From NCBI RefSeq assembly GCF_014648275.1, contig NZ_BMQU01000002.1:248001-312000 (forward strand): a stretch of 64,000 bases of DNA, written 5' to 3'. Below, piece by piece: positions 1-64,000 of the stretch; the first letter of the stretch is position 1, and each line of letters begins with the position of its first letter. The notes beneath the pieces were generated by a model. The model worked only from the letters and a program-made list of their open reading frames with translations, did not search any database and had not been told where the DNA came from. The stretch comes from Pseudomonas laurentiana. GTDB taxonomy: Bacteria > Pseudomonadota > Gammaproteobacteria > Pseudomonadales > Pseudomonadaceae. Made by a program: the position numbers and the translations under genes.

Positions 1-164
1 CGCTGGACAAAAGCTCCGACCCAACTGATCAAGCACCCGGCAGCCGCCAGATCGCGAACAGCGATCGGGCCTTCACCGGCAGCCGTGGGGTGATCCAGTT
101 GAATCAGAGCGCCGGGGTAGGCAACCGAATGGCCAATACCCTGAGCGTACGGGTTGCTGACTGA
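1..164 (+). CDS. 3' end of a gene upstream of fapC (FapA-like or other amyloid-associated protein), partial
   Basis: Only the last 53 codons are in the window, read in the third frame and ending with TGA at 162-164. The end of the protein reads GVIQLNQSAGVGNRMANTLS followed by VRVAD. The pattern of Asn/Gln-rich beta-strand residues with an 'AGxGNxxxN' core resembles the repeats of Fap proteins. It lacks the C-terminal CxxC seen in the next gene. In known fap operons (fapABCDEF) fapA comes first, so this could be FapA with one subunit gene missing, or a diverged FapB. It is followed 58 bp later by fapC in the same orientation. The assignment is an inference from position and a short tail. Confidence 0.5.
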   Translation, partial: LDKSSDPTDQAPGSRQIANSDRAFTGSRGVIQLNQSAGVGNRMANTLSVRVAD

Positions 165-222
165 CCCGATAGGTAAACCAGTAAAACAACACTTAACTAC
201 CTAAAAAAAGCGGAGAAACACC

Positions 223-1221
223 ATGAAACCTCAAATGGCACTCAAGCCTCTGGTTTTCGCACTCGCAGCGGTCATGGCTGTTGCTGCACACGCTAATGGA
301 CGTAACGACGATCATCATGGCGGCCACCATGGCGGTCACGATCATGGCCAGAACGTTCTGCTGGGCCTGCTGATCAGTGCTGGCTCCCTCGCCAAAGTTG
401 GCGACACTCAAAGCAACTATGGGAACACCGTCACCAACGAAGCCACCGAAAATACCGCCACAATGGACAACTCGGCCAACAACTCCCAGGGCAACCTGGG
501 CGTTAACGTGGCCGCGGGTGACGGCAACCAACAAGACAACGTCGCTGCTATCGCCACAGCCGATGAAAAATTCATCTTCGGTAGCGCTGTAGCCTATTCA
601 GAAGCTACCCAGAAAAACACTGGCAACACCGTTAACAACTACTCCGCCCAAAACGCTGCCGCCCTCAACGGTTCGGCCAATGGCAGTTCGGGTAACATTG
701 GTATCAACGTTACCGCTGGCGACTTCAACCAACAGAAAAACAACATGGCGATCGCCGTATCCGGTGGCCGTGTGGCTACAGCCACAGCAAATGCCACTCA
801 GACCACCACTGGGCTGACAGTCACCAACGAAGCTGACCGCACCTACGACACCAAAACACTCAACTCCTACTTCTATGCTTCGGGCACCTACCAAGGCGAC
901 GGCAAAGGCTGGGTCGGCGGCGATGACCACCATGGTGGTGGCGGCCACAACAACGACGACCGTCGTGGCGGTGGTCATGACAATGACAAACAACCGCTCA
1001 AGTTCCACGAACAAGGCACCTTTGAGCTGAGCGGCGTAGCCTCCTATCAAGTGCTGACCCCAAGTGGCTGGATCAACCCTGTGACCAACACCGCCTCGCT
1101 GACCAACTCGCTGAACGGCGTGTCGGGCAACGTCGGTGCCAACATCTCGGCGGGTTCGGGCAACCAACAAAGCAACTCGCTGTCCATCGCTGCAGGCTGC
1201 AAAGCTTGCGTAGGGATGTAA
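223..1221 (+). CDS. fapC: FapC/FapB-type functional amyloid subunit with His-rich segments
   Basis: This 332-aa secreted protein is a likely fibre-forming subunit. A signal peptide (residues 1-25, cleavage near AHA/NG) is followed by a His/Asp/Gly-rich stretch at about 26-42. Three imperfect repeats at about 72-111, 138-180 and 289-332 share cores such as GNLGVNVAAGDGNQQDN and GNVGANISAGSGNQQSN. The C-terminus has a CxxC motif (CKAC), as described for FapB/FapC. The linker before the third repeat (about 230-255) is again rich in His, Asp and Gly, which is not something I associate with Fap subunits and suggests metal binding. The start has a good RBS (GGAG, 9 nt upstream). It is followed by a terminator-like hairpin and then fapD, fapE and fapF. 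Whether it is called FapB or FapC is uncertain because only one such subunit is present between the upstream fragment and fapD. Confidence 0.8.
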   Translation: MKPQMALKPLVFALAAVMAVAAHANGRNDDHHGGHHGGHDHGQNVLLGLLISAGSLAKVGDTQSNYGNTVTNEATENTATMDNSANNSQGNLGVNVAAGDGNQQDNVAAIATADEKFIFGSAVAYSEATQKNTGNTVNNYSAQNAAALNGSANGSSGNIGINVTAGDFNQQKNNMAIAVSGGRVATATANATQTTTGLTVTNEADRTYDTKTLNSYFYASGTYQGDGKGWVGGDDHHGGGGHNNDDRRGGGHDNDKQPLKFHEQGTFELSGVASYQVLTPSGWINPVTNTASLTNSLNGVSGNVGANISAGSGNQQSNSLSIAAGCKACVGM

Positions 1222-1235
1222 GCGTCACCATGAAC

Positions 1236-1260
1236 GGGGCCCTTCGGGGCCCCTTTCTTT
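1236..1260 (+). terminator. UUCG-tetraloop intrinsic terminator/attenuator between fapC and fapD
   Basis: A perfect 7-bp GC stem (GGGGCCC / GGGCCCC) closed by a TTCG tetraloop is followed by TTTCTTT. It lies 14 bp after the fapC stop and ends before the fapD start at 1283. Since fapD-F have no other obvious promoter, it probably acts as a partial terminator that gives the fibre subunit more transcript than the export genes. Confidence 0.8.
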
Positions 1261-1282
1261 GCTTTCACAGGGTGTGAAGACC

Positions 1283-1963
1283 ATGCGAATTGCCCTGCTT
1301 GCGGCACTGATTGGTTTGGCCAGCGTGGCCGAAGCAGCACAGATGCCCATCGCCGCATTACCTGGCGGTACGGTCATTTACAAACCGGTTCAAAGCCTGC
1401 GCGAGCGGCGCTTCGCGGACCTGGTGCAACAGAAGACTGATTTCAGCTGCGGCGCTGCAGCGCTGGCAACGGTCCTCAAGCAAGCCTACTGGCTGGACGT
1501 GGACGAAACCCACATCATCGAAGGCATGCTGGCCAACTCCGATCAGGAACTGGTGAAAACCCAAGGCTTCTCCATGCTCGACATGAAACGCTACGTCGAG
1601 AGCATTGGCATGCGCGCCCGTGGTTACCGCATCGAACCGGAGAACCTCTCTAGCGTCAGCATTCCGGTTGTGGTGCTGATGGATATTCGTGGCTACAAGC
1701 ATTTTGTGGTGCTACAGCGCACCGAAAAGGACTGGGTATACGTTGGCGACCCGGTACTGGGCCACAAACGTTACAAGTTCGATGATTTTGTCAAAGGCTG
1801 GAACGGGATCATTTTCGCCGTGATCGGCCCCGGGTACGACAAGGCCAATGCCCTGCTCGACCCACCCGAGCCTCTGAGCGCCAAGAGCAAGATCAACAAC
1901 TTCCATCCGGTTCAGGATGCGGAGTTGATGGAGTTTGGCTTCATTCAGAGCGACTTCTTCTAA
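1283..1963 (+). CDS. fapD: FapD-like C39-family peptidase
   Basis: A 226-aa exported protein of the C39 papain-like peptidase family, which in fap operons (FapD) is thought to process Fap proteins. A signal peptide covers about residues 1-19. The triad looks complete: Cys56 in DFSCGAAA, His140 in YKHFVVL and Asp156 in VGDPVLG, with Gln50 as a plausible oxyanion-hole residue. The start at ATG 1283 is preferred over an in-frame upstream codon at 1259 because it leads directly into the signal peptide; the upstream codon overlaps the terminator tail. Same operon as fapC, fapE and fapF. Confidence 0.82.
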   Translation: MRIALLAALIGLASVAEAAQMPIAALPGGTVIYKPVQSLRERRFADLVQQKTDFSCGAAALATVLKQAYWLDVDETHIIEGMLANSDQELVKTQGFSMLDMKRYVESIGMRARGYRIEPENLSSVSIPVVVLMDIRGYKHFVVLQRTEKDWVYVGDPVLGHKRYKFDDFVKGWNGIIFAVIGPGYDKANALLDPPEPLSAKSKINNFHPVQDAELMEFGFIQSDFF

Positions 1964-1997
1964 TGACAAGGGGCATGAAGCTCTGGGGAGATACCCA

Positions 1998-2741
1998 ATG
2001 AAGACTTCAACCTTGCTGGTAGCTGCCTGCCTGGCTGCCAGTTTGCCTGCCCAGGCGCAGGTATTTAAACCGATCGAGGTCAAAGACAGCGAACTGGCCG
2101 GTCTGCGCGGGCGCTATGTGATGCCGGGGCGAATCATCAGCTTTGGTGTTGTGATGAACAGCACGTGGCAAAACGCCAATGGCGACCGTATCGGTGCAAC
2201 GGCCACACTGCATGTTCAGCAAAATACCTTCAAGCCACAGTTCTATGTCTCGCTCATCAACGAAAAAGGTAATGGCAACCCCATTACTCCGGGCACCGGT
2301 AGCGTGTCGGGAGGGTCAGGGCTAAACAACACCCAGGGCGTTACCCAGACATTACAGGCCGCCGGTGACTACAACACGGCTTACAACAACGTTTCCATCA
2401 ACGTGAAAGAGGGCAAGGCAACGGGTGTCAATATTACTCCCGCAGGGCAAGTATTGGCCGGTGGTTCAAGCATCAGTGGCAGCAATGATGCCGGCACCCT
2501 GAACATTTCCGCCGGTGCCAACGGCATTCAGATGGGCATCAACGCCAGCAACAATCAGGGTTACACACTGCAGAGCCTGGCCCAAGGCGGCCTGTCGCAA
2601 TCCGCCGTACTGCTGGGCGGGAACAACGTTGTCAGCAACATGACACAACTCAATGTCGTCCTGCGTGACAACATGCCCAGCGCTGGCGCACTGAACTGCA
2701 ACCTTGATCAACTCAAGGGCCTTCGCATATCCGGATATTGA
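1998..2741 (+). CDS. fapE: FapE-like amyloid-associated protein
   Basis: A 247-aa secreted protein with a signal peptide (about residues 1-22). It continues with an ELAGLRGRYVMPGRIISFGV segment that I recall from FapE proteins. The rest is rich in Gly, Asn, Ser and Gln, as expected for an extracellular, fibre-associated protein. FapE is reported as a minor component of Fap fibres. The start has a strong RBS (GGGGAG, 7 nt upstream); an earlier in-frame codon at 1935 would overlap fapD and lacks a signal peptide. It lies 34 bp after fapD and 46 bp before fapF. Confidence 0.75.
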   Translation: MKTSTLLVAACLAASLPAQAQVFKPIEVKDSELAGLRGRYVMPGRIISFGVVMNSTWQNANGDRIGATATLHVQQNTFKPQFYVSLINEKGNGNPITPGTGSVSGGSGLNNTQGVTQTLQAAGDYNTAYNNVSINVKEGKATGVNITPAGQVLAGGSSISGSNDAGTLNISAGANGIQMGINASNNQGYTLQSLAQGGLSQSAVLLGGNNVVSNMTQLNVVLRDNMPSAGALNCNLDQLKGLRISGY

Positions 2742-2787
2742 ACTACGCTCAGTCTCATCATTCGTAGTTGGAAGGGACGGCTAACCT

Positions 2788-4065
2788 ATGCATCGTTCGT
2801 TTTCACTGAAAGCTGCTGTATGTTTAAGCACATTAGTCCCGGCGACACTCCTTCACGCGGCGCCGGATCCACAAGTCGAGGCATTGAAGCAAGAGCTGCA
2901 AACACTGCGTCAACGCTATGAGGCGCAACAGCAGGCGCTGATGGTCCTGGAGCAACGGGTTCGTCAGGTCGAAGAGCAACCTCCAGCGCCGGCACCGAAG
3001 CGGTTAACCCGCTCTCCCGCCTCACAGCCGCGCACCGGCCAGTCCGTTGCCGCGGCAGGCACCGGCAGTTCCTACGGTGAGTCGTTGAAAGACGACTCCC
3101 AACCGGCGCAAAGCGTTTCCAACCTGTATGACGAGGCCAGCGGCTTTTTTGGTGGCGGCAAGTTCAGCCTTGAAACGGGGATCACCTACGCGCGCTACGA
3201 TACCCGGCAATTGATTCTCAACGGTTTCCTGGCGCTGGACTCGATCTTCCTCGGTAATATCAACCTGGACCGGATCAAGTCCGACAACTGGACCCTCGAC
3301 GTTACCGGGCGCTATAACCTCAATCAGCGCTGGCAGTTCGATGTAAACGTGCCCGTGGTCTACCGCGAATCCACTTACCAGTCCGGTGGTGCTCAAAACA
3401 ACGCTCAAGGTATTAGCGAACAAACCGTCACCCGTGACCCCACCATCGGTGATGTCAACTTTGGCGTGGCGTACAAGTTCCTCGACGAATCGGAAAGCCT
3501 CCCGGATGCAGTTTTCACCCTTCGGGTCAAGGCGCCGACCGGCCAGGAACCCTTCGGTATCAAACTGCGTCAGGACCCCAACAACGACAGCCTGTTCTAC
3601 CCCGAAGACCTGCCGACCGGCAACGGCGTCTGGTCGATCACGCCGGGCATCTCGCTGGTCAAGACATTCGATCCGGCAGTACTGTTCGGCAGCCTGAGCT
3701 ACACCCACAACCTGGAAGAATCGTTCAGCGATATCAGCTCTACCGTCGGCCAGAGCCATCCGGGCAAGGTCAGGCTGGGTGACAGCTTCCAGGTGGGCGC
3801 AGGCATCGCGTTTGCGCTTAACGAAAAAATGAGTATGTCGTTCTCGGTATCCGACCTGATCGTAAAAAAATCAAAAATCAATCAAACGGACACCAATGAT
3901 GGCTGGGTTACCGTGCCGAGCAGTGACGCCAACGCAGCCTACTTCAACGTCGGCATGACCCTGGCGGCCACCGATAAGCTGACCATCGTCCCCAACCTGT
4001 CGATCGGCCTGACCGACGACGCCCCGGACTTTACCTTCAGCCTGAAATTCCCGTACTACTTCTAA
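2788..4065 (+). CDS. fapF: FapF-like outer-membrane amyloid export channel
   Basis: A 425-aa outer-membrane protein. After the signal peptide (1-25) come a short coiled coil rich in Glu, Gln and Leu (about 28-62), a Pro/Ala/Ser-rich linker, a helical plug-like stretch, and then a beta-barrel with alternating aromatic strands ending in KFPYYF, with a terminal Phe typical of outer-membrane proteins. This matches the published FapF design: N-terminal coiled coil, plug and 12-strand barrel. It is the last gene of the fap operon and would secrete the amyloid subunits. Length agrees with FapF (about 430 aa). Confidence 0.83.
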
Positions 4066-4076
4066 GCACCGGTCAA

Positions 4077-4111
4077 GCCTTGTGGTCGCCTGCACGCAGC
4101 GTCCACAAGGC
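4077..4111. terminator. Inverted repeat between convergent fapF and c-di-GMP gene
   Basis: A 9-bp perfect inverted repeat (GCCTTGTGG / CCACAAGGC) with a 17-nt loop lies in the 66-bp gap between two convergent stop codons. There is no clear T-run, so it is only a possible bidirectional terminator. Confidence 0.4.
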
Positions 4112-4131
4112 CAGCCCTCCCCATCATGTCA

Positions 4132-6372
4132 TCAAAGAAGCATCGGTTGCTGGCTATACGGCTGCTCGGCCAGCCAGCGCTCAAAGCTGTCAGCCGGCAT
4201 GGGCCGTCCGATCAAGTACCCTTGCCCTTGATCACACCCGGCATTGCGCAAAAACGCATGCTGGGCATGTGTCTCGATGCCTTCTGCCGTAATGCGAAAG
4301 CCCAGCGCGTGCCCCAGGTCGATGATCGACTGGGTGATCGCAACCCCATCATCGTCACCCGGCAAATCCTTGATGAAGGTGCGGTCGATTTTCAGGTGAT
4401 CAATCGGTAACACTTTCAGGTAGGCCAACGAAGAGTAGCCGGTACCAAAATCGTCGACGGCGGTTGCCACGCCCATCTGCTGCAATTGCGAAAGAATTGC
4501 GCAGGCATGCTGCGGGCTCTCCATGAGCAAGCTCTCGGTAATCTCCACCTCCAGCAATGTCGCGGGAAGGTCATAACGTCGCAACGCACGGGACAGGCTC
4601 TCGACAAAGTCACTGCGTTCGATCTGCAACGCCGCCACGTTAATTGCCAAAGGCCCGGGTAAGCACTCACGCGCACGCCAACAGGCAAGCTGGGCACAGG
4701 CCAGATCAAGTACCTTCTCGCCCAGTGGAATGATCAGCCCCGTACGTTCAGCCAGCGGAATGAAATCAGCCGGAGAAACCAGGCCTTGTTCTGGATCACG
4801 CCAACGCAACAACGCCTCCGCGCCTTCAACACGGCCACTGAACAGGTCGATCTTGGGTTGGTACCACAGCTCGAACTCATTCTGCTGCAACGCTCGACGC
4901 AGCGCGCCCTCAAGAAAGATCCGCTGCTGCAACTGCAGGGTCATGTCCGGGTGATAGGTGCGATAGGTATTGCGACCGCCTTCCTTGGCTGCGTACATCG
5001 CCGTATCGGCATGACGCAGCAGGCTATCGCTGGTATGCCCATGATCAGGGTAGAACGCGACCCCTATACTGCCGGTGACCAACGCAGCCGTGCCCTTGAG
5101 GTCGAAAGGCTGCTGCATGGCCAGCAGCAACCCTTGCACCTGGGCCATGACCTGTTCGTCCTGCGGGCAAGACAACACAAAGGCAAACTCATCACCGCCC
5201 AAGCGGCAAGCAGTGTCCTGTGCCGTCAGCAGACTGACGAAACGCTGAGTTGTCTGCTGCAGAAGCAGATCACCCAACGGGTGGCCGAGGCTGTCATTGA
5301 CCAGTTTGAAACCGTCGATATCCAGTACCAGCACGCCCAGGCGCTCACCACTGGAAATGGCGGTTTCAAGCCGTTGCTGGAACAGCAGTCGATTCGGCAG
5401 ACCAGTCACTACATCATAATGCGCTGACTGCTCAAGCTGAGCCTGTGACAGTCTCAGTGCATCGTTGCGCTGGTGGATGACCTGGTTGCTGCGAATCAGT
5501 TGCGCAACGAACAGGCAGAACACCCCCGTGCAGGCCAGGGAGAACAGGAACAACGGTGAAGCGAACAGGCTCATCCTCGGCCAGCCGCCATGAGGTGTTG
5601 CAGCCAACTGCCAATGCCCACCCGGCACATCAACGTTCAGTGTTACACCGGGCTCGCTAAACAACTCGGCTTGCCCCCAAATGATCGCGCCGTCTTCACC
5701 ACGACCGTCCACGCCCCGCAAGGCCAGCTCAAACGCACCGTCTTGATCCAGACCCGCGGCGTTGAGCAGGCGGTCGGTATCGGCAACGATCGAGAGATTG
5801 CCCCAATAGGGGTTGCTCGACAGGCCACCGACAAACACCGGTCGCCGATAGATCAACCCACGCCCCCCTTGGTACAGGTCTATGGGCCCGGCCAGGACGG
5901 CACGATGGTTTTCCCGCGCACGTTGCAGCATCGGGTACTGCGTCGGCAGTGTCCGATAGTCCAGGCCGAGGATGCGTTGATTGCCCTCCAATGGAAAGAC
6001 ATCCGCGACAACATCCGCAGGCGCCACGGCGATATGCCGTATGTAGGGCACTGACGCGATGGCCTGGCGGGCCATGTCATGGAAATGCTCAGGCGTGATG
6101 GTGCCATCCGCGCTGATGAGCTGGGCAATCCCTTCGGTTTCTCCGAAAGCGGTGCGTAGCTGAGCCTCAAGGCCGGCACGCAAGCCCGAAAGCCGCGCAC
6201 TGGCATTGCCCATCAACTCGCTTTCCTGGCGCTGCACGTCCAAATGACCCAACGTCACTGACAAGCCGATACCGACCACCGCGAAACCAATCGGCAACAG
6301 CCGGAATAAAGGCATGCGCAGGCTACGGGGCCAATTCCGGATACGAGCAAACGTTACGGTTCTGGTTGTCAT
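4132..6372 (-). CDS. CHASE-GGDEF-EAL c-di-GMP turnover protein
   Basis: A 746-aa inner-membrane signalling protein. One membrane segment lies near the N-terminus (about 22-45), followed by a periplasmic CHASE-type sensor (about 45-260) and a second membrane segment near 270-295. A GGDEF domain with an intact active-site motif (CRLGGDEFAFVL) and an EAL domain follow. The EAL domain has the expected signatures EALLRW, EITESLL, DDFGTGYSSLAYL and KIDRTFI. Both domains look catalytically competent, so it may be a cyclase, a phosphodiesterase or both. The chosen start is ATG 6372; a GTG at 6387 is possible. It sits tail to tail with the fap operon, and c-di-GMP often controls matrix production, but a functional link here is inference. 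Confidence 0.9.
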   Translation of the reverse strand: MTTRTVTFARIRNWPRSLRMPLFRLLPIGFAVVGIGLSVTLGHLDVQRQESELMGNASARLSGLRAGLEAQLRTAFGETEGIAQLISADGTITPEHFHDMARQAIASVPYIRHIAVAPADVVADVFPLEGNQRILGLDYRTLPTQYPMLQRARENHRAVLAGPIDLYQGGRGLIYRRPVFVGGLSSNPYWGNLSIVADTDRLLNAAGLDQDGAFELALRGVDGRGEDGAIIWGQAELFSEPGVTLNVDVPGGHWQLAATPHGGWPRMSLFASPLFLFSLACTGVFCLFVAQLIRSNQVIHQRNDALRLSQAQLEQSAHYDVVTGLPNRLLFQQRLETAISSGERLGVLVLDIDGFKLVNDSLGHPLGDLLLQQTTQRFVSLLTAQDTACRLGGDEFAFVLSCPQDEQVMAQVQGLLLAMQQPFDLKGTAALVTGSIGVAFYPDHGHTSDSLLRHADTAMYAAKEGGRNTYRTYHPDMTLQLQQRIFLEGALRRALQQNEFELWYQPKIDLFSGRVEGAEALLRWRDPEQGLVSPADFIPLAERTGLIIPLGEKVLDLACAQLACWRARECLPGPLAINVAALQIERSDFVESLSRALRRYDLPATLLEVEITESLLMESPQHACAILSQLQQMGVATAVDDFGTGYSSLAYLKVLPIDHLKIDRTFIKDLPGDDDGVAITQSIIDLGHALGFRITAEGIETHAQHAFLRNAGCDQGQGYLIGRPMPADSFERWLAEQPYSQQPMLL

Positions 6373-6509
6373 ACGCCTGCTTTTCACTAACGGGGCAACA
6401 GGTTATCGACCTTTGTCGGACAATATTGAGCGCTACTGGCTTTTTTTTACGCGGCGGCGCTATGCTCAACTGAATCGTTTCACCCGCATTCCAACAAGAG
6501 GTGCTACGC

Positions 6510-8129
6510 ATGAACCATCCGCTTGATTCGCTGTTTCCAACGGCCACCGAAGTGCCTGAAACCTGGCGTTTGAGTGAGCCGCTTGAGCAGCGTGACTACC
6601 TGGTCGATGGCCAGTTGCAGCAGTGGCATGGCCCGTTGGCGACGGTACGCAGCCCAGTCTGGCTCAAGTCTTGCGATGGCGAACAGCAGGTGATTCTGGG
6701 CAGCGCCCCCCTGCTGGACGCCGAGACCGCACTTACCGCACTGGATGCTGCCGTACGCGCCTACGATAAGGGCCGCGGCGCCTGGCCCACGATGCGCGTG
6801 GCTGAACGCATCCAGCATGTCGAGGCGTTCCTGGGGCGAATGCGCGAACAGCGCGCAGCCGTGGTGAAACTGCTGATGTGGGAGATCGGCAAGAACCTGA
6901 AGGACTCGGAAAAAGAGTTCGATCGCACCTGCGACTATATCGTCGACACCATCAACGCACTCAAGGAACTGGACCGACGCTCCAGCCGCTTTGAACTGGA
7001 ACAGGACACCCTCGGGCAGATACGCCGTGCACCATTGGGTGTTGCGCTGTGCATGGGGCCTTACAACTACCCCTTGAACGAGACCTTCACCACCCTGATT
7101 CCCGCGTTGATCATGGGCAACACCGTGGTATTCAAACCGGCCAAGTTCGGCGTGTTGTTGATCCGGCCATTGCTTGAGGCGTTCCGCGACAGCTTCCCCG
7201 CAGGCGTCATCAACGTGATCTATGGTCGCGGCCGAGACACCGTCAGCGCACTGATGGCCAGTGGCAAGATCGATGTCTTCGCGTTCATCGGTACCAACAA
7301 GGCTGCCAGCGACCTGAAGAAACTTCACCCACGCCCGCACCGCCTGCGCGCCGCCCTTGGCCTGGATGCGAAAAACCCGGGCATCGTGCTGCCGGACGTT
7401 GACCTGGACAACGCCGTCAGCGAGGCGGTGACCGGCGCATTGTCATTCAACGGCCAGCGTTGCACAGCGCTGAAGATCCTCTTTGTGCATGAACAGGTGG
7501 TCGAGCCATTCCTCGAAAAATTCCAGCAGAAACTGGCAACGCTCAAACCCGGGATGCCTTGGGAAGCCGGTGTCAGCCTGACGCCCCTGCCTGAGCCAGG
7601 AAAAATCGAGTACCTCGATGGTCTGGTTGCCGATGCCCGTTCCAAAGGGGCCAGGGTACTCAACCCCAATGGTGGGGACAGCCGTGGTTCATTCTTCTTC
7701 CCGGCCCTGCTCTACCCGGTGAACGCCAGCATGCGCGTGTACCATGAGGAACAATTCGGCCCGGTAGTACCGGTTGTGCCTTACCGTGACCTGCAAACCG
7801 TGATCGACTACGTGCTGGACTCGGATTTTGGCCAGCAATTGAGCCTGTTCGGCAATAATTCTGCGCAGATTGGCCGACTGGTCGACACCTTTGCCAACCA
7901 AGTGGGCCGGATCAATCTCAATGCCCAGTGCCAACGTGGCCCGGACACCTACCCCTTCAATGGCCGAAAGAACTCAGCCGAGGGCACCTTGTCGGTCCAT
8001 GACGCACTGCGGGTATTCTCGATCCGCACGCTGGTGGCAACCCGATTCCAGGAAAGCAACAAGCAACTGATCAGCGACATTATCCGTAACCGCGAATCAC
8101 GTTTCCTGACAACGGACTATATTTTCTGA
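6510..8129 (+). CDS. gapN: GapN-like NADP-dependent glyceraldehyde-3-phosphate dehydrogenase (aldehyde dehydrogenase family)
   Basis: A 539-aa cytoplasmic aldehyde dehydrogenase. Visible family signatures are PYNYPLNETFTTLIPALIMG, the cofactor-binding FKPAKFG, the FIGTN segment and the catalytic cysteine in FNGQRCTALK. Overall length and the N-terminal extension agree with the non-phosphorylating glyceraldehyde-3-phosphate dehydrogenases found in pseudomonads. That enzyme oxidises G3P to 3-phosphoglycerate with NADP. Substrate choice cannot be proved from motifs alone. The start at ATG 6510 has AAGAGG 8 nt upstream; a GTG at 6501 lies within that RBS. It stands alone, divergent from the c-di-GMP gene. 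Confidence 0.8.
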   Translation: MNHPLDSLFPTATEVPETWRLSEPLEQRDYLVDGQLQQWHGPLATVRSPVWLKSCDGEQQVILGSAPLLDAETALTALDAAVRAYDKGRGAWPTMRVAERIQHVEAFLGRMREQRAAVVKLLMWEIGKNLKDSEKEFDRTCDYIVDTINALKELDRRSSRFELEQDTLGQIRRAPLGVALCMGPYNYPLNETFTTLIPALIMGNTVVFKPAKFGVLLIRPLLEAFRDSFPAGVINVIYGRGRDTVSALMASGKIDVFAFIGTNKAASDLKKLHPRPHRLRAALGLDAKNPGIVLPDVDLDNAVSEAVTGALSFNGQRCTALKILFVHEQVVEPFLEKFQQKLATLKPGMPWEAGVSLTPLPEPGKIEYLDGLVADARSKGARVLNPNGGDSRGSFFFPALLYPVNASMRVYHEEQFGPVVPVVPYRDLQTVIDYVLDSDFGQQLSLFGNNSAQIGRLVDTFANQVGRINLNAQCQRGPDTYPFNGRKNSAEGTLSVHDALRVFSIRTLVATRFQESNKQLISDIIRNRESRFLTTDYIF

Positions 8130-8224
8130 AATTCGCTGGCAGCGCGAGAACCGGTGGGCGACACGTGACGTCACGGCGCGTTTCGCTTACCTTGCCGTCA
8201 ATGGATTTCTGGCCAGGACCGTGC

Positions 8225-9415
8225 ATGAGAATCATCGAGAAAAACACCACGCTGGTGCGCACCCTCACCGCCGCCGAGCACGACCTGGTATGCCGCTTTG
8301 TGGAGGGCAACCTCGAAGGTCATCGCCTGTTACAGGCCAACCAGTTCCTGATGCGCGTGCGGGCGGACGGCCATTGGTTGGCGTGCGAGTGCCAGCCGCA
8401 CGTAATGCCTATACTCAATGTCACCCTCAACAGCAACACCGGCACGCTGTTTCTGAAGAATAACCCGGGCACCCCCGACCATGCTGCCGAGTGCCCATTC
8501 GGCAAAGCAGAGCGCGAGAGTGAACACGCGCGTAGCGAGCATGCACAGGTTCCTGCGGCCTGGCTGGCCCCTGACACGCCACTGCGGCTGATCGGGGATT
8601 TTCGCCGGGACGACGATAGCCGTGCGGCAAGCGGCACGGGTGAAAAGCGGGAGCAGCAAAAATTGCTCTCACTGTTGCTGACCCTGATCGAAGCCAGCGG
8701 CCTGAACGTCTATGCCACGCACCTCAAGAAGGACCTGAGCGGGCAGTTCGCCGAACTGCGCAGTGTCGCCAGCCGCTACCCACTGATAGAACGGGTACCG
8801 GCGAGCAACTACCTGGAAACCCGCCTGGACATGAAACACATGATGATGCTCAAGGCACGCCTGCGTGAGTCCTCGGCATTTGCTAACCATCGACGCCACG
8901 GGTTGATACTCGACTGTGTCAACCAGATCAAAACACGCAAGGTATTCAACGACCGTAGCGAAGACGGTTTCGATTTCCAGGGGCACCACTTGCTCTGGGG
9001 CGGCAGCAAGACCCCCGGACCACTGTTGGCCCTGGCGATCTACTCCCCGACCAGCGCAGGCAGTCACTATTACGAGCTGATCCATGTCGCCAGCGTACCC
9101 GTACTCTCCCGTGGGCAACTGTTTCCAATCTACCGCGACGAAGAACGCGAGCCATTGAAGATGCTGCAGTCGCTGATCGACTGGATGGCCAGTAAAGGGG
9201 TCAAGGTCATCATGCGCCGACCGGTGATCGGTGCCGAGGTCATGGACGAATTGGTGCTCAGCTCCGACCAGGACCGGGTGTTGTCGGTCTCACTCACCGA
9301 ACAGCCACTGGGCCCCGAGCCGGAGGTCGAACACTTCAAACGTTACGCGGACTTCAAGAGCCTGGACACCTTCCGCAAGTACGTGGCCGGTTTCTTCATG
9401 CGCGAGCGCGATTGA
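8225..9415 (+). CDS. Uncharacterised 396-aa cytoplasmic protein
   Basis: I do not firmly recognise this protein; it may belong to the DUF1173 family. It has no signal peptide or membrane segment. An early region contains a Cys/His cluster (CECQPHVMPI, then HAAECPFGKA at about 97-106) that could bind a metal. The second half alternates charged helices and hydrophobic strands, for example GLILDCVNQI and LLALAIYS. ATG 8225 with AGGA upstream is chosen over a codon at 8165, which adds an unlikely 20-residue extension. It is convergent with mnxR, only 8 bp apart, and follows gapN by 95 bp, so it may share gapN's transcript. Confidence 0.7.
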   Translation: MRIIEKNTTLVRTLTAAEHDLVCRFVEGNLEGHRLLQANQFLMRVRADGHWLACECQPHVMPILNVTLNSNTGTLFLKNNPGTPDHAAECPFGKAERESEHARSEHAQVPAAWLAPDTPLRLIGDFRRDDDSRAASGTGEKREQQKLLSLLLTLIEASGLNVYATHLKKDLSGQFAELRSVASRYPLIERVPASNYLETRLDMKHMMMLKARLRESSAFANHRRHGLILDCVNQIKTRKVFNDRSEDGFDFQGHHLLWGGSKTPGPLLALAIYSPTSAGSHYYELIHVASVPVLSRGQLFPIYRDEEREPLKMLQSLIDWMASKGVKVIMRRPVIGAEVMDELVLSSDQDRVLSVSLTEQPLGPEPEVEHFKRYADFKSLDTFRKYVAGFFMRERD

Positions 9416-9423
9416 GCCGCCAC

Positions 9424-10860
9424 TCACCATTGACGTTTGTCGGGCCGGGTCAACCCCAGCTTTTCAATCCGATAACGCAGCATGTCCCGACTCAACCCCA
9501 GCAGGCGTGCCGACTTGGTGACATTCCAGTCGGTGCGATCGAGCATCTTGCGGACCATGTCCCGCTCCACCTCCGGCAGGCTCATGTTATCCACGGCAGC
9601 GGCACCGTTTCCGCTGCCGTTACGCCACTCGGCGGGCGGTTCGGGGAGCTCCACCGGTTCATCCACCAGGCTCAGGCAGACGTTCAACTGATGCGGTGCA
9701 ATCACATCATGCTGCGCAAGTAGCACCGTCTGTTCGAGCATGTTGCGCAACTCGCGGACGTTGCCCGGCCAACTGTAGCAAAGCAGCAGCGACTCAGCCT
9801 CATCGCTGAAACGCAAATTCGGCTTGCCGTAGCGCTTGCCATGCTGGGCAAGAAAATGCCGGGCCAGCAAGAGGATATCTTCACCGCGTGCATACAGCCG
9901 TGGCACCTTGATCGAGATGATACGCAGACGGAAGAACAGATCGCGACGGAATTTTCCCTGTTGAACCATCTGTTCCAGGTTGCAGTTGGTCGCGCTGATG
10001 ATTCGCAGATCAACCTTACGCTCCTTCACCGCACCAATCCGGCGAATGGTACGGTCCTCCAGCAGCTTGAGCAGCTTGGCTTGCAACAACAGATCCATTT
10101 CGCCAATTTCGTCGAGGAACAATGTACCGCCATCGGCCGCTTCCACCAGACCAAGACGACGGTCCTTGGCATCGGTAAACGCGCCCTTTTCATGGCCGAA
10201 CAGTTCAGCTTCCAGCAGGTTGGCCGGGATCGACGCACAGTTGAACTCGACAAAAGGCCCCTTGCTCCGCGCGCCATCGAAATGCAGCGCACGGGCAACC
10301 AATTCCTTGCCGGTACCGGTTTCACCCTCTACCAGCACGGGAGGAAGGTCACCTCCGGTCATGCGCCGTTCGGCCTCCAGCAACTGCCCGAGGGTCTGTT
10401 TCAAGGCAAGCATGGCGGGCGACTCGCCGATCAGTGATTGAAACCCGGACTTCTGTGCCTCGCGCTCCTGGTAAAACGACAATGTCCGCTCCATGCGGTC
10501 AGTGGCCAGTGCCTTGTCCAGCATCAACTTCAATTCAGCCAGGGCCACCGGCTTGGTCAGGTAATGAAAGGCCCCCTCCTTCATTGCCGTGACCGCGTCC
10601 TCGACGTTGCCATAGCCGGTCATCATGATCACCTTGAGCTCCGGCGCCCGGGCGACCAGGATTCTGATCAGCTCATGACCATTCATGCCAGGCAGCGAAT
10701 TGTCGGTCAGCACCGCATCGGGCTGCAGATGCTCCAGTTGCTCCAGCGCATCCTCCGCGCTGTGACACACCGTGACCTCGAACTGCTTGCGCTCCAGATA
10801 GGTCTGGATGTTTCCGGCGAGTATTTCATCATCCTCCACTAGCAGAATGCTGTGCTCCAT
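9424..10860 (-). CDS. mnxR: MnxR-like sigma54-dependent response regulator
   Basis: A 478-aa NtrC-type regulator. The receiver domain (about 1-120) has the acidic pair Asp10/Asp11, phospho-acceptor Asp53 and the signalling Lys in LTKPVAL. The AAA+ domain (about 145-385) has Walker A GETGTGKE and Walker B GTLFLDEIGEMD. The sigma54-contact loop reads GAFTDA instead of the usual GAFTGA. The C-terminus carries a Fis-type helix-turn-helix (WNVTKSARLLGLSRDMLRYR). It overlaps the upstream kinase gene by 32 bp. The arrangement with two sensor kinases matches mnxS1-mnxS2-mnxR, which are required for Mn(II) oxidation in P. putida GB-1. The naming rests on this context and on the manganese-oxidase-like operon nearby. 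Confidence 0.85.
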   Translation of the reverse strand: MEHSILLVEDDEILAGNIQTYLERKQFEVTVCHSAEDALEQLEHLQPDAVLTDNSLPGMNGHELIRILVARAPELKVIMMTGYGNVEDAVTAMKEGAFHYLTKPVALAELKLMLDKALATDRMERTLSFYQEREAQKSGFQSLIGESPAMLALKQTLGQLLEAERRMTGGDLPPVLVEGETGTGKELVARALHFDGARSKGPFVEFNCASIPANLLEAELFGHEKGAFTDAKDRRLGLVEAADGGTLFLDEIGEMDLLLQAKLLKLLEDRTIRRIGAVKERKVDLRIISATNCNLEQMVQQGKFRRDLFFRLRIISIKVPRLYARGEDILLLARHFLAQHGKRYGKPNLRFSDEAESLLLCYSWPGNVRELRNMLEQTVLLAQHDVIAPHQLNVCLSLVDEPVELPEPPAEWRNGSGNGAAAVDNMSLPEVERDMVRKMLDRTDWNVTKSARLLGLSRDMLRYRIEKLGLTRPDKRQW

Positions 10861-12307
10861 GGTCCCCTCCGGCCAAGTTGAAAGTGAGGCAGACACGGGT
10901 TCCTTCCGCTTGACGGCTGGTCAGGCTGACCGCGCCGCCGAAACGCTCCATGATACGTTTGACCAACATCAGGCCGACCCCCAGGCCACCCTGCTTGGTG
11001 GTGAAAAACGGTTTGAACACCATGCGCTCCTGCTGTTCGCTCATGCCTTTACCGGTATCGCTCAGCATGAGCTGCAGTTGCCGGCTATCAGCCAGCAGTG
11101 TCACTTCGAGGCTCAAGCGTCCACCCTTGGGCATCGCTTCCAGCGCATTTGAAAACAGGCTGTTGAGTATCTGAGTCAATAACACTTTTTGGCTGATCAC
11201 CATCGCCGAAGGCGGCAAGCGTGACTCCACCCGTACCCCATAGCGTTCGGTCTGCTGGGAGAACGCAAGCTGCGTGTCCTTCAGCACCGCCAACAGATCA
11301 ACCGCTTCGGCATCGTCATCAACGGGGCGCAGTGAGGCCAACAGGTCGCGCACCCAGCGCGACATTCGATCAACCTGGCTGATGATGTCACCAATGTTCT
11401 TCTGTGCACCCTGGCTGGCCACCTCGTGAGCGAGCTCGGCACTGGAGCGGATGGTCGCTAGCGGGTTGCGCAAGCTATGGGCCACCGCTGAGGACATCTC
11501 GCCCAGCGCAACGAAGGTTTCACTGGCGATCAGTTGCGACTGCTGGGACTGCATCATTCCCGCCGCACGCCGAACGATCCAGAACAGGCCGAGATAAATC
11601 AGCAGCCCCCCCAGGAGGGTAGACGTCCAGATCAACACGTAGCCCCGCTGGATGCGCCGTACCAGGTCCTGGGGCTCCTTGTAGATCTCCACCATCGACA
11701 CGACGTGGGTGCCGGTAGCATCGAACATCGGAATGTAGTTCTCGATGAACAGGTAACGTGGTTCGCGTTCAAACCGCTGTTCGTCACGGCCCTCCTCGGC
11801 CTTGTGATAGCTGGCTGAGACCGAGACCTTCGATTCGAACGATTCGTCCAGATCCTCATCGCCGAGAATTCTCCGGCCAATCAGCTCCGGGTTAGTGGAC
11901 CAGACGACGGTCCGATCCTCGGCGTAGGCGTTCGCCAACAAGGTATCGGGCAAGTGCTTGATGTGGTCGAAAAACTCTGTCCTGGCGGCGACAGCCTCCT
12001 TGATGGGCAGCCCTTCGAAGGTACCATCGTTACGCGGGTCAAGCAGTTCGCCCATGCTCACGCCGGCAACGATCCGAGCGTGGCGCACCTCAGCCTGGGC
12101 CATGGCTTGAATGAACTGGGCGGTCAGCATGGCATCGCGCTCAACGCTGTCGGTGACGACAAAACGTGTCGATACGTAACCCAGGCCAACGGCAACCGAC
12201 GCAATGATCAACAGGCTCACCACCGAAAACCAGCGCAGCAAATTGAAGGGCCGCAGGCTGATTGCCTGCGCTTCTTTTTCAATGATTCGCGCATCGAGCA
12301 TGTGCAT
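10829..12307 (-). CDS. mnxS2: MnxS-like sensor histidine kinase (second of a tandem pair)
   Basis: A 492-aa membrane kinase. A transmembrane helix (about 25-47) is followed by a periplasmic sensor region of about 200 residues and a second helix (VLIWTSTLLGGLLIYLGLFW). The dimerisation/phospho-acceptor box is GEMSSAVAHSLRNPLATIRS, with His in AHSLRNP. The ATPase domain has N-box FSNALEAMPKGG, G1 LSDTGKGM and the KQGGLGVGLMLVKR lid. ATG 12307 is chosen because GGGGA lies 8 nt upstream. It is a close paralogue of the next gene upstream, with 36 bp between them. Which of the pair corresponds to MnxS1 or MnxS2 cannot be told; numbers follow gene order. Confidence 0.8.
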   Translation of the reverse strand: MHMLDARIIEKEAQAISLRPFNLLRWFSVVSLLIIASVAVGLGYVSTRFVVTDSVERDAMLTAQFIQAMAQAEVRHARIVAGVSMGELLDPRNDGTFEGLPIKEAVAARTEFFDHIKHLPDTLLANAYAEDRTVVWSTNPELIGRRILGDEDLDESFESKVSVSASYHKAEEGRDEQRFEREPRYLFIENYIPMFDATGTHVVSMVEIYKEPQDLVRRIQRGYVLIWTSTLLGGLLIYLGLFWIVRRAAGMMQSQQSQLIASETFVALGEMSSAVAHSLRNPLATIRSSAELAHEVASQGAQKNIGDIISQVDRMSRWVRDLLASLRPVDDDAEAVDLLAVLKDTQLAFSQQTERYGVRVESRLPPSAMVISQKVLLTQILNSLFSNALEAMPKGGRLSLEVTLLADSRQLQLMLSDTGKGMSEQQERMVFKPFFTTKQGGLGVGLMLVKRIMERFGGAVSLTSRQAEGTRVCLTFNLAGGDHGAQHSASGG

Positions 12308-12343
12308 TGGGTTGTTCCCCGTCAGCCGGTACTGCACAGAAGC

Positions 12344-13792
12344 CTAGAGTGCGGTGATGTCGAGCCCTGCTCTGGCCAGACGAAAGCTCAATTGCACGCA
12401 GGTGCCCTGGCCTTCGCGACTACTCAACCTTACCGCCCCGCCGAAACGCTCCATGACACGCTTGACCAGCATCAGACCAACACCCAAACCACCCTGTTTG
12501 GTCGTGAAAAACGGCCTGAAGGCCATTCGCTGCTGCTGGGTGCTCATCCCTTTGCCGGTATCGCATACCCGCAGAACCAGGCTCCGACGATTCTGTCGAA
12601 CCACTTCCACGCGCAATGTGCCACCTTCAGCCATTGCCTCCAGTGCATTGGCGATAAGGCTGTTGAACACCTGTCCCAGTAACACCGGTTGGCTCATCAC
12701 GGGTGTCGACGGCAATGGTGCTACATCGACCTGAACGCCAGCTTGAGCCATCTGTGCGGTGAACGCCTGCAAGCGCTCATGCAGGACCTGGGCCAGGTCG
12801 ACCGGCAGGGCCTCACCGTCCAGCGGCCGCAATGACTGAAGCAATTCGCGTACCCACAACGACATCCGATCAACCTGACTGATGATGTCGGCAATGTTCT
12901 GCTTCGCTGCGCCATCGTCGAACTCATCGGCCAGCTCGGCGCTGGAACGAATGTTCGCCAGCGGATTACGCAAACTGTGGGCCACTGCCGATGACATCTC
13001 GCCCAGGGCGACATAGGTCTGGTTGGCGACCAGCCGCCGCTGCTGCTGAGCCAGCGTACGCGCGGCCCTGCGCACGATGCCGTAGAGGCCAAAGTAGACA
13101 ACGGCAGCGCCTGCCACGGTGCCCAGCCAAAGCAGCAGCAACCCGCGCTCGATACGGTTGATCAGGTCCCGAGGCTCCTTGTAGATTTCGACCATCGCAG
13201 TCACCCGCTCCCCGTCCGTATCGAACAAGGGAATGTAGTTTTCGATGAACAATTGCTGGGGAGGCGTAATGAATTTTCGCTCGCTTCGTGCATCTTCAAC
13301 ATCGTGATAGCTGGCGGAAACACGCCGTTTGTGATCAAAGGCCCGGTCCAGGTCATCGTCGGCCTCGATCATCTTGCCAATCAACGTCGGGTTACTCGAC
13401 CAGATCACCATCCGGTCCGGCGCATAGATGTTGGCCAACAGCACATCGGGCAGGTGCGCGATGTGGTCCAGGAACTCTCCGCGTGCAGCGCGACGGGCTT
13501 CAGGGTCGACATCCGCGAACGCGCTGTCCAGACGCGGGTCGAGCAGTTCCCCCATGGTCCGGACATTGGGAATCGAAACGTGACGCACTTCGGCCAGAGC
13601 GATGGACTGGATGAACTGCGCAGTCAGCAGCGCATCACGCTCGACACTCTCGCTGATCACGAAGCGGCTGGAGATCACCCCGAGGCCTACGGCGACCGAC
13701 GCGATCACCGCCAGGCTTACAAAGGCGTACCAACGCAGCATATTGAACGGCTTTCTCAGCGCACCGGCGCTCAGGCTTGGTTGATAGTCCAT
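12344..13792 (-). CDS. mnxS1: MnxS-like sensor histidine kinase (first of a tandem pair)
   Basis: A 482-aa membrane kinase, first gene of the kinase-kinase-regulator operon. It has two membrane helices flanking a periplasmic domain and a cytoplasmic catalytic core. The phospho-acceptor box is SSAVAHSLRNPLANIRS. The ATPase motifs are SLIANALEAMAEGG, CDTGKGMS and TKQGGLGVGLMLVKR. It is clearly homologous to its neighbour over the whole length, including the periplasmic part (LLDPRLDSAF versus LLDPRNDGTF). Both share a conserved IENYIP segment near the end of the periplasmic domain. This indicates tandem duplication followed by divergence. ATG 13795 is an alternative start; both are preceded by GGAG. 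It faces the matrix operon across a 258-bp divergent region. Confidence 0.8.
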   Translation of the reverse strand: MDYQPSLSAGALRKPFNMLRWYAFVSLAVIASVAVGLGVISSRFVISESVERDALLTAQFIQSIALAEVRHVSIPNVRTMGELLDPRLDSAFADVDPEARRAARGEFLDHIAHLPDVLLANIYAPDRMVIWSSNPTLIGKMIEADDDLDRAFDHKRRVSASYHDVEDARSERKFITPPQQLFIENYIPLFDTDGERVTAMVEIYKEPRDLINRIERGLLLLWLGTVAGAAVVYFGLYGIVRRAARTLAQQQRRLVANQTYVALGEMSSAVAHSLRNPLANIRSSAELADEFDDGAAKQNIADIISQVDRMSLWVRELLQSLRPLDGEALPVDLAQVLHERLQAFTAQMAQAGVQVDVAPLPSTPVMSQPVLLGQVFNSLIANALEAMAEGGTLRVEVVRQNRRSLVLRVCDTGKGMSTQQQRMAFRPFFTTKQGGLGVGLMLVKRVMERFGGAVRLSSREGQGTCVQLSFRLARAGLDITAL

Positions 13793-13877
13793 CATGGTCT
13801 CCAACGTGGGCACTTCTAGGGTTATAGCCTATTGCCATGCCTCTGGCTTGATTCCCCACTGCTTTGCCCCAACCGGC

Positions 13878-13891
13878 CCCCAACCCTGGGG
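13878..13891. promoter_or_regulatory. CCCC-N6-GGGG palindrome upstream of the matrix operon (candidate MnxR site)
   Basis: The site reads CCCCAACCCTGGGG and is preceded by a half-like CCCCAACC at 13867-13874. It lies about 125 bp upstream of the start expected from the sigma54 promoter at 13983-13998. The same CCCC-N6-GGGG pattern occurs twice upstream of the secretion operon (29959-29972 and 30003-30016). Binding by MnxR is inference. Confidence 0.5.
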
Positions 13892-13952
13892 CTGGATCCC
13901 CGTCCGCCCCCCGGCGTTTTCTTGACCGGCTACAACGCTCAAACACACGCCC

Positions 13953-13966
13953 TGCGAGCGCTCGCA
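13953..13966. promoter_or_regulatory. Perfect 14-bp palindrome upstream of the sigma54 promoter
   Basis: TGCGAGCGCTCGCA is a perfect palindrome 17 bp upstream of the -24 element of the matrix-operon promoter, in the region where IHF often binds at sigma54 promoters. It may be an operator for another regulator or chance in GC-rich DNA. Confidence 0.3.
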
Positions 13967-13982
13967 CGATTTTTACGAGACT

Positions 13983-13998
13983 TGGTATGGAGTTTGCC
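13983..13998 (+). promoter_or_regulatory. Sigma54 (-24/-12) promoter of the curli/matrix operon
   Basis: The site TGGTATGGAGTTTGCC has invariant GG and GC separated by exactly 10 bp, against the consensus TGGCACG-N4-TTGCW. It lies 53 bp upstream of the ATG at 14051, giving a leader of about 40 nt with AGGAGG before the start. Confidence 0.7.
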
Positions 13999-14050
13999 GA
14001 ACTCCCTGCAGACGCCCCAAATCATGGGTCCGCTTGTAGGAGGAACGCTC

Positions 14051-15397
14051 ATGCACCGTCTACCGCCCCACCCGTTGGCGCTGCTGGCGCTGGCAACACT
14101 TTTACACGACTCGGCGCACGCCGCGCTGTTCGATGTTGACCCTGGCCCCTATCTGCAGACCAACGGTAAATTTGCCGCCTGGTATCAGGACAGTCATGGC
14201 CGGGTCCTTGATCTGTGCCTGTCCAAGGCAGTGAGTTCGCGGGTGGCCGGCGCACCCGGCGCGCCTTCGTACATGTGTACGCTGCTGCCAACGCCGGATG
14301 TGTTCAACGACACCCAACCGATCGTCTTTCCGACGAACTTCCCTGATGAAGCATTCTGGTTCACTGCCGATGCTGCCATTGTCGACGCCACACGTGGTGT
14401 TGACCTGAACTATGGCGCAGCCATCGAGGCGGCGTTCAGCAGCGGTCTGCCACTGGACAACGACCAGATCAGTTTCGCCCGGGTGCGTATACGCGTCGAC
14501 GTACCCACCGCCGGCACCTACGTCATCACTCACCCCTACGGGGTCGAAGTGTTTGACGTCACGACACCCGGCAGACGCGCAATCAACATGACCCGTGACA
14601 TCGGGATTGGCGCCCCGCAAACCTACACCGGCGCCCTCAAAGGCGAGGTCGGCCCGTTCCTGCGTAGCGTCAATGGCCCCTATACCGAAACCAACCCGGA
14701 AACCGGGGCCAGCGAACGCTTCATCGGTGACCCTAACCTTGTCGAGGCCGTTACCGGCAGCCCGCTCAACACCAACTACCTGCGTATCGAAGGGCCCAAT
14801 GGCCTGGACCTGCGTACCGAGTTGTTCGCGGTGTCCGGCAAGCTCTCCAGCGAAGTCAGGCCAACCCCCTTGATTCCATTGCGCAGCACCTACTCGCGCC
14901 ACACTGAAGACGGCAACCTGCGCGCCCAGCAGGATGTGTTCGTCCAGGCACCACCGCAACCAGCTACCGTCAGCCTGAGCAGTGAAGCCCCGGCCCGGAC
15001 CTTGACCGAAGCCAACACTACAGGTGCCTGGTATGCCCAGTCACCCCTGAACCCAAGCCTCCCGGCCATCCTGCAGGTCACCGCCGACAACCAGGTGGCG
15101 ATACCGGGCAGCACACCCACCACCCGTGCCATGCCACTCACCGATCTGGTCACGATACAGCGCGCCGAGTACAGCCTGGCCTCGGCGCAACTGACCCTGG
15201 TCGCCTCAAGCAGCGACGAAACCAGCCCCCCCACACTCACGGCCACCACCAGCAATGGCAGCACCATTGGCGACCTGAGCGGTGAAGGGGCACTCAAGAG
15301 TTTGACCACCGGTCTCTCGCCGATTCCGCCCGCCAGTGTCCAGGTAACCAGTAGCAACGGCGGCAGCGACAGCGAAGAAGTGGTTCTCGTGCCATGA
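14051..15397 (+). CDS. Secreted protein of unknown family, first gene of the curli-like operon
   Basis: A 448-aa protein with a signal peptide (about 1-24). Residues from about 26 to 285 form a domain shared with the next gene product. Landmarks are DVDPGPY, WYQDSHG, YMCTLLP with conserved cysteines, FWFTAD, THPYGVE, RDIGIGAP and RSVNGPYTE. I do not recognise this domain. The C-terminal third is Ser/Thr-rich and beta-strand-like. AGGAGG lies 7 nt before ATG 14051; the longer frame from 13832 overlaps the promoter and is not used. It is the first gene after the sigma54 promoter and is followed by a paralogue and two curlin-repeat proteins, so a role in the extracellular matrix is likely. Confidence 0.75.
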   Translation: MHRLPPHPLALLALATLLHDSAHAALFDVDPGPYLQTNGKFAAWYQDSHGRVLDLCLSKAVSSRVAGAPGAPSYMCTLLPTPDVFNDTQPIVFPTNFPDEAFWFTADAAIVDATRGVDLNYGAAIEAAFSSGLPLDNDQISFARVRIRVDVPTAGTYVITHPYGVEVFDVTTPGRRAINMTRDIGIGAPQTYTGALKGEVGPFLRSVNGPYTETNPETGASERFIGDPNLVEAVTGSPLNTNYLRIEGPNGLDLRTELFAVSGKLSSEVRPTPLIPLRSTYSRHTEDGNLRAQQDVFVQAPPQPATVSLSSEAPARTLTEANTTGAWYAQSPLNPSLPAILQVTADNQVAIPGSTPTTRAMPLTDLVTIQRAEYSLASAQLTLVASSSDETSPPTLTATTSNGSTIGDLSGEGALKSLTTGLSPIPPASVQVTSSNGGSDSEEVVLVP

Positions 15398-15432
15398 ACG
15401 CGATCACGCTTAGACCCGTAGCAGGAGGCAGC

Positions 15433-17664
15433 ATGAACAACTGGCCACGCCTGGCGCTGTGTGCAGCCGGGCTCTCACTTTCGCTGGCCGGCAATGCCTG
15501 GGCCGGCCTCGCAGCGGTAGACCCTGGGCCCTATACCTTGGCCACCGGGCGCTACCCCATTTGGTATCAGGATCACGCCAACCTGTCACTGGAACTCTGC
15601 CAGTCACGGGCTGCCAGCTCGCGGGTTGCCGCGACAATCCCCCCGGCCTACATGTGTACCCTGCTGCCGGAGCCCGGCATCTACGACGACGCCCTGCCGC
15701 TGGTATTCCCGGACAACTGGCCACCGGAAATGTTCTGGTTCCTGGCTGAAACCACCATCCCGGCCGTAGGTAACAGCGGGTTTTCACTGGACGCCTATGT
15801 CGCGGGCATTGAAGCAGCATTCGCCTCAGGCAATCCGCGCGATGGTGATCAGCAGAGTTTTGCCCGGATCCGGATCCGGGCGTCGGTGCCCGTCGCCGGG
15901 ACCTACACCATCACCCACCCCTACGGGGTCGAAACCGTCAATGTCACCAGCCCTGGCCGGCGAGTCATCAACATCACCCGCGACATCGGGATTGGCGCCC
16001 CCGGCGATTTCAGTGGTGCCTTGAACGGCAACATCGGGCCGTTCCTGCGCAGCGTCAATGGCCCCTATACCGAAATCAACCCGGACACGGGTGCCAGCGA
16101 AACCTACATCGGTGACCCGAACCTCACCGAAGCGGTTACCGGCAGCCCCAACAACACCAACTTTGTCCGCATCCAGGGCCCGAACGGCACGATTGAAACC
16201 AGCCTGTTCACCCTGTCCGGCAAGGTCCTCGACCCTCGTGCGCAAACACCGGTGGAACTGGAGCGTGCCAGCTACCGGCGCACCGCTGAAGGTACACGCC
16301 TTGAGGTTTTCGCCAAGGCACCGGCAGATGCGACCCTGTGCCTGCGTGAGACCGTGGCCCTGGTACCGGGAACGCCACCGTCGGCCTGCCAGTACAACCT
16401 GTTGGCCGACAACAACGGTTTGTTCTTCGTCGAGCGACTGATGCCCACGGCACCACCGTCTGTGGTCGTGCTGACCGCCAGCAGCACCAGCGGAGGGACC
16501 CGCCCCACGTCCCTGTCGGGCAAGTTGCACGACATCGTCAAAGTGCAAACCGCCCGCTACGACTGGAACAACCAACGGCTGCTGATCGAGGCCCGCTCCA
16601 GCGATGAAGTATTGGTCCCCGACCTGATCGCACAGGGCTATGGTCGCCTGTCGAAAAACGGTACGACGCAGAGCCTCACCGTCAACGACCTGAAGCAGCC
16701 ACCCGCCACTGTCACGGTCAAGTCCGCCGCTGGCGGCAGTGACACTGAACCAGTGCAGGTGGTCGGTAACGCCCCCATACAGGCGGCTAACCAGGCCCCG
16801 GTCACCCTGGCCGACAGCGGCAGCACCAGCTTTGGCGTACCGCTGACGCTGAACCTGTTGAGTAACGACAGCGACCCGGACGGTGATGTGCCGCTGACCA
16901 TCGTTGACCTTACGCAGCCGGCCAGCGGCCTTGGTAGCGTGGCCTTGAGTGGCAGCACGGCAGTGGTCTACACCCCGCCGCCCGTGGTCAACGTGCCGTT
17001 GATTGCAACCTTCAGCTACAAGGCCCAGGACAGCAAGGGGCTGAAATCGGACGCTACGACGGTGACCGTCAATGTGGCACCGAACCAGCCACCCACCGCC
17101 GTCAACGACAGCGCAGCCACACTGGGCGTGCCGGTGACCATCAACGTGCTGGCCAACGACACCGACCCAGAAGGCAACGTACCGTTGGCGGTGGCCAGTG
17201 TCACCCAGCCTCCCGCCGGGCGCGGCACCGTGACCACCAACGGCACGCAAGTCACCTACACACCACCGGCTACCGTCACCAGTGCCTTCAGCACCAGCTT
17301 CAGCTACATCGCCAGTGATGCGTTCGGGGCGCTGTCGGCCCCGGCAACGGTCAGCATGCAGGTGTCGCCAAAACCGGCCCAGGAAACCTTTACGGTGACC
17401 ACCGCGCAGGTCCAGGCGCGCTCCAACAACCGTTACAACTGGGACTTCAGTGGCACCTCGTCGGTCACCACCGGCAACACCGTGACCGTAAAGGTCACCA
17501 CCACCAATGGGCTGGTGACCCTGGGCAGTACTGCCGTACCGCTCACCGGGCGCTGGCGTCTGTCGATCAGTAACAGCACCACGGTAATTCCGTCGGCCAA
17601 CCCGACGGCAACCATCACCACCAGCCAAGGCACTGTACGCACCGTGCCAGTCAACGTGCAGTGA
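15433..17664 (+). CDS. Secreted paralogue with two Ig/cadherin-like repeats
   Basis: A 743-aa protein with a signal peptide (about 1-24). The N-terminal domain (about 26-280) is clearly paralogous to the preceding gene product, with the same landmarks (DPGPY, WYQDHAN, YMCTLLPEP, THPYGVE, RDIGIGAP, RSVNGPYTE). From about residue 455 come two cadherin/Big-type tandem repeats of about 100 residues, each starting NQAPVTLADS or NQPPTAVNDS and containing the S/A-NDxDPxGxVPL calcium-binding-like motif. A final domain of about 80 residues is Thr/Val-rich. Start ATG 15433 has AGGAGG close upstream. It is likely a large extracellular adhesive or scaffold protein, co-transcribed with the curlins. Confidence 0.75.
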   Translation: MNNWPRLALCAAGLSLSLAGNAWAGLAAVDPGPYTLATGRYPIWYQDHANLSLELCQSRAASSRVAATIPPAYMCTLLPEPGIYDDALPLVFPDNWPPEMFWFLAETTIPAVGNSGFSLDAYVAGIEAAFASGNPRDGDQQSFARIRIRASVPVAGTYTITHPYGVETVNVTSPGRRVINITRDIGIGAPGDFSGALNGNIGPFLRSVNGPYTEINPDTGASETYIGDPNLTEAVTGSPNNTNFVRIQGPNGTIETSLFTLSGKVLDPRAQTPVELERASYRRTAEGTRLEVFAKAPADATLCLRETVALVPGTPPSACQYNLLADNNGLFFVERLMPTAPPSVVVLTASSTSGGTRPTSLSGKLHDIVKVQTARYDWNNQRLLIEARSSDEVLVPDLIAQGYGRLSKNGTTQSLTVNDLKQPPATVTVKSAAGGSDTEPVQVVGNAPIQAANQAPVTLADSGSTSFGVPLTLNLLSNDSDPDGDVPLTIVDLTQPASGLGSVALSGSTAVVYTPPPVVNVPLIATFSYKAQDSKGLKSDATTVTVNVAPNQPPTAVNDSAATLGVPVTINVLANDTDPEGNVPLAVASVTQPPAGRGTVTTNGTQVTYTPPATVTSAFSTSFSYIASDAFGALSAPATVSMQVSPKPAQETFTVTTAQVQARSNNRYNWDFSGTSSVTTGNTVTVKVTTTNGLVTLGSTAVPLTGRWRLSISNSTTVIPSANPTATITTSQGTVRTVPVNVQ

Positions 17665-17682
17665 CCCAAGGAGAACGCTGCG

Positions 17683-18156
17683 ATGGCACGCCTGGCCCCC
17701 CTGCTGCTCTGCCTGGCCTTGATCGGCCAGGCGGTGCAGGCCGACGACCTGATGGACAACGCCGACCTGGTCGCGGGCTCAGACCTGGGCGAATCGCTGA
17801 CGTTGCTACCTGCGGCCGCGCCATCCGCTCAGCAGGCACTGATCGAGCAACAGGGCCAGGCTAACCGCGCCACCCTCAATCAGGATGGCCAGGCCCTGCT
17901 TGGGCATATCGTCCAGGCCGGCAGCTCACAGGAGGCGTACATCCTGCAACAAGGCAATGACTTGATGGCCGGCATCAGCCAGCAAGGTTACGGCAACAGC
18001 GCATCGATCCGGCAAAACGGCAGCAACAACCGGGCAGAAATCGCCCAGATCGGCAACAGCAACAACGCCAGTATCGAACAAACCGGCACGGGGCTTTCCA
18101 GCACCGTGATCCAGGCCGGAAACGGCCAGCATGTGCAGGTCAACCAATACCGCTAA
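17683..18156 (+). CDS. csgB: CsgB-like curlin repeat protein (nucleator-like)
   Basis: A 157-aa secreted protein, close to the usual CsgB length. After the signal peptide (1-20) and a spacer rich in Ala and Leu it carries about five curlin-type repeats of about 22 residues, for example QQGYGNSASIRQNG and QIGNSNNASIEQTG, ending in QVNQYR. Its position immediately before the longer curlin gene, and its size, suggest the nucleator. It sits 18 bp after the preceding gene and 17 bp before the CsgA-like gene, with no promoter between. Confidence 0.8.
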   Translation: MARLAPLLLCLALIGQAVQADDLMDNADLVAGSDLGESLTLLPAAAPSAQQALIEQQGQANRATLNQDGQALLGHIVQAGSSQEAYILQQGNDLMAGISQQGYGNSASIRQNGSNNRAEIAQIGNSNNASIEQTGTGLSSTVIQAGNGQHVQVNQYR

Positions 18157-18173
18157 ACCCTGGAGGCACTACC

Positions 18174-19553
18174 ATGTTCAAGCTCGCTCCTTTAAGCGTC
18201 GCCATTGTCCTGGGCCTTTCCGGCCAGGCGATGGCAAACGACAGCCAGTCAAACCAGAACCAGTACGGTAACGAGAACATCGCCGAGGTCAAACAGACCA
18301 AGGCGAGCTACAGCACCACCACCCAGACCCAGTACGGCGAGGGCAACAATTCCGCCGCCCTGCAAGACAACGCCACCGGCGACATCCAGCAGAACCATAC
18401 CGGCCAATACAACGCCGGCTACGCCGAGCAGTTGATGGAAAACGCCGGGCAGATCAACCAGCAAGCCGTTGGCGCCTATAACAACACCCATGCCAGCCAG
18501 TCACTGGGCAACGGCAACCTGGTACAACAGACCCAGGAAGGCAGCGGCAACTTCTCCTTCGTCTACCAGGATGCCCAGAACGGCAGCACCGCCACGACCC
18601 AGCAGTGGGGCAACGGCAACGAAGCCAACGTCGAGCAACTGTTCGGCGGTACCGCCAACCAGGCCTTGATCCAGCAGACCGGGACCAACAACTTCAGTGC
18701 CGCCGAGCACCTCAATCACCAGAACGGCCAGATCGGCATCTTCCAGACAGGCGAAGCTAACTGGGCCTACGGTGATCAACGCGATGGCCAGGGCGGGTCG
18801 GTAACCATCAACCAGCACGGCACGTTGAACTCCACTGAAGTCTGGCAGGATCAACAAACCGCCAGTCAGGCCACCGTGAACCAATATGGGCAGACCAACG
18901 AAGCGGTCATCGACCAAAGCTTCGGGGCCGACAACCTGGCAACCCTGACGCAAACCGGCGGTTTCAACGCGATCTATGCCGATCAGTTCGAGTCGCAACA
19001 GTCGGTGACCAACCTGTTCCAGAACGGTTATGGCAACGTCCACTACACCTACCAGACGGGTGACAATCACACCCTCACCGCGAGTGCTACCGGTACGGGC
19101 AACAAGGTGCTGGCAAGCAACTGGAAAGGCAACAAGGCGGGCGGTCAGTTTGGCAGCGGACAACGCGCCGACATCAAACAGTCGGGCACCAACAACAGCG
19201 CCAATTTCACCCAGGCCGACCTCAACAACGAGCTGTACTTTGAGCAGAACGGCACCGACAACCAGTTGATCGCCGATCAACGAGGTATCGCCAACTACGC
19301 CGAGGGGGTCAGCAGCGGCGTTTCCAACAGCGTCAAGCTGGATCAGTCGGGCATGGGCAACCAGAGCTATGTGAACCAGCTGTACGGGGACCACAACGAG
19401 GTCAATATCAAGCAAGCCGATGGCGCCAACCTGGCCTATGTCACCCAGGGCGGTACAGGCAACCAGGCCATCGTCGATCAGAGTGGTGTCAACATGAACG
19501 CCGCCATCCAGCAGTTCGGCATGGGCAACCAGGCGACCGTGTTCCAGCAGTGA
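18174..19553 (+). CDS. csgA: CsgA-like major curlin with about 18-20 repeats
   Basis: A 459-aa secreted protein, about three times the length of enterobacterial CsgA. A signal peptide (1-21) is followed by tandem repeats rich in Gln, Asn and Gly, such as QYGEGNNSAALQ, QTGTNNFSAAEH and QFGMGNQATVFQQ. These fit the curlin pattern Q-x-G-x-x-N-x-A-x3-Q. The internal Gln and Asn ladders predict an amyloid beta-solenoid. It is the last gene of the sigma54-controlled operon and is followed by a strong terminator. Export is presumably through CsgG, encoded on the opposite strand. It could function as a cell-surface matrix fibre or as a scaffold for mineral deposition; the latter is inference. Confidence 0.83.
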   Translation: MFKLAPLSVAIVLGLSGQAMANDSQSNQNQYGNENIAEVKQTKASYSTTTQTQYGEGNNSAALQDNATGDIQQNHTGQYNAGYAEQLMENAGQINQQAVGAYNNTHASQSLGNGNLVQQTQEGSGNFSFVYQDAQNGSTATTQQWGNGNEANVEQLFGGTANQALIQQTGTNNFSAAEHLNHQNGQIGIFQTGEANWAYGDQRDGQGGSVTINQHGTLNSTEVWQDQQTASQATVNQYGQTNEAVIDQSFGADNLATLTQTGGFNAIYADQFESQQSVTNLFQNGYGNVHYTYQTGDNHTLTASATGTGNKVLASNWKGNKAGGQFGSGQRADIKQSGTNNSANFTQADLNNELYFEQNGTDNQLIADQRGIANYAEGVSSGVSNSVKLDQSGMGNQSYVNQLYGDHNEVNIKQADGANLAYVTQGGTGNQAIVDQSGVNMNAAIQQFGMGNQATVFQQ

Positions 19554-19567
19554 TCATCCCGCCTTGG

Positions 19568-19604
19568 CCGCGACCCGCGATCGGCGGGTCGCGGTCCTTT
19601 TTTT
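19568..19604 (+). terminator. Intrinsic terminator of the matrix operon
   Basis: An 11-bp perfect stem (CCGCGACCCGC / GCGGGTCGCGG) is followed by TCC and a run of seven T. It lies 15 bp after the CsgA-like stop codon. Confidence 0.9.
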
Positions 19605-19811
19605 GACCTCCAGCAGCCTGTGGTGCCATGCCCCCTTTCCGGCGTTCAGGGTTGCTTGACCGCCCCCCGTAGCCACCAGGTAACGGATTCCTGAATAGCT
19701 GTAGGATTATTCCCAACCCGCCTGACGTGGCCAAATGAGCCCCCTCACGCGGGTATGCTTTCCTCCTGCACCGACCAGCACGCACGCTGACGACGAATCA
19801 CAGGAGAGAAC

Positions 19812-20279
19812 ATGATTTCCATCAACGCCACTGCCCTGCCCCCAACAGCCCACCCGAAGGCGACGTCCCAGCCTGCGCCCGCCGCAGTGGCTGTCAGCCT
19901 GGCAAAGCCCGCCCCTCAGCATGGTGTAGAGGTCAACCTGTCAGAAGCGGGCACGCACAAGTCGGCGCAAGGTAATGGCACGCACGCGGATATCGACGCC
20001 AGCAACCTGCCCGACAGCGTGAAGAAGGTGTTGAAATCGGTTCGGGAAATCCAGGAGCGGATCAACGAGAAGATGGATGAACTCAAGGCTGTGATGAATG
20101 ACCACTCGCTTCCGATAAAATCGCGTGAAGCGAAAATCCATGGTTTGCAGATAGAGCTGGCCAGTCTGACCAGCGAGCTGAACAAGGCCACCCAGGTGCT
20201 ACGCCGGACCGAAAACGAAATGAAACTGTCGACGGCCGAAAAGAACCTGTCCAAGGCCCTGGCTAACCCCTACCGATAA
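19812..20279 (+). CDS. Unknown 155-aa coiled-coil protein
   Basis: I do not recognise this protein. There is no signal peptide or membrane segment. Residues about 1-60 are Ala/Pro-rich and low-complexity. Residues about 68-150 form a continuous charged heptad-like helix (KVLKSVREIQERINEKMDEL and onwards), probably a coiled coil. The RBS AGGAGA is 7 nt before the ATG. It lies between the curli operon terminator and the csgG stop, convergent with csgG, which hints at a cytoplasmic accessory role, but there is no direct evidence. Confidence 0.65.
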   Translation: MISINATALPPTAHPKATSQPAPAAVAVSLAKPAPQHGVEVNLSEAGTHKSAQGNGTHADIDASNLPDSVKKVLKSVREIQERINEKMDELKAVMNDHSLPIKSREAKIHGLQIELASLTSELNKATQVLRRTENEMKLSTAEKNLSKALANPYR

Positions 20280-20316
20280 CCCGGCACCCTTCACGTGCAG
20301 GCGTGGGGTGCCACCC

Positions 20317-21159
20317 TCACTGCGCCTGATACTGGCTCAAGTAGCGTTCCAGCACAGCGTTGTCGCCAGTGCCTTCGCTCGACACCTGCCACAACTTGCG
20401 TTCAATCCCCTGGGCCAGCAAATGCCCGACTGCCGACTCGATTGCCGACAACACACACAACTGCGCAGGTTCGTTGGTGGTATAGCCGACCTCGGCCTCC
20501 AGCAGCTTCTTGAACTCGATGAACTTGAACACCCCGGCACTGCGACCGACCGAGTAAATGGTCTTGCTGGTCATGACGTTGGCCAACACCTGGCCTGTGC
20601 GCACATCCACAGCCCGCAGGTTCACCGACACCTGGTCTACCCGGTACTCGCGGGACAGGTCGATGCCCAGGTAGCGCGCGCCTTCGCCGCCGCTACGGAC
20701 GTTGGTGTCATAGGCGATGATGCCGCCTTCGAGCATCAGGTTGGCGGCCTGCAAGGGTGGCAGCTCGGCCTGGATATTGACGGGGGTATCGGGCTTTTTC
20801 TGCGAAGCCCGAATGATCTTGCGCTCAGTCAGCAAGTTCTGCAGCCCTTCGCGCTCCAGCACTACGAACCAGCCGCTGGCCTGCATGGCATCCATCAGCA
20901 TGCTGGCGGCGCCCTGGGTCACGCTGGTGGAGAACGAGCTGGCCGGGGTGGGTTTGTATTGCCCGGTCTGGTCACGGAAGCCATAGACCACTGCCATCAA
21001 GCGGCCCTTCGGACGCGGCATGTTGAGCAGGTCGTAATAGGTCGAGGCACGAGGTGTCAGGGTCGGTGTTTCTGTGTCGTGCTCAGCCGGCATCGGCTTG
21101 CGCAGGCCACAGCCTTGCAGACTGGCCAGGATCAGCAGCATCGTCAGAAATCGTTTCAT
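20317..21159 (-). CDS. csgG: CsgG-type curli export channel lipoprotein
   Basis: A 280-aa outer-membrane lipoprotein, near the 277 aa of E. coli CsgG. The signal peptide ends in the lipobox LQGC (Cys18). The mature part shows CsgG landmarks: VYGFRDQTGQYKP, the FVVLEREGLQNLLTERKIIR segment, GGIIAYDTN and VSVNLRAVDVRTGQVL. CsgG forms the nonameric pore that secretes curlins. ATG 21159 with GGAG 8 nt upstream is preferred over the frame start at 21192. It is the last gene of the long minus-strand secretion operon, 29 bp after csgF. Confidence 0.92.
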   Translation of the reverse strand: MKRFLTMLLILASLQGCGLRKPMPAEHDTETPTLTPRASTYYDLLNMPRPKGRLMAVVYGFRDQTGQYKPTPASSFSTSVTQGAASMLMDAMQASGWFVVLEREGLQNLLTERKIIRASQKKPDTPVNIQAELPPLQAANLMLEGGIIAYDTNVRSGGEGARYLGIDLSREYRVDQVSVNLRAVDVRTGQVLANVMTSKTIYSVGRSAGVFKFIEFKKLLEAEVGYTTNEPAQLCVLSAIESAVGHLLAQGIERKLWQVSSEGTGDNAVLERYLSQYQAQ

Positions 21160-21188
21160 GATCGTCACTCCCATTGACCCGATACACC

Positions 21189-21599
21189 TCAAGGATTGAG
21201 GCCGTTCACCTGGATTTCAGAAACTTCTCCGGTTGCCCGGTCCGTCACCTGGATGGTCAGCGCACCCGAATCGTCGATCACATTGATCAGGAACGAATCC
21301 GTGGACATGCTGCCGGTGTTGCCATTGGAGATGTTGTCCAGCAGTTGCGACAGCAGCCGCGACTCCAGTTGATTGGTGAAACGCTCCAGGGCCGAGGTGC
21401 CAGCTATAGAAGATCGGCTCTTGATCGACGGGTCCTGGTGATCGTTCTGCGACTGCGCGTTGTTCAACAGCCAGGTACCATTCAACGGGTTGCCGCCGAA
21501 CGCCGGGTTGACGGGGGTGTAGACCATTTCGGTAGCCGCCGCCTGCTGACAGGCAATAGCAACAGCCAACAGCCAGACTGCGCGAGAAACACTGTTCAT
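21189..21599 (-). CDS. csgF: CsgF-type curli assembly factor
   Basis: A 136-aa secreted protein, matching CsgF in size. A signal peptide (1-22) is followed by the hallmark N-terminal segment MVYTPVNPAFGGNPLNG, which in CsgF inserts into the CsgG pore. The helical part LERFTNQLESRLLSQLLDNI and a C-terminal strand region follow. The start codon overlaps the csgE stop (ATGA), indicating translational coupling. CsgF couples curlin secretion to nucleation at the surface. Confidence 0.92.
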   Translation of the reverse strand: MNSVSRAVWLLAVAIACQQAAATEMVYTPVNPAFGGNPLNGTWLLNNAQSQNDHQDPSIKSRSSIAGTSALERFTNQLESRLLSQLLDNISNGNTGSMSTDSFLINVIDDSGALTIQVTDRATGEVSEIQVNGLNP

Positions 21600-21985
21600 A
21601 GTTCATCCCTCTCCAGATCGGTGGTGTCTTGCAACAGGTTCTGCAGCTTGCGCTGAACAACCTCTGCCCTGACCAGGTCGGCAGCTTCATAGGCCGCGTC
21701 CTTGAGTTCCACGGTGTTGGGTGGCAAAAAACGCCGGTAGATCACGCGTTGCTGATACTCGACTGTCACCAGGCTGCCCCAGCGAGCCGATGGCCGTTCA
21801 CGTACCACCAGGTTGAAATCCAGGCGACTGGTGGCCCGCAGCCGCTCGGCAAAGCTGTAATAGAAGTCGTGGCCGATGTGGGAGATCGTGTTATCGACGA
21901 TAAACCCCGTCATCTCGTCTTCCTCTGCCGCCCGCGCCGAAACGGCCAGAACCAGCAGCAAGACGACCAGCAGCAGCCGGTTCAT
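21596..21985 (-). CDS. csgE: CsgE-type periplasmic curli secretion factor
   Basis: A 129-aa exported protein, the same length as E. coli CsgE. A signal peptide (1-19) is followed by GFIVDNTISHIGHDFYYSFA and the basic segment VVRERPSARWGSLVTVEY, typical of CsgE, which caps and gates the CsgG channel. Its ATG overlaps the stop of the preceding pseudopilin gene (ATGA), so curli export genes are translationally joined to the pseudopilus genes. Confidence 0.92.
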   Translation of the reverse strand: MNRLLLVVLLLVLAVSARAAEEDEMTGFIVDNTISHIGHDFYYSFAERLRATSRLDFNLVVRERPSARWGSLVTVEYQQRVIYRRFLPPNTVELKDAAYEAADLVRAEVVQRKLQNLLQDTTDLERDEL

Positions 21986-22497
21986 GGCCGATCACCCGGA
22001 CGGCGGGTGCTGGCACTCTCGGCAAAGGCTTTTTCCGCGACGAACTGCCAGTCGCTGTAATGCCCCAGCCCCTCGAAGTCGGACCATTGCGCGTCAAACC
22101 CGGCCTGCTTGAGCGGTACCTCATGGGACAGGCTATAGACGCCGGTGATACGCCCATCGATCCCACGCATCAGGCCCCACTCGCTGCTGTGGGTCATCGG
22201 GTCTGGATAACGTTTGCGCAGGTGCCGGCGCGGTTGCGGGAAACGATCATCTTCGACCAGGTCATCCAGCGATGCCGGGTACTGGGCCAGGCCCGGAGAG
22301 CTGCGGTAATAGCTGCGCAGGGCCTGCGCGTATTGAGCGCCAACCCACAGCAATTCCCGTTCTTTGTCGCGGCGAGCGACGCTGGACCACACCTGCCCGG
22401 TTGCTGCCAGGCCGATACCCAGCACGGCAATCAGCATCAGCAAGCCCAGATAGGTGAAACCGGCCTGAGCGTTACCATTCGGCATAGAGGCTGCCAT
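21982..22497 (-). CDS. Atypical minor pseudopilin
   Basis: A 171-aa protein with a prepilin-type N-terminus: a short polar leader, then AGFTYLGLLMLIAVLGIGLA. Cleavage would be after Gly, with Phe at +1, but position +5 is Leu rather than the usual Glu. Loss of Glu5 is known for minor, tip-located pseudopilins such as GspK. The rest is a soluble globular domain with no cysteines. ATG 22497 has GGAGG upstream; ATG 22485 is an alternative. It overlaps both the previous gene and csgE, so it belongs to the same operon. A proposed role is at the pseudopilus tip. Confidence 0.75.
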   Translation of the reverse strand: MAASMPNGNAQAGFTYLGLLMLIAVLGIGLAATGQVWSSVARRDKERELLWVGAQYAQALRSYYRSSPGLAQYPASLDDLVEDDRFPQPRRHLRKRYPDPMTHSSEWGLMRGIDGRITGVYSLSHEVPLKQAGFDAQWSDFEGLGHYSDWQFVAEKAFAESASTRRPGDRP

Positions 22498-22846
22498 CAC
22501 GCGCCCTCCCGCTTGCACCGCTTCGGACATCGCCCACAGCGCCCGACACGCCCTCGGGAGGGGGCTGCAACTGCCAGAGGTCTCGCCGCTCGGTGATCGG
22601 GTCCAGTGGCGTGGCCCGCAAATAGCGCTGCTCGACCAATTGCTCAAGGGAATCGGGATAACGCCCGGTATCGCCGTAGTAGTGATCCAGTGCTTCGCGC
22701 AACACCGCCAGGCTCTGGCGCAGGGTCGCCTCACGGGCGTTGTCCAGGCTGTTGAAGTAACGCGGTACGGCAATGGTCATCAGGGTGGCAATGATCGCCA
22801 TCACCACCAACAGTTCGATCAGGGTAAAGCCCTTGCTCCGGCGCAT
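22472..22846 (-). CDS. GspG-like pseudopilin
   Basis: A 124-aa prepilin-like protein. A short basic leader (MRRSKG) precedes the classical FTLIELLVVMAIIATLM helix with Glu5. The C-terminal part contains GDTGRYPDSLEQL and PLDPITERRDLW, patterns typical of GspG major pseudopilins (the calcium-loop region). ATG 22846 is used; a GTG four codons earlier lies beside the stop of the upstream gene. Processing would need a prepilin peptidase encoded elsewhere. Confidence 0.82.
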   Translation of the reverse strand: MRRSKGFTLIELLVVMAIIATLMTIAVPRYFNSLDNAREATLRQSLAVLREALDHYYGDTGRYPDSLEQLVEQRYLRATPLDPITERRDLWQLQPPPEGVSGAVGDVRSGASGRARDGSLYAEW

Positions 22847-22851
22847 GTTGA

Positions 22852-23325
22852 TCACCACTGACTGTAGGCAATTCCGTTAAGGCCCTTGCCGGGGGCACGG
22901 GAGTAGATGTCAAAGACGTCCTCGCCCTCACGGGGGCTGTCGGCCGGGCTGTCATAGGCACGCACCCCCCAGCCCCCCTCATCGTCCCGCTTGGCCTCAA
23001 GCAGCGGGTCATGGGGAATACGCCGCAGGAAGTAGAACTTCGCCCCCTTGGCGCTGCGTACATCGCGCACGCCCTCCACCAATACCGCCAGGTTTGGCGG
23101 GTAGCCGCTGGCATTGAGGTTTTTCTCGATGTAACCGGCGTCGTAAGCACGCTTGTAGGCATCAATGGCGTCGCGCACCTGGTACAGCGCCGCCTTGAGC
23201 TGCTGCTCCTTGCCACGGCGTACCAGGGTTTCAGTCAACGGTGCGGCCATGGCGGCGAGCAGCCCGATCAGGGCCAGGGTCACCACCACTTCGATCAGGG
23301 TGAAACCGCCAGTGCTGCGCTTCAT
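22852..23325 (-). CDS. GspG-like pseudopilin (second copy)
   Basis: A 157-aa prepilin-like protein. Leader MKRSTGG is followed by FTLIEVVVTLALIGLLAAMA with Glu5. The globular part holds GYPPNLAVLVEGV and RRIPHDPLLE, again like GspG-type pseudopilins. It starts 3 bp after the secretin stop codon and ends just before the next pseudopilin start. Having two GspG-like genes plus one minor pseudopilin is a reduced set compared with a full type II system. Confidence 0.82.
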   Translation of the reverse strand: MKRSTGGFTLIEVVVTLALIGLLAAMAAPLTETLVRRGKEQQLKAALYQVRDAIDAYKRAYDAGYIEKNLNASGYPPNLAVLVEGVRDVRSAKGAKFYFLRRIPHDPLLEAKRDDEGGWGVRAYDSPADSPREGEDVFDIYSRAPGKGLNGIAYSQW

Positions 23326-23328
23326 GAT

Positions 23329-25140
23329 TCAAGGCCTCGGCAGAACGGCCAGCGGTGCGTCCTGCACGTCGCTTGGGCGGTTGAGGTTACGGATCTGCAT
23401 GCTGGTTTCAGTGCCGGTAGGAAACTCCATGTCCGACGGGCTCTGGTAAGGCAGGTTGCGGACGATGCGCGGGGTGATCGACAGCACCAGTTCCGACTTG
23501 CCCATGTTGTCCTTGTTGCTGCCAAACAGTCGGCCCAGGCCAGGGATATCACCCAGTAACGGAATCTTGTTGCCAGAGGCGCCATGATCGTTGCGCACCA
23601 GCCCGGCAAGGATCTGAGTCTCGCCATCGTGCAGGCGCAGGCTGGTCTGGGCGTTGCGGGTATCGACCTGGACCGGAATGGTGCCCTGGCGAGTCGGCTC
23701 CAGCGGCGTGGCGTTGCTCACCTCCAGGCCGATCTTGATCGCTACTTCGTTGTTCAGGTGCACCACCGGGGTCACTTCCAGTTTCAGACCGACGTCCAGG
23801 TAGGTAACGCTTTCGGTAATCACCGGCCCCTGGGTCGACGGCACCGAAGTGGCGCTGATGATCGGCACGCGTTGGCCAATATGGATACGCGCCTGCTCGC
23901 GGTTGCTGACCCGGATCACCGGGCTGGCCAGGGTATTGATGTCGTTGTCCTGCGCATTGATCTTCGCCTGTGGCGACGGCGTGATCGTGATCCGGCTGGA
24001 GTTGATCCCGCGCAACTGGTCGAGCACGCTCACCGGTTTGCCTTCGCTGGTGACCACACCGAAGGTGTTTGGCCATTGCAGGCCAAGGTCGAGGATGCGC
24101 GACCGGGCCACCTCCATCACCTCGACTTCCAGCACTACCTCGGGGTTGGACTGGTCCTGGGACTGCAGCAGTTTCTCGGCCATGCGAATGGCATCCGGGG
24201 TATCGCGCATGGTCATGGTGTTCAGGCGCTCATCGACAAACACATCGCGGGTCTTGAGCATGGTCTTGACCATGTTCATCGCGGTGTTGGCATCAATGCT
24301 GGTGAGGTAGAAGGTCCGCATCACCAGTTCCTGGTAGTCCTTGGTTTTTTGCGGCGAGTCGGGGTAAATCAGCAAGGTGTTTTCGTTGACCACCTTCTGG
24401 TGCAACTGGTTTTGCTCCAACAGCAGGGACACCGCATCCTCGATACGCACCTCACGTACAAAAATCGTGGCTTTCAGGTCCGGGCGCAGGTCTTTGTCAA
24501 AAATGAAGTTAAGCCCGGCGACCTGCGACAACACCTCGAAGATGGTCTTCAGGTTGGCGTCGCGAAACTCCAGGGTGACCGGTTTTTCCAGGCGGGTACG
24601 CAACTGTGGGTTGGGCTGGGCAGTACGCGCCTGCACCTGCTCGATGTTGCGCCGCAGCGTCAGGCCTTCGGTGTTCTGCGGGTCGAGCAACAACACCTCG
24701 CGCATGTGCCGCTCAGCACCAAACAAGTCGCCCTGACGCAATGCGGCTTGCCCCAATGCGATGCGCTCACCCAGGTCCTGCATTTGCTCGATCTGGCGCA
24801 CCGCGTCCTGGGCCCTGCGGTTGTTCGGTTCAATGGTCAGTACGCGGCCATAGCCCATCCGCGCCCCGGCGAAGTCATGCCGCGAACGGTCACTGTCGGC
24901 CTGCGTCAACAATGCCTCAACCGACTTTGCCCGGCCCTGGGCCAGGGCAATATTCAACTCGGTATCGCGCGGTGCGCTCTTCAGTCCCTCCTCAATGCGG
25001 GCAATGCCCGCCTCGTACTGGCCCTCTTCGATCAAGGCCAGGCCATCCTTGCGGGCAGCGGTCGAACCACAACCGGCCACCGCCACAAACAGCGCCAACA
25101 GCAGGAACGGCGCGGGCTTGCAAATCCTTGGCGAATTCAT
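23329..25140 (-). CDS. Lipoprotein secretin (GspD/MshL type) with TPR region
   Basis: A 603-aa outer-membrane channel. The signal peptide ends in a lipobox (VAGC), so it may insert without a separate pilotin. A TPR-like region (about 30-165) precedes an STN domain (LEFRDANLKTIFEVLSQVAG), an N1-type domain and a C-terminal secretin domain. Secretin marks include the GQRVPIISATS region, DVGLKLEVTP and NKIPLLGDIPGLGRLF. This domain order recalls MshL or PilQ-like secretins more than a long GspD with several N domains. Its start overlaps the preceding stop (ATGA). Confidence 0.88.
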   Translation of the reverse strand: MNSPRICKPAPFLLLALFVAVAGCGSTAARKDGLALIEEGQYEAGIARIEEGLKSAPRDTELNIALAQGRAKSVEALLTQADSDRSRHDFAGARMGYGRVLTIEPNNRRAQDAVRQIEQMQDLGERIALGQAALRQGDLFGAERHMREVLLLDPQNTEGLTLRRNIEQVQARTAQPNPQLRTRLEKPVTLEFRDANLKTIFEVLSQVAGLNFIFDKDLRPDLKATIFVREVRIEDAVSLLLEQNQLHQKVVNENTLLIYPDSPQKTKDYQELVMRTFYLTSIDANTAMNMVKTMLKTRDVFVDERLNTMTMRDTPDAIRMAEKLLQSQDQSNPEVVLEVEVMEVARSRILDLGLQWPNTFGVVTSEGKPVSVLDQLRGINSSRITITPSPQAKINAQDNDINTLASPVIRVSNREQARIHIGQRVPIISATSVPSTQGPVITESVTYLDVGLKLEVTPVVHLNNEVAIKIGLEVSNATPLEPTRQGTIPVQVDTRNAQTSLRLHDGETQILAGLVRNDHGASGNKIPLLGDIPGLGRLFGSNKDNMGKSELVLSITPRIVRNLPYQSPSDMEFPTGTETSMQIRNLNRPSDVQDAPLAVLPRP

Positions 25141-25640
25141 GGTGCGCTCCCTACAGACAAAGTCTGGGACAGTTGCATCGGCAGGTAGACCAGGCTCAAC
25201 TCCGTGTCGGAGATCTGCTCGATCCGGTAGGTTTCATCGATCACGTCGCCTCGACGGACGACATACAGCTTTTCGCCGCTTTGCAGGAACACCTGTTGAT
25301 CATCGTGGTTCTGCAAGCGCCCGACGAAATGGAACGGCAGCGCCGGTGCGACTCGAAGTGTTTCAACCGGGGTCACTGCCACGGGCGTCTCGATGACCGT
25401 GGCCAGGACCACAGCAGGCTTCCAGCTTTTGCTGGCAAACAGATCGACGGCGGCAAGCGGCGCTGAGGGTGAGCGGCTTGCCGTGCTTGCGGGCACCTGC
25501 GCCGGGCTGCGGCTGACTGCAACCACCGGCTCAGATGCGCCCGCTTCGTCCTGCTCAAGCCAGTGCCCTGGCGCCCAGGCCAAGGCGGCCGCCACCCCGA
25601 AGAAAATCAGCCACGCCACGGTGCGTTGAGTGTTCATCAC
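25137..25640 (-). CDS. GspC/PilP-like inner-membrane connector
   Basis: A 167-aa protein with one N-terminal membrane anchor (about 7-24), a Pro/Ala/Ser-rich linker, and a C-terminal homology-region-like fold (PALPFHFVGRLQ, then LYVVRRGDVIDETYRIEQI). This resembles GspC HR domains and PilP, which bridge the inner-membrane platform and the secretin. Both ends overlap neighbours by ATGA, consistent with tight co-expression with the secretin. Recognition rests on topology, position and the FVGRL segment. Confidence 0.7.
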   Translation of the reverse strand: MMNTQRTVAWLIFFGVAAALAWAPGHWLEQDEAGASEPVVAVSRSPAQVPASTASRSPSAPLAAVDLFASKSWKPAVVLATVIETPVAVTPVETLRVAPALPFHFVGRLQNHDDQQVFLQSGEKLYVVRRGDVIDETYRIEQISDTELSLVYLPMQLSQTLSVGSAP

Positions 25641-26185
25641 GACCTCGACAGGTAAAGGGTCATGCGGATACGCCCGGTCAGCTCGCTGTCGCCGATCTGC
25701 TTGCGTTGCAGGTCGAGGTCTTCGAGTACCAGCGCCGGCAACTGGCCGAGCAACGCGTGCAGAAATCGGCGGATTTGCGGATAACTGCCGCGCAACGGCA
25801 AGAGGATCTGATACCGGGCCAAATGGGTTTTCGGGTCGACCCCCAAGGCGTACTCACCCCGGGACAGGCTGATTTTTTCCGCCCGGGCCAAGGCGTAGAT
25901 CCGGTCAATGGCCTCGGTAGCCTGAGGCTGTGCCGGCAGTTGCTTGTGAAAGTCATCCAGTGGGTCAGGCGACGACACCGGCGCCACCCATTCACCGCGT
26001 TGCAGGCGCTGCAGCTGTTGTTCAGCCTCGGCGTACTGCTGACGCTGTGCATTCAGTTGCTGCCACTGTGGCAGCAGGCCAAGGCCGCCGAGCAGCAGCG
26101 CTGTCAGGGCGAACCCGATCGAGGCCAGGCCTGGCCAACCAAGGCGCAACACGTGTTCGTGAACAATCAGACTAGGGATGCGCAT
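25637..26185 (-). CDS. PilO/GspM-like platform protein
   Basis: A 182-aa protein with a short cytoplasmic N-terminus, one membrane helix (about 16-36), a coiled coil rich in Gln and a periplasmic ferredoxin-like region (LARYQILLPLRGSYPQIRRF then LVLEDLDLQRK). This is the arrangement of PilO/GspM. The start is ATG 26185; the longer open frame to 26371 overlaps the PilN-like gene. It overlaps the upstream gene by 14 bp. Confidence 0.72.
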   Translation of the reverse strand: MRIPSLIVHEHVLRLGWPGLASIGFALTALLLGGLGLLPQWQQLNAQRQQYAEAEQQLQRLQRGEWVAPVSSPDPLDDFHKQLPAQPQATEAIDRIYALARAEKISLSRGEYALGVDPKTHLARYQILLPLRGSYPQIRRFLHALLGQLPALVLEDLDLQRKQIGDSELTGRIRMTLYLSRS

Positions 26186-26714
26186 TGCCAGTCTCCCACG
26201 TGGCGGACAGGTTGAACTGCACCGGGTGCTCGGCCTGCCGCGCAACAATTTCGTGATTGAGCAGCGATACATCGTGCAACTCGGTACTGGCTTCCAGGCG
26301 TTTGTGAAACGCCAACATCGCCTCAAGGTCGCGCGCTTCGGCGGCGATGCGCAGTTGCCCCTTGCGTGCATCCGGGCTCAGCGCGAGCAAGGCGACATCC
26401 TCCATCGGCAGGCCTTCGAGCATGGCGAACAGGCGCTCCCAGGGCCGTTGCAGTTGCTCGGAAACACTGCGCATCTGCGCCAGGCGCTCGTCTTGCTCGC
26501 GGCGCTGACTGGCCGACAGCGTCGGTTGCGGACGTGGACCGGTGCCCAGCCGGTGTTCGGCCTCGCGCACCTGCGCCTGCAGGCTGGCCTGCTCGCGCTC
26601 CAGAGCCTGCTGTACCCACAGCAGGCCCACCAGCGATGCCAGGCTCAGGCCCGCCAAGACCCAGAGCCGCCGTCCACAGCGCCGGGGTTGAAAATCCAGC
26701 TCGAGGCGGCGCAT
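26172..26714 (-). CDS. PilN/GspL-like platform protein
   Basis: A 180-aa bitopic protein: a short N-terminal cytoplasmic peptide (MRRLELDFQP), a membrane helix (about 16-34), a long coiled coil rich in Glu, Gln and Arg and a small C-terminal domain. The short N-terminus is where PilN normally docks on PilM, and the PilM-like gene lies directly upstream (1 bp gap). Assigned from topology and gene order rather than strong motifs. Confidence 0.7.
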   Translation of the reverse strand: MRRLELDFQPRRCGRRLWVLAGLSLASLVGLLWVQQALEREQASLQAQVREAEHRLGTGPRPQPTLSASQRREQDERLAQMRSVSEQLQRPWERLFAMLEGLPMEDVALLALSPDARKGQLRIAAEARDLEAMLAFHKRLEASTELHDVSLLNHEIVARQAEHPVQFNLSATWETGNAHP

Positions 26715-26715
26715 G

Positions 26716-27495
26716 TCAGGCCACCACCCGAGCCATGACGCTAAGCACGTCCTGACTCGGTTCCATGGGTGGCGTCAACTCACACAGCTCAATACCGTCC
26801 AGCTGTGGGCGGTCATGCAGGCGACCCGGTGCATGAAGAAAAACGGCCAGTGGTTGCCCGACCTGTAGCTGGCACTCGCGCGCAATCAACGCCTGCAACG
26901 CGGTATCACTGTCATTGCCGCTCTGGGTGCGGACGTGTTGCCAGACGCCCTGGCTCGCCAGCAGCACGAGGCTGCGTTGCGGCTCGGCCAGAACAAACAG
27001 GAAGTCGCCCTGCCCCAGGCGCGCGGCGAAACGGTTGTAGGCGCCCATCAGGTAGGGCTGCACCGCACGCAAGCGCAGCCCTGACTCAGCGCTCAGGTGC
27101 TCCAAGCCCTGCAACAACGCTTCCGGCACCGCTGCCGCCACCCGTGCACGCCCACTCGCCTCAGGTGACAGGCAAATCCGCCAGCCCTCCAGGCTCTGCC
27201 CGTAGTGCGCCTCGAAGCAGGCACGGGCATAGCGCTGTAACTCCGCTGGGCTGGAGATCGCATCGCTCCAGGGCACCAGACAGAAGCGGCAGTAATCGGC
27301 CGACAGCAACACCCGCAACGCATTACGCCGACAGCGATGCTCGCCAAGCAGGTCCCGCAGGGTCTGCAGTGCCAAGGCGACAGCCTGGCTACGTTCGGCA
27401 ACGAACCCCTGGCTGCCAAGCCACTGCTGTTGACCAATACCGACACCGTTGGCCCCCAGGACCGCGACGACTGGATCAGGCGATAAATGTGACAC
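26716..27495 (-). CDS. PilM-like actin-fold platform protein
   Basis: A 259-aa soluble protein in the position of PilM or the cytoplasmic half of GspL. Supporting features are the N-terminal VVAVLGANGVGI strand-turn, a central WRICLSPEASGRARVAAAVP segment and GAYNRFAARLGQGDFLFVLA, which resembles the second actin-fold subdomain. The start is GTG 27495 with GGAG 7 nt upstream; it overlaps the gspE end by 20 bp. The longer open frame to 27615 lies wholly within gspE and is unlikely. Confidence 0.65.
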   Translation of the reverse strand: MSHLSPDPVVAVLGANGVGIGQQQWLGSQGFVAERSQAVALALQTLRDLLGEHRCRRNALRVLLSADYCRFCLVPWSDAISSPAELQRYARACFEAHYGQSLEGWRICLSPEASGRARVAAAVPEALLQGLEHLSAESGLRLRAVQPYLMGAYNRFAARLGQGDFLFVLAEPQRSLVLLASQGVWQHVRTQSGNDSDTALQALIARECQLQVGQPLAVFLHAPGRLHDRPQLDGIELCELTPPMEPSQDVLSVMARVVA

Positions 27496-29179
27496 GATTG
27501 ATCTCCTCCAGGGTGGTCCGGCCTTCACGTACCAGCTCCAGCGCCGAGCTGCGCAGCAGGCGTAAGCCACGCTGGCAAGCCAGGGCCTTGATCCGGGCAA
27601 TCGGTTGGCGTTCAACGATCATCTGCCGCAACTCATCATCCAGATGAAGCAATTCGGCGATGGCGGTACGTCCGCGGTATCCACTGCCCCGGCACTGGCC
27701 GCAGCCACTGCCGTGGACAAAGCGATAGTCCTGACAGTCCTGCACCGCGAGGCCGGAGGCAGCCAGTTCCTCATGGCTGGGTGTACAGGACACCGCACAA
27801 TGCGGGCAGACCAGCCGAATCAGGCGCTGGGCAAGGACGGCGTTAAGGGCCGAGACAAAGCTGTAGGGGTCGACCTGCATCTGGCTGAAACGGCCGATCA
27901 CATCGAAGACGTTGTTGGCATGGATGGTGGTAAACACCAGGTGCCCGGTCAGCGCCGACTGCACGGCGATCTGTGCGGTATCCGGGTCACGGATCTCGCC
28001 GACCATGATCTTGTCCGGATCGTGGCGCAGGATCGAACGCAGGCCACGGGCAAAAGTCAGGCCCTTCTTTTCGTTCACGGGGATCTGCAACACGCCCGGC
28101 AACTGGTATTCCACCGGGTCTTCGATGGTGATGATCTTGTCCACGCCCCGGTTGATTTCGCTGATCATCGCGTACAGCGTGGTGGTCTTGCCGCTGCCGG
28201 TGGGCCCGGTGACCAGCACCATGCCATAGGGCTCCCCGGCCAGCCGACGCAGGCTGCGCAGGGTTTCATCGGCGAAGCCCAGGGCCTGGAGCTGTACACC
28301 GCTGACCTGATCCGCCAGGTCCTGCTTGTCCAGTACCCGCAGCACCGCATCTTCGCCAAAGATACTGGGCATGATCGACACACGAAAATCGATTTGCCGG
28401 GCACTGATTCCGATCTTGAAGCGACCGTCCTGAGGTACGCGCTTTTCACCAATGTCCAGCTCGGCCATGACCTTGATCCGCGAAACGGCCTGTTCGGCGA
28501 ACTCCACGCCACTGATTTTGCTGATGGTATTGAGGACACCGTCGATACGGTACTTGATCACCAGGCCGCTGCCAGTCATGCCCAGGTGGATATCGCTGGC
28601 ATGCATTTTCAGTGCGTCATAGAGGGTCGAGTTGACCAGCTTGACCACGCGGCTCTGGTCTTCGCTGATACTGGCCAGCGACAGGCTTTGCAGGGTTTCG
28701 GCCTCCAGGCCCTCGACTTCGTTGTCGAGGGAGTCGACCGCATGGAAGCTCTCTTCATGGCGCGCCAGAAAGGCCGCCAGGTCAGCAGCCTGCACCAGGT
28801 ACAACGGAGCACCCTGCAGGCACTCGTCGATCCAGGCCAGGCGGGCGTTGTCGAAGGGGTCGGCAAACACACCAAGGGTTTGCCCGGCATGCTGCAACAG
28901 GATGAATTCGCGCTTCAGGCACTGCGCCAGGCTGACCCGCTCAAACAGGGGGGTGGCGGCAAACAGTGCCTGGGTATCCAGTACCGGATAGTGCAGGCTG
29001 GCGCCCAGGCTGGCGACGAACGCGGCGGCTGGCTGCCCGCTCAGGGCCTCAAGGGCCTGCAGCACGCGCTCGCCGGTTTCCTCGGCGCGGGCCCTGGCCT
29101 GCGCCATCTGCTCACGTCCCAACGGGACGCAGGCAGCAGCATCGAAGGTTGCGTGTAAGCCAGGAGACGACGGTTGCAT
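27476..29179 (-). CDS. gspE: GspE/PilB-type secretion ATPase
   Basis: A 567-aa cytoplasmic hexameric ATPase that powers pseudopilus assembly. It has an N-terminal GspE/MshE-type domain (about 1-150), Walker A GPTGSGKTTTLY, an Asp box (ITIEDPVEYQL), Walker B (DKIMVGEIRDPDTA) and His box (LTGHLVFTTIHANN). It also has the tetracysteine zinc motif (CPHCAVSC and CGQCRG) of GspE/PilB extension ATPases. Start ATG 29179 has GGAG 8 nt upstream. No GspF-type polytopic platform gene and no retraction ATPase are found nearby, so a platform protein would have to come from elsewhere. Confidence 0.92.
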   Translation of the reverse strand: MQPSSPGLHATFDAAACVPLGREQMAQARARAEETGERVLQALEALSGQPAAAFVASLGASLHYPVLDTQALFAATPLFERVSLAQCLKREFILLQHAGQTLGVFADPFDNARLAWIDECLQGAPLYLVQAADLAAFLARHEESFHAVDSLDNEVEGLEAETLQSLSLASISEDQSRVVKLVNSTLYDALKMHASDIHLGMTGSGLVIKYRIDGVLNTISKISGVEFAEQAVSRIKVMAELDIGEKRVPQDGRFKIGISARQIDFRVSIMPSIFGEDAVLRVLDKQDLADQVSGVQLQALGFADETLRSLRRLAGEPYGMVLVTGPTGSGKTTTLYAMISEINRGVDKIITIEDPVEYQLPGVLQIPVNEKKGLTFARGLRSILRHDPDKIMVGEIRDPDTAQIAVQSALTGHLVFTTIHANNVFDVIGRFSQMQVDPYSFVSALNAVLAQRLIRLVCPHCAVSCTPSHEELAASGLAVQDCQDYRFVHGSGCGQCRGSGYRGRTAIAELLHLDDELRQMIVERQPIARIKALACQRGLRLLRSSALELVREGRTTLEEINRVTFIA

Positions 29180-29262
29180 GGCAAGCACTCCAACGCAGCG
29201 GGGGCGGTAGCCCAACTGGCGCGGAGGCTCTCTCGGCGGATGCCGGAACGTCTATCGCGCCC

Positions 29263-29799
29263 CTACTCCCCGGTGAGCTGTTTGTCGTCGTCCAGTCCCG
29301 GCGGCTTGGCGCTGTTACGCCTGCGATCCGCCAGTACCCAGCTGCCGTCATACAACTGCATGGGGAAAGATTCCTTCTTGCTCTGACGCCGCTCGACGAA
29401 CCCTTCCGCCACGTTTGCCCCGGCTCGCGCCTGGCGCTCGATTCCCATCAGGTCGAAGACTGCACGTGCCAACTCCGCCAGCGGGAACGGCTTGAACAGG
29501 ATATGGCTGACACCCAGCTGAGTAGCACGCTCGCAGACCTCGGTGGTTGGATGCGCAGTAATCAGCACAAAATGACAGCGCCTGCCTTGCCGGCGGACAG
29601 CCTCCAGAACCTGAAACCCCTCCATATCGGGTAACCGGAAGTCGAGCACCACGACAGCAGGTTGGACGCTGGCGGCAAGGCCAATGCCGGTTTCGCCGTC
29701 GTAGGCAACATGGACGTTCAGGCCTTGTGCAACCAGGTACGCCTGGAGATTCTGCGCAAGGGTCTGTTCATCATCGACAATCAGAACACTGTTAACCAA
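29263..29799 (-). CDS. Receiver-domain response regulator with C-terminal tail
   Basis: A 178-aa protein, first gene of the secretion-csg operon. The receiver domain (about 1-118) has Asp9/Asp10, phospho-acceptor Asp53 (VVVLDFRLPD), Thr in LITAHP and Lys in LFKPFPL. The tail of about 60 residues is polar and ends DDDKQLTGE, with no recognisable DNA-binding or enzyme domain. The start is TTG 29799 with AGGAG 6-7 nt upstream, a strong site for a rare start codon. No cognate kinase is adjacent; the MnxS kinases are candidates. It may act by protein contact with the secretion apparatus. Confidence 0.8.
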   Translation of the reverse strand: MVNSVLIVDDEQTLAQNLQAYLVAQGLNVHVAYDGETGIGLAASVQPAVVVLDFRLPDMEGFQVLEAVRRQGRRCHFVLITAHPTTEVCERATQLGVSHILFKPFPLAELARAVFDLMGIERQARAGANVAEGFVERRQSKKESFPMQLYDGSWVLADRRRNSAKPPGLDDDKQLTGE

Positions 29800-29868
29800 G
29801 GTCGACTCCTTGATACTTCACAGACCCGGTTTTCCGGTCTGGCTGAGTGCGGCCTTGTATAGGCTTAC

Positions 29869-29884
29869 GCACACTTCATGCCAG
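29869..29884 (-). promoter_or_regulatory. Sigma54 (-24/-12) promoter of the secretion-csgEFG operon
   Basis: On the minus strand the site reads TGGCATGAAGTGTGCG. The GG and GC lie exactly 10 bp apart. The -24 element is close to consensus; the -12 element is GTGC instead of TTGC. The expected start is near 29858, about 60 bp upstream of the response regulator start codon. Confidence 0.6.
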
Positions 29885-29910
29885 TCACGATAGGGTGTGT
29901 TTGGCAACGG

Positions 29911-29923
29911 TATGGCATTGATT
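29911..29923 (-). promoter_or_regulatory. IHF-like site between the sigma54 promoter and the palindromes
   Basis: On the minus strand AATCAATGCCATA matches the IHF consensus WATCAANNNNTTR at all positions but one. It is centred about 59 bp upstream of the predicted start, the usual place for IHF-assisted looping at sigma54 promoters. Confidence 0.45.
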
Positions 29924-29958
29924 TATCGCACTTCGCCCAAAACAGCCGGACAGAGCAC

Positions 29959-29972
29959 CCCCAACCCCGGGG
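29959..29972. promoter_or_regulatory. CCCC-N6-GGGG palindrome (proximal candidate activator site)
   Basis: The site reads CCCCAACCCCGGGG and is centred about 107 bp upstream of the predicted start of the secretion operon. It shares the CCCC-N6-GGGG pattern and the flanking GACTGG/GCTGG with the site at 13878-13891. Confidence 0.5.
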
Positions 29973-30002
29973 ACTGGCTGGCATTTTGCCCCTAATCTTT
30001 CC

Positions 30003-30016
30003 CCCCAATACTGGGG
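30003..30016. promoter_or_regulatory. CCCC-N6-GGGG palindrome (distal candidate activator site)
   Basis: The site reads CCCCAATACTGGGG within the longer palindrome-like run CCCCCCAATACTGGGGG. Its centre is 44 bp (about four helical turns) from the proximal site, a spacing suited to cooperative binding by an NtrC-type dimer pair. It lies 5 bp beyond the stop codon of the chaperone gene that ends at 30022. Confidence 0.5.
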
Positions 30017-30021
30017 GAAGT

Positions 30022-30663
30022 CTAGCGCGGCTCCAGTCGTTCAACGGCGGCCTTGTCACGTAAACGTTTCAGCAGCGCCTGACGTGCCTCTGTCTGTTGA
30101 TGTTCGTGCAGCAGTTGCTTCGCCACCGCCAGTCCCTGCTCACCTTGGACCGCCGAAGACGATCCCGGGTTCGCTTCAGCGAGCAATGTTTGTTGAAAAG
30201 CCCGGACTTGCACCTCATCAGGCTCGGCGACCTGCGACAACTGAATGAACGCCTGTTGCGCAACCAATTCGTGGCGCGTGTAACGTGCAAACCCTGGCTC
30301 ATCGAAACCGGCTTCGGCCAGCCGCCGGGCAAACACATCCGCTGAACCAAACGCCTGACGCAATTGGTCGATATGGCGGGCGACAGCGGTATCACTGACC
30401 TCGATACCCCGGCGCTGGGCTTCCTGCCAGAGCAGTTCCTTGTCGATCAGTTCATCCAGTGCCTGCTCACGCAGGCGCTTGTACAGACTCGGGCTGCGAA
30501 TGCTGGTCAATGCCCGGCCCTGGGCCTGGAGGTAATCGGCAAAATAGCGTTCCAATCGGAACTGGCTGATCGGCACTTCGTTGACCCTTGCCACCGGCGG
30601 ACTGTCGTCAGCCCAGACCGCGACACTGGCGTAAAGCAGGCCCAACAGCATCAACACGCGCAT
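30022..30663 (-). CDS. SurA-N-like periplasmic chaperone (MofB-like position), no parvulin domain
   Basis: A 213-aa exported protein. A signal peptide (1-19) is followed by a SurA-N type region: VARVNEVPISQFRLERYFAD, then EQALDELIDKELLWQEAQRR. I see no parvulin catalytic domain, and the protein is too short for SurA or PpiD. It likely acts as a folding helper. In Leptothrix, mofB, described as a peptidyl-prolyl isomerase gene, follows the mofA oxidase gene, so the position is suggestive. The start is ATG 30663 with AGGTGG upstream; the longer frame to 30762 has no signal peptide. Last gene of the oxidase operon. Confidence 0.7.
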   Translation of the reverse strand: MRVLMLLGLLYASVAVWADDSPPVARVNEVPISQFRLERYFADYLQAQGRALTSIRSPSLYKRLREQALDELIDKELLWQEAQRRGIEVSDTAVARHIDQLRQAFGSADVFARRLAEAGFDEPGFARYTRHELVAQQAFIQLSQVAEPDEVQVRAFQQTLLAEANPGSSSAVQGEQGLAVAKQLLHEHQQTEARQALLKRLRDKAAVERLEPR

Positions 30664-30762
30664 GATCCACCTCCGTCGAAACCACAGGGCCGCTTCACCC
30701 GCGATGCAAAACACCGCACAACCCCTGACAACCCCCGCGCTGCTCGCTGGCAACGCCGGCAC

Positions 30763-32277
30763 CTACAGGGGGTGGAAGCGTGGGCCGGGCAACTCCACCC
30801 CAACCACATGAGCACGACTCAATCCCTGGCGCTGACCCGGGCCGAAGCTCAACGGTGGGGTCAAACCGGTATCGAATCCGTACAGACCCTCCAACGCTGC
30901 CAGCAGTTTTTCCCGGCTGACATCACGTCCAGCGCGTTTCAAGCCCTCACCCAGCAGTTGCAACGAGCAATAGGCCGTGACTTGAAGCAGCGTCTGCTGG
31001 GCGCCCAATTGTTGTCGTCGACGCACATCGGTGAGTGCCGCACGCCCGGTATCGGTCCAGTCGCCAGGCAGGAACGGGTACGCCAGAAACAGCCGTTGCG
31101 ACCATTGGGCAGGCACCGTGGCAACCTCGCCAGCGACCTGATTGGCTGCTGCGAAGAGATAAGGTGACTGTCCGGCCCGTTGCAAGGCCTCGGTCAGTTG
31201 TACAAACCCAGCCCCGTCACCCAGGAAGAACACCGACTGCGCAGCATAGGTAAGCGGCTGGTTCGCCTCAAAGGCCTCATGGCGCAATGCCCGCCACCCC
31301 TCCTGCTGCAAGCCTTGCTGTAACACCTCGGCCAACGGCGCCTGCTCCGGCTCACTGTAGACAATCAATGCCGGCTGCTCTTTCACCCCCAAGCGCTCAG
31401 CGGCGTAGCTTGCCAGGCTAAGCAGTTGTTCACGCACACCGGGCAGGGGTTCAAAAACCAACCGGTTCTGGACATTGGCAGCAGGCAGGCTCAGCGGGCC
31501 GATCATCGGCACCCCACGCTGTTCGAGCATAAGGGGCAAGGCCGTACCCAATGCGGGGGCCAACGGTGAGACGAGCGCGAACACCCGCTCTTCCTCAATC
31601 AACCGTTTGAGCGCCTGCTCGGCGCTGGCGCGATCAGGCCCCGGATCGATGACTGTGAGCTGCAGTTGGCGACCATGAATCCCGCCCTGCTGGTTGACCT
31701 GTTCGATACTGCCGGCCAGCACTGCTCCGACCACCCGTGCCGCCCCGGCCAATGGCCCGCTCTGCGGCAACAGTGTACCGAGACGCAGGTGCTGCTCATC
31801 GACGCCGGGGTCACGGTCTTCGACAAGGCGCTTGAGGTACGCCGTGAGGTTACGTTGATCGGCCATGGACAGGACAAAACGCGGCATGGCCGGATCAAGC
31901 GCATTACCTGCAGGGTCGCGACCCTCTTGAATGGCCCGGGCCAGGCTTGCCTCGGTGTAAGCCGGGTACTGCCGACCGTTGACCCGATGCTCGCCCGCCC
32001 CGCGCGCCAGGCGTTGCCAGTTCAGCGCGGGTGGCCGAACCCCGCCCTCCGGACGGCCCTGGCCATCGGCCCCATGGCAACTGGCACACGGCACGACGCT
32101 GGCAGGCACCAGGATGTCGGCAGCGCCAACCCGTGCCGACACCTGTGCATCACCGCTGGCCAGGCCTTCGCGATAGAGGCGCTTGCCCGCCTGCTCCTGT
32201 GGGGTCAAGTCAAGGGCCAGCGCGAGGCTGTTCAAGCACATCAGCAGCGCCATCAGCGGTAGGCGAAAACGGTCCAT
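30763..32277 (-). CDS. Cytochrome c fused to a periplasmic branched-chain-type binding protein
   Basis: A 504-aa periplasmic protein. A signal peptide (1-21) is followed by a mono-haem cytochrome c domain (about 25-150) with haem motif CASCHG and a Met candidate in DPAMPRFVLSM. After a linker comes a type I periplasmic-binding fold (about 165-495; LRLGTLLPQSGPLAGAARVV, QQGGIHGRQLQL). The binding-protein part resembles LivK-like ABC receptors, but no transporter genes are nearby. The fusion suggests ligand-gated or ligand-tethered electron transfer. It could pass electrons from the multicopper oxidase system; this is inference. It starts 3 bp after the SCO gene stop. Confidence 0.83.
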   Translation of the reverse strand: MDRFRLPLMALLMCLNSLALALDLTPQEQAGKRLYREGLASGDAQVSARVGAADILVPASVVPCASCHGADGQGRPEGGVRPPALNWQRLARGAGEHRVNGRQYPAYTEASLARAIQEGRDPAGNALDPAMPRFVLSMADQRNLTAYLKRLVEDRDPGVDEQHLRLGTLLPQSGPLAGAARVVGAVLAGSIEQVNQQGGIHGRQLQLTVIDPGPDRASAEQALKRLIEEERVFALVSPLAPALGTALPLMLEQRGVPMIGPLSLPAANVQNRLVFEPLPGVREQLLSLASYAAERLGVKEQPALIVYSEPEQAPLAEVLQQGLQQEGWRALRHEAFEANQPLTYAAQSVFFLGDGAGFVQLTEALQRAGQSPYLFAAANQVAGEVATVPAQWSQRLFLAYPFLPGDWTDTGRAALTDVRRRQQLGAQQTLLQVTAYCSLQLLGEGLKRAGRDVSREKLLAALEGLYGFDTGLTPPLSFGPGQRQGLSRAHVVGVELPGPRFHPL

Positions 32278-32280
32278 GAC

Positions 32281-32928
32281 TCAACGCCCGGCCAGTGGTT
32301 GGGTCAACAGTTGCAAACGCTGGGCAATCGCTTGGGGCGGCGCATCCGGGCGGATCTTGCTCCAGCGCTTGCTGGCGACATCACCAGCAATCAACAGGGT
32401 TGAATGCTGTTCCGGGCTGGGCACCAGATGCCCGAGCCGGGCCAGTACCTGCTCGACCTCGGCCTGCCCCCCCGTGAGGAACAACCAGTTCGGCCCATCG
32501 ACCCCCTGCTTCTGCGCAAACGCTTTAAGCACCGCCGGCGTGTCGTTCTGAGGGTCGCTGGTCACGGAAATGAAATACACCTGACGGGCCAACGGCTCAC
32601 CCAGCGCATCGCGGACATCCTTGAGCTTGCGCGTGATCAGCGGGCACGCATCATTGCAATGGGTGAATATCACATTCAGCAGCACCACTCGGTCTTTCAG
32701 GACATCGCTGTAGAAGCGCAGGCTGTTGCCGTTCTGATCCAGCACAGTGGTGTCGGTGAACCAGGTTTGCGCGTCCCGTGTGCCCGTGCTCGATGCCGCT
32801 GGTGTCGCATTGGGGCTGCCATGGTCCTCGTGGGCCATGGCCACCGAGGCGAGGAGCCACAGGCAAGCCAGCACGGCCAACCCATCGAGGCGTTTCATTC
32901 TGCGCACTACCCCCATGGATTTACTCAT
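32281..32928 (-). CDS. SCO1/SenC-family copper chaperone (second of two)
   Basis: A 215-aa thioredoxin-fold protein. A membrane anchor or signal (about 11-35) is followed by a His-rich HEDHGS stretch. The copper motif CNDACP (CxxxCP) sits in FTHCNDACPL, and a partner His lies in EQHSTLLI. SCO proteins load copper onto oxidases. The ATG at 32928 overlaps the stop of the upstream SCO gene (ATGA). A longer frame to 33042 is not needed. Probably supplies copper to the multicopper oxidase in the same operon. Confidence 0.87.
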   Translation of the reverse strand: MSKSMGVVRRMKRLDGLAVLACLWLLASVAMAHEDHGSPNATPAASSTGTRDAQTWFTDTTVLDQNGNSLRFYSDVLKDRVVLLNVIFTHCNDACPLITRKLKDVRDALGEPLARQVYFISVTSDPQNDTPAVLKAFAQKQGVDGPNWLFLTGGQAEVEQVLARLGHLVPSPEQHSTLLIAGDVASKRWSKIRPDAPPQAIAQRLQLLTQPLAGR

Positions 32929-33566
32929 GGCTGCTGCTCCTGAGCGATAGCGGTATGTCGGGCATGCACCCGACGAGCACCGAGGCGGTTGATCTCGGCA
33001 ATCAGCAAGGCCGGATCGGTGAAGCCGTAGTAACGGGTCCAATGGCCGCTGCGCCCATCACCGACCAGAATCAGCGGTGGATGTTGCCCCAGATCCGGGC
33101 TCAGGCTACCCAACCCCTTGAGGGTTTCATTCACCGCGTACGGTGTACCGGTCAGCCAACTCCAGCCCGGGCCTTTCTGGAAAGTCCGCGAGTAACTCAA
33201 CAAACGCTGCGGGTCGTCACGCTGCGGGTCGACACTGATCGACACCAACTGCACCTCCTCCCCCACTCGACCACCGAGTTGCTGCTGGACCTTGCCCATG
33301 ATCGACGACACCACCGGGCATACTGTCGTGCAACGGGTATAGATAAAGCCCATGACCACCAGTTTGTCGCCCACCAGATCCTTTTCCAGGCGCACGGGCA
33401 TGCCGTTCTGGTCCAGTAATTGAACATCGGCAAAACGCACCTGGGCCTTTTCCTGACGAGGGGCTGGCGCTTGATGCCCAGCGTGCCCGTCATGGGCCTG
33501 AACACCCCCCACGCTGGCGCCCAGCAAGCACAGCGTCAGCACGGCACAACGTTTGAACGCGTTCAT
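32925..33566 (-). CDS. SCO1/SenC-family copper chaperone (first of two)
   Basis: A 213-aa exported thioredoxin-fold protein. A signal peptide (about 1-24) is followed by HDGHAGHQ, a His-rich N-terminus that could bind copper. The CxxxCP motif is CTTVCP in IYTRCTTVCPVV, with the ligand His in LGQHPPLILV. It is clearly homologous to the next SCO protein but diverged. ATG 33566 has AGGAG 6-7 nt upstream. It follows the beta-propeller gene by 23 bp. Confidence 0.87.
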   Translation of the reverse strand: MNAFKRCAVLTLCLLGASVGGVQAHDGHAGHQAPAPRQEKAQVRFADVQLLDQNGMPVRLEKDLVGDKLVVMGFIYTRCTTVCPVVSSIMGKVQQQLGGRVGEEVQLVSISVDPQRDDPQRLLSYSRTFQKGPGWSWLTGTPYAVNETLKGLGSLSPDLGQHPPLILVGDGRSGHWTRYYGFTDPALLIAEINRLGARRVHARHTAIAQEQQP

Positions 33567-33589
33567 GGCGAACTCCTGTCTGCGGCACA

Positions 33590-35548
33590 TCATTGGGCGC
33601 TAGCGGGCAACACCCGCACGCTGGTGTAGTTTTTCTCGGCAAACGCCTTGCCCAGTGAGGGCGCTTGTACATGCAAGTACCAGGCACCCGCTTCGGCCAA
33701 CTCCAGCGGTGCCTCATAAACCCCCTCGCCGACTTCGCGCACCGGGCTGTCTTTGGCGCGTGAAGACGGCGCAAGGAAATAGCGCAGCGTCAGGTCCTTG
33801 ATCCCGTTACGCGGGGTTCCATCGCCCTCGACGATCCGGAAGCGCGCGACAAACGGATTGCCTTGCACCACCTGTGGCCGTTCCAGCAGGAACTCCACCC
33901 GCGGTATGTGGCGCTGAGGGCCGTTGGTCGAGGCCTGCACGTCGGTGCTGAAACAGTGGATGATCTGTGGCTGGTTAAGCAGAAAGGCCACATCGAACTT
34001 GCCCGCCGCCGGCAACTTCACCGTAGCGCTGTAGACCCCAGGGGCCACCTCGCGCAGGCTGCGGTCGATGACCAGAGCTGCGCGCGCGTTGTGCCCACGG
34101 TTCAGGTAACCGGACATCGGCGCGTTCATACCCTCGGCGTAGAAGTAGGTGGTGTTGTCCACCGGGTTTACAACGAACACCGAGTTCTCGTCGCGGGCCA
34201 CGCTGAGGCTCTGGGCCAGCGGAAGGTCACCGGCCTGCCGTGGCGCCGCCGGCCCGGCATCAAAGCCCTGAGTAATCGGTTGGCGACCCTCGCCGAGGGT
34301 GGCGAGGTTGATCATGGTGACCTTGGGTGAGGCCAGGCCACGGATGTAGGCATACGCCTTGGTGAACGTCACCTGATAAGGTTCTGCCGAGACCTCCAGC
34401 TCATGGATTGCCTTGTCGATACTGGCATCGATGACCACCGCCCGGTTTTCCAGCGTGTTGAGCACAACCCCGAAACGCCCATCGTCGCTGAAGCCCATTG
34501 GCCCGAGGCCTTGTCGGGCCTGAATACGGCTGCGCAGTTGATGGCTGACCCCATCGATCACGCTGATGCTGCCATCACGTCCATCCGCCACATAGACCGC
34601 CTGAGACAATGCCGAGTAGGCGACTGACAAGGGGTGCGGGCCGACCTTGAGGTTCTTCACCACACTCAAGTCGCTGCTGTCGATCACACTGACAGTGCCA
34701 CTGTCGCGGTTGCTGACAAAGGCGTAACGCGAGTCCTGGCTGAAGGCGATTTCGTGGTGCCCGGCCCCGGTGGGGATGAACTTCAAGGTCTTGTGGGTTT
34801 GCCCATCGATCACCGTCACCCCGCTGTGCCGGACATCCACTGCGTTGTTGCCGACCCAGAGCAAACGCTGATCCGGCTGCATGGCGATACGCACAGGCTG
34901 TTTACCGGCAGCGAGCAGCCCGGCCAGCTGAAAGGTCTCGGTATTGACCAGTGCAACTTGATCGGCCCCCGGCAAGGTCACAAACACACGCTTGTCGTCG
35001 GCACTGGCCACCCAGTCCATGGGCGGCTGAGGCAGTTCGATGCGTGCCAGTGTGCTGGTCACTCCACCGACCGATACCGACGGATCAATGACCGTCAGGC
35101 TGGCATCCTTGTTCAGCACCAACAGGAAGTAGCTGTTCAAATCCAGCAATGGCCGGGCACCAATACTGCTCTTGAGAAACAGGCCGACCCGCGCCTTGCA
35201 ACTCTTGTCGCGCTCACTGGCGACCTCACCGGCGCGCGCGGGGTCGATCCAGGCGCCAGGCGACATGCCCGACAGCGGTTGCCCGGTGTTCTGCTCGGTG
35301 ACCTTGAAGCGAACGCTGGCGAAGCCGCCCTCGCTCAGTGCCCCGGCAGCCCCCAACGGCCTGGCCTCGAACTCCACGGTGATACCATCACGGCTCAGGC
35401 GATGGGCACCGTCGAGATCCATGGCGGTACCCACCGCAGCGATCTCGGCCCGGGGATCACACCAGAGGTTTTCATAGCTGATCCCCAGGCCTATCAGCGT
35501 CAAGCCCGCCAGCATAGCCAGGTACAACGGTCTGCTTTTCTTGTTCAT
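33590..35548 (-). CDS. YVTN/cytochrome D1-like beta-propeller protein
   Basis: A 652-aa exported protein with an N-terminal membrane anchor (about 8-25). The middle (about 130-430) is a beta-propeller built of YVTN-like blades, such as VSNRDSGTVSVIDSSDLSVV and VYVADGRDGSISVIDGVSH. The N- and C-terminal parts look like beta-sandwich (YtkA/FixH-like) domains: VEFLLERPQVVQGNPFVARF and GEGVYEAPLELAEAGAWYLH. Related propellers are encoded beside large multicopper oxidases in several proteobacteria as far as I recall. It may shuttle electrons or act as a partner of the oxidase. It starts 30 bp after the oxidase stop. Confidence 0.78.
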   Translation of the reverse strand: MNKKSRPLYLAMLAGLTLIGLGISYENLWCDPRAEIAAVGTAMDLDGAHRLSRDGITVEFEARPLGAAGALSEGGFASVRFKVTEQNTGQPLSGMSPGAWIDPARAGEVASERDKSCKARVGLFLKSSIGARPLLDLNSYFLLVLNKDASLTVIDPSVSVGGVTSTLARIELPQPPMDWVASADDKRVFVTLPGADQVALVNTETFQLAGLLAAGKQPVRIAMQPDQRLLWVGNNAVDVRHSGVTVIDGQTHKTLKFIPTGAGHHEIAFSQDSRYAFVSNRDSGTVSVIDSSDLSVVKNLKVGPHPLSVAYSALSQAVYVADGRDGSISVIDGVSHQLRSRIQARQGLGPMGFSDDGRFGVVLNTLENRAVVIDASIDKAIHELEVSAEPYQVTFTKAYAYIRGLASPKVTMINLATLGEGRQPITQGFDAGPAAPRQAGDLPLAQSLSVARDENSVFVVNPVDNTTYFYAEGMNAPMSGYLNRGHNARAALVIDRSLREVAPGVYSATVKLPAAGKFDVAFLLNQPQIIHCFSTDVQASTNGPQRHIPRVEFLLERPQVVQGNPFVARFRIVEGDGTPRNGIKDLTLRYFLAPSSRAKDSPVREVGEGVYEAPLELAEAGAWYLHVQAPSLGKAFAEKNYTSVRVLPASAQ

Positions 35549-35578
35549 TACCTGTCACCCATCCCGACTACGGTCTGA

Positions 35579-38500
35579 TTACTGTGCTGGCGCAGTGGCT
35601 GGCGGCGCTTCGTTAGTGACCCGCAATATCCCCCACAACCCCGCAGCATTCCCGTAGGCGGCATAGTCACGGAACAGGTAGTCACCAGGTATTGCATTGG
35701 CCCCGCCGGCACTGGGGTGCATGAAGCTGAAGTGCGCCGCCGGCAGCACGCTCTCTTGAGCGCCGATGTACATCGACTGAGGGTTGTAACCGAAGCGCAC
35801 TGACCCGATGCCCGGCTGCGCCATGGGATAACCCAAGGCATCCGACTTCTCGGATTGCAAGGCATGCTGTGCCCAAACGTGGCCATCGAGTTGGAACGTC
35901 GTACCACGGCTCCCGCCAGACGGCATCAGGATATGGGTACGGAACGGTTGCCCTGGCTTGGCCCAGAGCACCGGCGTTTGTGGATCGCCGCCCACTAGCC
36001 CGTTGCTGTAAGCCATATGCACATCCGGCACATCGGCCCAACCATGGCCATCGGCGTGGCCAAACGGTGCATTAGGGGCCAGGCCGAAGCGCAGCCACAG
36101 CGGCTCGGCCTTGTAGTTGATGGCCATACCCGAGTTGTCCTGCGGGTCCCCCCCCGCGCCATTGCCCTCGGCAGCGATACCCTCTACAGGCCGCCCATTG
36201 GCCCAACGCAGGTTCAGGGCCTTCTGCCAGACCGTGACGAAATCACGGTAACTCGTCTGGCCCGGGGCCTGTACCGTCGCCGAAGCACGGCTATGTGCAT
36301 CTTCACTCCAGGTCGCCCCTGTCGGCAGGATACTCATGGCACCCCCCAAACCCTTCTGCGGTTGCTTGATCGGGTCGGCCGGGGTCAGGTTGAGGCCACC
36401 AAACTCGATGGGCGTACTGTTGATGTTGTCCACCTGACGGCCCAGTTGTGCCACCGGCTTGCCTTCACGCTCCAGATGCCCGGCGTAGTATTGATAGACT
36501 TTGCTCGGGTAGGCACCACTGCCCGTGCGAGGCGGCACGGTCTGTACCGGGTTCATGCCGACGTTGGCACCATCCGACTTGGTGATGTCGTAGGCCAGCA
36601 ACTGTGCATGCAAGCCAACATGGCTGGAGGGCCGCATCAGGTTGTTGTTGAACGTGGTCGAACCTTCACTGTCGTTGCGGTTGCGCTTGACCACCCCATG
36701 CATCACTGCAGTACTGGCCAGGTCTGGCATCACCAGTGGCAGGCGGTTTTCCAGGGTGACGTTGATGCAGTCACCCGCTGCGGCACGCAGCACCAACGGT
36801 TCGACCGGCACCCCAGGCTTGAGCTTGCCCGTCATGGGGTCAAGATCACTTTTGCGTACATACAGCACGGCCGTTGGATCATGCAGCGGTCCACTCTGAC
36901 CGCCAATCGTGAAGGTTTCGCCGTCCTCCGGGTCGGTCACCGTCACTTGCGGAACACTGATCGGCCGACTGTTGTAGACCAGCGTGCCGCCGTTGGCCTT
37001 GAGCGGACCACCGACATGCTGACCGAGACCGGCCGGGTCATTGAGACTCAGGTTCAGCGTGTTGCCGAGGATATCGTTGGCCAATGCCGCGACCACCTCA
37101 TAGCTACGCTGAGGTGTTGGCCGAGTACCAATTCCGTTGGGGTTAGGACTGTAGCGCGGGCAAATGCCATCAAAGGCGACGGTGTTACGCGCGGCAATCG
37201 GTTTAGGGTTGTTCGGCAGCGCAAACAGGTCTGGGCGGATAGCCGTGTAGTTACGCATTACACCCCACAAGCCGTTCCAGTAGCCTTCCAAGGACGCATC
37301 CAGGGAATACAGGTAGTCGCCGGTCGCCGCAGACGAACTGGAGACCATGGACACTGGCGCCATGAAGCCCAGTTGCTCGGAAATCCCGACCATTTGCGAA
37401 GACTTCCATCCTGAATTGGAGCTATTGCCAAAACCCGAACCACTCTGCAGCCACTTCACCCCGTGCAAGGTCACGTTATGTTCCTCTTCGTGACCACCGG
37501 CATGCATCCGCAAGCGCACGTTGTCACCCGAATAGGTGCGCAGCATCGGGGTGAACGGATCGCCAGGCTCACTGCCGCCCTTGTTGATGTGTGGAGGGAA
37601 CAAGGTTGTACCGCCGGTTGGGCCGACCGCAGAGGTGACCGCCGAAGGGGCCAGGTTCATGGCCGGAATCGCACGGTCGGTGCGACTTTGCATGCCGTAG
37701 GCGAGATCACCCGCCAGGCCATCGGCCTGCATGCCGCGCTTGCCGTCAGGGCCAATGCGGTTCGGGTCGAACACCCGCAGCGCCAGCGGCTCATTGCGAT
37801 AGTTGACGACAAACATGCCGGGGTCATCCACCGAAATAGCCTGCGGGCATGGCCGGCTCGGGCAGGTTGGCGTCAACCCGCCACGGGCTTCCGCCACCGC
37901 TTCGAGCAGGCTGGTGGCTTCCTTGCGCACCGGCGGGTTGATGGCATAGCGGAAGCTGTCAGCCGTTGCCGGGAACGCCTGGGCGTCAGGTATACCATTT
38001 GGCCCGGCACCGACGTAGACACCGGCTTCATAGGCATGCTGGAAGTCGCTGTACTCCAGGAAGAACTCACGGTAGCTGTCATTGCGCCCGTCACCGTCCA
38101 GGTCGCCGGTACTGACGACTGCTTGCCACGAAGTCGGACCGCCATCCTGACGCAGAGCGGTGTTGTAGAGCGCCTCACCGGTCTCGGCATGGAACCAGGT
38201 GGAACCGGCGGGTTCGGCCAACACGGTGGCGTACAGGCCCAGTTGCTGGTGAGTCGATGGGCCAAGGTGGTCGTGAGTGAAGATGGTGCCCAAACCACGG
38301 TCGACGTTGTTCACGTTGACCACTGGGTCGGCGAACCAGCGCTGCATCGCCGTGCGCGCGCCCACCCAGTCAGCCCGCCCGTAACGACCAAAGAACGGGT
38401 GCGCTTTGGCATGCGGGCACAACGCCGTCCCCTCTCGCGGATCATCCGGCTGGCATTCATTGAAGCCACGAATGGCCTCGATACGTTCAACCACGCTACC

Positions 38501-41377
38501 GGGCGACAGAACACCATCTTCATAGTTCCAGCCATTGGCCGAGCCATCAGCAGCGGTCAGGTCCCATTTCGGCAGGTGGATATGCTGACCGATCACGTCA
38601 GTTGGCGTGCGCACCTGGTAATCGTCCATCTCATAGAAGGACGGGATCAGGTTGGTCTGCTGGTACATCACACAATCAAAGGTGTTGATGCGCATCACCA
38701 ACGGCTCTGGTGGGCGCTGTTTGTTGATCACGCCCCAGGCATCTTCCCAAAGGGCGAGGATGCGCGCTTGCGGGAAGTGATAGCCCACCTTGTTGTACAC
38801 CGCATCGAACTGAATGTTGGCGGCCTTGTATACCCGAGGGTGATCAGCGGTGAACGGTGAAGAACCGTTAAAACTCATACCGTCCAGGCGTTCGCCACTG
38901 TTAAATTCCCCCGTACCGGCGCCCCGTGTCAGGCGTTTTCCGCGGTCGTCCATGCACGGTTCATAGAACGGCGCACCCGCCATGGGCAAGGCACCATTGG
39001 TGCGGAAGCTGCGCGCTACCAACTGGTTGCCCGGCAGTACCGCATAGCTGGGGTGATCCGGCTTGGCATGGTAGGCCATGGCCGCCTGCTCGACATCGGT
39101 CCCCTCTTCCGGCAGAAACACCGCCTTGGCACGGGTGACCTGCTTGGAGAAGTCCAGGGCCGTCGTCGTCGTCAGTGCTTGGCCGCCCGCGGCTACACCG
39201 TCCAGGGCATGCCGCGGCAAACCACCATCCCAACCACCGACCTGATCCGGGTCAAGGTTGCGCCACAGTGCATTGCCACTGTCGCGCAACTCGCGGGCCT
39301 TGGCGGGGTCAAGCATGTCCAGGGGCGGTGTCGGCGGGCGTTGCCCCACCGTGCTTTCCAGGCCTCCGATCCAGAAAGGATACCCAGGGTTTTTCAACGT
39401 GCCATCGGCGTTGCGGTTGGCTTCGCTGCGGTCAACCCATGCCAGCGATCCAATCGCACGCGGCCCCGCGTCCTGAGCATGACTGTCGTCACCCGCTTCA
39501 TCGCCTTCATCGTCGTCCTGTGCCGCCACCAGGCTTTCGGCCAGTTTCGGAACGACCGCAACCCTGCCCGGCATCGGCGCCATCGCCTTGCCAGGCAGTG
39601 GCACCACGGCGGGAATCGGGGTACCCGCGACAATTTCGCCATCGGGCAATGCGCGCGCGCCAGTCGCTGGCTTGCCGCTACGCAATGCCCAAGGCTGATC
39701 ATGGAAACCGGCCTGCCCCTGCTCGGAAACCGCCAGTCGCGTACCTTCCTCAAATACATCGTGTACCCGCCACATGCTCCACATGCCTTGGGCAAAGTGC
39801 GGGTAGAAGTGGCAATGGTAAATGGCATCGCCTGCAACGCGGTTGCGGTTGCCCGAGCCGCCATTGGCAATTTCATAGGTATAGCCGGCGCCGGGGCCGA
39901 TGCCCTGGGCATCGACATAGTCGGAGTTGTCATCATTGGGGTTAAACAGCCACTGATGGCCATGCAGGTGGAAAATGTGCTGCTCATGCCCGTTGTGGGT
40001 ATTGCGGAACTTGACGAAGTCACCGATGTAGCTGTGGTTGACGTTCGAGGGCTCGGCAGGATAAAGCGCCATGCTGGCCTTGACCCCGACATCCTTCGCA
40101 TCCGGGATCTCACCGGGGCGGATGTTCTCCAGGCCGACGTTCGCCGGCACATCCACCAGCATCGCCACGTCACCCACGGTGTGGGCGCTCAGGAAAAACT
40201 CTTCATAGGCACACGACAGGCAGTCATGCATGGGCCCGACACCCAGCCGGTTGGCAATAACCTCAGCTCCCATGCCGCCTGAGCCGTAGTTGATCATGAA
40301 CGAATCGCGTGTTGGCTCGAGCACATGGCCCATGACCGGGTCAGCCCAGTAACCTGGAAATGCCTGGGTGCCTGCCACCTCATCAGTGAACATCGAGGCA
40401 AAGTCACGGAACGGTTCAAGGCGATTGGGCAACGCCGGGTTGCGCTTGCCTATGCTCTCCAGCGGATAGGTCGAGGGTGGGAACGAGCCGTCGGGGTTAG
40501 ACCCCATGACAATCGCATCGGTTTCGCTGGAAATGATCTCGTTACCGTCGACCATGGCAATGATCGGCATACCGGCCTTGCCTTCACTGAGCCAAGGCTC
40601 GCGCTGCGGGTAGCGGGCCTCATAGTCGACAATCGGCTGCCCGGTCGGGGCACGACCGGTAGTGCTCAGGCGCATTTCCTCTTCAGTCAGGGTATTGCGG
40701 TAGGTGCGCCCATTTTTGGGTACAACCACGACCTGGCCAAACAGACCATTGGACACGTTGCCCGCAGCGCCCTCACCGCCAAAGGTCGCGCCCTTGCTGG
40801 TGGCGGCAAACGCCCCTTCGCGCTCCGCATAAAGGGTGTAGGTGCGAGAGGCTCCGGGCGCCACAAGGAAGTTGGCGTTGCGTCCGGTGTTGGCGGCGAT
40901 ATCGCCAATACTGTTGACCGGTTGCAGGCCATTGACCTGAAACCCGACATGACGGTCAGTGACCTGATCATCCACCATCGGGTCATGCTGATCGTCCACC
41001 CGGTCCTTGTTCGGGTTGGCTTGATACGCCAGCAGGTTTTGCAGGTTGACCGTCAGGCAATCGCCCGCGGCTACCCGCAGTACGATGGGCCGTGGACGCT
41101 TGTCCGGACGCAGTGAAACCTTGCCCGGGACTGCCGCACCGCCTCGTGCCAGCGACACCTGATGATCATCGACCACATCGCCACGCAGGGCGAACATCAT
41201 GCCATTGGCATTCTGCGCCCCAAGACGGTTGAACATCATGGGCTGGTCGAACGCGACGACATTGGCCACCCACGTCCGCTGACAACTGACGGCCGCTTGC
41301 GCGTGGCCGTGCATGCCCAGCATGGCAACGACAAGCAGTAACAGGGGGCTCAGGACATTGCCTTTGATCGTGATCAT
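35579..41377 (-). CDS. mcoA: Giant McoA/MofA-like multicopper oxidase (putative Mn(II) oxidase)
   Basis: A 1,932-aa exported protein with a signal peptide (about 1-28). The opening segment ANVVAFDQPMMFNRLGAQNA resembles MofA/McoA oxidases. Copper-ligand clusters are visible at HIFHLHGHQWLF (about 460), HCHFYPHFAQGMW (about 520), GQHIHLPKWDL (about 925), FTHDHLGPSTHQQLG (about 1030) and GGHEEEHNVTLHGVKW (about 1290). This implies many cupredoxin domains. P. putida GB-1 has two such giant oxidases, MnxG and McoA, both needing MnxR. The SCO and chaperone neighbours fit McoA/MofA better than MnxG, but I cannot exclude MnxG. ATG 41377 is chosen because the codon at 41410 would coincide with the predicted transcription start. 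First gene of a six-gene operon. Confidence 0.82.
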   Translation of the reverse strand: MITIKGNVLSPLLLLVVAMLGMHGHAQAAVSCQRTWVANVVAFDQPMMFNRLGAQNANGMMFALRGDVVDDHQVSLARGGAAVPGKVSLRPDKRPRPIVLRVAAGDCLTVNLQNLLAYQANPNKDRVDDQHDPMVDDQVTDRHVGFQVNGLQPVNSIGDIAANTGRNANFLVAPGASRTYTLYAEREGAFAATSKGATFGGEGAAGNVSNGLFGQVVVVPKNGRTYRNTLTEEEMRLSTTGRAPTGQPIVDYEARYPQREPWLSEGKAGMPIIAMVDGNEIISSETDAIVMGSNPDGSFPPSTYPLESIGKRNPALPNRLEPFRDFASMFTDEVAGTQAFPGYWADPVMGHVLEPTRDSFMINYGSGGMGAEVIANRLGVGPMHDCLSCAYEEFFLSAHTVGDVAMLVDVPANVGLENIRPGEIPDAKDVGVKASMALYPAEPSNVNHSYIGDFVKFRNTHNGHEQHIFHLHGHQWLFNPNDDNSDYVDAQGIGPGAGYTYEIANGGSGNRNRVAGDAIYHCHFYPHFAQGMWSMWRVHDVFEEGTRLAVSEQGQAGFHDQPWALRSGKPATGARALPDGEIVAGTPIPAVVPLPGKAMAPMPGRVAVVPKLAESLVAAQDDDEGDEAGDDSHAQDAGPRAIGSLAWVDRSEANRNADGTLKNPGYPFWIGGLESTVGQRPPTPPLDMLDPAKARELRDSGNALWRNLDPDQVGGWDGGLPRHALDGVAAGGQALTTTTALDFSKQVTRAKAVFLPEEGTDVEQAAMAYHAKPDHPSYAVLPGNQLVARSFRTNGALPMAGAPFYEPCMDDRGKRLTRGAGTGEFNSGERLDGMSFNGSSPFTADHPRVYKAANIQFDAVYNKVGYHFPQARILALWEDAWGVINKQRPPEPLVMRINTFDCVMYQQTNLIPSFYEMDDYQVRTPTDVIGQHIHLPKWDLTAADGSANGWNYEDGVLSPGSVVERIEAIRGFNECQPDDPREGTALCPHAKAHPFFGRYGRADWVGARTAMQRWFADPVVNVNNVDRGLGTIFTHDHLGPSTHQQLGLYATVLAEPAGSTWFHAETGEALYNTALRQDGGPTSWQAVVSTGDLDGDGRNDSYREFFLEYSDFQHAYEAGVYVGAGPNGIPDAQAFPATADSFRYAINPPVRKEATSLLEAVAEARGGLTPTCPSRPCPQAISVDDPGMFVVNYRNEPLALRVFDPNRIGPDGKRGMQADGLAGDLAYGMQSRTDRAIPAMNLAPSAVTSAVGPTGGTTLFPPHINKGGSEPGDPFTPMLRTYSGDNVRLRMHAGGHEEEHNVTLHGVKWLQSGSGFGNSSNSGWKSSQMVGISEQLGFMAPVSMVSSSSAATGDYLYSLDASLEGYWNGLWGVMRNYTAIRPDLFALPNNPKPIAARNTVAFDGICPRYSPNPNGIGTRPTPQRSYEVVAALANDILGNTLNLSLNDPAGLGQHVGGPLKANGGTLVYNSRPISVPQVTVTDPEDGETFTIGGQSGPLHDPTAVLYVRKSDLDPMTGKLKPGVPVEPLVLRAAAGDCINVTLENRLPLVMPDLASTAVMHGVVKRNRNDSEGSTTFNNNLMRPSSHVGLHAQLLAYDITKSDGANVGMNPVQTVPPRTGSGAYPSKVYQYYAGHLEREGKPVAQLGRQVDNINSTPIEFGGLNLTPADPIKQPQKGLGGAMSILPTGATWSEDAHSRASATVQAPGQTSYRDFVTVWQKALNLRWANGRPVEGIAAEGNGAGGDPQDNSGMAINYKAEPLWLRFGLAPNAPFGHADGHGWADVPDVHMAYSNGLVGGDPQTPVLWAKPGQPFRTHILMPSGGSRGTTFQLDGHVWAQHALQSEKSDALGYPMAQPGIGSVRFGYNPQSMYIGAQESVLPAAHFSFMHPSAGGANAIPGDYLFRDYAAYGNAAGLWGILRVTNEAPPATAPAQ

Positions 41378-41419
41378 CGGGGCTTGCCTCGGGTTGCGTG
41401 TAAACGTCAAACCCTATTC

Positions 41420-41435
41420 AGCAAGCCCCATGCCA
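41420..41435 (-). promoter_or_regulatory. Sigma54 (-24/-12) promoter of the multicopper oxidase operon
   Basis: On the minus strand the site reads TGGCATGGGGCTTGCT. It matches the consensus TGGCACG-N4-TTGCW at every position but one. The predicted start near 41409 gives a leader of about 32 nt containing GAGG before ATG 41377. This is the best sigma54 promoter in the window. Confidence 0.85.
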
Positions 41436-41453
41436 CAAGATTTTCCCCATCCA

Positions 41454-41466
41454 ATTCAATGCATTA
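41454..41466 (+). promoter_or_regulatory. IHF-like site upstream of mcoA
   Basis: ATTCAATGCATTA matches WATCAANNNNTTR at all positions but one. It is centred about 51 bp upstream of the predicted start, between the sigma54 promoter and the palindrome at 41510-41533. Confidence 0.4.
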
Positions 41467-41509
41467 CCTTGGTCCAATGCAAAAAAGTGGGTGTGAAGGC
41501 CCTACATTC

Positions 41510-41533
41510 CCCACTTTTCCCGGGGAAGGTGGG
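41510..41533. promoter_or_regulatory. GC-rich 24-bp imperfect palindrome upstream of mcoA (candidate MnxR site)
   Basis: The site runs from CCCAC through a central CCCGGG to GTGGG, with 20 of 24 positions symmetric. It is centred about 112 bp upstream of the predicted start, close to the distance seen for the proximal site of the secretion operon. It contains CCCC and GGGG blocks like the other sites but with N9 rather than N6 between them. A further AAAGTGGG copy of the arm lies at 41485-41492. Confidence 0.4.
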
Positions 41534-41557
41534 TACTGGGCCTGGCCCCTGCGTGCA

Positions 41558-41824
41558 TCAGGGACGAAGGGGCGGTACCTCTACCTGCGTGGTCGGATGT
41601 TGCCGCTCTGCCTGGACATGGGCGACCAGATCAGCCAAGGCCCGGCTGCTGGACAATTCATCGGCGCGAATACCGGCAACGGTCAACGCCGGACCGTAGC
41701 TGTCCTGCTCCAGGTGGATCGTCAGCGAGCCGTCATCCAAACAGGACACCACGCAGTGAGAGGGCAAAAAGGCCTGCTCGATGACCTGACGTAATTCCAG
41801 GCTGCAAATGCCGTGTAGTGACAT
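41558..41824 (-). CDS. DUF1652 family small protein
   Basis: An 88-aa cytoplasmic protein of the Pseudomonas DUF1652 family, of unknown function. The typical opening (LELRQVIEQAFLPSHCVV), SLTIHLEQ and the ending helix SSRALADLVAHVQAE are visible. ATG 41824 with GGAG 6 nt upstream is preferred over TTG 41830. It lies on the same strand upstream of the mcoA promoter, with a 180-bp gap that holds that promoter, so it is likely a separate unit. Confidence 0.82.
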   Translation of the reverse strand: MSLHGICSLELRQVIEQAFLPSHCVVSCLDDGSLTIHLEQDSYGPALTVAGIRADELSSSRALADLVAHVQAERQHPTTQVEVPPLRP

Positions 41825-42005
41825 GATCAACTCCTGCGAACAAGGTGGTTGAAAAGGCAGTAATCCCCCTGTTTTCCGCGCATTTCAAATTGATAAATAC
41901 GATATCTCGCCGCGGCATCATGCACCGCCATTATTCTTGTACAGAACCCGCGTCGACTCGGTGTTTTGTATAGCCTTGTACAACCTGAACCCAGCCATAC
42001 AACAG

Positions 42006-42038
42006 CGCTCGGGCGAACCCTGAGGCTCGCCCGGAGCG
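42006..42038 (-). terminator. Hairpin after the isochorismatase-family gene
   Basis: A near-perfect inverted repeat (CGCTCGGGCGA / TCGCCCGGAGCG) with a loop of about 10 nt starts 4 bp after the stop codon at 42043. There is no strong T-run, so it may be a weak terminator or an mRNA-stabilising hairpin. Confidence 0.55.
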
Positions 42039-42042
42039 GAAC

Positions 42043-42669
42043 TTACTTACCTGAGGTCAAGGTGGTGTAACTGGTGATCAGGTTGCGGTAGTCCGGGATA
42101 TGGTTGGAGAACAAGGTGCCCAACCCTTCAATATCGTTGCGCCAGTCGCGGTGCAGCTCACAGGCGACACCGAACCAGGTCATCAGCTGCGCACCGGCAG
42201 CCGACATACGGTCCCAGGCCGACTGCCGGGTGATCTCGTTGAACGTACCGGACGCATCGGTCACCACGAACACCTCGAAACCTTCGGCAATCGCCGACAG
42301 TGCCGGGAACGCCACACACACCTCGGTCACGACACCGGCAATGATCAGTTGCTTCCTGCCGGTGGCCTTGACCGCCTTGACGAAGTCTTCGTTATCCCAG
42401 GCATTGATCTGCCCTGGCCGGGCGATGTAAGGCGCCTCGGGAAACTGGGCCTTGAGCTCCGGCACCAACGGGCCGTTGGGGCCGCTTTCAAAACTGGTGG
42501 TGAGGATGGTCGGCAGGTTGAAGTACTGTGCCAGGTCACCCAACGCCAACACATTGTTCTTGAACTTGTCCGGTTCGATGTCACGTACCAGCGACAGCAG
42601 CCCGGCCTGATGATCGACCAACAGGACCGCTGCATTGTTCTTGTCCAGACGGGTGTAAGGGACGCTCAT
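42043..42669 (-). CDS. ycaC: YcaC-like isochorismatase-family hydrolase
   Basis: A 208-aa cytoplasmic hydrolase of the isochorismatase/cysteine-hydrolase fold. The catalytic Asp is in LLVDHQAGLL and the nucleophile Cys in GVVTEVCVAFPAL. The Lys is probably in the YIARPGQINAWDN to FVKAVK region. Length and sequence fit the YcaC group, whose true substrate is not settled. It has its own promoter region and a terminator hairpin. It lies 58 bp downstream of a pirin gene on the same strand and may be co-transcribed with it. Confidence 0.82.
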   Translation of the reverse strand: MSVPYTRLDKNNAAVLLVDHQAGLLSLVRDIEPDKFKNNVLALGDLAQYFNLPTILTTSFESGPNGPLVPELKAQFPEAPYIARPGQINAWDNEDFVKAVKATGRKQLIIAGVVTEVCVAFPALSAIAEGFEVFVVTDASGTFNEITRQSAWDRMSAAGAQLMTWFGVACELHRDWRNDIEGLGTLFSNHIPDYRNLITSYTTLTSGK

Positions 42670-42727
42670 GGTCCTGCTCCTTGTCGTTGAGGCGCCGCGT
42701 ACGGGATTGCAACACGGATACTCCAGA

Positions 42728-43621
42728 CTAGTCGGCGTTGTGACCGCTAGCCTTGCCTTTGGTCATATGACCAAAACGACCCGCATGAAAGTCGTCAAAC
42801 GCCTCGGCAATCTCCGCCTCGCTGTTCATCACGAAGGGACCGTAGCCGACGATCGGCTCGTCAATCGGCTCGCCACTGAGCAGCAATACACTGGCATCCT
42901 GAGTCGCCTCCAACTGCACCTCATCGCCGTCACGCTCAAACAGCACCAGCTGCGCCGCGCCAACACGCGGTTCGCCGTTCACCCTGACCTCGCCGCGCAA
43001 CACAACCAGTGCCGCGCTATGGCCCACAGTTAACGGCAGCGATAACGACGCCCCGGCTTTCAGACCGATGTCCCAGACGTTCATTGGCGTGAAGGTCCGG
43101 GCCGGGCCTTTATGGCCACGATACGCTCCGGCGATCACCCGCACGCTTCCCCCATCGTTCGCCAATGGCACACGCGGAATATCGTCATTGAGCAGGGTCT
43201 GGTAACCCGGTGGCGCGAGCTTGTCGCGTGCCGGCAGATTGACCCAAAGCTGCACCATTTCCAGGGTGCCGCCCGCAGCCGCAAACGCCGCAGCGTGAAA
43301 CTCTTCGTGGAGAATGCCTTGGGCCGCTGTCATCCACTGCACATCTCCCGGGCCAATCAAGCCGCCCGCCCCCGTGGAATCGCGGTGCTCCAGCTCGCCC
43401 TGATAAACAATGGTCACCGTTTCAAACCCCCGGTGGGGATGCTGCCCCACCCCTCGCCGAGCATGGGTCGGGGTAAAGGTGTGCGGGCCGGCGTAGTCCA
43501 ACAGCAAAAACGGGCTGATGTGCCGCGCCAGGTTGTCGTAGGTGAACAGGCTGCGAACCGGGAAGCCGTCACCCACCCAATGTGGCTGGGGGCTGCGATA
43601 GATGCCTTGAATCGTTTTCAT
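42728..43621 (-). CDS. Pirin family protein
   Basis: A 297-aa bicupin pirin. The metal-binding cluster is in the N-terminal cupin: HPHRGFETVT, plus HEEFH. These match the 3-His/1-Glu iron site of pirins, some of which degrade quercetin or act as redox-responsive partners. A C-terminal pirin domain with FGPFVMNSE-like sequence (YGPFVMNSEAEI) is present. The start is ATG 43621 with AGGAGG upstream. A second, shorter pirin of the YhhW type lies at 62730. Confidence 0.88.
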   Translation of the reverse strand: MKTIQGIYRSPQPHWVGDGFPVRSLFTYDNLARHISPFLLLDYAGPHTFTPTHARRGVGQHPHRGFETVTIVYQGELEHRDSTGAGGLIGPGDVQWMTAAQGILHEEFHAAAFAAAGGTLEMVQLWVNLPARDKLAPPGYQTLLNDDIPRVPLANDGGSVRVIAGAYRGHKGPARTFTPMNVWDIGLKAGASLSLPLTVGHSAALVVLRGEVRVNGEPRVGAAQLVLFERDGDEVQLEATQDASVLLLSGEPIDEPIVGYGPFVMNSEAEIAEAFDDFHAGRFGHMTKGKASGHNAD

Positions 43622-43707
43622 GAGATGCCTCCTCTCGTGCATGCCGATCACAATACGTATGCAACGACAGTGGCGGTAGCCCTGCTAAAACGCCTTCAGC
43701 GTTCCAT

Positions 43708-44601
43708 CTACAGAACAGTGCGAGTAGCGTCGTGCAAGAGAAAGGACTCGACGCGCCTGGCACTGTCAGCGGGGTGTTCCTGCATGAAGCAATGCCCACC
43801 GGGTACCACCGCCGAGGTAATGCTGCGGTTGATGCTCACCCAGCGTGCGACCGAGGGTGGCACGAAGGGATAGGTCTGCTCACCGTGCAACACGAGGCTT
43901 GGCGTCCTGACCTGCGCCAGCGACGCCCATAGCTGTCTCGGGAAGGAACTGAACAGTTCCATCTCGCGGCTGGGCCGACACTTCAACGCTACGCCCTCGC
44001 CACACTCCGTCAAGGCATGCTCCACATAGGCCTGCAACGCTGCATCGGTCCAGCCCTTGAAGGCTCCCCGCCCCTGCAGCCCTGCGCGGGCGGCGGCGCG
44101 GTCCGGCCAGTGACTGCGGCGCGTGGCCGCCTTGCGCGCCAGACTATGACGACGGTGCATGCCCACCATCGCCGCCACCCCAAACACAGCAATCATGGCG
44201 CGGCTGAACAGCACCGGATCAAGCAGCACCGCCCGTTGAAACAGCGCAGGTTCACGGGCAAGAATCAGACTGGTCAACACCCCGCCGAAACTGTGCCCCA
44301 AGGCAAAACAGGGTACGTTTGCATACGCCCCGCGCCCAGCCTCAAAGGCCTCCAGCGCCAACTCGGCAGTACGGTTCCAACCCAGAAATGCACCACCATG
44401 ATCACTGTCGCCATGGCCCTGGACATCGCTGAGCCACAGATCGAAGGATTCACTGAGCACCTCCAGCATTGGCCGGTAGACCAGGCCGCAGAAGCCGGTA
44501 CCGTGTAGAAAATGCAACAACGGCTTGCCAGTGGGCGGCGAGCACCAGCCACGCAAGGTGAAACCGGCAGAGGATGGGTAAGACCACGGAACGAGGCGCA
44601 T
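43708..44601 (-). CDS. Alpha/beta hydrolase
   Basis: A 297-aa hydrolase of unknown substrate. The fold marks are the oxyanion region FLHGTGFCG, nucleophile Ser in ALGHSFGGVL and catalytic His in VPGGHCFMQEHP, with LHGEQTYPFV near the acid residue. There is no signal peptide. ATG 44601 is used; its RBS is weak, and the frame extends to 44676. It is followed 86 bp later by pirin and ycaC on the same strand. Confidence 0.78.
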   Translation of the reverse strand: MRLVPWSYPSSAGFTLRGWCSPPTGKPLLHFLHGTGFCGLVYRPMLEVLSESFDLWLSDVQGHGDSDHGGAFLGWNRTAELALEAFEAGRGAYANVPCFALGHSFGGVLTSLILAREPALFQRAVLLDPVLFSRAMIAVFGVAAMVGMHRRHSLARKAATRRSHWPDRAAARAGLQGRGAFKGWTDAALQAYVEHALTECGEGVALKCRPSREMELFSSFPRQLWASLAQVRTPSLVLHGEQTYPFVPPSVARWVSINRSITSAVVPGGHCFMQEHPADSARRVESFLLHDATRTVL

Positions 44602-44732
44602 GCAGGTCACTGAACACAGAGCGGCGAATAGCCAGGGGGACTGATTACAGCGTCGCCCCCCGGCAAGTTCAAGCACCTTGCGATTTAGTCGGTGTGTTTG
44701 TCAGAAATCGCCGGTTCAACGCCTCGGCACGC

Positions 44733-45353
44733 TTACTGAAAACTGTGCGAGGCAAACAACAGCGGGTACAGCGAAATCACCAGCAGTGCGGCCATCAACC
44801 AATTGAATGCCATCAACCAACGCGGGTTCTGCAAGACTTGGCGCAACGCACTGCCAAACATCACCCAGACGCAGACGCTGGGCAGGTTGACCAACGCGAA
44901 CAGCGTGGCAATGACCATGACATTGGTCAGGTAACCCTGCGCCGGGGTGTAGGTAGTGATCGCACCTAGCGCCATGACCCAGGCCTTCGGGTTGACCCAT
45001 TGGAACGCCGCAGCGCCCCAGAAACCCAGCGGTTTGGGCGTTTCCGAGCGGGCCGCCGAGAGCGGACCGGACGTCGCGATCTTCCAGGCCAGGTACAGCA
45101 GGTACGCGGCGCCAACGTAGCGCAACCCGGTGTAGAGGGGAGGAAATGCCTTGAACACCTCACCTAGCCCAAACCCTACCGCCAGCACCATGACCATGAA
45201 CCCGACACTGATCCCCACCGCATGGGGAATCGAGCGGCGCACGCCAAAATTCACCCCGGAGGCCAGCAGCATGGTGTTGTTCGGCCCCGGCGTAATCGAG
45301 GACACAAAGGCAAAGAGCACAAACGCTAAAAGCAGATCGAGGGAGGCAAACAT
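44733..45353 (-). CDS. LysE family amino-acid exporter
   Basis: A 206-aa inner-membrane protein with about six transmembrane helices. The LysE/RhtB signature SSITPGPNNTMLLASG is near the N-terminus. Other family marks are GVRRSIPHAVGISVGF and FQWVNPKAWVMALG. It probably exports an amino acid or related compound; the substrate is not predictable. Single gene, between an alpha/beta hydrolase and a two-component pair. Confidence 0.88.
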   Translation of the reverse strand: MFASLDLLLAFVLFAFVSSITPGPNNTMLLASGVNFGVRRSIPHAVGISVGFMVMVLAVGFGLGEVFKAFPPLYTGLRYVGAAYLLYLAWKIATSGPLSAARSETPKPLGFWGAAAFQWVNPKAWVMALGAITTYTPAQGYLTNVMVIATLFALVNLPSVCVWVMFGSALRQVLQNPRWLMAFNWLMAALLVISLYPLLFASHSFQ

Positions 45354-45482
45354 GGCTGCGGCATCCTTGGAGTAGTTGTGTCACGACACTAACGGAGCCC
45401 GCGGCTGCACCAGCCATACAGTTACCGGAAAAGATTGCACTACACCTGTTCTGTACCGCACCAGTTTGATGGCGTCTGCCGA

Positions 45483-46781
45483 CTACCCACGAGGCAAGCG
45501 AATCCTGAACTGCGCCCCGCCCAGTACCGATTGCTCGACCGTCAGGCTTCCGCCCTGGCTCTCGATCGCCCGACGACTGATTGCCAGACCTAGCCCAAAA
45601 CCGCCCGTGGCGCGATCGCGGCTGCGGTCCAGGCGGTAGAACGGCTGGAAAATACGTTGACGTTCTTCGGGTGGAATACCAATGCCGTCGTCTTCCACCG
45701 TCAGCAGGCAGGCACCCTGCTCGTCCATGTCCACACGCAACAGCAAACTGCGGTGGCAGTAACGCATGGCGTTGCGTATCAGGTTCTGTACCGCCCGCGC
45801 CGTAAGCCTCGGGTCAAGCACGAAACGCGGCAAGCCGGCTTCGGCCCGCACCGCCCACTCAATGCCACGGCCATCGAGTTCCTCGGCGAAACTGCCGAGG
45901 ATACTGTCGACATACTCTGTCAACGACACCTCAACGCGTTCAGCCAGTTGCCCTGGCGTCTGCAAGCGGCTATAGGACAGTAGCTCCAGAACCAGTTCAT
46001 CCAGCTCCCGCACATGGCCAACCAGTTCGAGCAAGCGCTTGCGACTGGCCGGCGGCACTTCATCGAACAGCAACACCAGCCCGAAGTCGAGCCGGGTCAG
46101 CGGCGTGCGCAGTTCATGGGAGACGGCATTGAGCAATTCGCGCTGTTGGGTCAACAGGCGCTCAATGTCCTGGGCCATGGTGTCGAAGACCGTGGCCAGG
46201 TCGCCGATGTCCGAGCGCGGCGAAATATGCGTGCGCTCCGACAACTGCCCCTGGCCCAGACGCTGAGCCGTCGCCTGCAAGCGCTTCAGGTCACGCCAAT
46301 GCGGCCAGACCCAGAGCAACAGGCAACTGAGCAAGGCCGCGCCGATCAATACGGTGATCCCCCAGGACAACAGGTTGATCTCCAGTGGGTCGGGCGGGTT
46401 GCGCAACTCAACCAGCCACTGGTCATCCAGTGGGGCAATGGCGGTGCTGTAGTAACCCCATTCACCCACCCGAACGACAAATTGCCCGGCGCCCAGGCGG
46501 GCGCGCTCGGCGGGGCTCAGTTCGGTCTCGTCCTGGCGGCGCAATTGGACCTCCAGCGGCGCGAAGTCCGCCGCCAGCGCTTGCGCGACTTCAGGCCACT
46601 GGGCAGAAGGCACCTGCCGAAACTGCTTGAGCATCAAGCGTTGCACACCCTGAGCCTGGTCCAGGTTATAGGCTTCATAGCGCTCGTGGAACACGCTCAG
46701 GATCAGCTCGGGGATCAGGAATATCGCCCCGGCGTAGCTGACGATGGTGATCAGGTACAGGCGGACAAGGATTTTCAGCAT
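45483..46781 (-). CDS. RstB-like sensor histidine kinase
   Basis: A 432-aa membrane kinase. Two transmembrane helices (about 7-27 and 135-160) flank a periplasmic sensor of about 110 residues. A HAMP domain follows, then the phospho-acceptor box LLNAVSHELRTPLTRLDFGL and the ATPase motifs NLIRNAMRYC, VEDDGIGIPPEE and GGFGLGLAISRR. Domain layout resembles RstB. ATG 46781 is used; the longer frame runs into the regulator gene. It is 16 bp after the response regulator gene, so they form one operon. Confidence 0.85.
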   Translation of the reverse strand: MLKILVRLYLITIVSYAGAIFLIPELILSVFHERYEAYNLDQAQGVQRLMLKQFRQVPSAQWPEVAQALAADFAPLEVQLRRQDETELSPAERARLGAGQFVVRVGEWGYYSTAIAPLDDQWLVELRNPPDPLEINLLSWGITVLIGAALLSCLLLWVWPHWRDLKRLQATAQRLGQGQLSERTHISPRSDIGDLATVFDTMAQDIERLLTQQRELLNAVSHELRTPLTRLDFGLVLLFDEVPPASRKRLLELVGHVRELDELVLELLSYSRLQTPGQLAERVEVSLTEYVDSILGSFAEELDGRGIEWAVRAEAGLPRFVLDPRLTARAVQNLIRNAMRYCHRSLLLRVDMDEQGACLLTVEDDGIGIPPEERQRIFQPFYRLDRSRDRATGGFGLGLAISRRAIESQGGSLTVEQSVLGGAQFRIRLPRG

Positions 46782-46797
46782 GGTTCGGGCAGCGCCT

Positions 46798-47499
46798 TCA
46801 GCATTCCCATTCGACTCGGCTGAACAAGTAACCCTTGCCCCACACCGTCTTGATCTTGCGCGCCTCGCCGGCATTGTCATCAAACTTGCGGCGCAGCTTG
46901 GATATGGCGACATCCACCGAGCGGTCAGTACCATTGAACTCGATACCGCGCAGGTGCTGCAGGATGCAATCCCGGCTGAGCACCGTGCCGGCATTGCGCG
47001 CCAACACCACCAGCAGGTTGAACTCACCGCTGGACAACTCCACCGGTTGCGCCTCCCACTGCACACTTCGCTCGGTGAGGTCGATGCGCAGGCCACCGAT
47101 CTGGATCAGGTCTGAAGCCACTTGAGGTTCGTTGACGCTGCTGCGCCGCAACAATGTGCGCACCCGCGCCAGCAGCACCCGAGGCTCACAGGGTTTACTG
47201 ACATAGTCATCGGCGCCCATTTCCAGGCCCAGTACCTGATCATGACTGTCATCGCGGGCCGTCAGCATCAGGATGGGCAAGACCGCCGACTCGGCCCGCA
47301 GCACGCGACACACCTGCAAACCGTCCATGCCCGGGAGCATCAGGTCAAGGATCACCAGGTCGGGTTTGTTCCGCCGCGCTTCGTCAAGCACATGGTCGCC
47401 CCGGGCAATCACCCGGACGATAAAACCGTTGCGTTGCAGGTAGCTGGCGATCAGTTCCGACAGCGCGCTGTCGTCTTCGACCAAAAGGATATTTGTCAT
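46798..47499 (-). CDS. RstA/OmpR-like response regulator
   Basis: A 233-aa DNA-binding regulator. The receiver domain has Asp9/Asp10, the phospho-acceptor in LVILDLMLPGMDG and Lys in YVSKPCEPR. The C-terminal winged helix has SGEFNLLVVLARN and DRSVDVAISKLRRKF, ending in KTVWGKGYLF. Start ATG 47499. Its promoter faces that of an RND pump over 156 bp, suggesting that the pair controls the pump, which is a common arrangement; no binding site could be identified with confidence. Confidence 0.87.
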   Translation of the reverse strand: MTNILLVEDDSALSELIASYLQRNGFIVRVIARGDHVLDEARRNKPDLVILDLMLPGMDGLQVCRVLRAESAVLPILMLTARDDSHDQVLGLEMGADDYVSKPCEPRVLLARVRTLLRRSSVNEPQVASDLIQIGGLRIDLTERSVQWEAQPVELSSGEFNLLVVLARNAGTVLSRDCILQHLRGIEFNGTDRSVDVAISKLRRKFDDNAGEARKIKTVWGKGYLFSRVEWEC

Positions 47500-47655
47500 G
47501 GAAAGTGCGTTAACGCCAATGAGTCCGGCAGGATATCGAACCTCGCGCACGCGAGGCGGCAATCTTCACACTTTTTCACAGACCGCCTACAGAGCTTAAC
47601 AGTTACCTCAGGGGCGCCTGCCTTAGCATGGCGGGGTCATTTTCGGAAGATCCGC

Positions 47656-48834
47656 ATGCCCAGCCAACGCCCCTCCCGTCTACGCACCCTGCCCCTCCTT
47701 GCCCTGCTCACCCTTCCCCTGATGGCGTGTGACAAGCAGGCGCCGACCGAGGAAAACGCACCGCCAAGCCAGGTTACGGTGGAAACCGTGCGTGTCGAAC
47801 CACTGGCCATCAGCAGCGAGCTGTCCGGGCGCATTCTGGCCCCGCGCACGGCAGAAGTACGCGCGCGCGTGGCTGGCGTGGTACTCAAGCGGGTTTACCG
47901 TGAAGGTAGCGATGTCAAACAGGGTGAGGTCTTGTTCCGCATCGACCCGGCACCGTTTCAGGCCGACTACGACAGCGCCCGCGCCGCCCTGGCCAAAGCC
48001 GAGGCCAACCAGTTCCAGGCGCGCCTGCAGGACCAACGCTACAGCGAGCTGATTGCCATCAATGCGATCAGCCGCCAGGACTACGACAACGCCCGCGCCG
48101 CTGCCCTCCAGGCCAATGCGGATGTTGCCGCCGCCAAGGCAGCACTTGAGCGTGCACGCTTGAACCTCGGGTACGCCACTGTCACCGCACCGATTTCCGG
48201 GCGCATCGGCCGTGCCCTGGTGACCGAGGGCGCACTGGTCGGGCAGAACGAGTCGACCCCATTGGCGACGATCCAGCAACTGGACCCGATCCACGCCGAC
48301 CTGACGCAGTCCACCCGTGAGTTGAACGCCCTGCGTCGGGCACTGCGCGCCGGCGAACTGCAGCAGGTGGGCCAGGACCAGGCACGCGCCATCTTGATCC
48401 AGGATGACGGTAGCGCCTACCCGTTACCCGGCAAGTTGCTGTTCTCGGACATCAGTGTCGACCCGAGCACCGGGCAGATCACCCTGCGCAGCGAATTCCC
48501 CAACCCTGATCTTGACCTGTTGCCGGGCAGTTTTATCCGCGTTCGCCTGGAACAGGCCATCAAGCAACAGGCGATCAGCGTGCCGCAGCGCGCCATTCTG
48601 CGGGACAGCGCCGGCCAACCCCGGGTGCTGCTGGTGGATGCCGAGCAACGCATCAGCGAACGTCCGATCGTACTGGGCAGCGCGCAACAGGACCGCTGGA
48701 TCGTCAGCGAAGGCCTGGTAGCAGGTGAGCGCGTCGTCATCGAAGGCCTGCAACACGTGCGCGTGGGTGATCAGGTGCAGGTCACCCCCACCGCCAAGGA
48801 AGCCGCTTCCGTCGTACAGACCACTGGCCAATGA
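47656..48834 (+). CDS. RND efflux membrane-fusion lipoprotein
   Basis: A 392-aa periplasmic adaptor of the MexA/AcrA type. The signal peptide ends in lipobox LMAC. It has the lipoyl-like segment VVLKRVYREGSDVKQGEVLF, a coiled-coil hairpin (about 95-165) and the beta-barrel part LRSEFPNPDLDLLPGSFIRV. The start ATG 47656 has GGAAG upstream; the open frame from 47122 is antisense to the regulator gene upstream and is excluded. It is followed 11 bp later by the pump gene. Confidence 0.88.
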   Translation: MPSQRPSRLRTLPLLALLTLPLMACDKQAPTEENAPPSQVTVETVRVEPLAISSELSGRILAPRTAEVRARVAGVVLKRVYREGSDVKQGEVLFRIDPAPFQADYDSARAALAKAEANQFQARLQDQRYSELIAINAISRQDYDNARAAALQANADVAAAKAALERARLNLGYATVTAPISGRIGRALVTEGALVGQNESTPLATIQQLDPIHADLTQSTRELNALRRALRAGELQQVGQDQARAILIQDDGSAYPLPGKLLFSDISVDPSTGQITLRSEFPNPDLDLLPGSFIRVRLEQAIKQQAISVPQRAILRDSAGQPRVLLVDAEQRISERPIVLGSAQQDRWIVSEGLVAGERVVIEGLQHVRVGDQVQVTPTAKEAASVVQTTGQ

Positions 48835-48845
48835 GGGCCTGATCA

Positions 48846-51800
48846 ATGCCGCAATTCTTCATTGACCGCCCGGTGTTTGCCTGGGTGGTCGCGCTGTTCA
48901 TTTTGCTGGCCGGCGCGCTGGCCATCCCGCAATTGCCGGTGGCCCAATACCCTAACGTAGCGCCGCCACAGGTGGAGATCTATGCCGTCTACCCCGGTGC
49001 CTCTGCGCAGACCCTTGATGAAAGCGTCGTCAGCCTGATCGAGCAGGAGCTCAACGGTGCCGACCACCTGCTGTACTTTCAGTCGCAAAGCAGCCTGGGC
49101 AGCGCCACCATCACCGCCACCTTCGAGCCGGGTACCAACCCTGAACTGGCCCAGGTAGATGTGCAGAACCGCCTGAAGATCGTCGAGTCGCGTTTACCCC
49201 GCGCGGTCACCCAGCAAGGCTTGCAAGTGGAGAAAGTTTCCACCGGGTTCCTGATGCTGGTGACCCTGACCGCTGAAAACGAGTCGCTCGACGAAGTCGC
49301 CCTCAGCGACTTCCTGGCCCGCAACGTCATGAACGAGATCCGTCGCCTCAACGGTGTCGGCAAGGCGCAGCTATACGGCGCCGAGCGCGCCATGCGCATC
49401 TGGATCGACCCGCAGAAACTGATCGGCTTCAACCTGACCCCCGAAGACGTCAACCTGGCCATTGCCGCACAAAACACCCAGGTAGCCCCCGGCAGCATCG
49501 GTGAGCTGCCAGGCCGGGCGACTCAGGAAATCACCGCCAACGTGGTAGTCAAAGGCCAGCTGTCGACACCGGAGGCGTTCGCCGACATCGTCTTGCGGGC
49601 CAATCCGGACGGTTCGCGGGTGACTGTCGGCGACGTGGCGCGGGTAGAGATTGGCAGCCAGGAGTACCAGTTCGGTACACGCCTGAACGGCAAGCCGTCG
49701 ACCGCCTTCAGCGTGCAATTGTCGCCGGGTGCCAACGCCATGCAGACGGCGACCCTGGTCCGCGCCAAGATGGATGAGTTGTCACGCTACTTTCCGGCCG
49801 GTGCACGCTACGACATCCCCTATGACACGTCACCGTTCGTGAAAGTCTCCATCGAGCAGGTAATCAACACCTTGCTCGAAGCGATGGTGCTGGTGTTTGC
49901 GGTGATGTTCCTGTTCCTGCAGAACATCCGCTACACCCTGATCCCGACCCTGGTGGTGCCCGTGGCACTGATGGGGACATTTGCAGTCATGCTCGGGATG
50001 GGGTTCTCGATCAACGTTCTGACATTGTTCGGCATGGTGCTGGCCATTGGCATTCTGGTCGACGATGCCATCGTGGTGGTGGAAAACGTCGAACGGATCA
50101 TGGCCGAAGAAGGCCTTCCACCTCGTGAGGCAACCCGCAAGGCCATGGGCCAGATCAGTGGGGCCATCGTCGGGATTACCCTGGTGCTGGTCGCAGTGTT
50201 CCTGCCGATGGCCTTCATGCCCGGCTCGGTGGGGGTGATCTACCAGCAGTTTTCGTTGGCGATGGCGGTGTCGATCCTGTTCTCGGCCTTCCTTGCCCTG
50301 AGCCTGACACCGGCCCTGTGCGCCACCCTGCTCAAGCCCATCGAAACGGGTCATGGACAAAAGCGCGGCGTCTTTGGCGCATTCAACCGGCGCTTCGAAC
50401 GCCTCACCGACGGCTACCAATGCTGGGTGAGCCATGCCCTCAAGCGCAGCGGACGCTACCTGCTGGTGTACGGCCTGCTGCTGGTCGGCCTGGGTTACCT
50501 GTTCAGCCAACTGCCCTCCTCGTTCCTGCCGACCGAAGACCAGGGCTACACCATTACCGACGTCCAGCTCCCGCCCGGTGCCAGCAAACCACGCACCGAG
50601 CAGGTCGCGGCACAGATCGAAGCGCACAACGCTGAAGAGCCTGGCGTCGGTAATACCACAGTGATCATGGGCTTCAGCTTTTCCGGCACCGGGCAGAACG
50701 CGGCGCTGGTCTTCACCACACTCAAGGATTGGTCCGAGCGAAGCGCCAAGGACAGCGCAGCGGCCATCGCCGAGCGCGCCACCGCGGCGTTCAGCCAGTT
50801 CAAGAACGCGATCGCCTACTCGGTACTGCCGCCTCCGGTCGACGGGCTTGGCACGTCCAGCGGCTTTGAATTCCGCCTGCAGGACCGTGGTGGCCTCGGC
50901 CACGCCAACCTGATGGCCGCGCGCGATCAGCTACTGGCCGCTGCCGAGAAAAGCCCGGTATTGATGAACGTACGTGAAAGCGCCCTGGCCGAAAGCCCAC
51001 AGGTGCAACTGGAGATAGACCGCAAGCAGGCCAACGCCCTGGGGGTTTCCTTTGCCGACATCGGCACCGTGCTCAACACGGCCATCGGCTCGACCTACGT
51101 CAACGATTTTCCCAATCAGGGCCGGATGCAGCGGGTCGTCGTACAAGCCGAGGGCGACCGCCGCAGCCAGGTCGAAGACCTGATGAAAATCCATGTCCGC
51201 AACAGCAACGGCAAGATGGTGCCACTGTCGGCGTTCACCCGCGCCCACTGGGTCTCCGGCCCGGTGCAGTTGACGCGCTACAACGGTTACCCGGCGATCT
51301 CGGTGTCCGGCGAACCGGTACCGGGCCATAGCTCCGGTGAAGCCATGGCTGAGATCGAGCGCCTGGTCAGCCAGCTACCGCTGGGCATGGGCCTGGAGTG
51401 GACGGGCCTGTCGCTGCAGGAACGGCTGTCCGGCAGCCAGGCGCCCATGCTGATGGCCCTGTCGCTGCTGGTGGTGTTCCTGTGCCTGGCAGCCCTCTAT
51501 GAAAGCTGGTCGATCCCGACTGCGGTGCTATTGGTGGTGCCCTTGGGCGTGCTGGGCGCGGTGCTGGCGGTCAGTCTGCGTGGCATGCCTAACGATGTGT
51601 TCTTCAAGGTCGGCCTGATCACCCTGATCGGCCTGTCGGCGAAGAACGCGATCCTGATCATCGAATTCGCCAAAAGCCTGGTGGACGAAGGTCACGACCT
51701 GGTCGAAGCGACGGTACACGCTGCCCGCCTGCGCCTGCGGCCCATTGTCATGACCTCGCTGGCATTCATCCTTGGGGTCGTCCCGCTGGCCATCGCCACG

Positions 51801-51965
51801 GGCGCCAGCTCGGCCAGCCAGCAAGCCATCGGTACCGGCGTGATCGGCGGAATGCTCAGCGCAACGCTGGCGGTGGTGTTCGTGCCGGTGTTCTTCGTGG
51901 TGGTCATGCGCCTGACCGGCACACGACGACGCCAGCCTGAGGCCAAGGTCAGCCTGGAAAGCTGA
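48846..51965 (+). CDS. RND (HAE1) multidrug efflux pump
   Basis: A 1,039-aa inner-membrane transporter with 12 helices and two large periplasmic loops. Signatures are FFIDRPVFAWVVALFI at the N-terminus, the proton-relay pair in GILVDDAIVVVENVER (TM4) and the C-terminal SAKNAILIIEFAK. It is a normal length for MexB-type pumps. No outer-membrane factor gene follows; mobA is next after a hairpin. The pump would have to borrow an OprM-like channel. Substrate unknown. Confidence 0.92.
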   Translation: MPQFFIDRPVFAWVVALFILLAGALAIPQLPVAQYPNVAPPQVEIYAVYPGASAQTLDESVVSLIEQELNGADHLLYFQSQSSLGSATITATFEPGTNPELAQVDVQNRLKIVESRLPRAVTQQGLQVEKVSTGFLMLVTLTAENESLDEVALSDFLARNVMNEIRRLNGVGKAQLYGAERAMRIWIDPQKLIGFNLTPEDVNLAIAAQNTQVAPGSIGELPGRATQEITANVVVKGQLSTPEAFADIVLRANPDGSRVTVGDVARVEIGSQEYQFGTRLNGKPSTAFSVQLSPGANAMQTATLVRAKMDELSRYFPAGARYDIPYDTSPFVKVSIEQVINTLLEAMVLVFAVMFLFLQNIRYTLIPTLVVPVALMGTFAVMLGMGFSINVLTLFGMVLAIGILVDDAIVVVENVERIMAEEGLPPREATRKAMGQISGAIVGITLVLVAVFLPMAFMPGSVGVIYQQFSLAMAVSILFSAFLALSLTPALCATLLKPIETGHGQKRGVFGAFNRRFERLTDGYQCWVSHALKRSGRYLLVYGLLLVGLGYLFSQLPSSFLPTEDQGYTITDVQLPPGASKPRTEQVAAQIEAHNAEEPGVGNTTVIMGFSFSGTGQNAALVFTTLKDWSERSAKDSAAAIAERATAAFSQFKNAIAYSVLPPPVDGLGTSSGFEFRLQDRGGLGHANLMAARDQLLAAAEKSPVLMNVRESALAESPQVQLEIDRKQANALGVSFADIGTVLNTAIGSTYVNDFPNQGRMQRVVVQAEGDRRSQVEDLMKIHVRNSNGKMVPLSAFTRAHWVSGPVQLTRYNGYPAISVSGEPVPGHSSGEAMAEIERLVSQLPLGMGLEWTGLSLQERLSGSQAPMLMALSLLVVFLCLAALYESWSIPTAVLLVVPLGVLGAVLAVSLRGMPNDVFFKVGLITLIGLSAKNAILIIEFAKSLVDEGHDLVEATVHAARLRLRPIVMTSLAFILGVVPLAIATGASSASQQAIGTGVIGGMLSATLAVVFVPVFFVVVMRLTGTRRRQPEAKVSLES

Positions 51966-51978
51966 TGGACAGCCACAG

Positions 51979-52000
51979 CCGCTCATGGGATCGTGAGCGG
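51979..52000 (+). terminator. Short hairpin after the RND pump gene
   Basis: A 7-bp inverted repeat (CCGCTCA / TGAGCGG) with an 8-nt loop is followed by CTTT. It lies 13 bp after the stop codon and 25 bp before mobA. A weak terminator is likely. Confidence 0.5.
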
Positions 52001-52024
52001 CTTTGACGCTACAGGTAAACCGTC

Positions 52025-52600
52025 ATGACCCAGCTTCCGGCACCCTGCTCCATCCTCCTCTTGGCAGGCGGTCGCGGCCTGCGCATGGGCGGGCGCGACA
52101 AGGGCCTGGTTCCCTTGCACGGGCAACCACTGATTGCCCACGTCCAGGCCGTAGTACGGCCACTGACCGACGACCTGATCATTTCCTGCAACCGTAATGC
52201 CGAGCAGTACCGGCCCTATGCCGATCACTTGGTTGGAGATGAATCAAACGACTACCCGGGCCCGCTGGCGGGTGTTCTGAGCGGGTTGGCGCAAGCCCGT
52301 CACCCGTGGTTGCTGGTGCTCGCCTGTGATGCACCGTTGATCGACCGTCCACTGGTGCTTGATCTGCTAAGCCAGATGAACGATCAGGGGCGACCAGCCA
52401 TGGTCCGTCAGGATGGCCATTGGCAACCCATGTTCTGCCTGCTGCCGTGCCGCCTGCTCGACGACCTTCGCCAGCGCTGGAACCAGGGTGAGCGTAGCTT
52501 GCTGCGGACCCTGCTGGCGCAGCCACTGCAAGCGCTGGACTATCCGCTGGACGATCCACGCCTGAGCAACTTCAATTCGCCGGAGCACCTGACGCCATGA
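52025..52600 (+). CDS. mobA: Molybdenum cofactor guanylyltransferase MobA
   Basis: A 191-aa cytoplasmic nucleotidyltransferase that joins GMP to Mo-molybdopterin to make the MGD cofactor. The N-terminal signature ILLLAGGRGLRMGGRDKGLV matches the GTP-binding motif of MobA. Other landmarks are DYPGPLAGVLSGL, LACDAPLI and NFNSPEHL near the C-terminus. Length agrees with the family. It ends 3 bp from the convergent MarR-type gene. Confidence 0.95.
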   Translation: MTQLPAPCSILLLAGGRGLRMGGRDKGLVPLHGQPLIAHVQAVVRPLTDDLIISCNRNAEQYRPYADHLVGDESNDYPGPLAGVLSGLAQARHPWLLVLACDAPLIDRPLVLDLLSQMNDQGRPAMVRQDGHWQPMFCLLPCRLLDDLRQRWNQGERSLLRTLLAQPLQALDYPLDDPRLSNFNSPEHLTP

Positions 52601-52603
52601 GTA

Positions 52604-53032
52604 TCAGCGCAAGCGTGAGCGAATGCGCTGGCACACCTTGACCACTTGCTCCACCTCGGTGTCCTGGAGGTCGATCTTGCAGGCCATGTTATTGAACACC
52701 TGAGCCGCTTCGGCCTTCAGTGCCCGCCCCTTGTCGGTGAGCAGCAGATTGCGCCGGCGACGATCATTCGGATCGAGGTACACCGTAATGAAACCGGCAT
52801 TGGCCAAACGCTTGACGATGGGCGTGAGGGTGCCAAGGTCGAACAGGGTCAAGTCACTCAAGGCGCTGATGGACACGTCGTCCTGGCCCCACAACCCGGC
52901 CATGACCAGCAGTTGCGGGTAGGTTATCCCCCGCCGCTTGAGCGGCTCGGCATAGTCGCGGACCATGGCGTTGGCGGTCGAATACAGCGAAAAGCACAGC
53001 ATCTTGTCAAAGTCGAAGGTTGGGTCAAGCAT
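52604..53032 (-). CDS. MarR/OhrR-like regulator with N-terminal cysteine
   Basis: A 142-aa winged-helix regulator. The opening DKMLCFSLYSTANAM holds Cys13 in the context of the peroxide-sensing Cys of OhrR. YPQLLVMAGLW, the recognition helix region FDLGTLTPIVKRLANAGFI and the wing LDPNDRRRRNLLLTDKG are family marks. An ohr gene is not adjacent, so target and inducer are unknown; organic peroxide or hypochlorite sensing is possible. It lies 123 bp downstream of the rpe-end side and is convergent with mobA. Confidence 0.82.
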   Translation of the reverse strand: MLDPTFDFDKMLCFSLYSTANAMVRDYAEPLKRRGITYPQLLVMAGLWGQDDVSISALSDLTLFDLGTLTPIVKRLANAGFITVYLDPNDRRRRNLLLTDKGRALKAEAAQVFNNMACKIDLQDTEVEQVVKVCQRIRSRLR

Positions 53033-53155
53033 GCCGACCTCCCGCGTGTTCCAGCGGAACCGTCAGACACGCCAGGCATCGCAGGGTGCTGATAAGGATT
53101 TGAGTGCGCAAGGACAGGTAACTCATGGGGGTTCGCGAAAAATCGGTAGCGAGCC

Positions 53156-53842
53156 TCAGGCTGCGCGACCGGCTACAGCGTCGGCGATCCTGCCACGCAA
53201 GGCGTCAATAGTAGCGCGGTAATCATCTTCAGCAAAAATTGCCGTGCCGGCGACGAACATGTCTGCACCCGCAGCCGCGACCTGAGCAATGGTCTGCTGA
53301 TTAACGCCACCATCGACTTCCAGACGAATACTGCGTCCACTGGCATCGATCAGCTTGCGAGCCGCTTCGATCTTCGGCAACACCGACGGCAGGAACTTCT
53401 GCCCGCCAAACCCCGGATTCACCGACATCAGCAGGATCAGGTCAAGCCTGTCCAGCACGTAATGGCATGCCTCAAGGCCGGTGGCCGGGTTGAACACCAA
53501 CCCCGCTTTGCAACCCAGGTCTTTGATCAGCTGCAATGAGCGGTCCAGATGCAGGGTGGCCTCCGGGTGAATCGAAATATAGTCCGCACCCGCCTCGGCA
53601 AAGGCCTCAATCATCGAGTCCACCGGCGTGACCATCAGGTGAACATCAATCGGCGCGGTGATCCCATACCGGCGCAAGGCTTTGCAGAACTGCGGCCCCA
53701 TGGTCAGGTTAGGCACATAGTGGTTATCCATGACATCGATATGGATGACATCGGCACCTGCTGCCAGCACCTGTTCGACTTCAGCACCGAGACAGGCAAA
53801 ATCCGCTGCCAGAATCGAAGGGGCAATCCAGAAACTGTTCAC
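53156..53842 (-). CDS. rpe: Ribulose-phosphate 3-epimerase
   Basis: A 228-aa TIM-barrel enzyme interconverting ribulose-5-phosphate and xylulose-5-phosphate. Key segments are [31 protein letters not shown] with the catalytic Asp, [23 protein letters not shown] and RLEVDGGVN with the second Asp. All catalytic motifs are intact. It is the last gene of the operon with a hydrolase, an AMP-ligase and a decarboxylase-ACP protein, not beside gph-trpE as usual for the main rpe of pseudomonads. This suggests a second copy with a pathway-specific role. Confidence 0.9.
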
Positions 53843-53854
53843 ACACGTACTCCA

Positions 53855-54781
53855 TTACTGATTGGACAGGTATTGCAGCGCCCCATGCGCCCGCTGGAGC
53901 AACGCGGTATTGACCTGCTCGATCAATGCGGCGCTCAGCGATTCCAGGTGGAAATGGTGACCACCCTCGTGCCAGTGAACCCGAGTCGCCCAAGGCAATG
54001 CGCGCTTCCTCTTCTCATAGTTGCCGTTGGCGAACAGCCCTTGGCGACCGAGCATCACGTGCAAAGGGCAACTGATCTGCCGAAGGAAATCGCACGCCTG
54101 CTGCTCGGTCAGTTGCAGCGGCTCAGGCAGCACCAGGCGCGGGTCATGGCGCCAGCGATAGCCGTCACCGACGCTGATCAGGTCGCGCAATGCCAGGCAG
54201 CGCACGCTATCAGCTGACAAGCTGGCATCGATGCCATTGCGCCGTTCAAGCACTGCGGCCTCGACACTGCTGAACTGGGCATGCTCCGGGGCAGAAAAAC
54301 CGTGCAGGCGCGTACGCACCGCCAGACGCATTAAACGGTGAGACCTTTTCACATGCTCGACCGTATCGGATTCGGCAATGGTGAACGGCGCCCCCATACC
54401 GTCGAGAAAGATCATGCTATCGATAGACTTGTTCATCGCCTCGAGGATCGAAGCGATACCCGTGCCCATGGAATGACCCAGCACGGAAAACCGTCGCCAG
54501 CCCAGGCACTCCACCAGCATGTTCATTTCACTGGCGTATTCCCAGAGGTAGTAACCGCTGTCGCTACGCCGATGCTCACTTCGGCCATGGCCAGCCAGGT
54601 CCGGTGCTACGACAAAACAACCCTTCAAGTGTGGCGCAATACGCTCGAACGATGCGGCATTATCCAGCCAGCCATGCAACGCCAATACCGGATGCCCGCC
54701 TTCGTCGCCCCAGATGCGTAGCGCTATCTGGTTGCCGTTAACGTCCAGCGACTGATCTCTGCCCATGCTGTCCAGGCTCAT
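53855..54781 (-). CDS. Alpha/beta hydrolase of the ligase/decarboxylase operon
   Basis: A 308-aa cytoplasmic hydrolase. Motifs are LALHGWLDNAASF for the oxyanion hole, nucleophile Ser in VLGHSMGTGIAS and the catalytic His in HEGGHHFHLES. It sits between an AMP-forming ligase and rpe; the 12-bp gap to rpe shows co-transcription. It may act as a thioesterase or ester/amide hydrolase releasing a product from the acyl carrier domain encoded upstream, which is inference. ATG 54781 has GGAG 7 nt upstream; an earlier codon at 54808 is less likely. Confidence 0.8.
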   Translation of the reverse strand: MSLDSMGRDQSLDVNGNQIALRIWGDEGGHPVLALHGWLDNAASFERIAPHLKGCFVVAPDLAGHGRSEHRRSDSGYYLWEYASEMNMLVECLGWRRFSVLGHSMGTGIASILEAMNKSIDSMIFLDGMGAPFTIAESDTVEHVKRSHRLMRLAVRTRLHGFSAPEHAQFSSVEAAVLERRNGIDASLSADSVRCLALRDLISVGDGYRWRHDPRLVLPEPLQLTEQQACDFLRQISCPLHVMLGRQGLFANGNYEKRKRALPWATRVHWHEGGHHFHLESLSAALIEQVNTALLQRAHGALQYLSNQ

Positions 54782-54836
54782 ACAAACGCTCCCTGCGTTC
54801 CTCTGCATTTAAAAAGGGTGAAGAAACGCTCGCTAT

Positions 54837-56414
54837 TCAACTGGCAACGGCCAACTGAGCGTGTTGTGCCTGCTGCTTGAGTTGCACAAGGTCAAACTTG
54901 CCGTTGGCAGTACGCGGCAATGCCGCCTCAATGCGAATGAACAGTGGCACCTTGTGTGGCTCCAGGCCCGCTCGACAGAACGCCATGACTTGCTGGGCAT
55001 CCAGTGTGACGCCACTGCCCAGGGTGACAAAGGCATACAGCCCTTCACCGACCGAGGCATGCTCGACACCCACGACGGCAGCCGCTTCGACACCCTCGAT
55101 CGCGTACAGAAAGCTCTCCACCTCGCTCGGGCTGACCTTCATCCCGCGGGATTTGATGACATGATCCATGCGCCCGTGGAAGTACAGGTAGCCATCTTCA
55201 TCAAGGCTGCAGTAGTCGCCGGTGTGAAGCACGCTTTCGCCTGGATAAGGGCCAGGCTTGAGCTTCTCGGCGGTGGCCTTCGGGTTGCGCCAGTAACCCA
55301 CCATCACCGTCGAGCCACGGATGACCAATTGCCCGACCTGATGCGGCTGATCGATTCGCTGCCCCTCATCGTCAATCAGCCATAATTCGGTATTGGGAAT
55401 GGCAATACCAACACTGCCAGGCTTGCTGTCGATGTCTTCTGGCGGCAGGTAGGTGCAACGCTTGCATTCGGTCAGGCCGTACATCGAGAAAATCTGGGCA
55501 TTGGGGAACAACGCTTTCATCTGGGCGATATGTCGTTCCTTGAGCGCCGCGCCGGTGTTGGTCACCATGCGCACCTGAGCAAACAGCGCTGCGCGCTTGT
55601 CCGCGCACTCATGCAAGAGCATCAGCATGGTGGGTACGACGGGGACGATGGTTACCTGGTATTGGCGAATTTTCTTGATGAGGAAAATCGGCCAGGTAAA
55701 TTCTTTCTCCAACACCAGCGTGGCCCCAGTGCTCAAGGCCATGATCATCTGGTACAAGCCATAGTCGAACGATAACGGCAGCGAACACAGCACCGTATCG
55801 CTTTCCCGGTAACCCAGGTAAGTGTTCAACGAAGCCAGTGCCGCGAGCATATTGCCGTGGCTCAGCATGACCCCTTTTGGAGCGCCCGTGGAGCCTGAGG
55901 TATAGATGATCGTTGCCAGATCCAGGTCCAGGTTCATGCTGGAGGTTGACGTCGTGGTCCCTTGGTTGAGCAGGCTTTCAAAGGTCTTGGTGACTGCAGA
56001 GCCAGGTTCACCATCCAGCAGGATGCACGCACGCAGGTGCGGCAAGCTGACCGTGTTGGCTGGCAGGTTGGCGAATGTCTCGGAGGTCGTGATCAGCATC
56101 GATGCTTCAGCATCGCGAATGATGTAGTCGAGGCTCTCACTGGACGTTTCCAGGCCAACGTTGACCAGCACCCCGCCGGCCTTGAGCACACCCCAGAAAG
56201 CACAGACCGTCTCGACCCGATTACCCAGGCACACCACCACCCGCTCCTGGCGCTGCAGGCCAATGGCTTGCAGACCGCAAGCCAATCGCGAACCGGCATC
56301 ATCCAGTTGGGCGTACGTGTAGGTTTCCTCGGCATAGATCACTGCCGGCTTATCAGGATGCAGCTCGCTGCGCGCTTCCAGCACCGACTGCAGCAATGCC
56401 TTAGAGGCTTTCAT
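54837..56414 (-). CDS. AMP-forming acyl-CoA/aminoacyl ligase
   Basis: A 525-aa ANL-superfamily enzyme that activates a carboxylate as adenylate. Core motifs are the P-loop IIYTSGSTGAPKGVMLSHG (about residue 170), FSMYGLTECKR, LHTGDYCSLDEDGYLYFHGR and the catalytic Lys in LPRTANGKFDLVQ. The order and neighbours recall the exosortase-A-associated ligase/decarboxylase pair (TIGR03098/TIGR03099 as I recall), although no exosortase gene is in this window. It overlaps the decarboxylase-ACP gene by 14 bp and may load its acyl carrier domain. The substrate is unknown. Confidence 0.85.
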   Translation of the reverse strand: MKASKALLQSVLEARSELHPDKPAVIYAEETYTYAQLDDAGSRLACGLQAIGLQRQERVVVCLGNRVETVCAFWGVLKAGGVLVNVGLETSSESLDYIIRDAEASMLITTSETFANLPANTVSLPHLRACILLDGEPGSAVTKTFESLLNQGTTTSTSSMNLDLDLATIIYTSGSTGAPKGVMLSHGNMLAALASLNTYLGYRESDTVLCSLPLSFDYGLYQMIMALSTGATLVLEKEFTWPIFLIKKIRQYQVTIVPVVPTMLMLLHECADKRAALFAQVRMVTNTGAALKERHIAQMKALFPNAQIFSMYGLTECKRCTYLPPEDIDSKPGSVGIAIPNTELWLIDDEGQRIDQPHQVGQLVIRGSTVMVGYWRNPKATAEKLKPGPYPGESVLHTGDYCSLDEDGYLYFHGRMDHVIKSRGMKVSPSEVESFLYAIEGVEAAAVVGVEHASVGEGLYAFVTLGSGVTLDAQQVMAFCRAGLEPHKVPLFIRIEAALPRTANGKFDLVQLKQQAQHAQLAVAS

Positions 56415-57999
56415 GTTGCACCTTCAGCAGGTCGGTGAATTGCCGAACGGGTTGACGGTTTGCCTCGATGTACTGCGCCAGGCTGGCAACCGTATTGAAA
56501 TGGCCCGGGGTGATCGTGTCTGGATTGACGAAGAAACCCTCGATCTCATCCTCCAGGCTGACCAGCAACTCCATGGAGGTAAGGGAGTCCAGACCCAATT
56601 GATTGCGCAAGTGCGAATCTGGCACGACAAGCAGTGTTTCCGGCAGATTGAGCACCCGGCGCAAAATGCCGACAAGCTGTTGCTGGGTTGAGGCCAGGGC
56701 ATTATCCGGACGAGCTTGAGTGGCAGGTGCACAATCCAGCATCTCGGCGAGGTCGACATCGGCGTGACTGTCGACGATCTCTTCGACGCGCTGGCGTTGC
56801 CGGGCCAGGAACAACTTGCCGTGGCTGGCAATGACCTCGGCGGGATAACCATGGCTGTGAAACAGCGTGGGTGATGCTGTCGGGCCGTACGCACCAGACG
56901 CCGTCACGGCCAGCAGATCACCTTCCTTGAGCGTTTCGATCTGCACGTCGCGGCCGAGCAAATCATCAGGACTGCAGAGTGGTCCGGAAATATGGTACTC
57001 ACGCCGCTCCGTGTCACGACTGCCAGCGGCATGCACAATACGAAAATTGCGCTTGAGCACCTGCCCACTGCCGACTGCGGCGCCATGGCAGTTGGTGCCA
57101 CCGTCGGTGACGGCGAAGGTCTTGCCGTGGTTCTCCTTGATATTGTCGACCGTTACCAGCAACGCCCCGCACTTGCCTGCAATAAACCGCCCCGACTCAA
57201 GGATGATCCGCGCCTGTGGGTACTGGCGGTGGAAGCCTTCGAACAACGGCATCAACAGCTGCTTGAGCTGGGCAACATCCAGCTCCTTTTCGTTGTCGTA
57301 GTATTTGATACCGAGACCGCCCCCCACATCGACCATGCTCAGGTTCAGCGAGTAGCGCCGAGACAGGTTGCGGAACAGGTCAAGGATGTAGCATGCATTG
57401 TCGTAGACCGACTGGGCATCGAGGATCTTCGTGCCGTTATATACGTGAATCCCCTTTACCTGAATGTTCGGCATCGCCACGTATTCGCCGAAATTGGCCA
57501 CGGCCGTATCTTCTTGAATACCGAAATGCGTTGGCCGCCCGCCCATCTTCCACGGCGAACCCGACGCCGAGAAATTCGGATTGATGCGGATCGCTACCGG
57601 CGCGACGCGGTTCAGCTGCCCCGCCAGCTCGGACAACTTGCGCAACTCGCTTTCAGACTCGACGACAATGGCATACACACCAACCTCAAGCGCCCTGCGA
57701 TGTTCTTCGGCTTTTTTGTACGGACCGAGGAAAATAATGTCTTGAGGGGCAACCCCCGCTTTCAGGGCAATTTCCAGCTCACCCATCGAGCACACCTCGG
57801 TATTGCCGCCATAGGAGCGAATCAGCTTTACCAGAGAGAGGTTCGGGTTGACTTTCAGGGCATAGAAAATGTCTACGCAGTCGGGCAGTACCTGGCGCAA
57901 CTCATTGAAACTGCTGCGCAACACCGCTTCATCGTACAGGTAGGTGGGCGTGCCGAAGGTCGCTTTGGCTTGAAGGACCAGTTCCTTGGAAAGCTGCAT
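56401..57999 (-). CDS. PLP-dependent fold-III decarboxylase fused to an acyl carrier domain
   Basis: A 532-aa two-domain protein. Residues about 1-415 are an alanine-racemase-fold decarboxylase like diaminopimelate or ornithine decarboxylase: PLP Lys49 in FYALKVNPN, MVDVGGGLGIKYY, ILESGRFI and the active-site SGPLCSPDD. Residues about 445-520 are an acyl carrier domain with the phosphopantetheine Ser in LGLDSLTSMELL (about 470). The domain pairing implies that the substrate is decarboxylated while tethered, as for BtrK acting on glutamyl-ACP in butirosin synthesis. The start has GGAG 6 nt upstream. First gene of the operon with the ligase, a hydrolase and rpe. Confidence 0.87.
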   Translation of the reverse strand: MQLSKELVLQAKATFGTPTYLYDEAVLRSSFNELRQVLPDCVDIFYALKVNPNLSLVKLIRSYGGNTEVCSMGELEIALKAGVAPQDIIFLGPYKKAEEHRRALEVGVYAIVVESESELRKLSELAGQLNRVAPVAIRINPNFSASGSPWKMGGRPTHFGIQEDTAVANFGEYVAMPNIQVKGIHVYNGTKILDAQSVYDNACYILDLFRNLSRRYSLNLSMVDVGGGLGIKYYDNEKELDVAQLKQLLMPLFEGFHRQYPQARIILESGRFIAGKCGALLVTVDNIKENHGKTFAVTDGGTNCHGAAVGSGQVLKRNFRIVHAAGSRDTERREYHISGPLCSPDDLLGRDVQIETLKEGDLLAVTASGAYGPTASPTLFHSHGYPAEVIASHGKLFLARQRQRVEEIVDSHADVDLAEMLDCAPATQARPDNALASTQQQLVGILRRVLNLPETLLVVPDSHLRNQLGLDSLTSMELLVSLEDEIEGFFVNPDTITPGHFNTVASLAQYIEANRQPVRQFTDLLKVQHESL

Positions 58000-58095
58000 C
58001 TGTTGCTCCCTTCATTATTGTTTGGCCGCGGCTACGCGCCCCGATCGTCTGCGGCGGGCCAGCCCCTGACGGACCGACTCGGCAGCGCCCTTGCG

Positions 58096-58121
58096 GTTAA
58101 ACTTTGCGCGCAAAGTTTAAC
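58096..58121. promoter_or_regulatory. Perfect 26-bp palindrome (operator-like)
   Basis: The half site GTTAAACTTTGCG is repeated exactly in inverted orientation with no spacer. It lies about 97-122 bp upstream of the decarboxylase-ACP start codon, so an operator for a dimeric regulator of that operon is likely. It could also form an RNA hairpin if inside a leader. I do not recognise the cognate regulator. Confidence 0.65.
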
Positions 58122-58240
58122 GAAGTCTGAACCGTCTTTCAGCGTGATGTCAAGATGACTTCAGCGCATTTCAGCTGCGACCCACAGCCGCTTCGTGACT
58201 GAAATAGACGTCGAGAACAGCCCCTCTTGCTGTCAGTATT

Positions 58241-58294
58241 TACAGATCAGATAGCGCTGAGCCCAATGAATACTGGGGTTTCATCTGATCTGTA
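58241..58294. repeat. Perfect 12-bp inverted repeat pair upstream of ccoN
   Basis: TACAGATCAGAT at 58241-58252 is repeated exactly inverted (ATCTGATCTGTA) at 58283-58294, with 30 bp between. The pair is 110-163 bp upstream of the ccoN start codon. The spacing between equivalent points of the arms is 42 bp, four helical turns, suiting two regulator dimers or a loop. Confidence 0.6.
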
Positions 58295-58403
58295 TATCTG
58301 CCATGTTTCTGAGTCTGTTTTGTAGGCTCATAGCTTCCTAGAGTCTGCGCCCGTGCCCTGCCCGACGGTAGGGCGAGCCTTACAGGAACAGTGGGAATCA
58401 GCC

Positions 58404-59831
58404 ATGTCTACACAACAACAGGCGCAGGCCTACAACTACAAGGTGGTTCGGCAATTCGTCATCATGACCGTGGTCTGGGGCGTAATCGGCATGGCCATGG
58501 GCGTCTGGATCGCCTCGCAATTGGTCTGGCCTGATCTGAACCTGGATCTGCCCTGGACAACATTCGGTCGCTTGCGGCCACTACACACCAGCCTGGTGAT
58601 CTTCGGTTTTGCCGGCAGTGCCCAGTTCGCCGCCAGCTATTACGCGGTACAACGGACCTGCCAGGTCAGGCTGTACAGCGACACCCTGGCCGCCTTCACC
58701 TTCTGGGGCTGGCAGGCGACCATCGTGATCATGCTGATCAGCTTGCCGCTGGGGCTGACCACCACCAAGGAGTACGCCGAGATCGAGTTCACCGGCGCGG
58801 TATGGATGGCCATTGTCTGGGTCGCCTACGGCATCGTCTTCTTTGCCACACTCATGCGCCGCAAGGGTAAGCATATCTATGTGGGCAACTGGTTCTTCGG
58901 CGCCTTCATTGTGGTGATTGCCATGCTGCATGTGGTCAATCACCTGTCGATCCCGGTCAGCTGGTTCAAATCCTACCCGGTCTATGCCGGCGCCACCGAC
59001 GCCATGGTCCAGTGGTGGTACGGGCACAATGCCGTGGGGTTCTTCCTGACGACGGGCTTCCTCGGGATGATGTACTACTTCGTGCCCAAGCAAGTCGGCA
59101 AGCCGGTGTACTCCTACCGCCTGTCCATCGTGCATTTCTGGGCACTGATCACCCTGTACATCTGGGCCGGCCCGCATCACCTGCACTACACCGCGCTGCC
59201 CGACTGGGCGCAATCGCTGGGGATGGCGATGTCGTTGATCCTGCTGGCGCCCAGCTGGGGCGGCATGATCAACGGCATGATGACCCTCTCCGGGGCCTGG
59301 CATAAGCTGCGCGACGACCCGATCCTGCGCTTTCTGGTGCTCTCGCTGGCGTTCTACGGCATGTCGACCTTTGAAGGGCCGATGATGGCAATCAAGACCG
59401 TCAATGCCCTGTCCCACTACACCGACTGGACCATTGGGCATGTGCACGCCGGTGCCCTGGGCTGGGTCGCCATGATCACCTTCGGCGCGTTGTACCACAT
59501 GATTCCCAAGGTCTTCGGCCGCGAGCGGATGTACAGCACCGGGCTGATCAACCTGCATTTCTGGCTGGCCACCATCGGCACCGTGCTCTACATCGCCTCG
59601 ATGTGGGTCAATGGCATCACGCAGGGCCTGATGTGGCGTGCCACCAACGATGATGGAACCCTGACCTACTCCTTCGTCGAGGCGCTGGTCGCCAGCCACC
59701 CAGGCTTCATCGTGCGTTTTGCCGGTGGTGTATGTTTCCTGACCGGCATGCTGTTGATGGCCTGGAACACCTGGCGCACGGTACGTGTTGCCAACCCTGG
59801 GCTGGCCCTCAACACTGCACAGATCGCCTGA
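58404..59831 (+). CDS. ccoN: Orphan cbb3 oxidase catalytic subunit CcoN
   Basis: A 475-aa inner-membrane protein with about 12 helices, the haem-copper catalytic subunit of cbb3 oxidase. The metal-ligand histidines are visible in [51 protein letters not shown] and [11 protein letters not shown]. ccoO and ccoP are absent; only a 70-aa gene follows. P. aeruginosa has such orphan copies (ccoN3, ccoN4), of which ccoN4 is also followed by a small gene; these exchange into oxidases with subunits from the complete operons. ATG 58404 is used; the frame extends to 58353. Confidence 0.9.
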
Positions 59832-59842
59832 GGAGACCCATC

Positions 59843-60055
59843 ATGAACGATTGGGGGTATGCCGTGTCCTGCCTGAGCGCACTGCTGTTCTTCTATTGGG
59901 TGACTACCGCCTGCCTGCGACGGCACACCCATGACGTGGACGATCAGGCCAGCCTGATACCGTTTGCCGACGACCCGGCCGTGGCCCGACGGGTCGAGCA
60001 GGCCATCGGCAAAACGGTGCCAGCGACAGCACCGCCGGCCGCATTCAAGGCCTGA
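59843..60055 (+). CDS. Small membrane protein paired with orphan ccoN
   Basis: A 70-aa protein with one N-terminal membrane helix (about 5-25, CLSALLFFYWVTTACL) and a soluble tail. It resembles CcoQ (cbb3 subunit IV) in size and topology, but similarity beyond this is not evident. An AGGAG lies 7 nt before the start, 11 bp after the ccoN stop. In P. aeruginosa a short gene (PA4134) likewise follows ccoN4. It overlaps the end of the convergent helicase gene by 11 bp. Confidence 0.75.
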   Translation: MNDWGYAVSCLSALLFFYWVTTACLRRHTHDVDDQASLIPFADDPAVARRVEQAIGKTVPATAPPAAFKA

Positions 60056-62543
60056 GGTCGTCGAAGAACGCTTTGCTGCCATCGACCTGAGACGATGCCC
60101 GGGGCAGGTTCTGCGCCTCCCCGGTCGGCGTCTCGACATGCCAGTAACAATGCCTGACGGCGCGCGTGACGGCGACATAGGCCAGGCGCAAGACTTCGTC
60201 CTTCTGCGCATTGTCGTAGGCTTCAGGGTCACCGCTACGGCCAAGCCCGGCTTGGCGATACACCTGATTCTTGTACGGCGAACGCGTCACATGCTGGCAA
60301 TCGCCAAGCATGAACACCGCATCGGCCTGCAGCCCCTTGGCGCTGTGGTAGGTCAGCTGACGGAACCGGCGTTGCCCTGGCGCAAGGCCCTTCTCATGGT
60401 TGATAAGCGGCTGTAAATACTCTGAAATCAATGACTTATCGCTGCTTTTTCGATACAACATCATCACCGAATCCCCCTGCCGATAATGCGTCATCAACTG
60501 CTGGGCAAGCGCCGCCTCATCACGCGGCTGCACCGTGACCGGCACGGCGTCCTCGGCCGCCAGACCACAGGCTTTGGCTTTCTTGCCGTTGATCGCCGGA
60601 GCCGGCTTAACAATGTGCTCGGCTGCATCAATGATGTGCTGGTGGCTGCGGTAGTTGTCGCTAAGCATCACCCGCGTGCTGGACGGCGAGACGAATTCCT
60701 TGGCGAACTCCATGAAGTACTTGGGTGAGCTACCCCGCCAGCCGTAGATCGATTGCCAGTCATCGCCCACGCACAGCAGCGACGAATGCTGGGCGGTGCG
60801 CCCCACATGCAATGCTGGCCCGCGCCGGCGGATTTCACGCAGACAGGCCCGTAGCCAGGAAACGATCTGCGGCGAGACATCCTGGAACTCGTCGATCATC
60901 AGGTGCGCCAAAGGCCTGAGCAAGGCATCGGGCAACAAGCGCAGGTTCTCGGGGGTGTTCTCCGCGAACAGGGCGAACATTCGGTTATAGCTCATGATCG
61001 GCGGCGACTGCGCCAACAGGTGGTTCTCCAGCGCCCGCCAGTACAGACTCAAGGCTTCAAAGAACAGTGCATCGCTGTCACCCGCTGGAAAGCTCATGCG
61101 CCCGACTGCTGCGCAAACGTCCAGGCCAAGGTTCTCGATGAACCCGGCAGCACTGACGAAGGCGTCCAGGAGCGGCACCGACGAGAGCTCGCCCTTGACC
61201 TTGTAGTCAAAGCCCGGCCCGGCCACGGCATCCGTTGCAAGGGAGGCGGTCAAGCGCTTGGCTGCCGAATAGTTTTCAAGCCATATCAATGGCTTATCGC
61301 AGAAAGCTTGAAACAACGTGCGTTTGATAACCCACTCGGCCCACACCGGTAACTTGGCACTCGGGCGCTTGTAGTCCTTGTTTTCCCCAGGATCGAAACC
61401 CAATACGACCCAGGCATCGAGTTCGGCAATGTAGCCATGGAAATGAAAACGGCTGCCATTGATTTCCACGGTTTCCCGGCTTGGCTCGATGCCCCTGATC
61501 GGCCATGCGCCCGCCCTGAACCAGAGGTCTTCAATCGTGTCGCACAACTCCTCGTCGCGCTCGGCAGACAGTTGCGTCACCGCAGCGCGTTTCTGCACGT
61601 CGGGATGATCGCGGTCCAACGCCTTGAGCTGCAAGGCCTGGCGCCGCAGGGTCGTGATCAACTCGGCAAAGCGAGGGCTACCCTGCATCAGGTCGCGGTA
61701 GCACAGGTTCAACTGCTGACGCTGGGCATCATTGATACGCAGGTCAAAGGGGTTGGTCTCGGCATTCGACTCGCTGCCACCCGGTAGCTCACTGCCCAGC
61801 GTCTCAAAGGCCCGCAGCTGGCTGAAACCCGGCAGGCTGCGCACCAGTGGCAGAATCCACGAATGGAAGGTACGCACCAACTCGCGGGCCTCTACCGGGG
61901 TCAGGTTGAGGTCCCATAAGGCAAACACCTGGGTCAGTCGTACGATGAAGTCCTTGCGCGACTCCCGCGTGAACGTAACCACGGTCATGGCATCCAGCTC
62001 ATAGCCCAGGTAGTGGCGCAACAGCAGAATACGCAGCACCAGGGACGTGGACTTGCCAGCACCGGCACCCGCAATCACGCAGGTCGAGGGCGTGTCACTG
62101 AAGATCATTTTCCATTGCGCGGCGCTGGGCTGTGCCTGCGCGGGCAGGCGCTGCGCAACGTCGGCCTTGAAGCGTTTTTTCAGCTCGGCACTGAGCGGCA
62201 GACGCCAATCGTCGAACAGGCTGTCGTCCTGTCCTGGCACGACATGCGCATCGGGGCGGGTATCACGAATCACCAGAACCTGGCGGCCGGCCTCGAAACC
62301 GTCGACACGGCCCTCCTCATAGCCCTCGCGCAAGCCCTCGGCATGGCCGGTACGTTGGCCGCTGGCATGCCCCTGAAACCACGAGTCGCGGTGCTGTGCC
62401 TGCAACCGGCTCAGGCCTCGACCAAGGACACGGGCCAACAACCGCCTGACCCAGGGTAACTGGGCCGGCGGGGTTAATTCCGGGGGGTGCTTGGGGCGCT
62501 CGTGTGACACACCGACTCCAACTGAAAAGGGCTCTGTCGCCAT
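60045..62543 (-). CDS. UvrD/Rep-family helicase with N-terminal GxxxG repeat
   Basis: An 832-aa superfamily-1 helicase. Motif I is CVIAGAGAGKSTSLVLRI, Ia VVTFTRESRKDF, II LMIDEFQDVSPQ, III LLCVGDDWQSIYGWRGS, IV region SDNYRSHQHI, and the late motif LAYVAVTRAVRHCYW. The order is complete, so it should unwind DNA. Residues 58-86 hold eight glycines spaced exactly four apart (G-x3 repeated), unusual for this family. The start is preceded by a possible RBS. Likely a DNA repair or recombination enzyme; no partner nuclease gene is adjacent. Confidence 0.85.
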   Translation of the reverse strand: MATEPFSVGVGVSHERPKHPPELTPPAQLPWVRRLLARVLGRGLSRLQAQHRDSWFQGHASGQRTGHAEGLREGYEEGRVDGFEAGRQVLVIRDTRPDAHVVPGQDDSLFDDWRLPLSAELKKRFKADVAQRLPAQAQPSAAQWKMIFSDTPSTCVIAGAGAGKSTSLVLRILLLRHYLGYELDAMTVVTFTRESRKDFIVRLTQVFALWDLNLTPVEARELVRTFHSWILPLVRSLPGFSQLRAFETLGSELPGGSESNAETNPFDLRINDAQRQQLNLCYRDLMQGSPRFAELITTLRRQALQLKALDRDHPDVQKRAAVTQLSAERDEELCDTIEDLWFRAGAWPIRGIEPSRETVEINGSRFHFHGYIAELDAWVVLGFDPGENKDYKRPSAKLPVWAEWVIKRTLFQAFCDKPLIWLENYSAAKRLTASLATDAVAGPGFDYKVKGELSSVPLLDAFVSAAGFIENLGLDVCAAVGRMSFPAGDSDALFFEALSLYWRALENHLLAQSPPIMSYNRMFALFAENTPENLRLLPDALLRPLAHLMIDEFQDVSPQIVSWLRACLREIRRRGPALHVGRTAQHSSLLCVGDDWQSIYGWRGSSPKYFMEFAKEFVSPSSTRVMLSDNYRSHQHIIDAAEHIVKPAPAINGKKAKACGLAAEDAVPVTVQPRDEAALAQQLMTHYRQGDSVMMLYRKSSDKSLISEYLQPLINHEKGLAPGQRRFRQLTYHSAKGLQADAVFMLGDCQHVTRSPYKNQVYRQAGLGRSGDPEAYDNAQKDEVLRLAYVAVTRAVRHCYWHVETPTGEAQNLPRASSQVDGSKAFFDDLRP

Positions 62544-62729
62544 GTTCGCTCCATTGACCGCAAAGCACCAGCCGATTGCTTGTAGATCAGGTAATTAGGC
62601 GATGAAGTGAATCCATCACTGCACCTTTTACATCTAATAATCAGATCAATATAAGCCGAAATTTACGCTTAATTTCGATCATTAAGTGCGCGATCATCAT
62701 TTCCATAAACCTTGCCGAGGAGATGACTC

Positions 62730-63428
62730 ATGTTGCAACTGCGCCCTTTCGCCACCCTTGGCCATGCCAACCACGGCTGGCTGGATGCCCATCATCACTT
62801 TTCATTCGCCGAATACTACGACCCCGAGCGCATGCACTGGGGCACCCTGCGGGTCTGGAACGATGACCTGATCGCTGCAGGCAGCGGTTTCCCACCGCAC
62901 CCGCACCGTGACATGGAAATCATTACCTATGTCCGCGAAGGGGCAATCAGTCACCAGGACAACCTGGGCAACAAAGGCCGTACGGAAGCGGGCGATGTGC
63001 AAGTGATGAGCGCCGGGACCGGAATCGTCCACAGTGAGTACAACCTGGAGAAGGTTGATACGCGCATCTTCCAGATCTGGATCATTCCAGAGCGCAGCGG
63101 CGAAGCACCCTCGTGGGGCACCCGTCCGTTTCCCAAAGGTGAGCGCGGCGAAGGCTTCGTGACCCTGGCCAGTGGCCGTGAAGGTGACGAGCAAAGCTTG
63201 CGCATCCGGTCTGACGCACGGCTGGTCGCGGCGACACTGAAAGCCGGAGAAAGCGCCGAGTACGTGCTGGACAGCGGACGTCGCGGCTATCTGGTGCCGG
63301 CCAAAGGGCTGATCGAGGTCAACGGTGTGCGCGCCGCTGCCCGTGACGGCCTGGCGATCGAAGACGAATCGTTGCTGCGAGTGACGGCGCTGGAGGACAG
63401 CGAAATCGTTCTGGTCGATGTTGCCTGA
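62730..63428 (+). CDS. YhhW-type pirin family protein
   Basis: A 232-aa bicupin of the pirin family, closest in length to E. coli YhhW, which has quercetinase activity. The metal-ligand set is visible in PPHPHRDMEIITY, GTGIVHSEYN and Glu in the same strand. The 3-His/1-Glu pattern matches other pirins. GAGGAG lies 7 nt before ATG 62730. It is a single gene, followed by a strong hairpin. Confidence 0.88.
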   Translation: MLQLRPFATLGHANHGWLDAHHHFSFAEYYDPERMHWGTLRVWNDDLIAAGSGFPPHPHRDMEIITYVREGAISHQDNLGNKGRTEAGDVQVMSAGTGIVHSEYNLEKVDTRIFQIWIIPERSGEAPSWGTRPFPKGERGEGFVTLASGREGDEQSLRIRSDARLVAATLKAGESAEYVLDSGRRGYLVPAKGLIEVNGVRAAARDGLAIEDESLLRVTALEDSEIVLVDVA

Positions 63429-63431
63429 CCG

Positions 63432-63459
63432 GCACCCGCCCCGCTAACGGGGCGGGTGC
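63432..63459. terminator. Bidirectional hairpin between convergent pirin and pgm
   Basis: A perfect 12-bp inverted repeat (GCACCCGCCCCG / CGGGGCGGGTGC) with a CTAA loop lies 3 bp after the pirin stop and 11 bp from the pgm stop. There is no T-run on either strand, so it may work through stem strength. Confidence 0.7.
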
Positions 63460-63470
63460 GCGACCAAAGA

Positions 63471-64000
63471 TCAGGAAATGGCGTTATCGACCAATTCCTG
63501 GGCTTCGCTTACCAGGCGCTGCAGGTGTGCATCGTCGATAAAGCTCTCGGCGTAGATCTTGTAGATGTCCTCGGTACCCGACGGACGCGCCGCAAACCAG
63601 CCGTTGGCGGTCATCACTTTCAAACCGCCGATGGCCTGGCCATTGCCCGGCGCATGACTGAGGATCTGCTGAATTGGCTCACCGGCCAGTTCAGTGGACT
63701 TCACCTGCTCCGGCGCCAGCTTGCTCAACAGGGCTTTCTGTTGCGGGTTGGCCTTGGCCTCGACACGCGTCGCGAAGGGTTCACCCAGCTCGGCGGTCAA
63801 TGCGGCATACGCCTGGCTCGGGTTACGCCCGGTACGCGCGGTGATTTCCGCCGCCAGCAACGCCGGGATCAAGCCGTCCTTGTCGGTGGCCCACACACTG
63901 CCATCCTTGCGCAGGAACGAAGCACCGGCACTCTCTTCGCCACCAAAACCGAGCGAGCCGTCGAACAGCCCTTCGGCAAAGAACTTGAAACCAACCGGCA
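63471..64000 (-). CDS. pgm: Alpha-D-phosphohexomutase (phosphoglucomutase Pgm), 3' part
   Basis: The C-terminal 176 residues of a phosphohexomutase are in the window and the gene runs off the right edge. The sugar-binding loop GEESAG (in [11 protein letters not shown]) and the phosphate-binding [15 protein letters not shown] are intact. This fits bacterial alpha-D-glucose phosphomutase (about 545 aa). It interconverts glucose-1-phosphate and glucose-6-phosphate for trehalose, glycogen or polysaccharide precursors. Confidence 0.92.

Follow-up and report, generated by a model that had tools for sequence, protein, structure and literature searches.

Does one regulator link manganese oxidation to amyloid fibres and a secretion machine? 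The question is raised by a stretch of DNA of 64,000 nucleotides (hereafter the window), positions 248001-312000 of contig C2 in a genome of 5.2 Mb that groups with Pseudomonas. From high to low coordinates, the window holds an mnxG operon, a pseudopilus-csgEFG operon, a curli operon and the genes mnxS1-mnxS2-mnxR (Table 1). A preliminary description had proposed that the three operons form a regulon of MnxR and sigma54. Disruption of rpoN abolishes Mn oxidation (PMC11409713), the promoters of mnxG and mcoA have been predicted to be IHF-sigma54 dependent (PMC11930936), and these two oxidase genes are tied to MnxR in print. Most csg operons of Pseudomonas are described as having no csgD nearby, and another regulator has been suspected (PMC3521004).

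Table 1. Genes and predicted regulatory elements of the window.
Feature	Position	Strand	Remarks
mnxR	9424..10860	-	receiver, sigma54-activation domain and Fis-type HTH
mnxS2-like histidine kinase	10829..12337	-	
mnxS1-like histidine kinase	12344..13813	-	61% identity to mnxS2-like kinase
inverted repeat CCCCAACCCTGGGG, predicted site for MnxR at the curli operon	13878-13891	+	
predicted sigma54 promoter, curli operon, TGGTATGGAGTTTGCC	13983-13998	+	conserved in relatives
cur1, secreted protein without Pfam match	14051..15397	+	47% identity to N-terminal part of Cur2
cur2, Ig-like/cadherin-like domains	15433..17664	+	C-terminal region common to long-form McoA
curlin-repeat protein, CsgB-like	17683..18156	+	
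long curlin-repeat protein	18174..19553	+	
csgE, csgF, csgG (3' end of pseudopilus operon)	20317..21985	-	
pseudopilins, secretin, PilN/PilO-like proteins, GspE ATPase	21982..29215	-	no GspF match among ORFs scanned
receiver-domain protein, gene 1 of pseudopilus operon	29263..29799	-	
predicted sigma54 promoter, pseudopilus-csgEFG operon, TGGCATGAAGTGTGCG	29868-29883	-	conserved in relatives
two inverted repeats, predicted MnxR sites of pseudopilus operon	29959-29972, 30003-30016	-	
mnxG operon	30022..41377	-	mnxG (35579-41377), beta-propeller, two SCO proteins, periplasmic binding protein, SurA-like
predicted sigma54 promoter, mnxG, TGGCATGGGGCTTGCT	41420-41435	-	conserved in relatives; top matrix rank
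imperfect repeat CCCC-N9-GGGG upstream of mnxG	41509-41525	-	

The earlier gene assignments held: a response regulator with a sigma54-activation domain and a Fis-type helix-turn-helix, two histidine kinases, curlin-repeat proteins, CsgE, CsgF and CsgG, a secretin, a GspE ATPase and pseudopilins. The regulator is assigned to MnxR because it is 82% identical to the MnxR of the P. psychrophila locus L196, where the gene order, mnxS1-mcoA-SCO-mnxS2-mnxR, is the one published for P. psychrophila-like Mn oxidisers (PMC11409713, accessible part). It has all three domains of an MnxR orthologue and adjoins the mnxS1 and mnxS2 kinases, and in its sigma54-activation domain GAFTDA replaces the usual GAFTGA. 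It is also the sole sigma54 activator among the open reading frames scanned in the window, as described before. The mnxG operon matches the gene set of P. putida GB-1 (mnxG, beta-propeller, SCO, ABC/periplasmic protein and SurA), which is named in the accessible part of PMC8218464. Curlin-repeat subunits and CsgE, CsgF and CsgG are all encoded, as in a curli system; the AlphaFold model of Cur1 has a mean pLDDT of 55.

All three GG-N10-GC sigma54 sites noted previously are present, the pseudopilus site one base off its earlier position (29869-29884). When the window was scored with a consensus matrix, the sites ranked first (mnxG), seventh (pseudopilus) and 32nd (curli), so that one sequence singles out the mnxG site only. 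Scoring of a single window was rejected as proof, given the curli rank and a number of loose consensus matches at chance level (383 observed, 377 by chance). The pseudopilus and curli sites are supported because they are conserved across relatives, many of which fit the sigma54 consensus better than the window's own sites do. TGGYRYR-N6-GC stands near the start codon in 51/51 distinct upstream regions of mnxG, 38/38 of the pseudopilus operon and 65/78 of the curli operon, the conserved, fixed-distance GG-N10-GC expected of a sigma54-dependent promoter. Behind these sets are 65 matched mnxG loci, reduced by merging identical regions or dropping short ones; 47 pseudopilus matches, less nine below 45% identity that are located in MnxR loci; and 114 curli loci, less 30 with fewer than 380 upstream bases and with identical regions merged. 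The canonical -12 part is absent in 13 of the 78 curli regions; nine of these have GG-N10-GT in place and four match only elsewhere, and the five of the 13 that were inspected retain the -24 part and the repeat described below. Exact IHF matches are patchy (9/51 mnxG, 16/38 pseudopilus and 0/78 curli regions).

What could an activator recognise at these promoters? Common to them is an inverted repeat of the form TTCCCC-N6-GGGGAA, which lies 65-165 bp ahead of the sigma54 element. GC-rich palindromes had been claimed for all three; within the window the repeat is exact at the curli and pseudopilus promoters and imperfect at mnxG. The window contains five CCCC-N6-GGGG in total; the bare repeat is therefore not rare, and its position is decisive. 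Across relatives, exact CCCC-N6-GGGG occurs in 68/78 curli, 38/38 pseudopilus and 32/51 mnxG regions, where dinucleotide shuffles would give 2.2, 0.55 and 1.1. Two copies are found in 37 of the 38 pseudopilus promoters and one in each curli promoter where the repeat is present. Alignments of these two promoters have the repeats and the sigma54 element as conserved islands, and the pseudopilus alignment has an IHF-like island as well.

The mcoA regions played no part in deriving the repeat. A near-exact form of it, CCCC-N6-GGGT, and TGG-N10-GC are found together in 23 of 30 of them, and the repeat is exact at mcoA in locus L380. Among the remaining seven, one has the repeat alone, L154 is cut, and two that were inspected appear to have a wrongly extrapolated start. 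The mcoA gene of the genome studied here lies 146 kb from the window and has ACCC-N6-GGGG and TGGCCCG-N4-TTGCT upstream.

Repeat and sigma54 element were joined in one search pattern, CCCC-N6-GGGG-N62-92-TGGYAYR-N5-TGC, with the reversed pattern as control. Among 199 Pseudomonas genomes, the pattern matches 61/61 with MnxR and 3/138 without it (Fisher p ~4e-48, kinship ignored), and the control gives eight matches in total. By coordinates, 115 of the 122 places (one site counted twice) fall at these operons: the pseudopilus operon has 53, curli 42, mnxG 15 and mcoA two, and a further three precede the beta-propeller gene in the mnxG operon. The other seven comprise three in genomes without MnxR, one upstream of an mnxS1-like kinase (L379) and three that are probably the same operons on broken contigs. 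Over ~390 kb of the genome's own contig, a combined score, with weights set after the motif was known, places mcoA first, mnxG second, pseudopilus fourth and curli tenth of 462 candidates. Furthermore, in a sample of 148 genomes from the family, the pattern is found in 18 of 27 genomes with MnxR versus 4 of 121 others, with one match to the control. Of the nine MnxR genomes without it, four keep the repeat exact and have a looser sigma54 element, in three the sigma54 element is strict and the repeat degenerate, and two have both elements at longer spacing.

The co-occurrence in other genomes that the preliminary description had suggested looking for was found as well: the 61 of 199 Pseudomonas genomes that have MnxR are also the ones with the secretin and with Cur2 (kinship ignored); G021 has only part of the secretin, and in G049 stop codons interrupt Cur2. 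For the secretin, 71 genomes matched; ten at 33-35% identity, none with an MnxR match at threshold, were set aside, and the 61 left are all at 69% or more. Of the oxidase genes, mnxG is found in 59/61 genomes with MnxR (absent from G021 and G163) and mcoA in 56/61, some copies being cut or broken. Every one of the 61 has mnxG or mcoA, and a partial or distant mcoA match exists in two genomes without MnxR. CsgG is present at no less than 77% in 58/61; seven genomes without MnxR have it at 48-50% and show zero pattern matches. In the family sample, MnxR occurs in 27/148 genomes and 6/19 genera (genome counts, kinship ignored) and the secretin in 24/148, all within those 27; the link between the two is seen again in five other genera.

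The pseudopilus operon encodes GspE, a secretin, PilN/PilO-like proteins and pseudopilins. A canonical type II secretion system would combine GspF with GspE, a secretin and pseudopilins, and here the set is incomplete: no GspF match was found among the ORFs of the operon, which is therefore classed only as encoding a machine like type II secretion systems or type IV pili. A gspG-gspF pair adjoins mnxS1 in P. capeferrum WCS358 (L181), and the exact repeat is present there. The repeat is exact in 30/30 loci with such a pair beside mnxS1, nearly all of which conserve a sigma54-like element with a weak -24 part (GTGCACG-N4-TTGCA); it is found in 0/29 other loci whose gspG match reaches 66% or more, nearly all of them around mnxG. 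No such pair was found on the genome's own contig. It is a fair guess that the secretion machine is divided between two operons of one regulon.

Is this machine already known? According to papers citing de Vrind et al. 2003, P. putida GB-1 secretes its Mn-oxidising factor by Xcm, a Gsp-related pathway, and an Xcm cluster is reported for P. capeferrum WCS358. Xcm resembles the pseudopilus operon in being related to type II secretion and associated with Mn oxidation; the operon of the window differs in having no GspF match among its ORFs. Equating the two was not accepted, the gspG-gspF pair beside mnxS1 in WCS358 being a different one.

A further connection is found between oxidase and matrix proteins. 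The last ~190 residues of Cur2 are 52% identical over 198 columns to the C-terminus of the long-form McoA of the same genome. Cur2 matches restricted to this C-terminal region, 24 among the matches listed, are all directly behind an mcoA match (coordinates, compared by eye). The McoA of L196, encoded between the kinases, has 942 aa versus 1133 for the long form. The sequences suggest that the common region could be a docking or export part.

What the computation shows is that the sites exist and are conserved, that they are nearly confined to MnxR genomes and to these operons, and that the genes co-occur. The proposed regulon gains support from the shared repeat, the near-confinement of the pattern, the co-occurrence of unlinked loci and the recurrence in other genera. 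To judge from these sequence data, MnxR probably switches on the Mn oxidase genes (mnxG and mcoA), the curli operon and the pseudopilus-csgEFG operon as one module. On this view the repeat TTCCCC-N6-GGGGAA, ~65-165 bp upstream of sigma54 promoters, would be bound by MnxR, presumably phosphorylated via MnxS1 and MnxS2. The targets of MnxR would be the mnxG and mcoA oxidase operons, the curli structural genes (one operon of cur1, cur2 and two genes for curlin-repeat proteins), and the operon in which csgEFG follow the genes of the type II secretion/type IV pilus-like machine. Oxidase, curli and pseudopilus operons would be expected to be expressed together. The machine would export oxidase or matrix proteins, and Mn oxidation may take place on or in the curli matrix, for which the region common to McoA and Cur2 gives indirect support.

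Could another activator bind the operator that these sigma54 promoters share, with curli and pseudopilus operons answering to another signal? The genome has ~22 strong matches to the sigma54-activation domain, i.e. ~21 besides MnxR, and supplies candidates for this role. However, if an activator found throughout Pseudomonas were the binder, genomes without MnxR should also show the combination of repeat and sigma54 element, yet the pattern is all but missing there. The repeat also stands at mnxG and mcoA, whose tie to MnxR is published; we regard control by another activator as improbable. It is very unlikely that the operons were simply co-inherited as a cluster in some clades, with promoters alike by descent or chance and without co-regulation. 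The loci do lie within ~40 kb of each other in many genomes, and the counts ignore kinship. Against this, the three promoters are unlike outside the repeats and the sigma54 element, and in 5 of the 28 genomes with distances computed, two or all three of the loci are >200 kb from mnxR, with sites and co-occurrence kept. In addition, five genera (by genus labels) are mixed for the presence of MnxR, and the secretin tracks MnxR among them.

A different alternative accepts the control by MnxR and concerns its purpose: curli and pseudopilus might be switched on as a parallel biofilm response, with fibres that have no direct role in Mn oxidation. Curli are known adhesins, and the absence of mnxG from two and of mcoA from five of the 61 genomes also fits this alternative. 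All 61 genomes with this curli operon nevertheless have one oxidase gene or the other, and the C-terminal region of long-form McoA is common to Cur2. We consider a parallel response quite possible, if somewhat short of an even chance. A more ambitious extension of the MnxR regulon, which we put forward tentatively, is a single mineralising organelle built by MnxR. In such an organelle, curli with Cur1 and Cur2, together with a secretion machine of two operons that brings the curli export parts, would receive the Mn oxidases. Long-form McoA would dock through the C-terminal region that it shares with Cur2, and Mn oxide would be laid on the amyloid scaffold.

How does the locus compare with the systems described so far? 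With the MnxS1/MnxS2/MnxR pathway of P. putida GB-1 it shares the regulator, the two kinases and the oxidase operons mnxG and mcoA, and sigma54 control of both oxidase promoters has already been proposed. The targets published for GB-1, in the papers as far as accessible, are oxidase genes only, whereas here the curli and pseudopilus-csgEFG operons bear the same predicted sites and an operator sequence is proposed. Curlin-repeat subunits, CsgE, CsgF and CsgG are held in common with other curli (csg) systems. In contrast to these, the window has sigma54 promoters with a predicted MnxR site, its csgEFG genes end a pseudopilus operon, and two large proteins, Cur1 and Cur2, are encoded at the head of the subunit operon. 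No link between MnxR or Mn oxidation and curli was found among the open-access papers covered, most subscription papers being outside the search; where curli, manganese oxidation and multicopper oxidase appear in one paper, its accessible text treats them separately. That Mn oxidation and the oxidase promoters depend on sigma54 is already in the literature; what is new is the proposed operator, the wider predicted regulon and the region common to McoA and Cur2.

If true, an operator common to the genes for Mn oxidases, amyloid and secretion would open the function of bacterial Mn oxidation to direct testing. It would also provide a candidate regulator for Pseudomonas curli operons without csgD nearby, and the repeat with its sigma54 element would serve as a search motif for the regulon.

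The arrangement of regulatory sites suggests that the mnxG operon has an internal promoter ahead of the beta-propeller gene in some lineages, because a second copy of the inverted repeat CCCC-N6-GGGG, the predicted MnxR site, and a sigma54 site lie between mnxG and that gene at three loci (table). The curli promoters at nine loci (L163, L164, L173, L177, L180, L184, L189, L194, and L195) read GG-N10-GT, not GG-N10-GC, and the repeat is retained in the members inspected. Sequence comparison also revealed that the long-form Mn oxidase McoA and the curli-operon protein Cur2 have a C-terminal region in common (52% identity).

Coordinates of the features discussed
Feature	Location	Strand	Position or context
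Cur2 and long-form McoA (common C-terminal region)	window 15433-17664; L311:880-1500		
Second repeat and sigma54 site	L207:10890-10992		between mnxG and beta-propeller gene
Second repeat and sigma54 site	L372:10067-10169		between mnxG and beta-propeller gene
Second repeat and sigma54 site	L375:7996-8099		between mnxG and beta-propeller gene
CHASE-GGDEF-EAL protein	window 4132-6387	(-)	near mnxR
HAMP histidine kinase and AcrB-type RND efflux pump	window 45483-51965		beyond mnxG operon

MnxR, the pseudopilus-operon secretin, Cur2 and mcoA are all present in G163 and G021, for which the genome searches matched neither mnxG nor CsgG, and three genomes of genus g12 (G209, G256, and G332) have MnxR without the secretin. 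Many g12 genomes (loci L373, L374, and L375) encode two MnxR paralogues, one of which adjoins cur1/cur2, where the repeat is present; at L373, cur2 is adjoined by an IS110-type transposase. An 80% MnxR match (L190) falls among Pseudomonas records, and its record title, Pantoea sp. Ap-967, may be wrong.

A CHASE-GGDEF-EAL protein is encoded close to mnxR, and Mn oxidation in P. resinovorans has a reported tie to c-di-GMP (PMC9765421). Two genomes (L378, L379) carry an additional histidine kinase resembling MnxS1 (41% identity), possibly a third kinase of the regulon; an exact repeat and a sigma54 site precede its gene.
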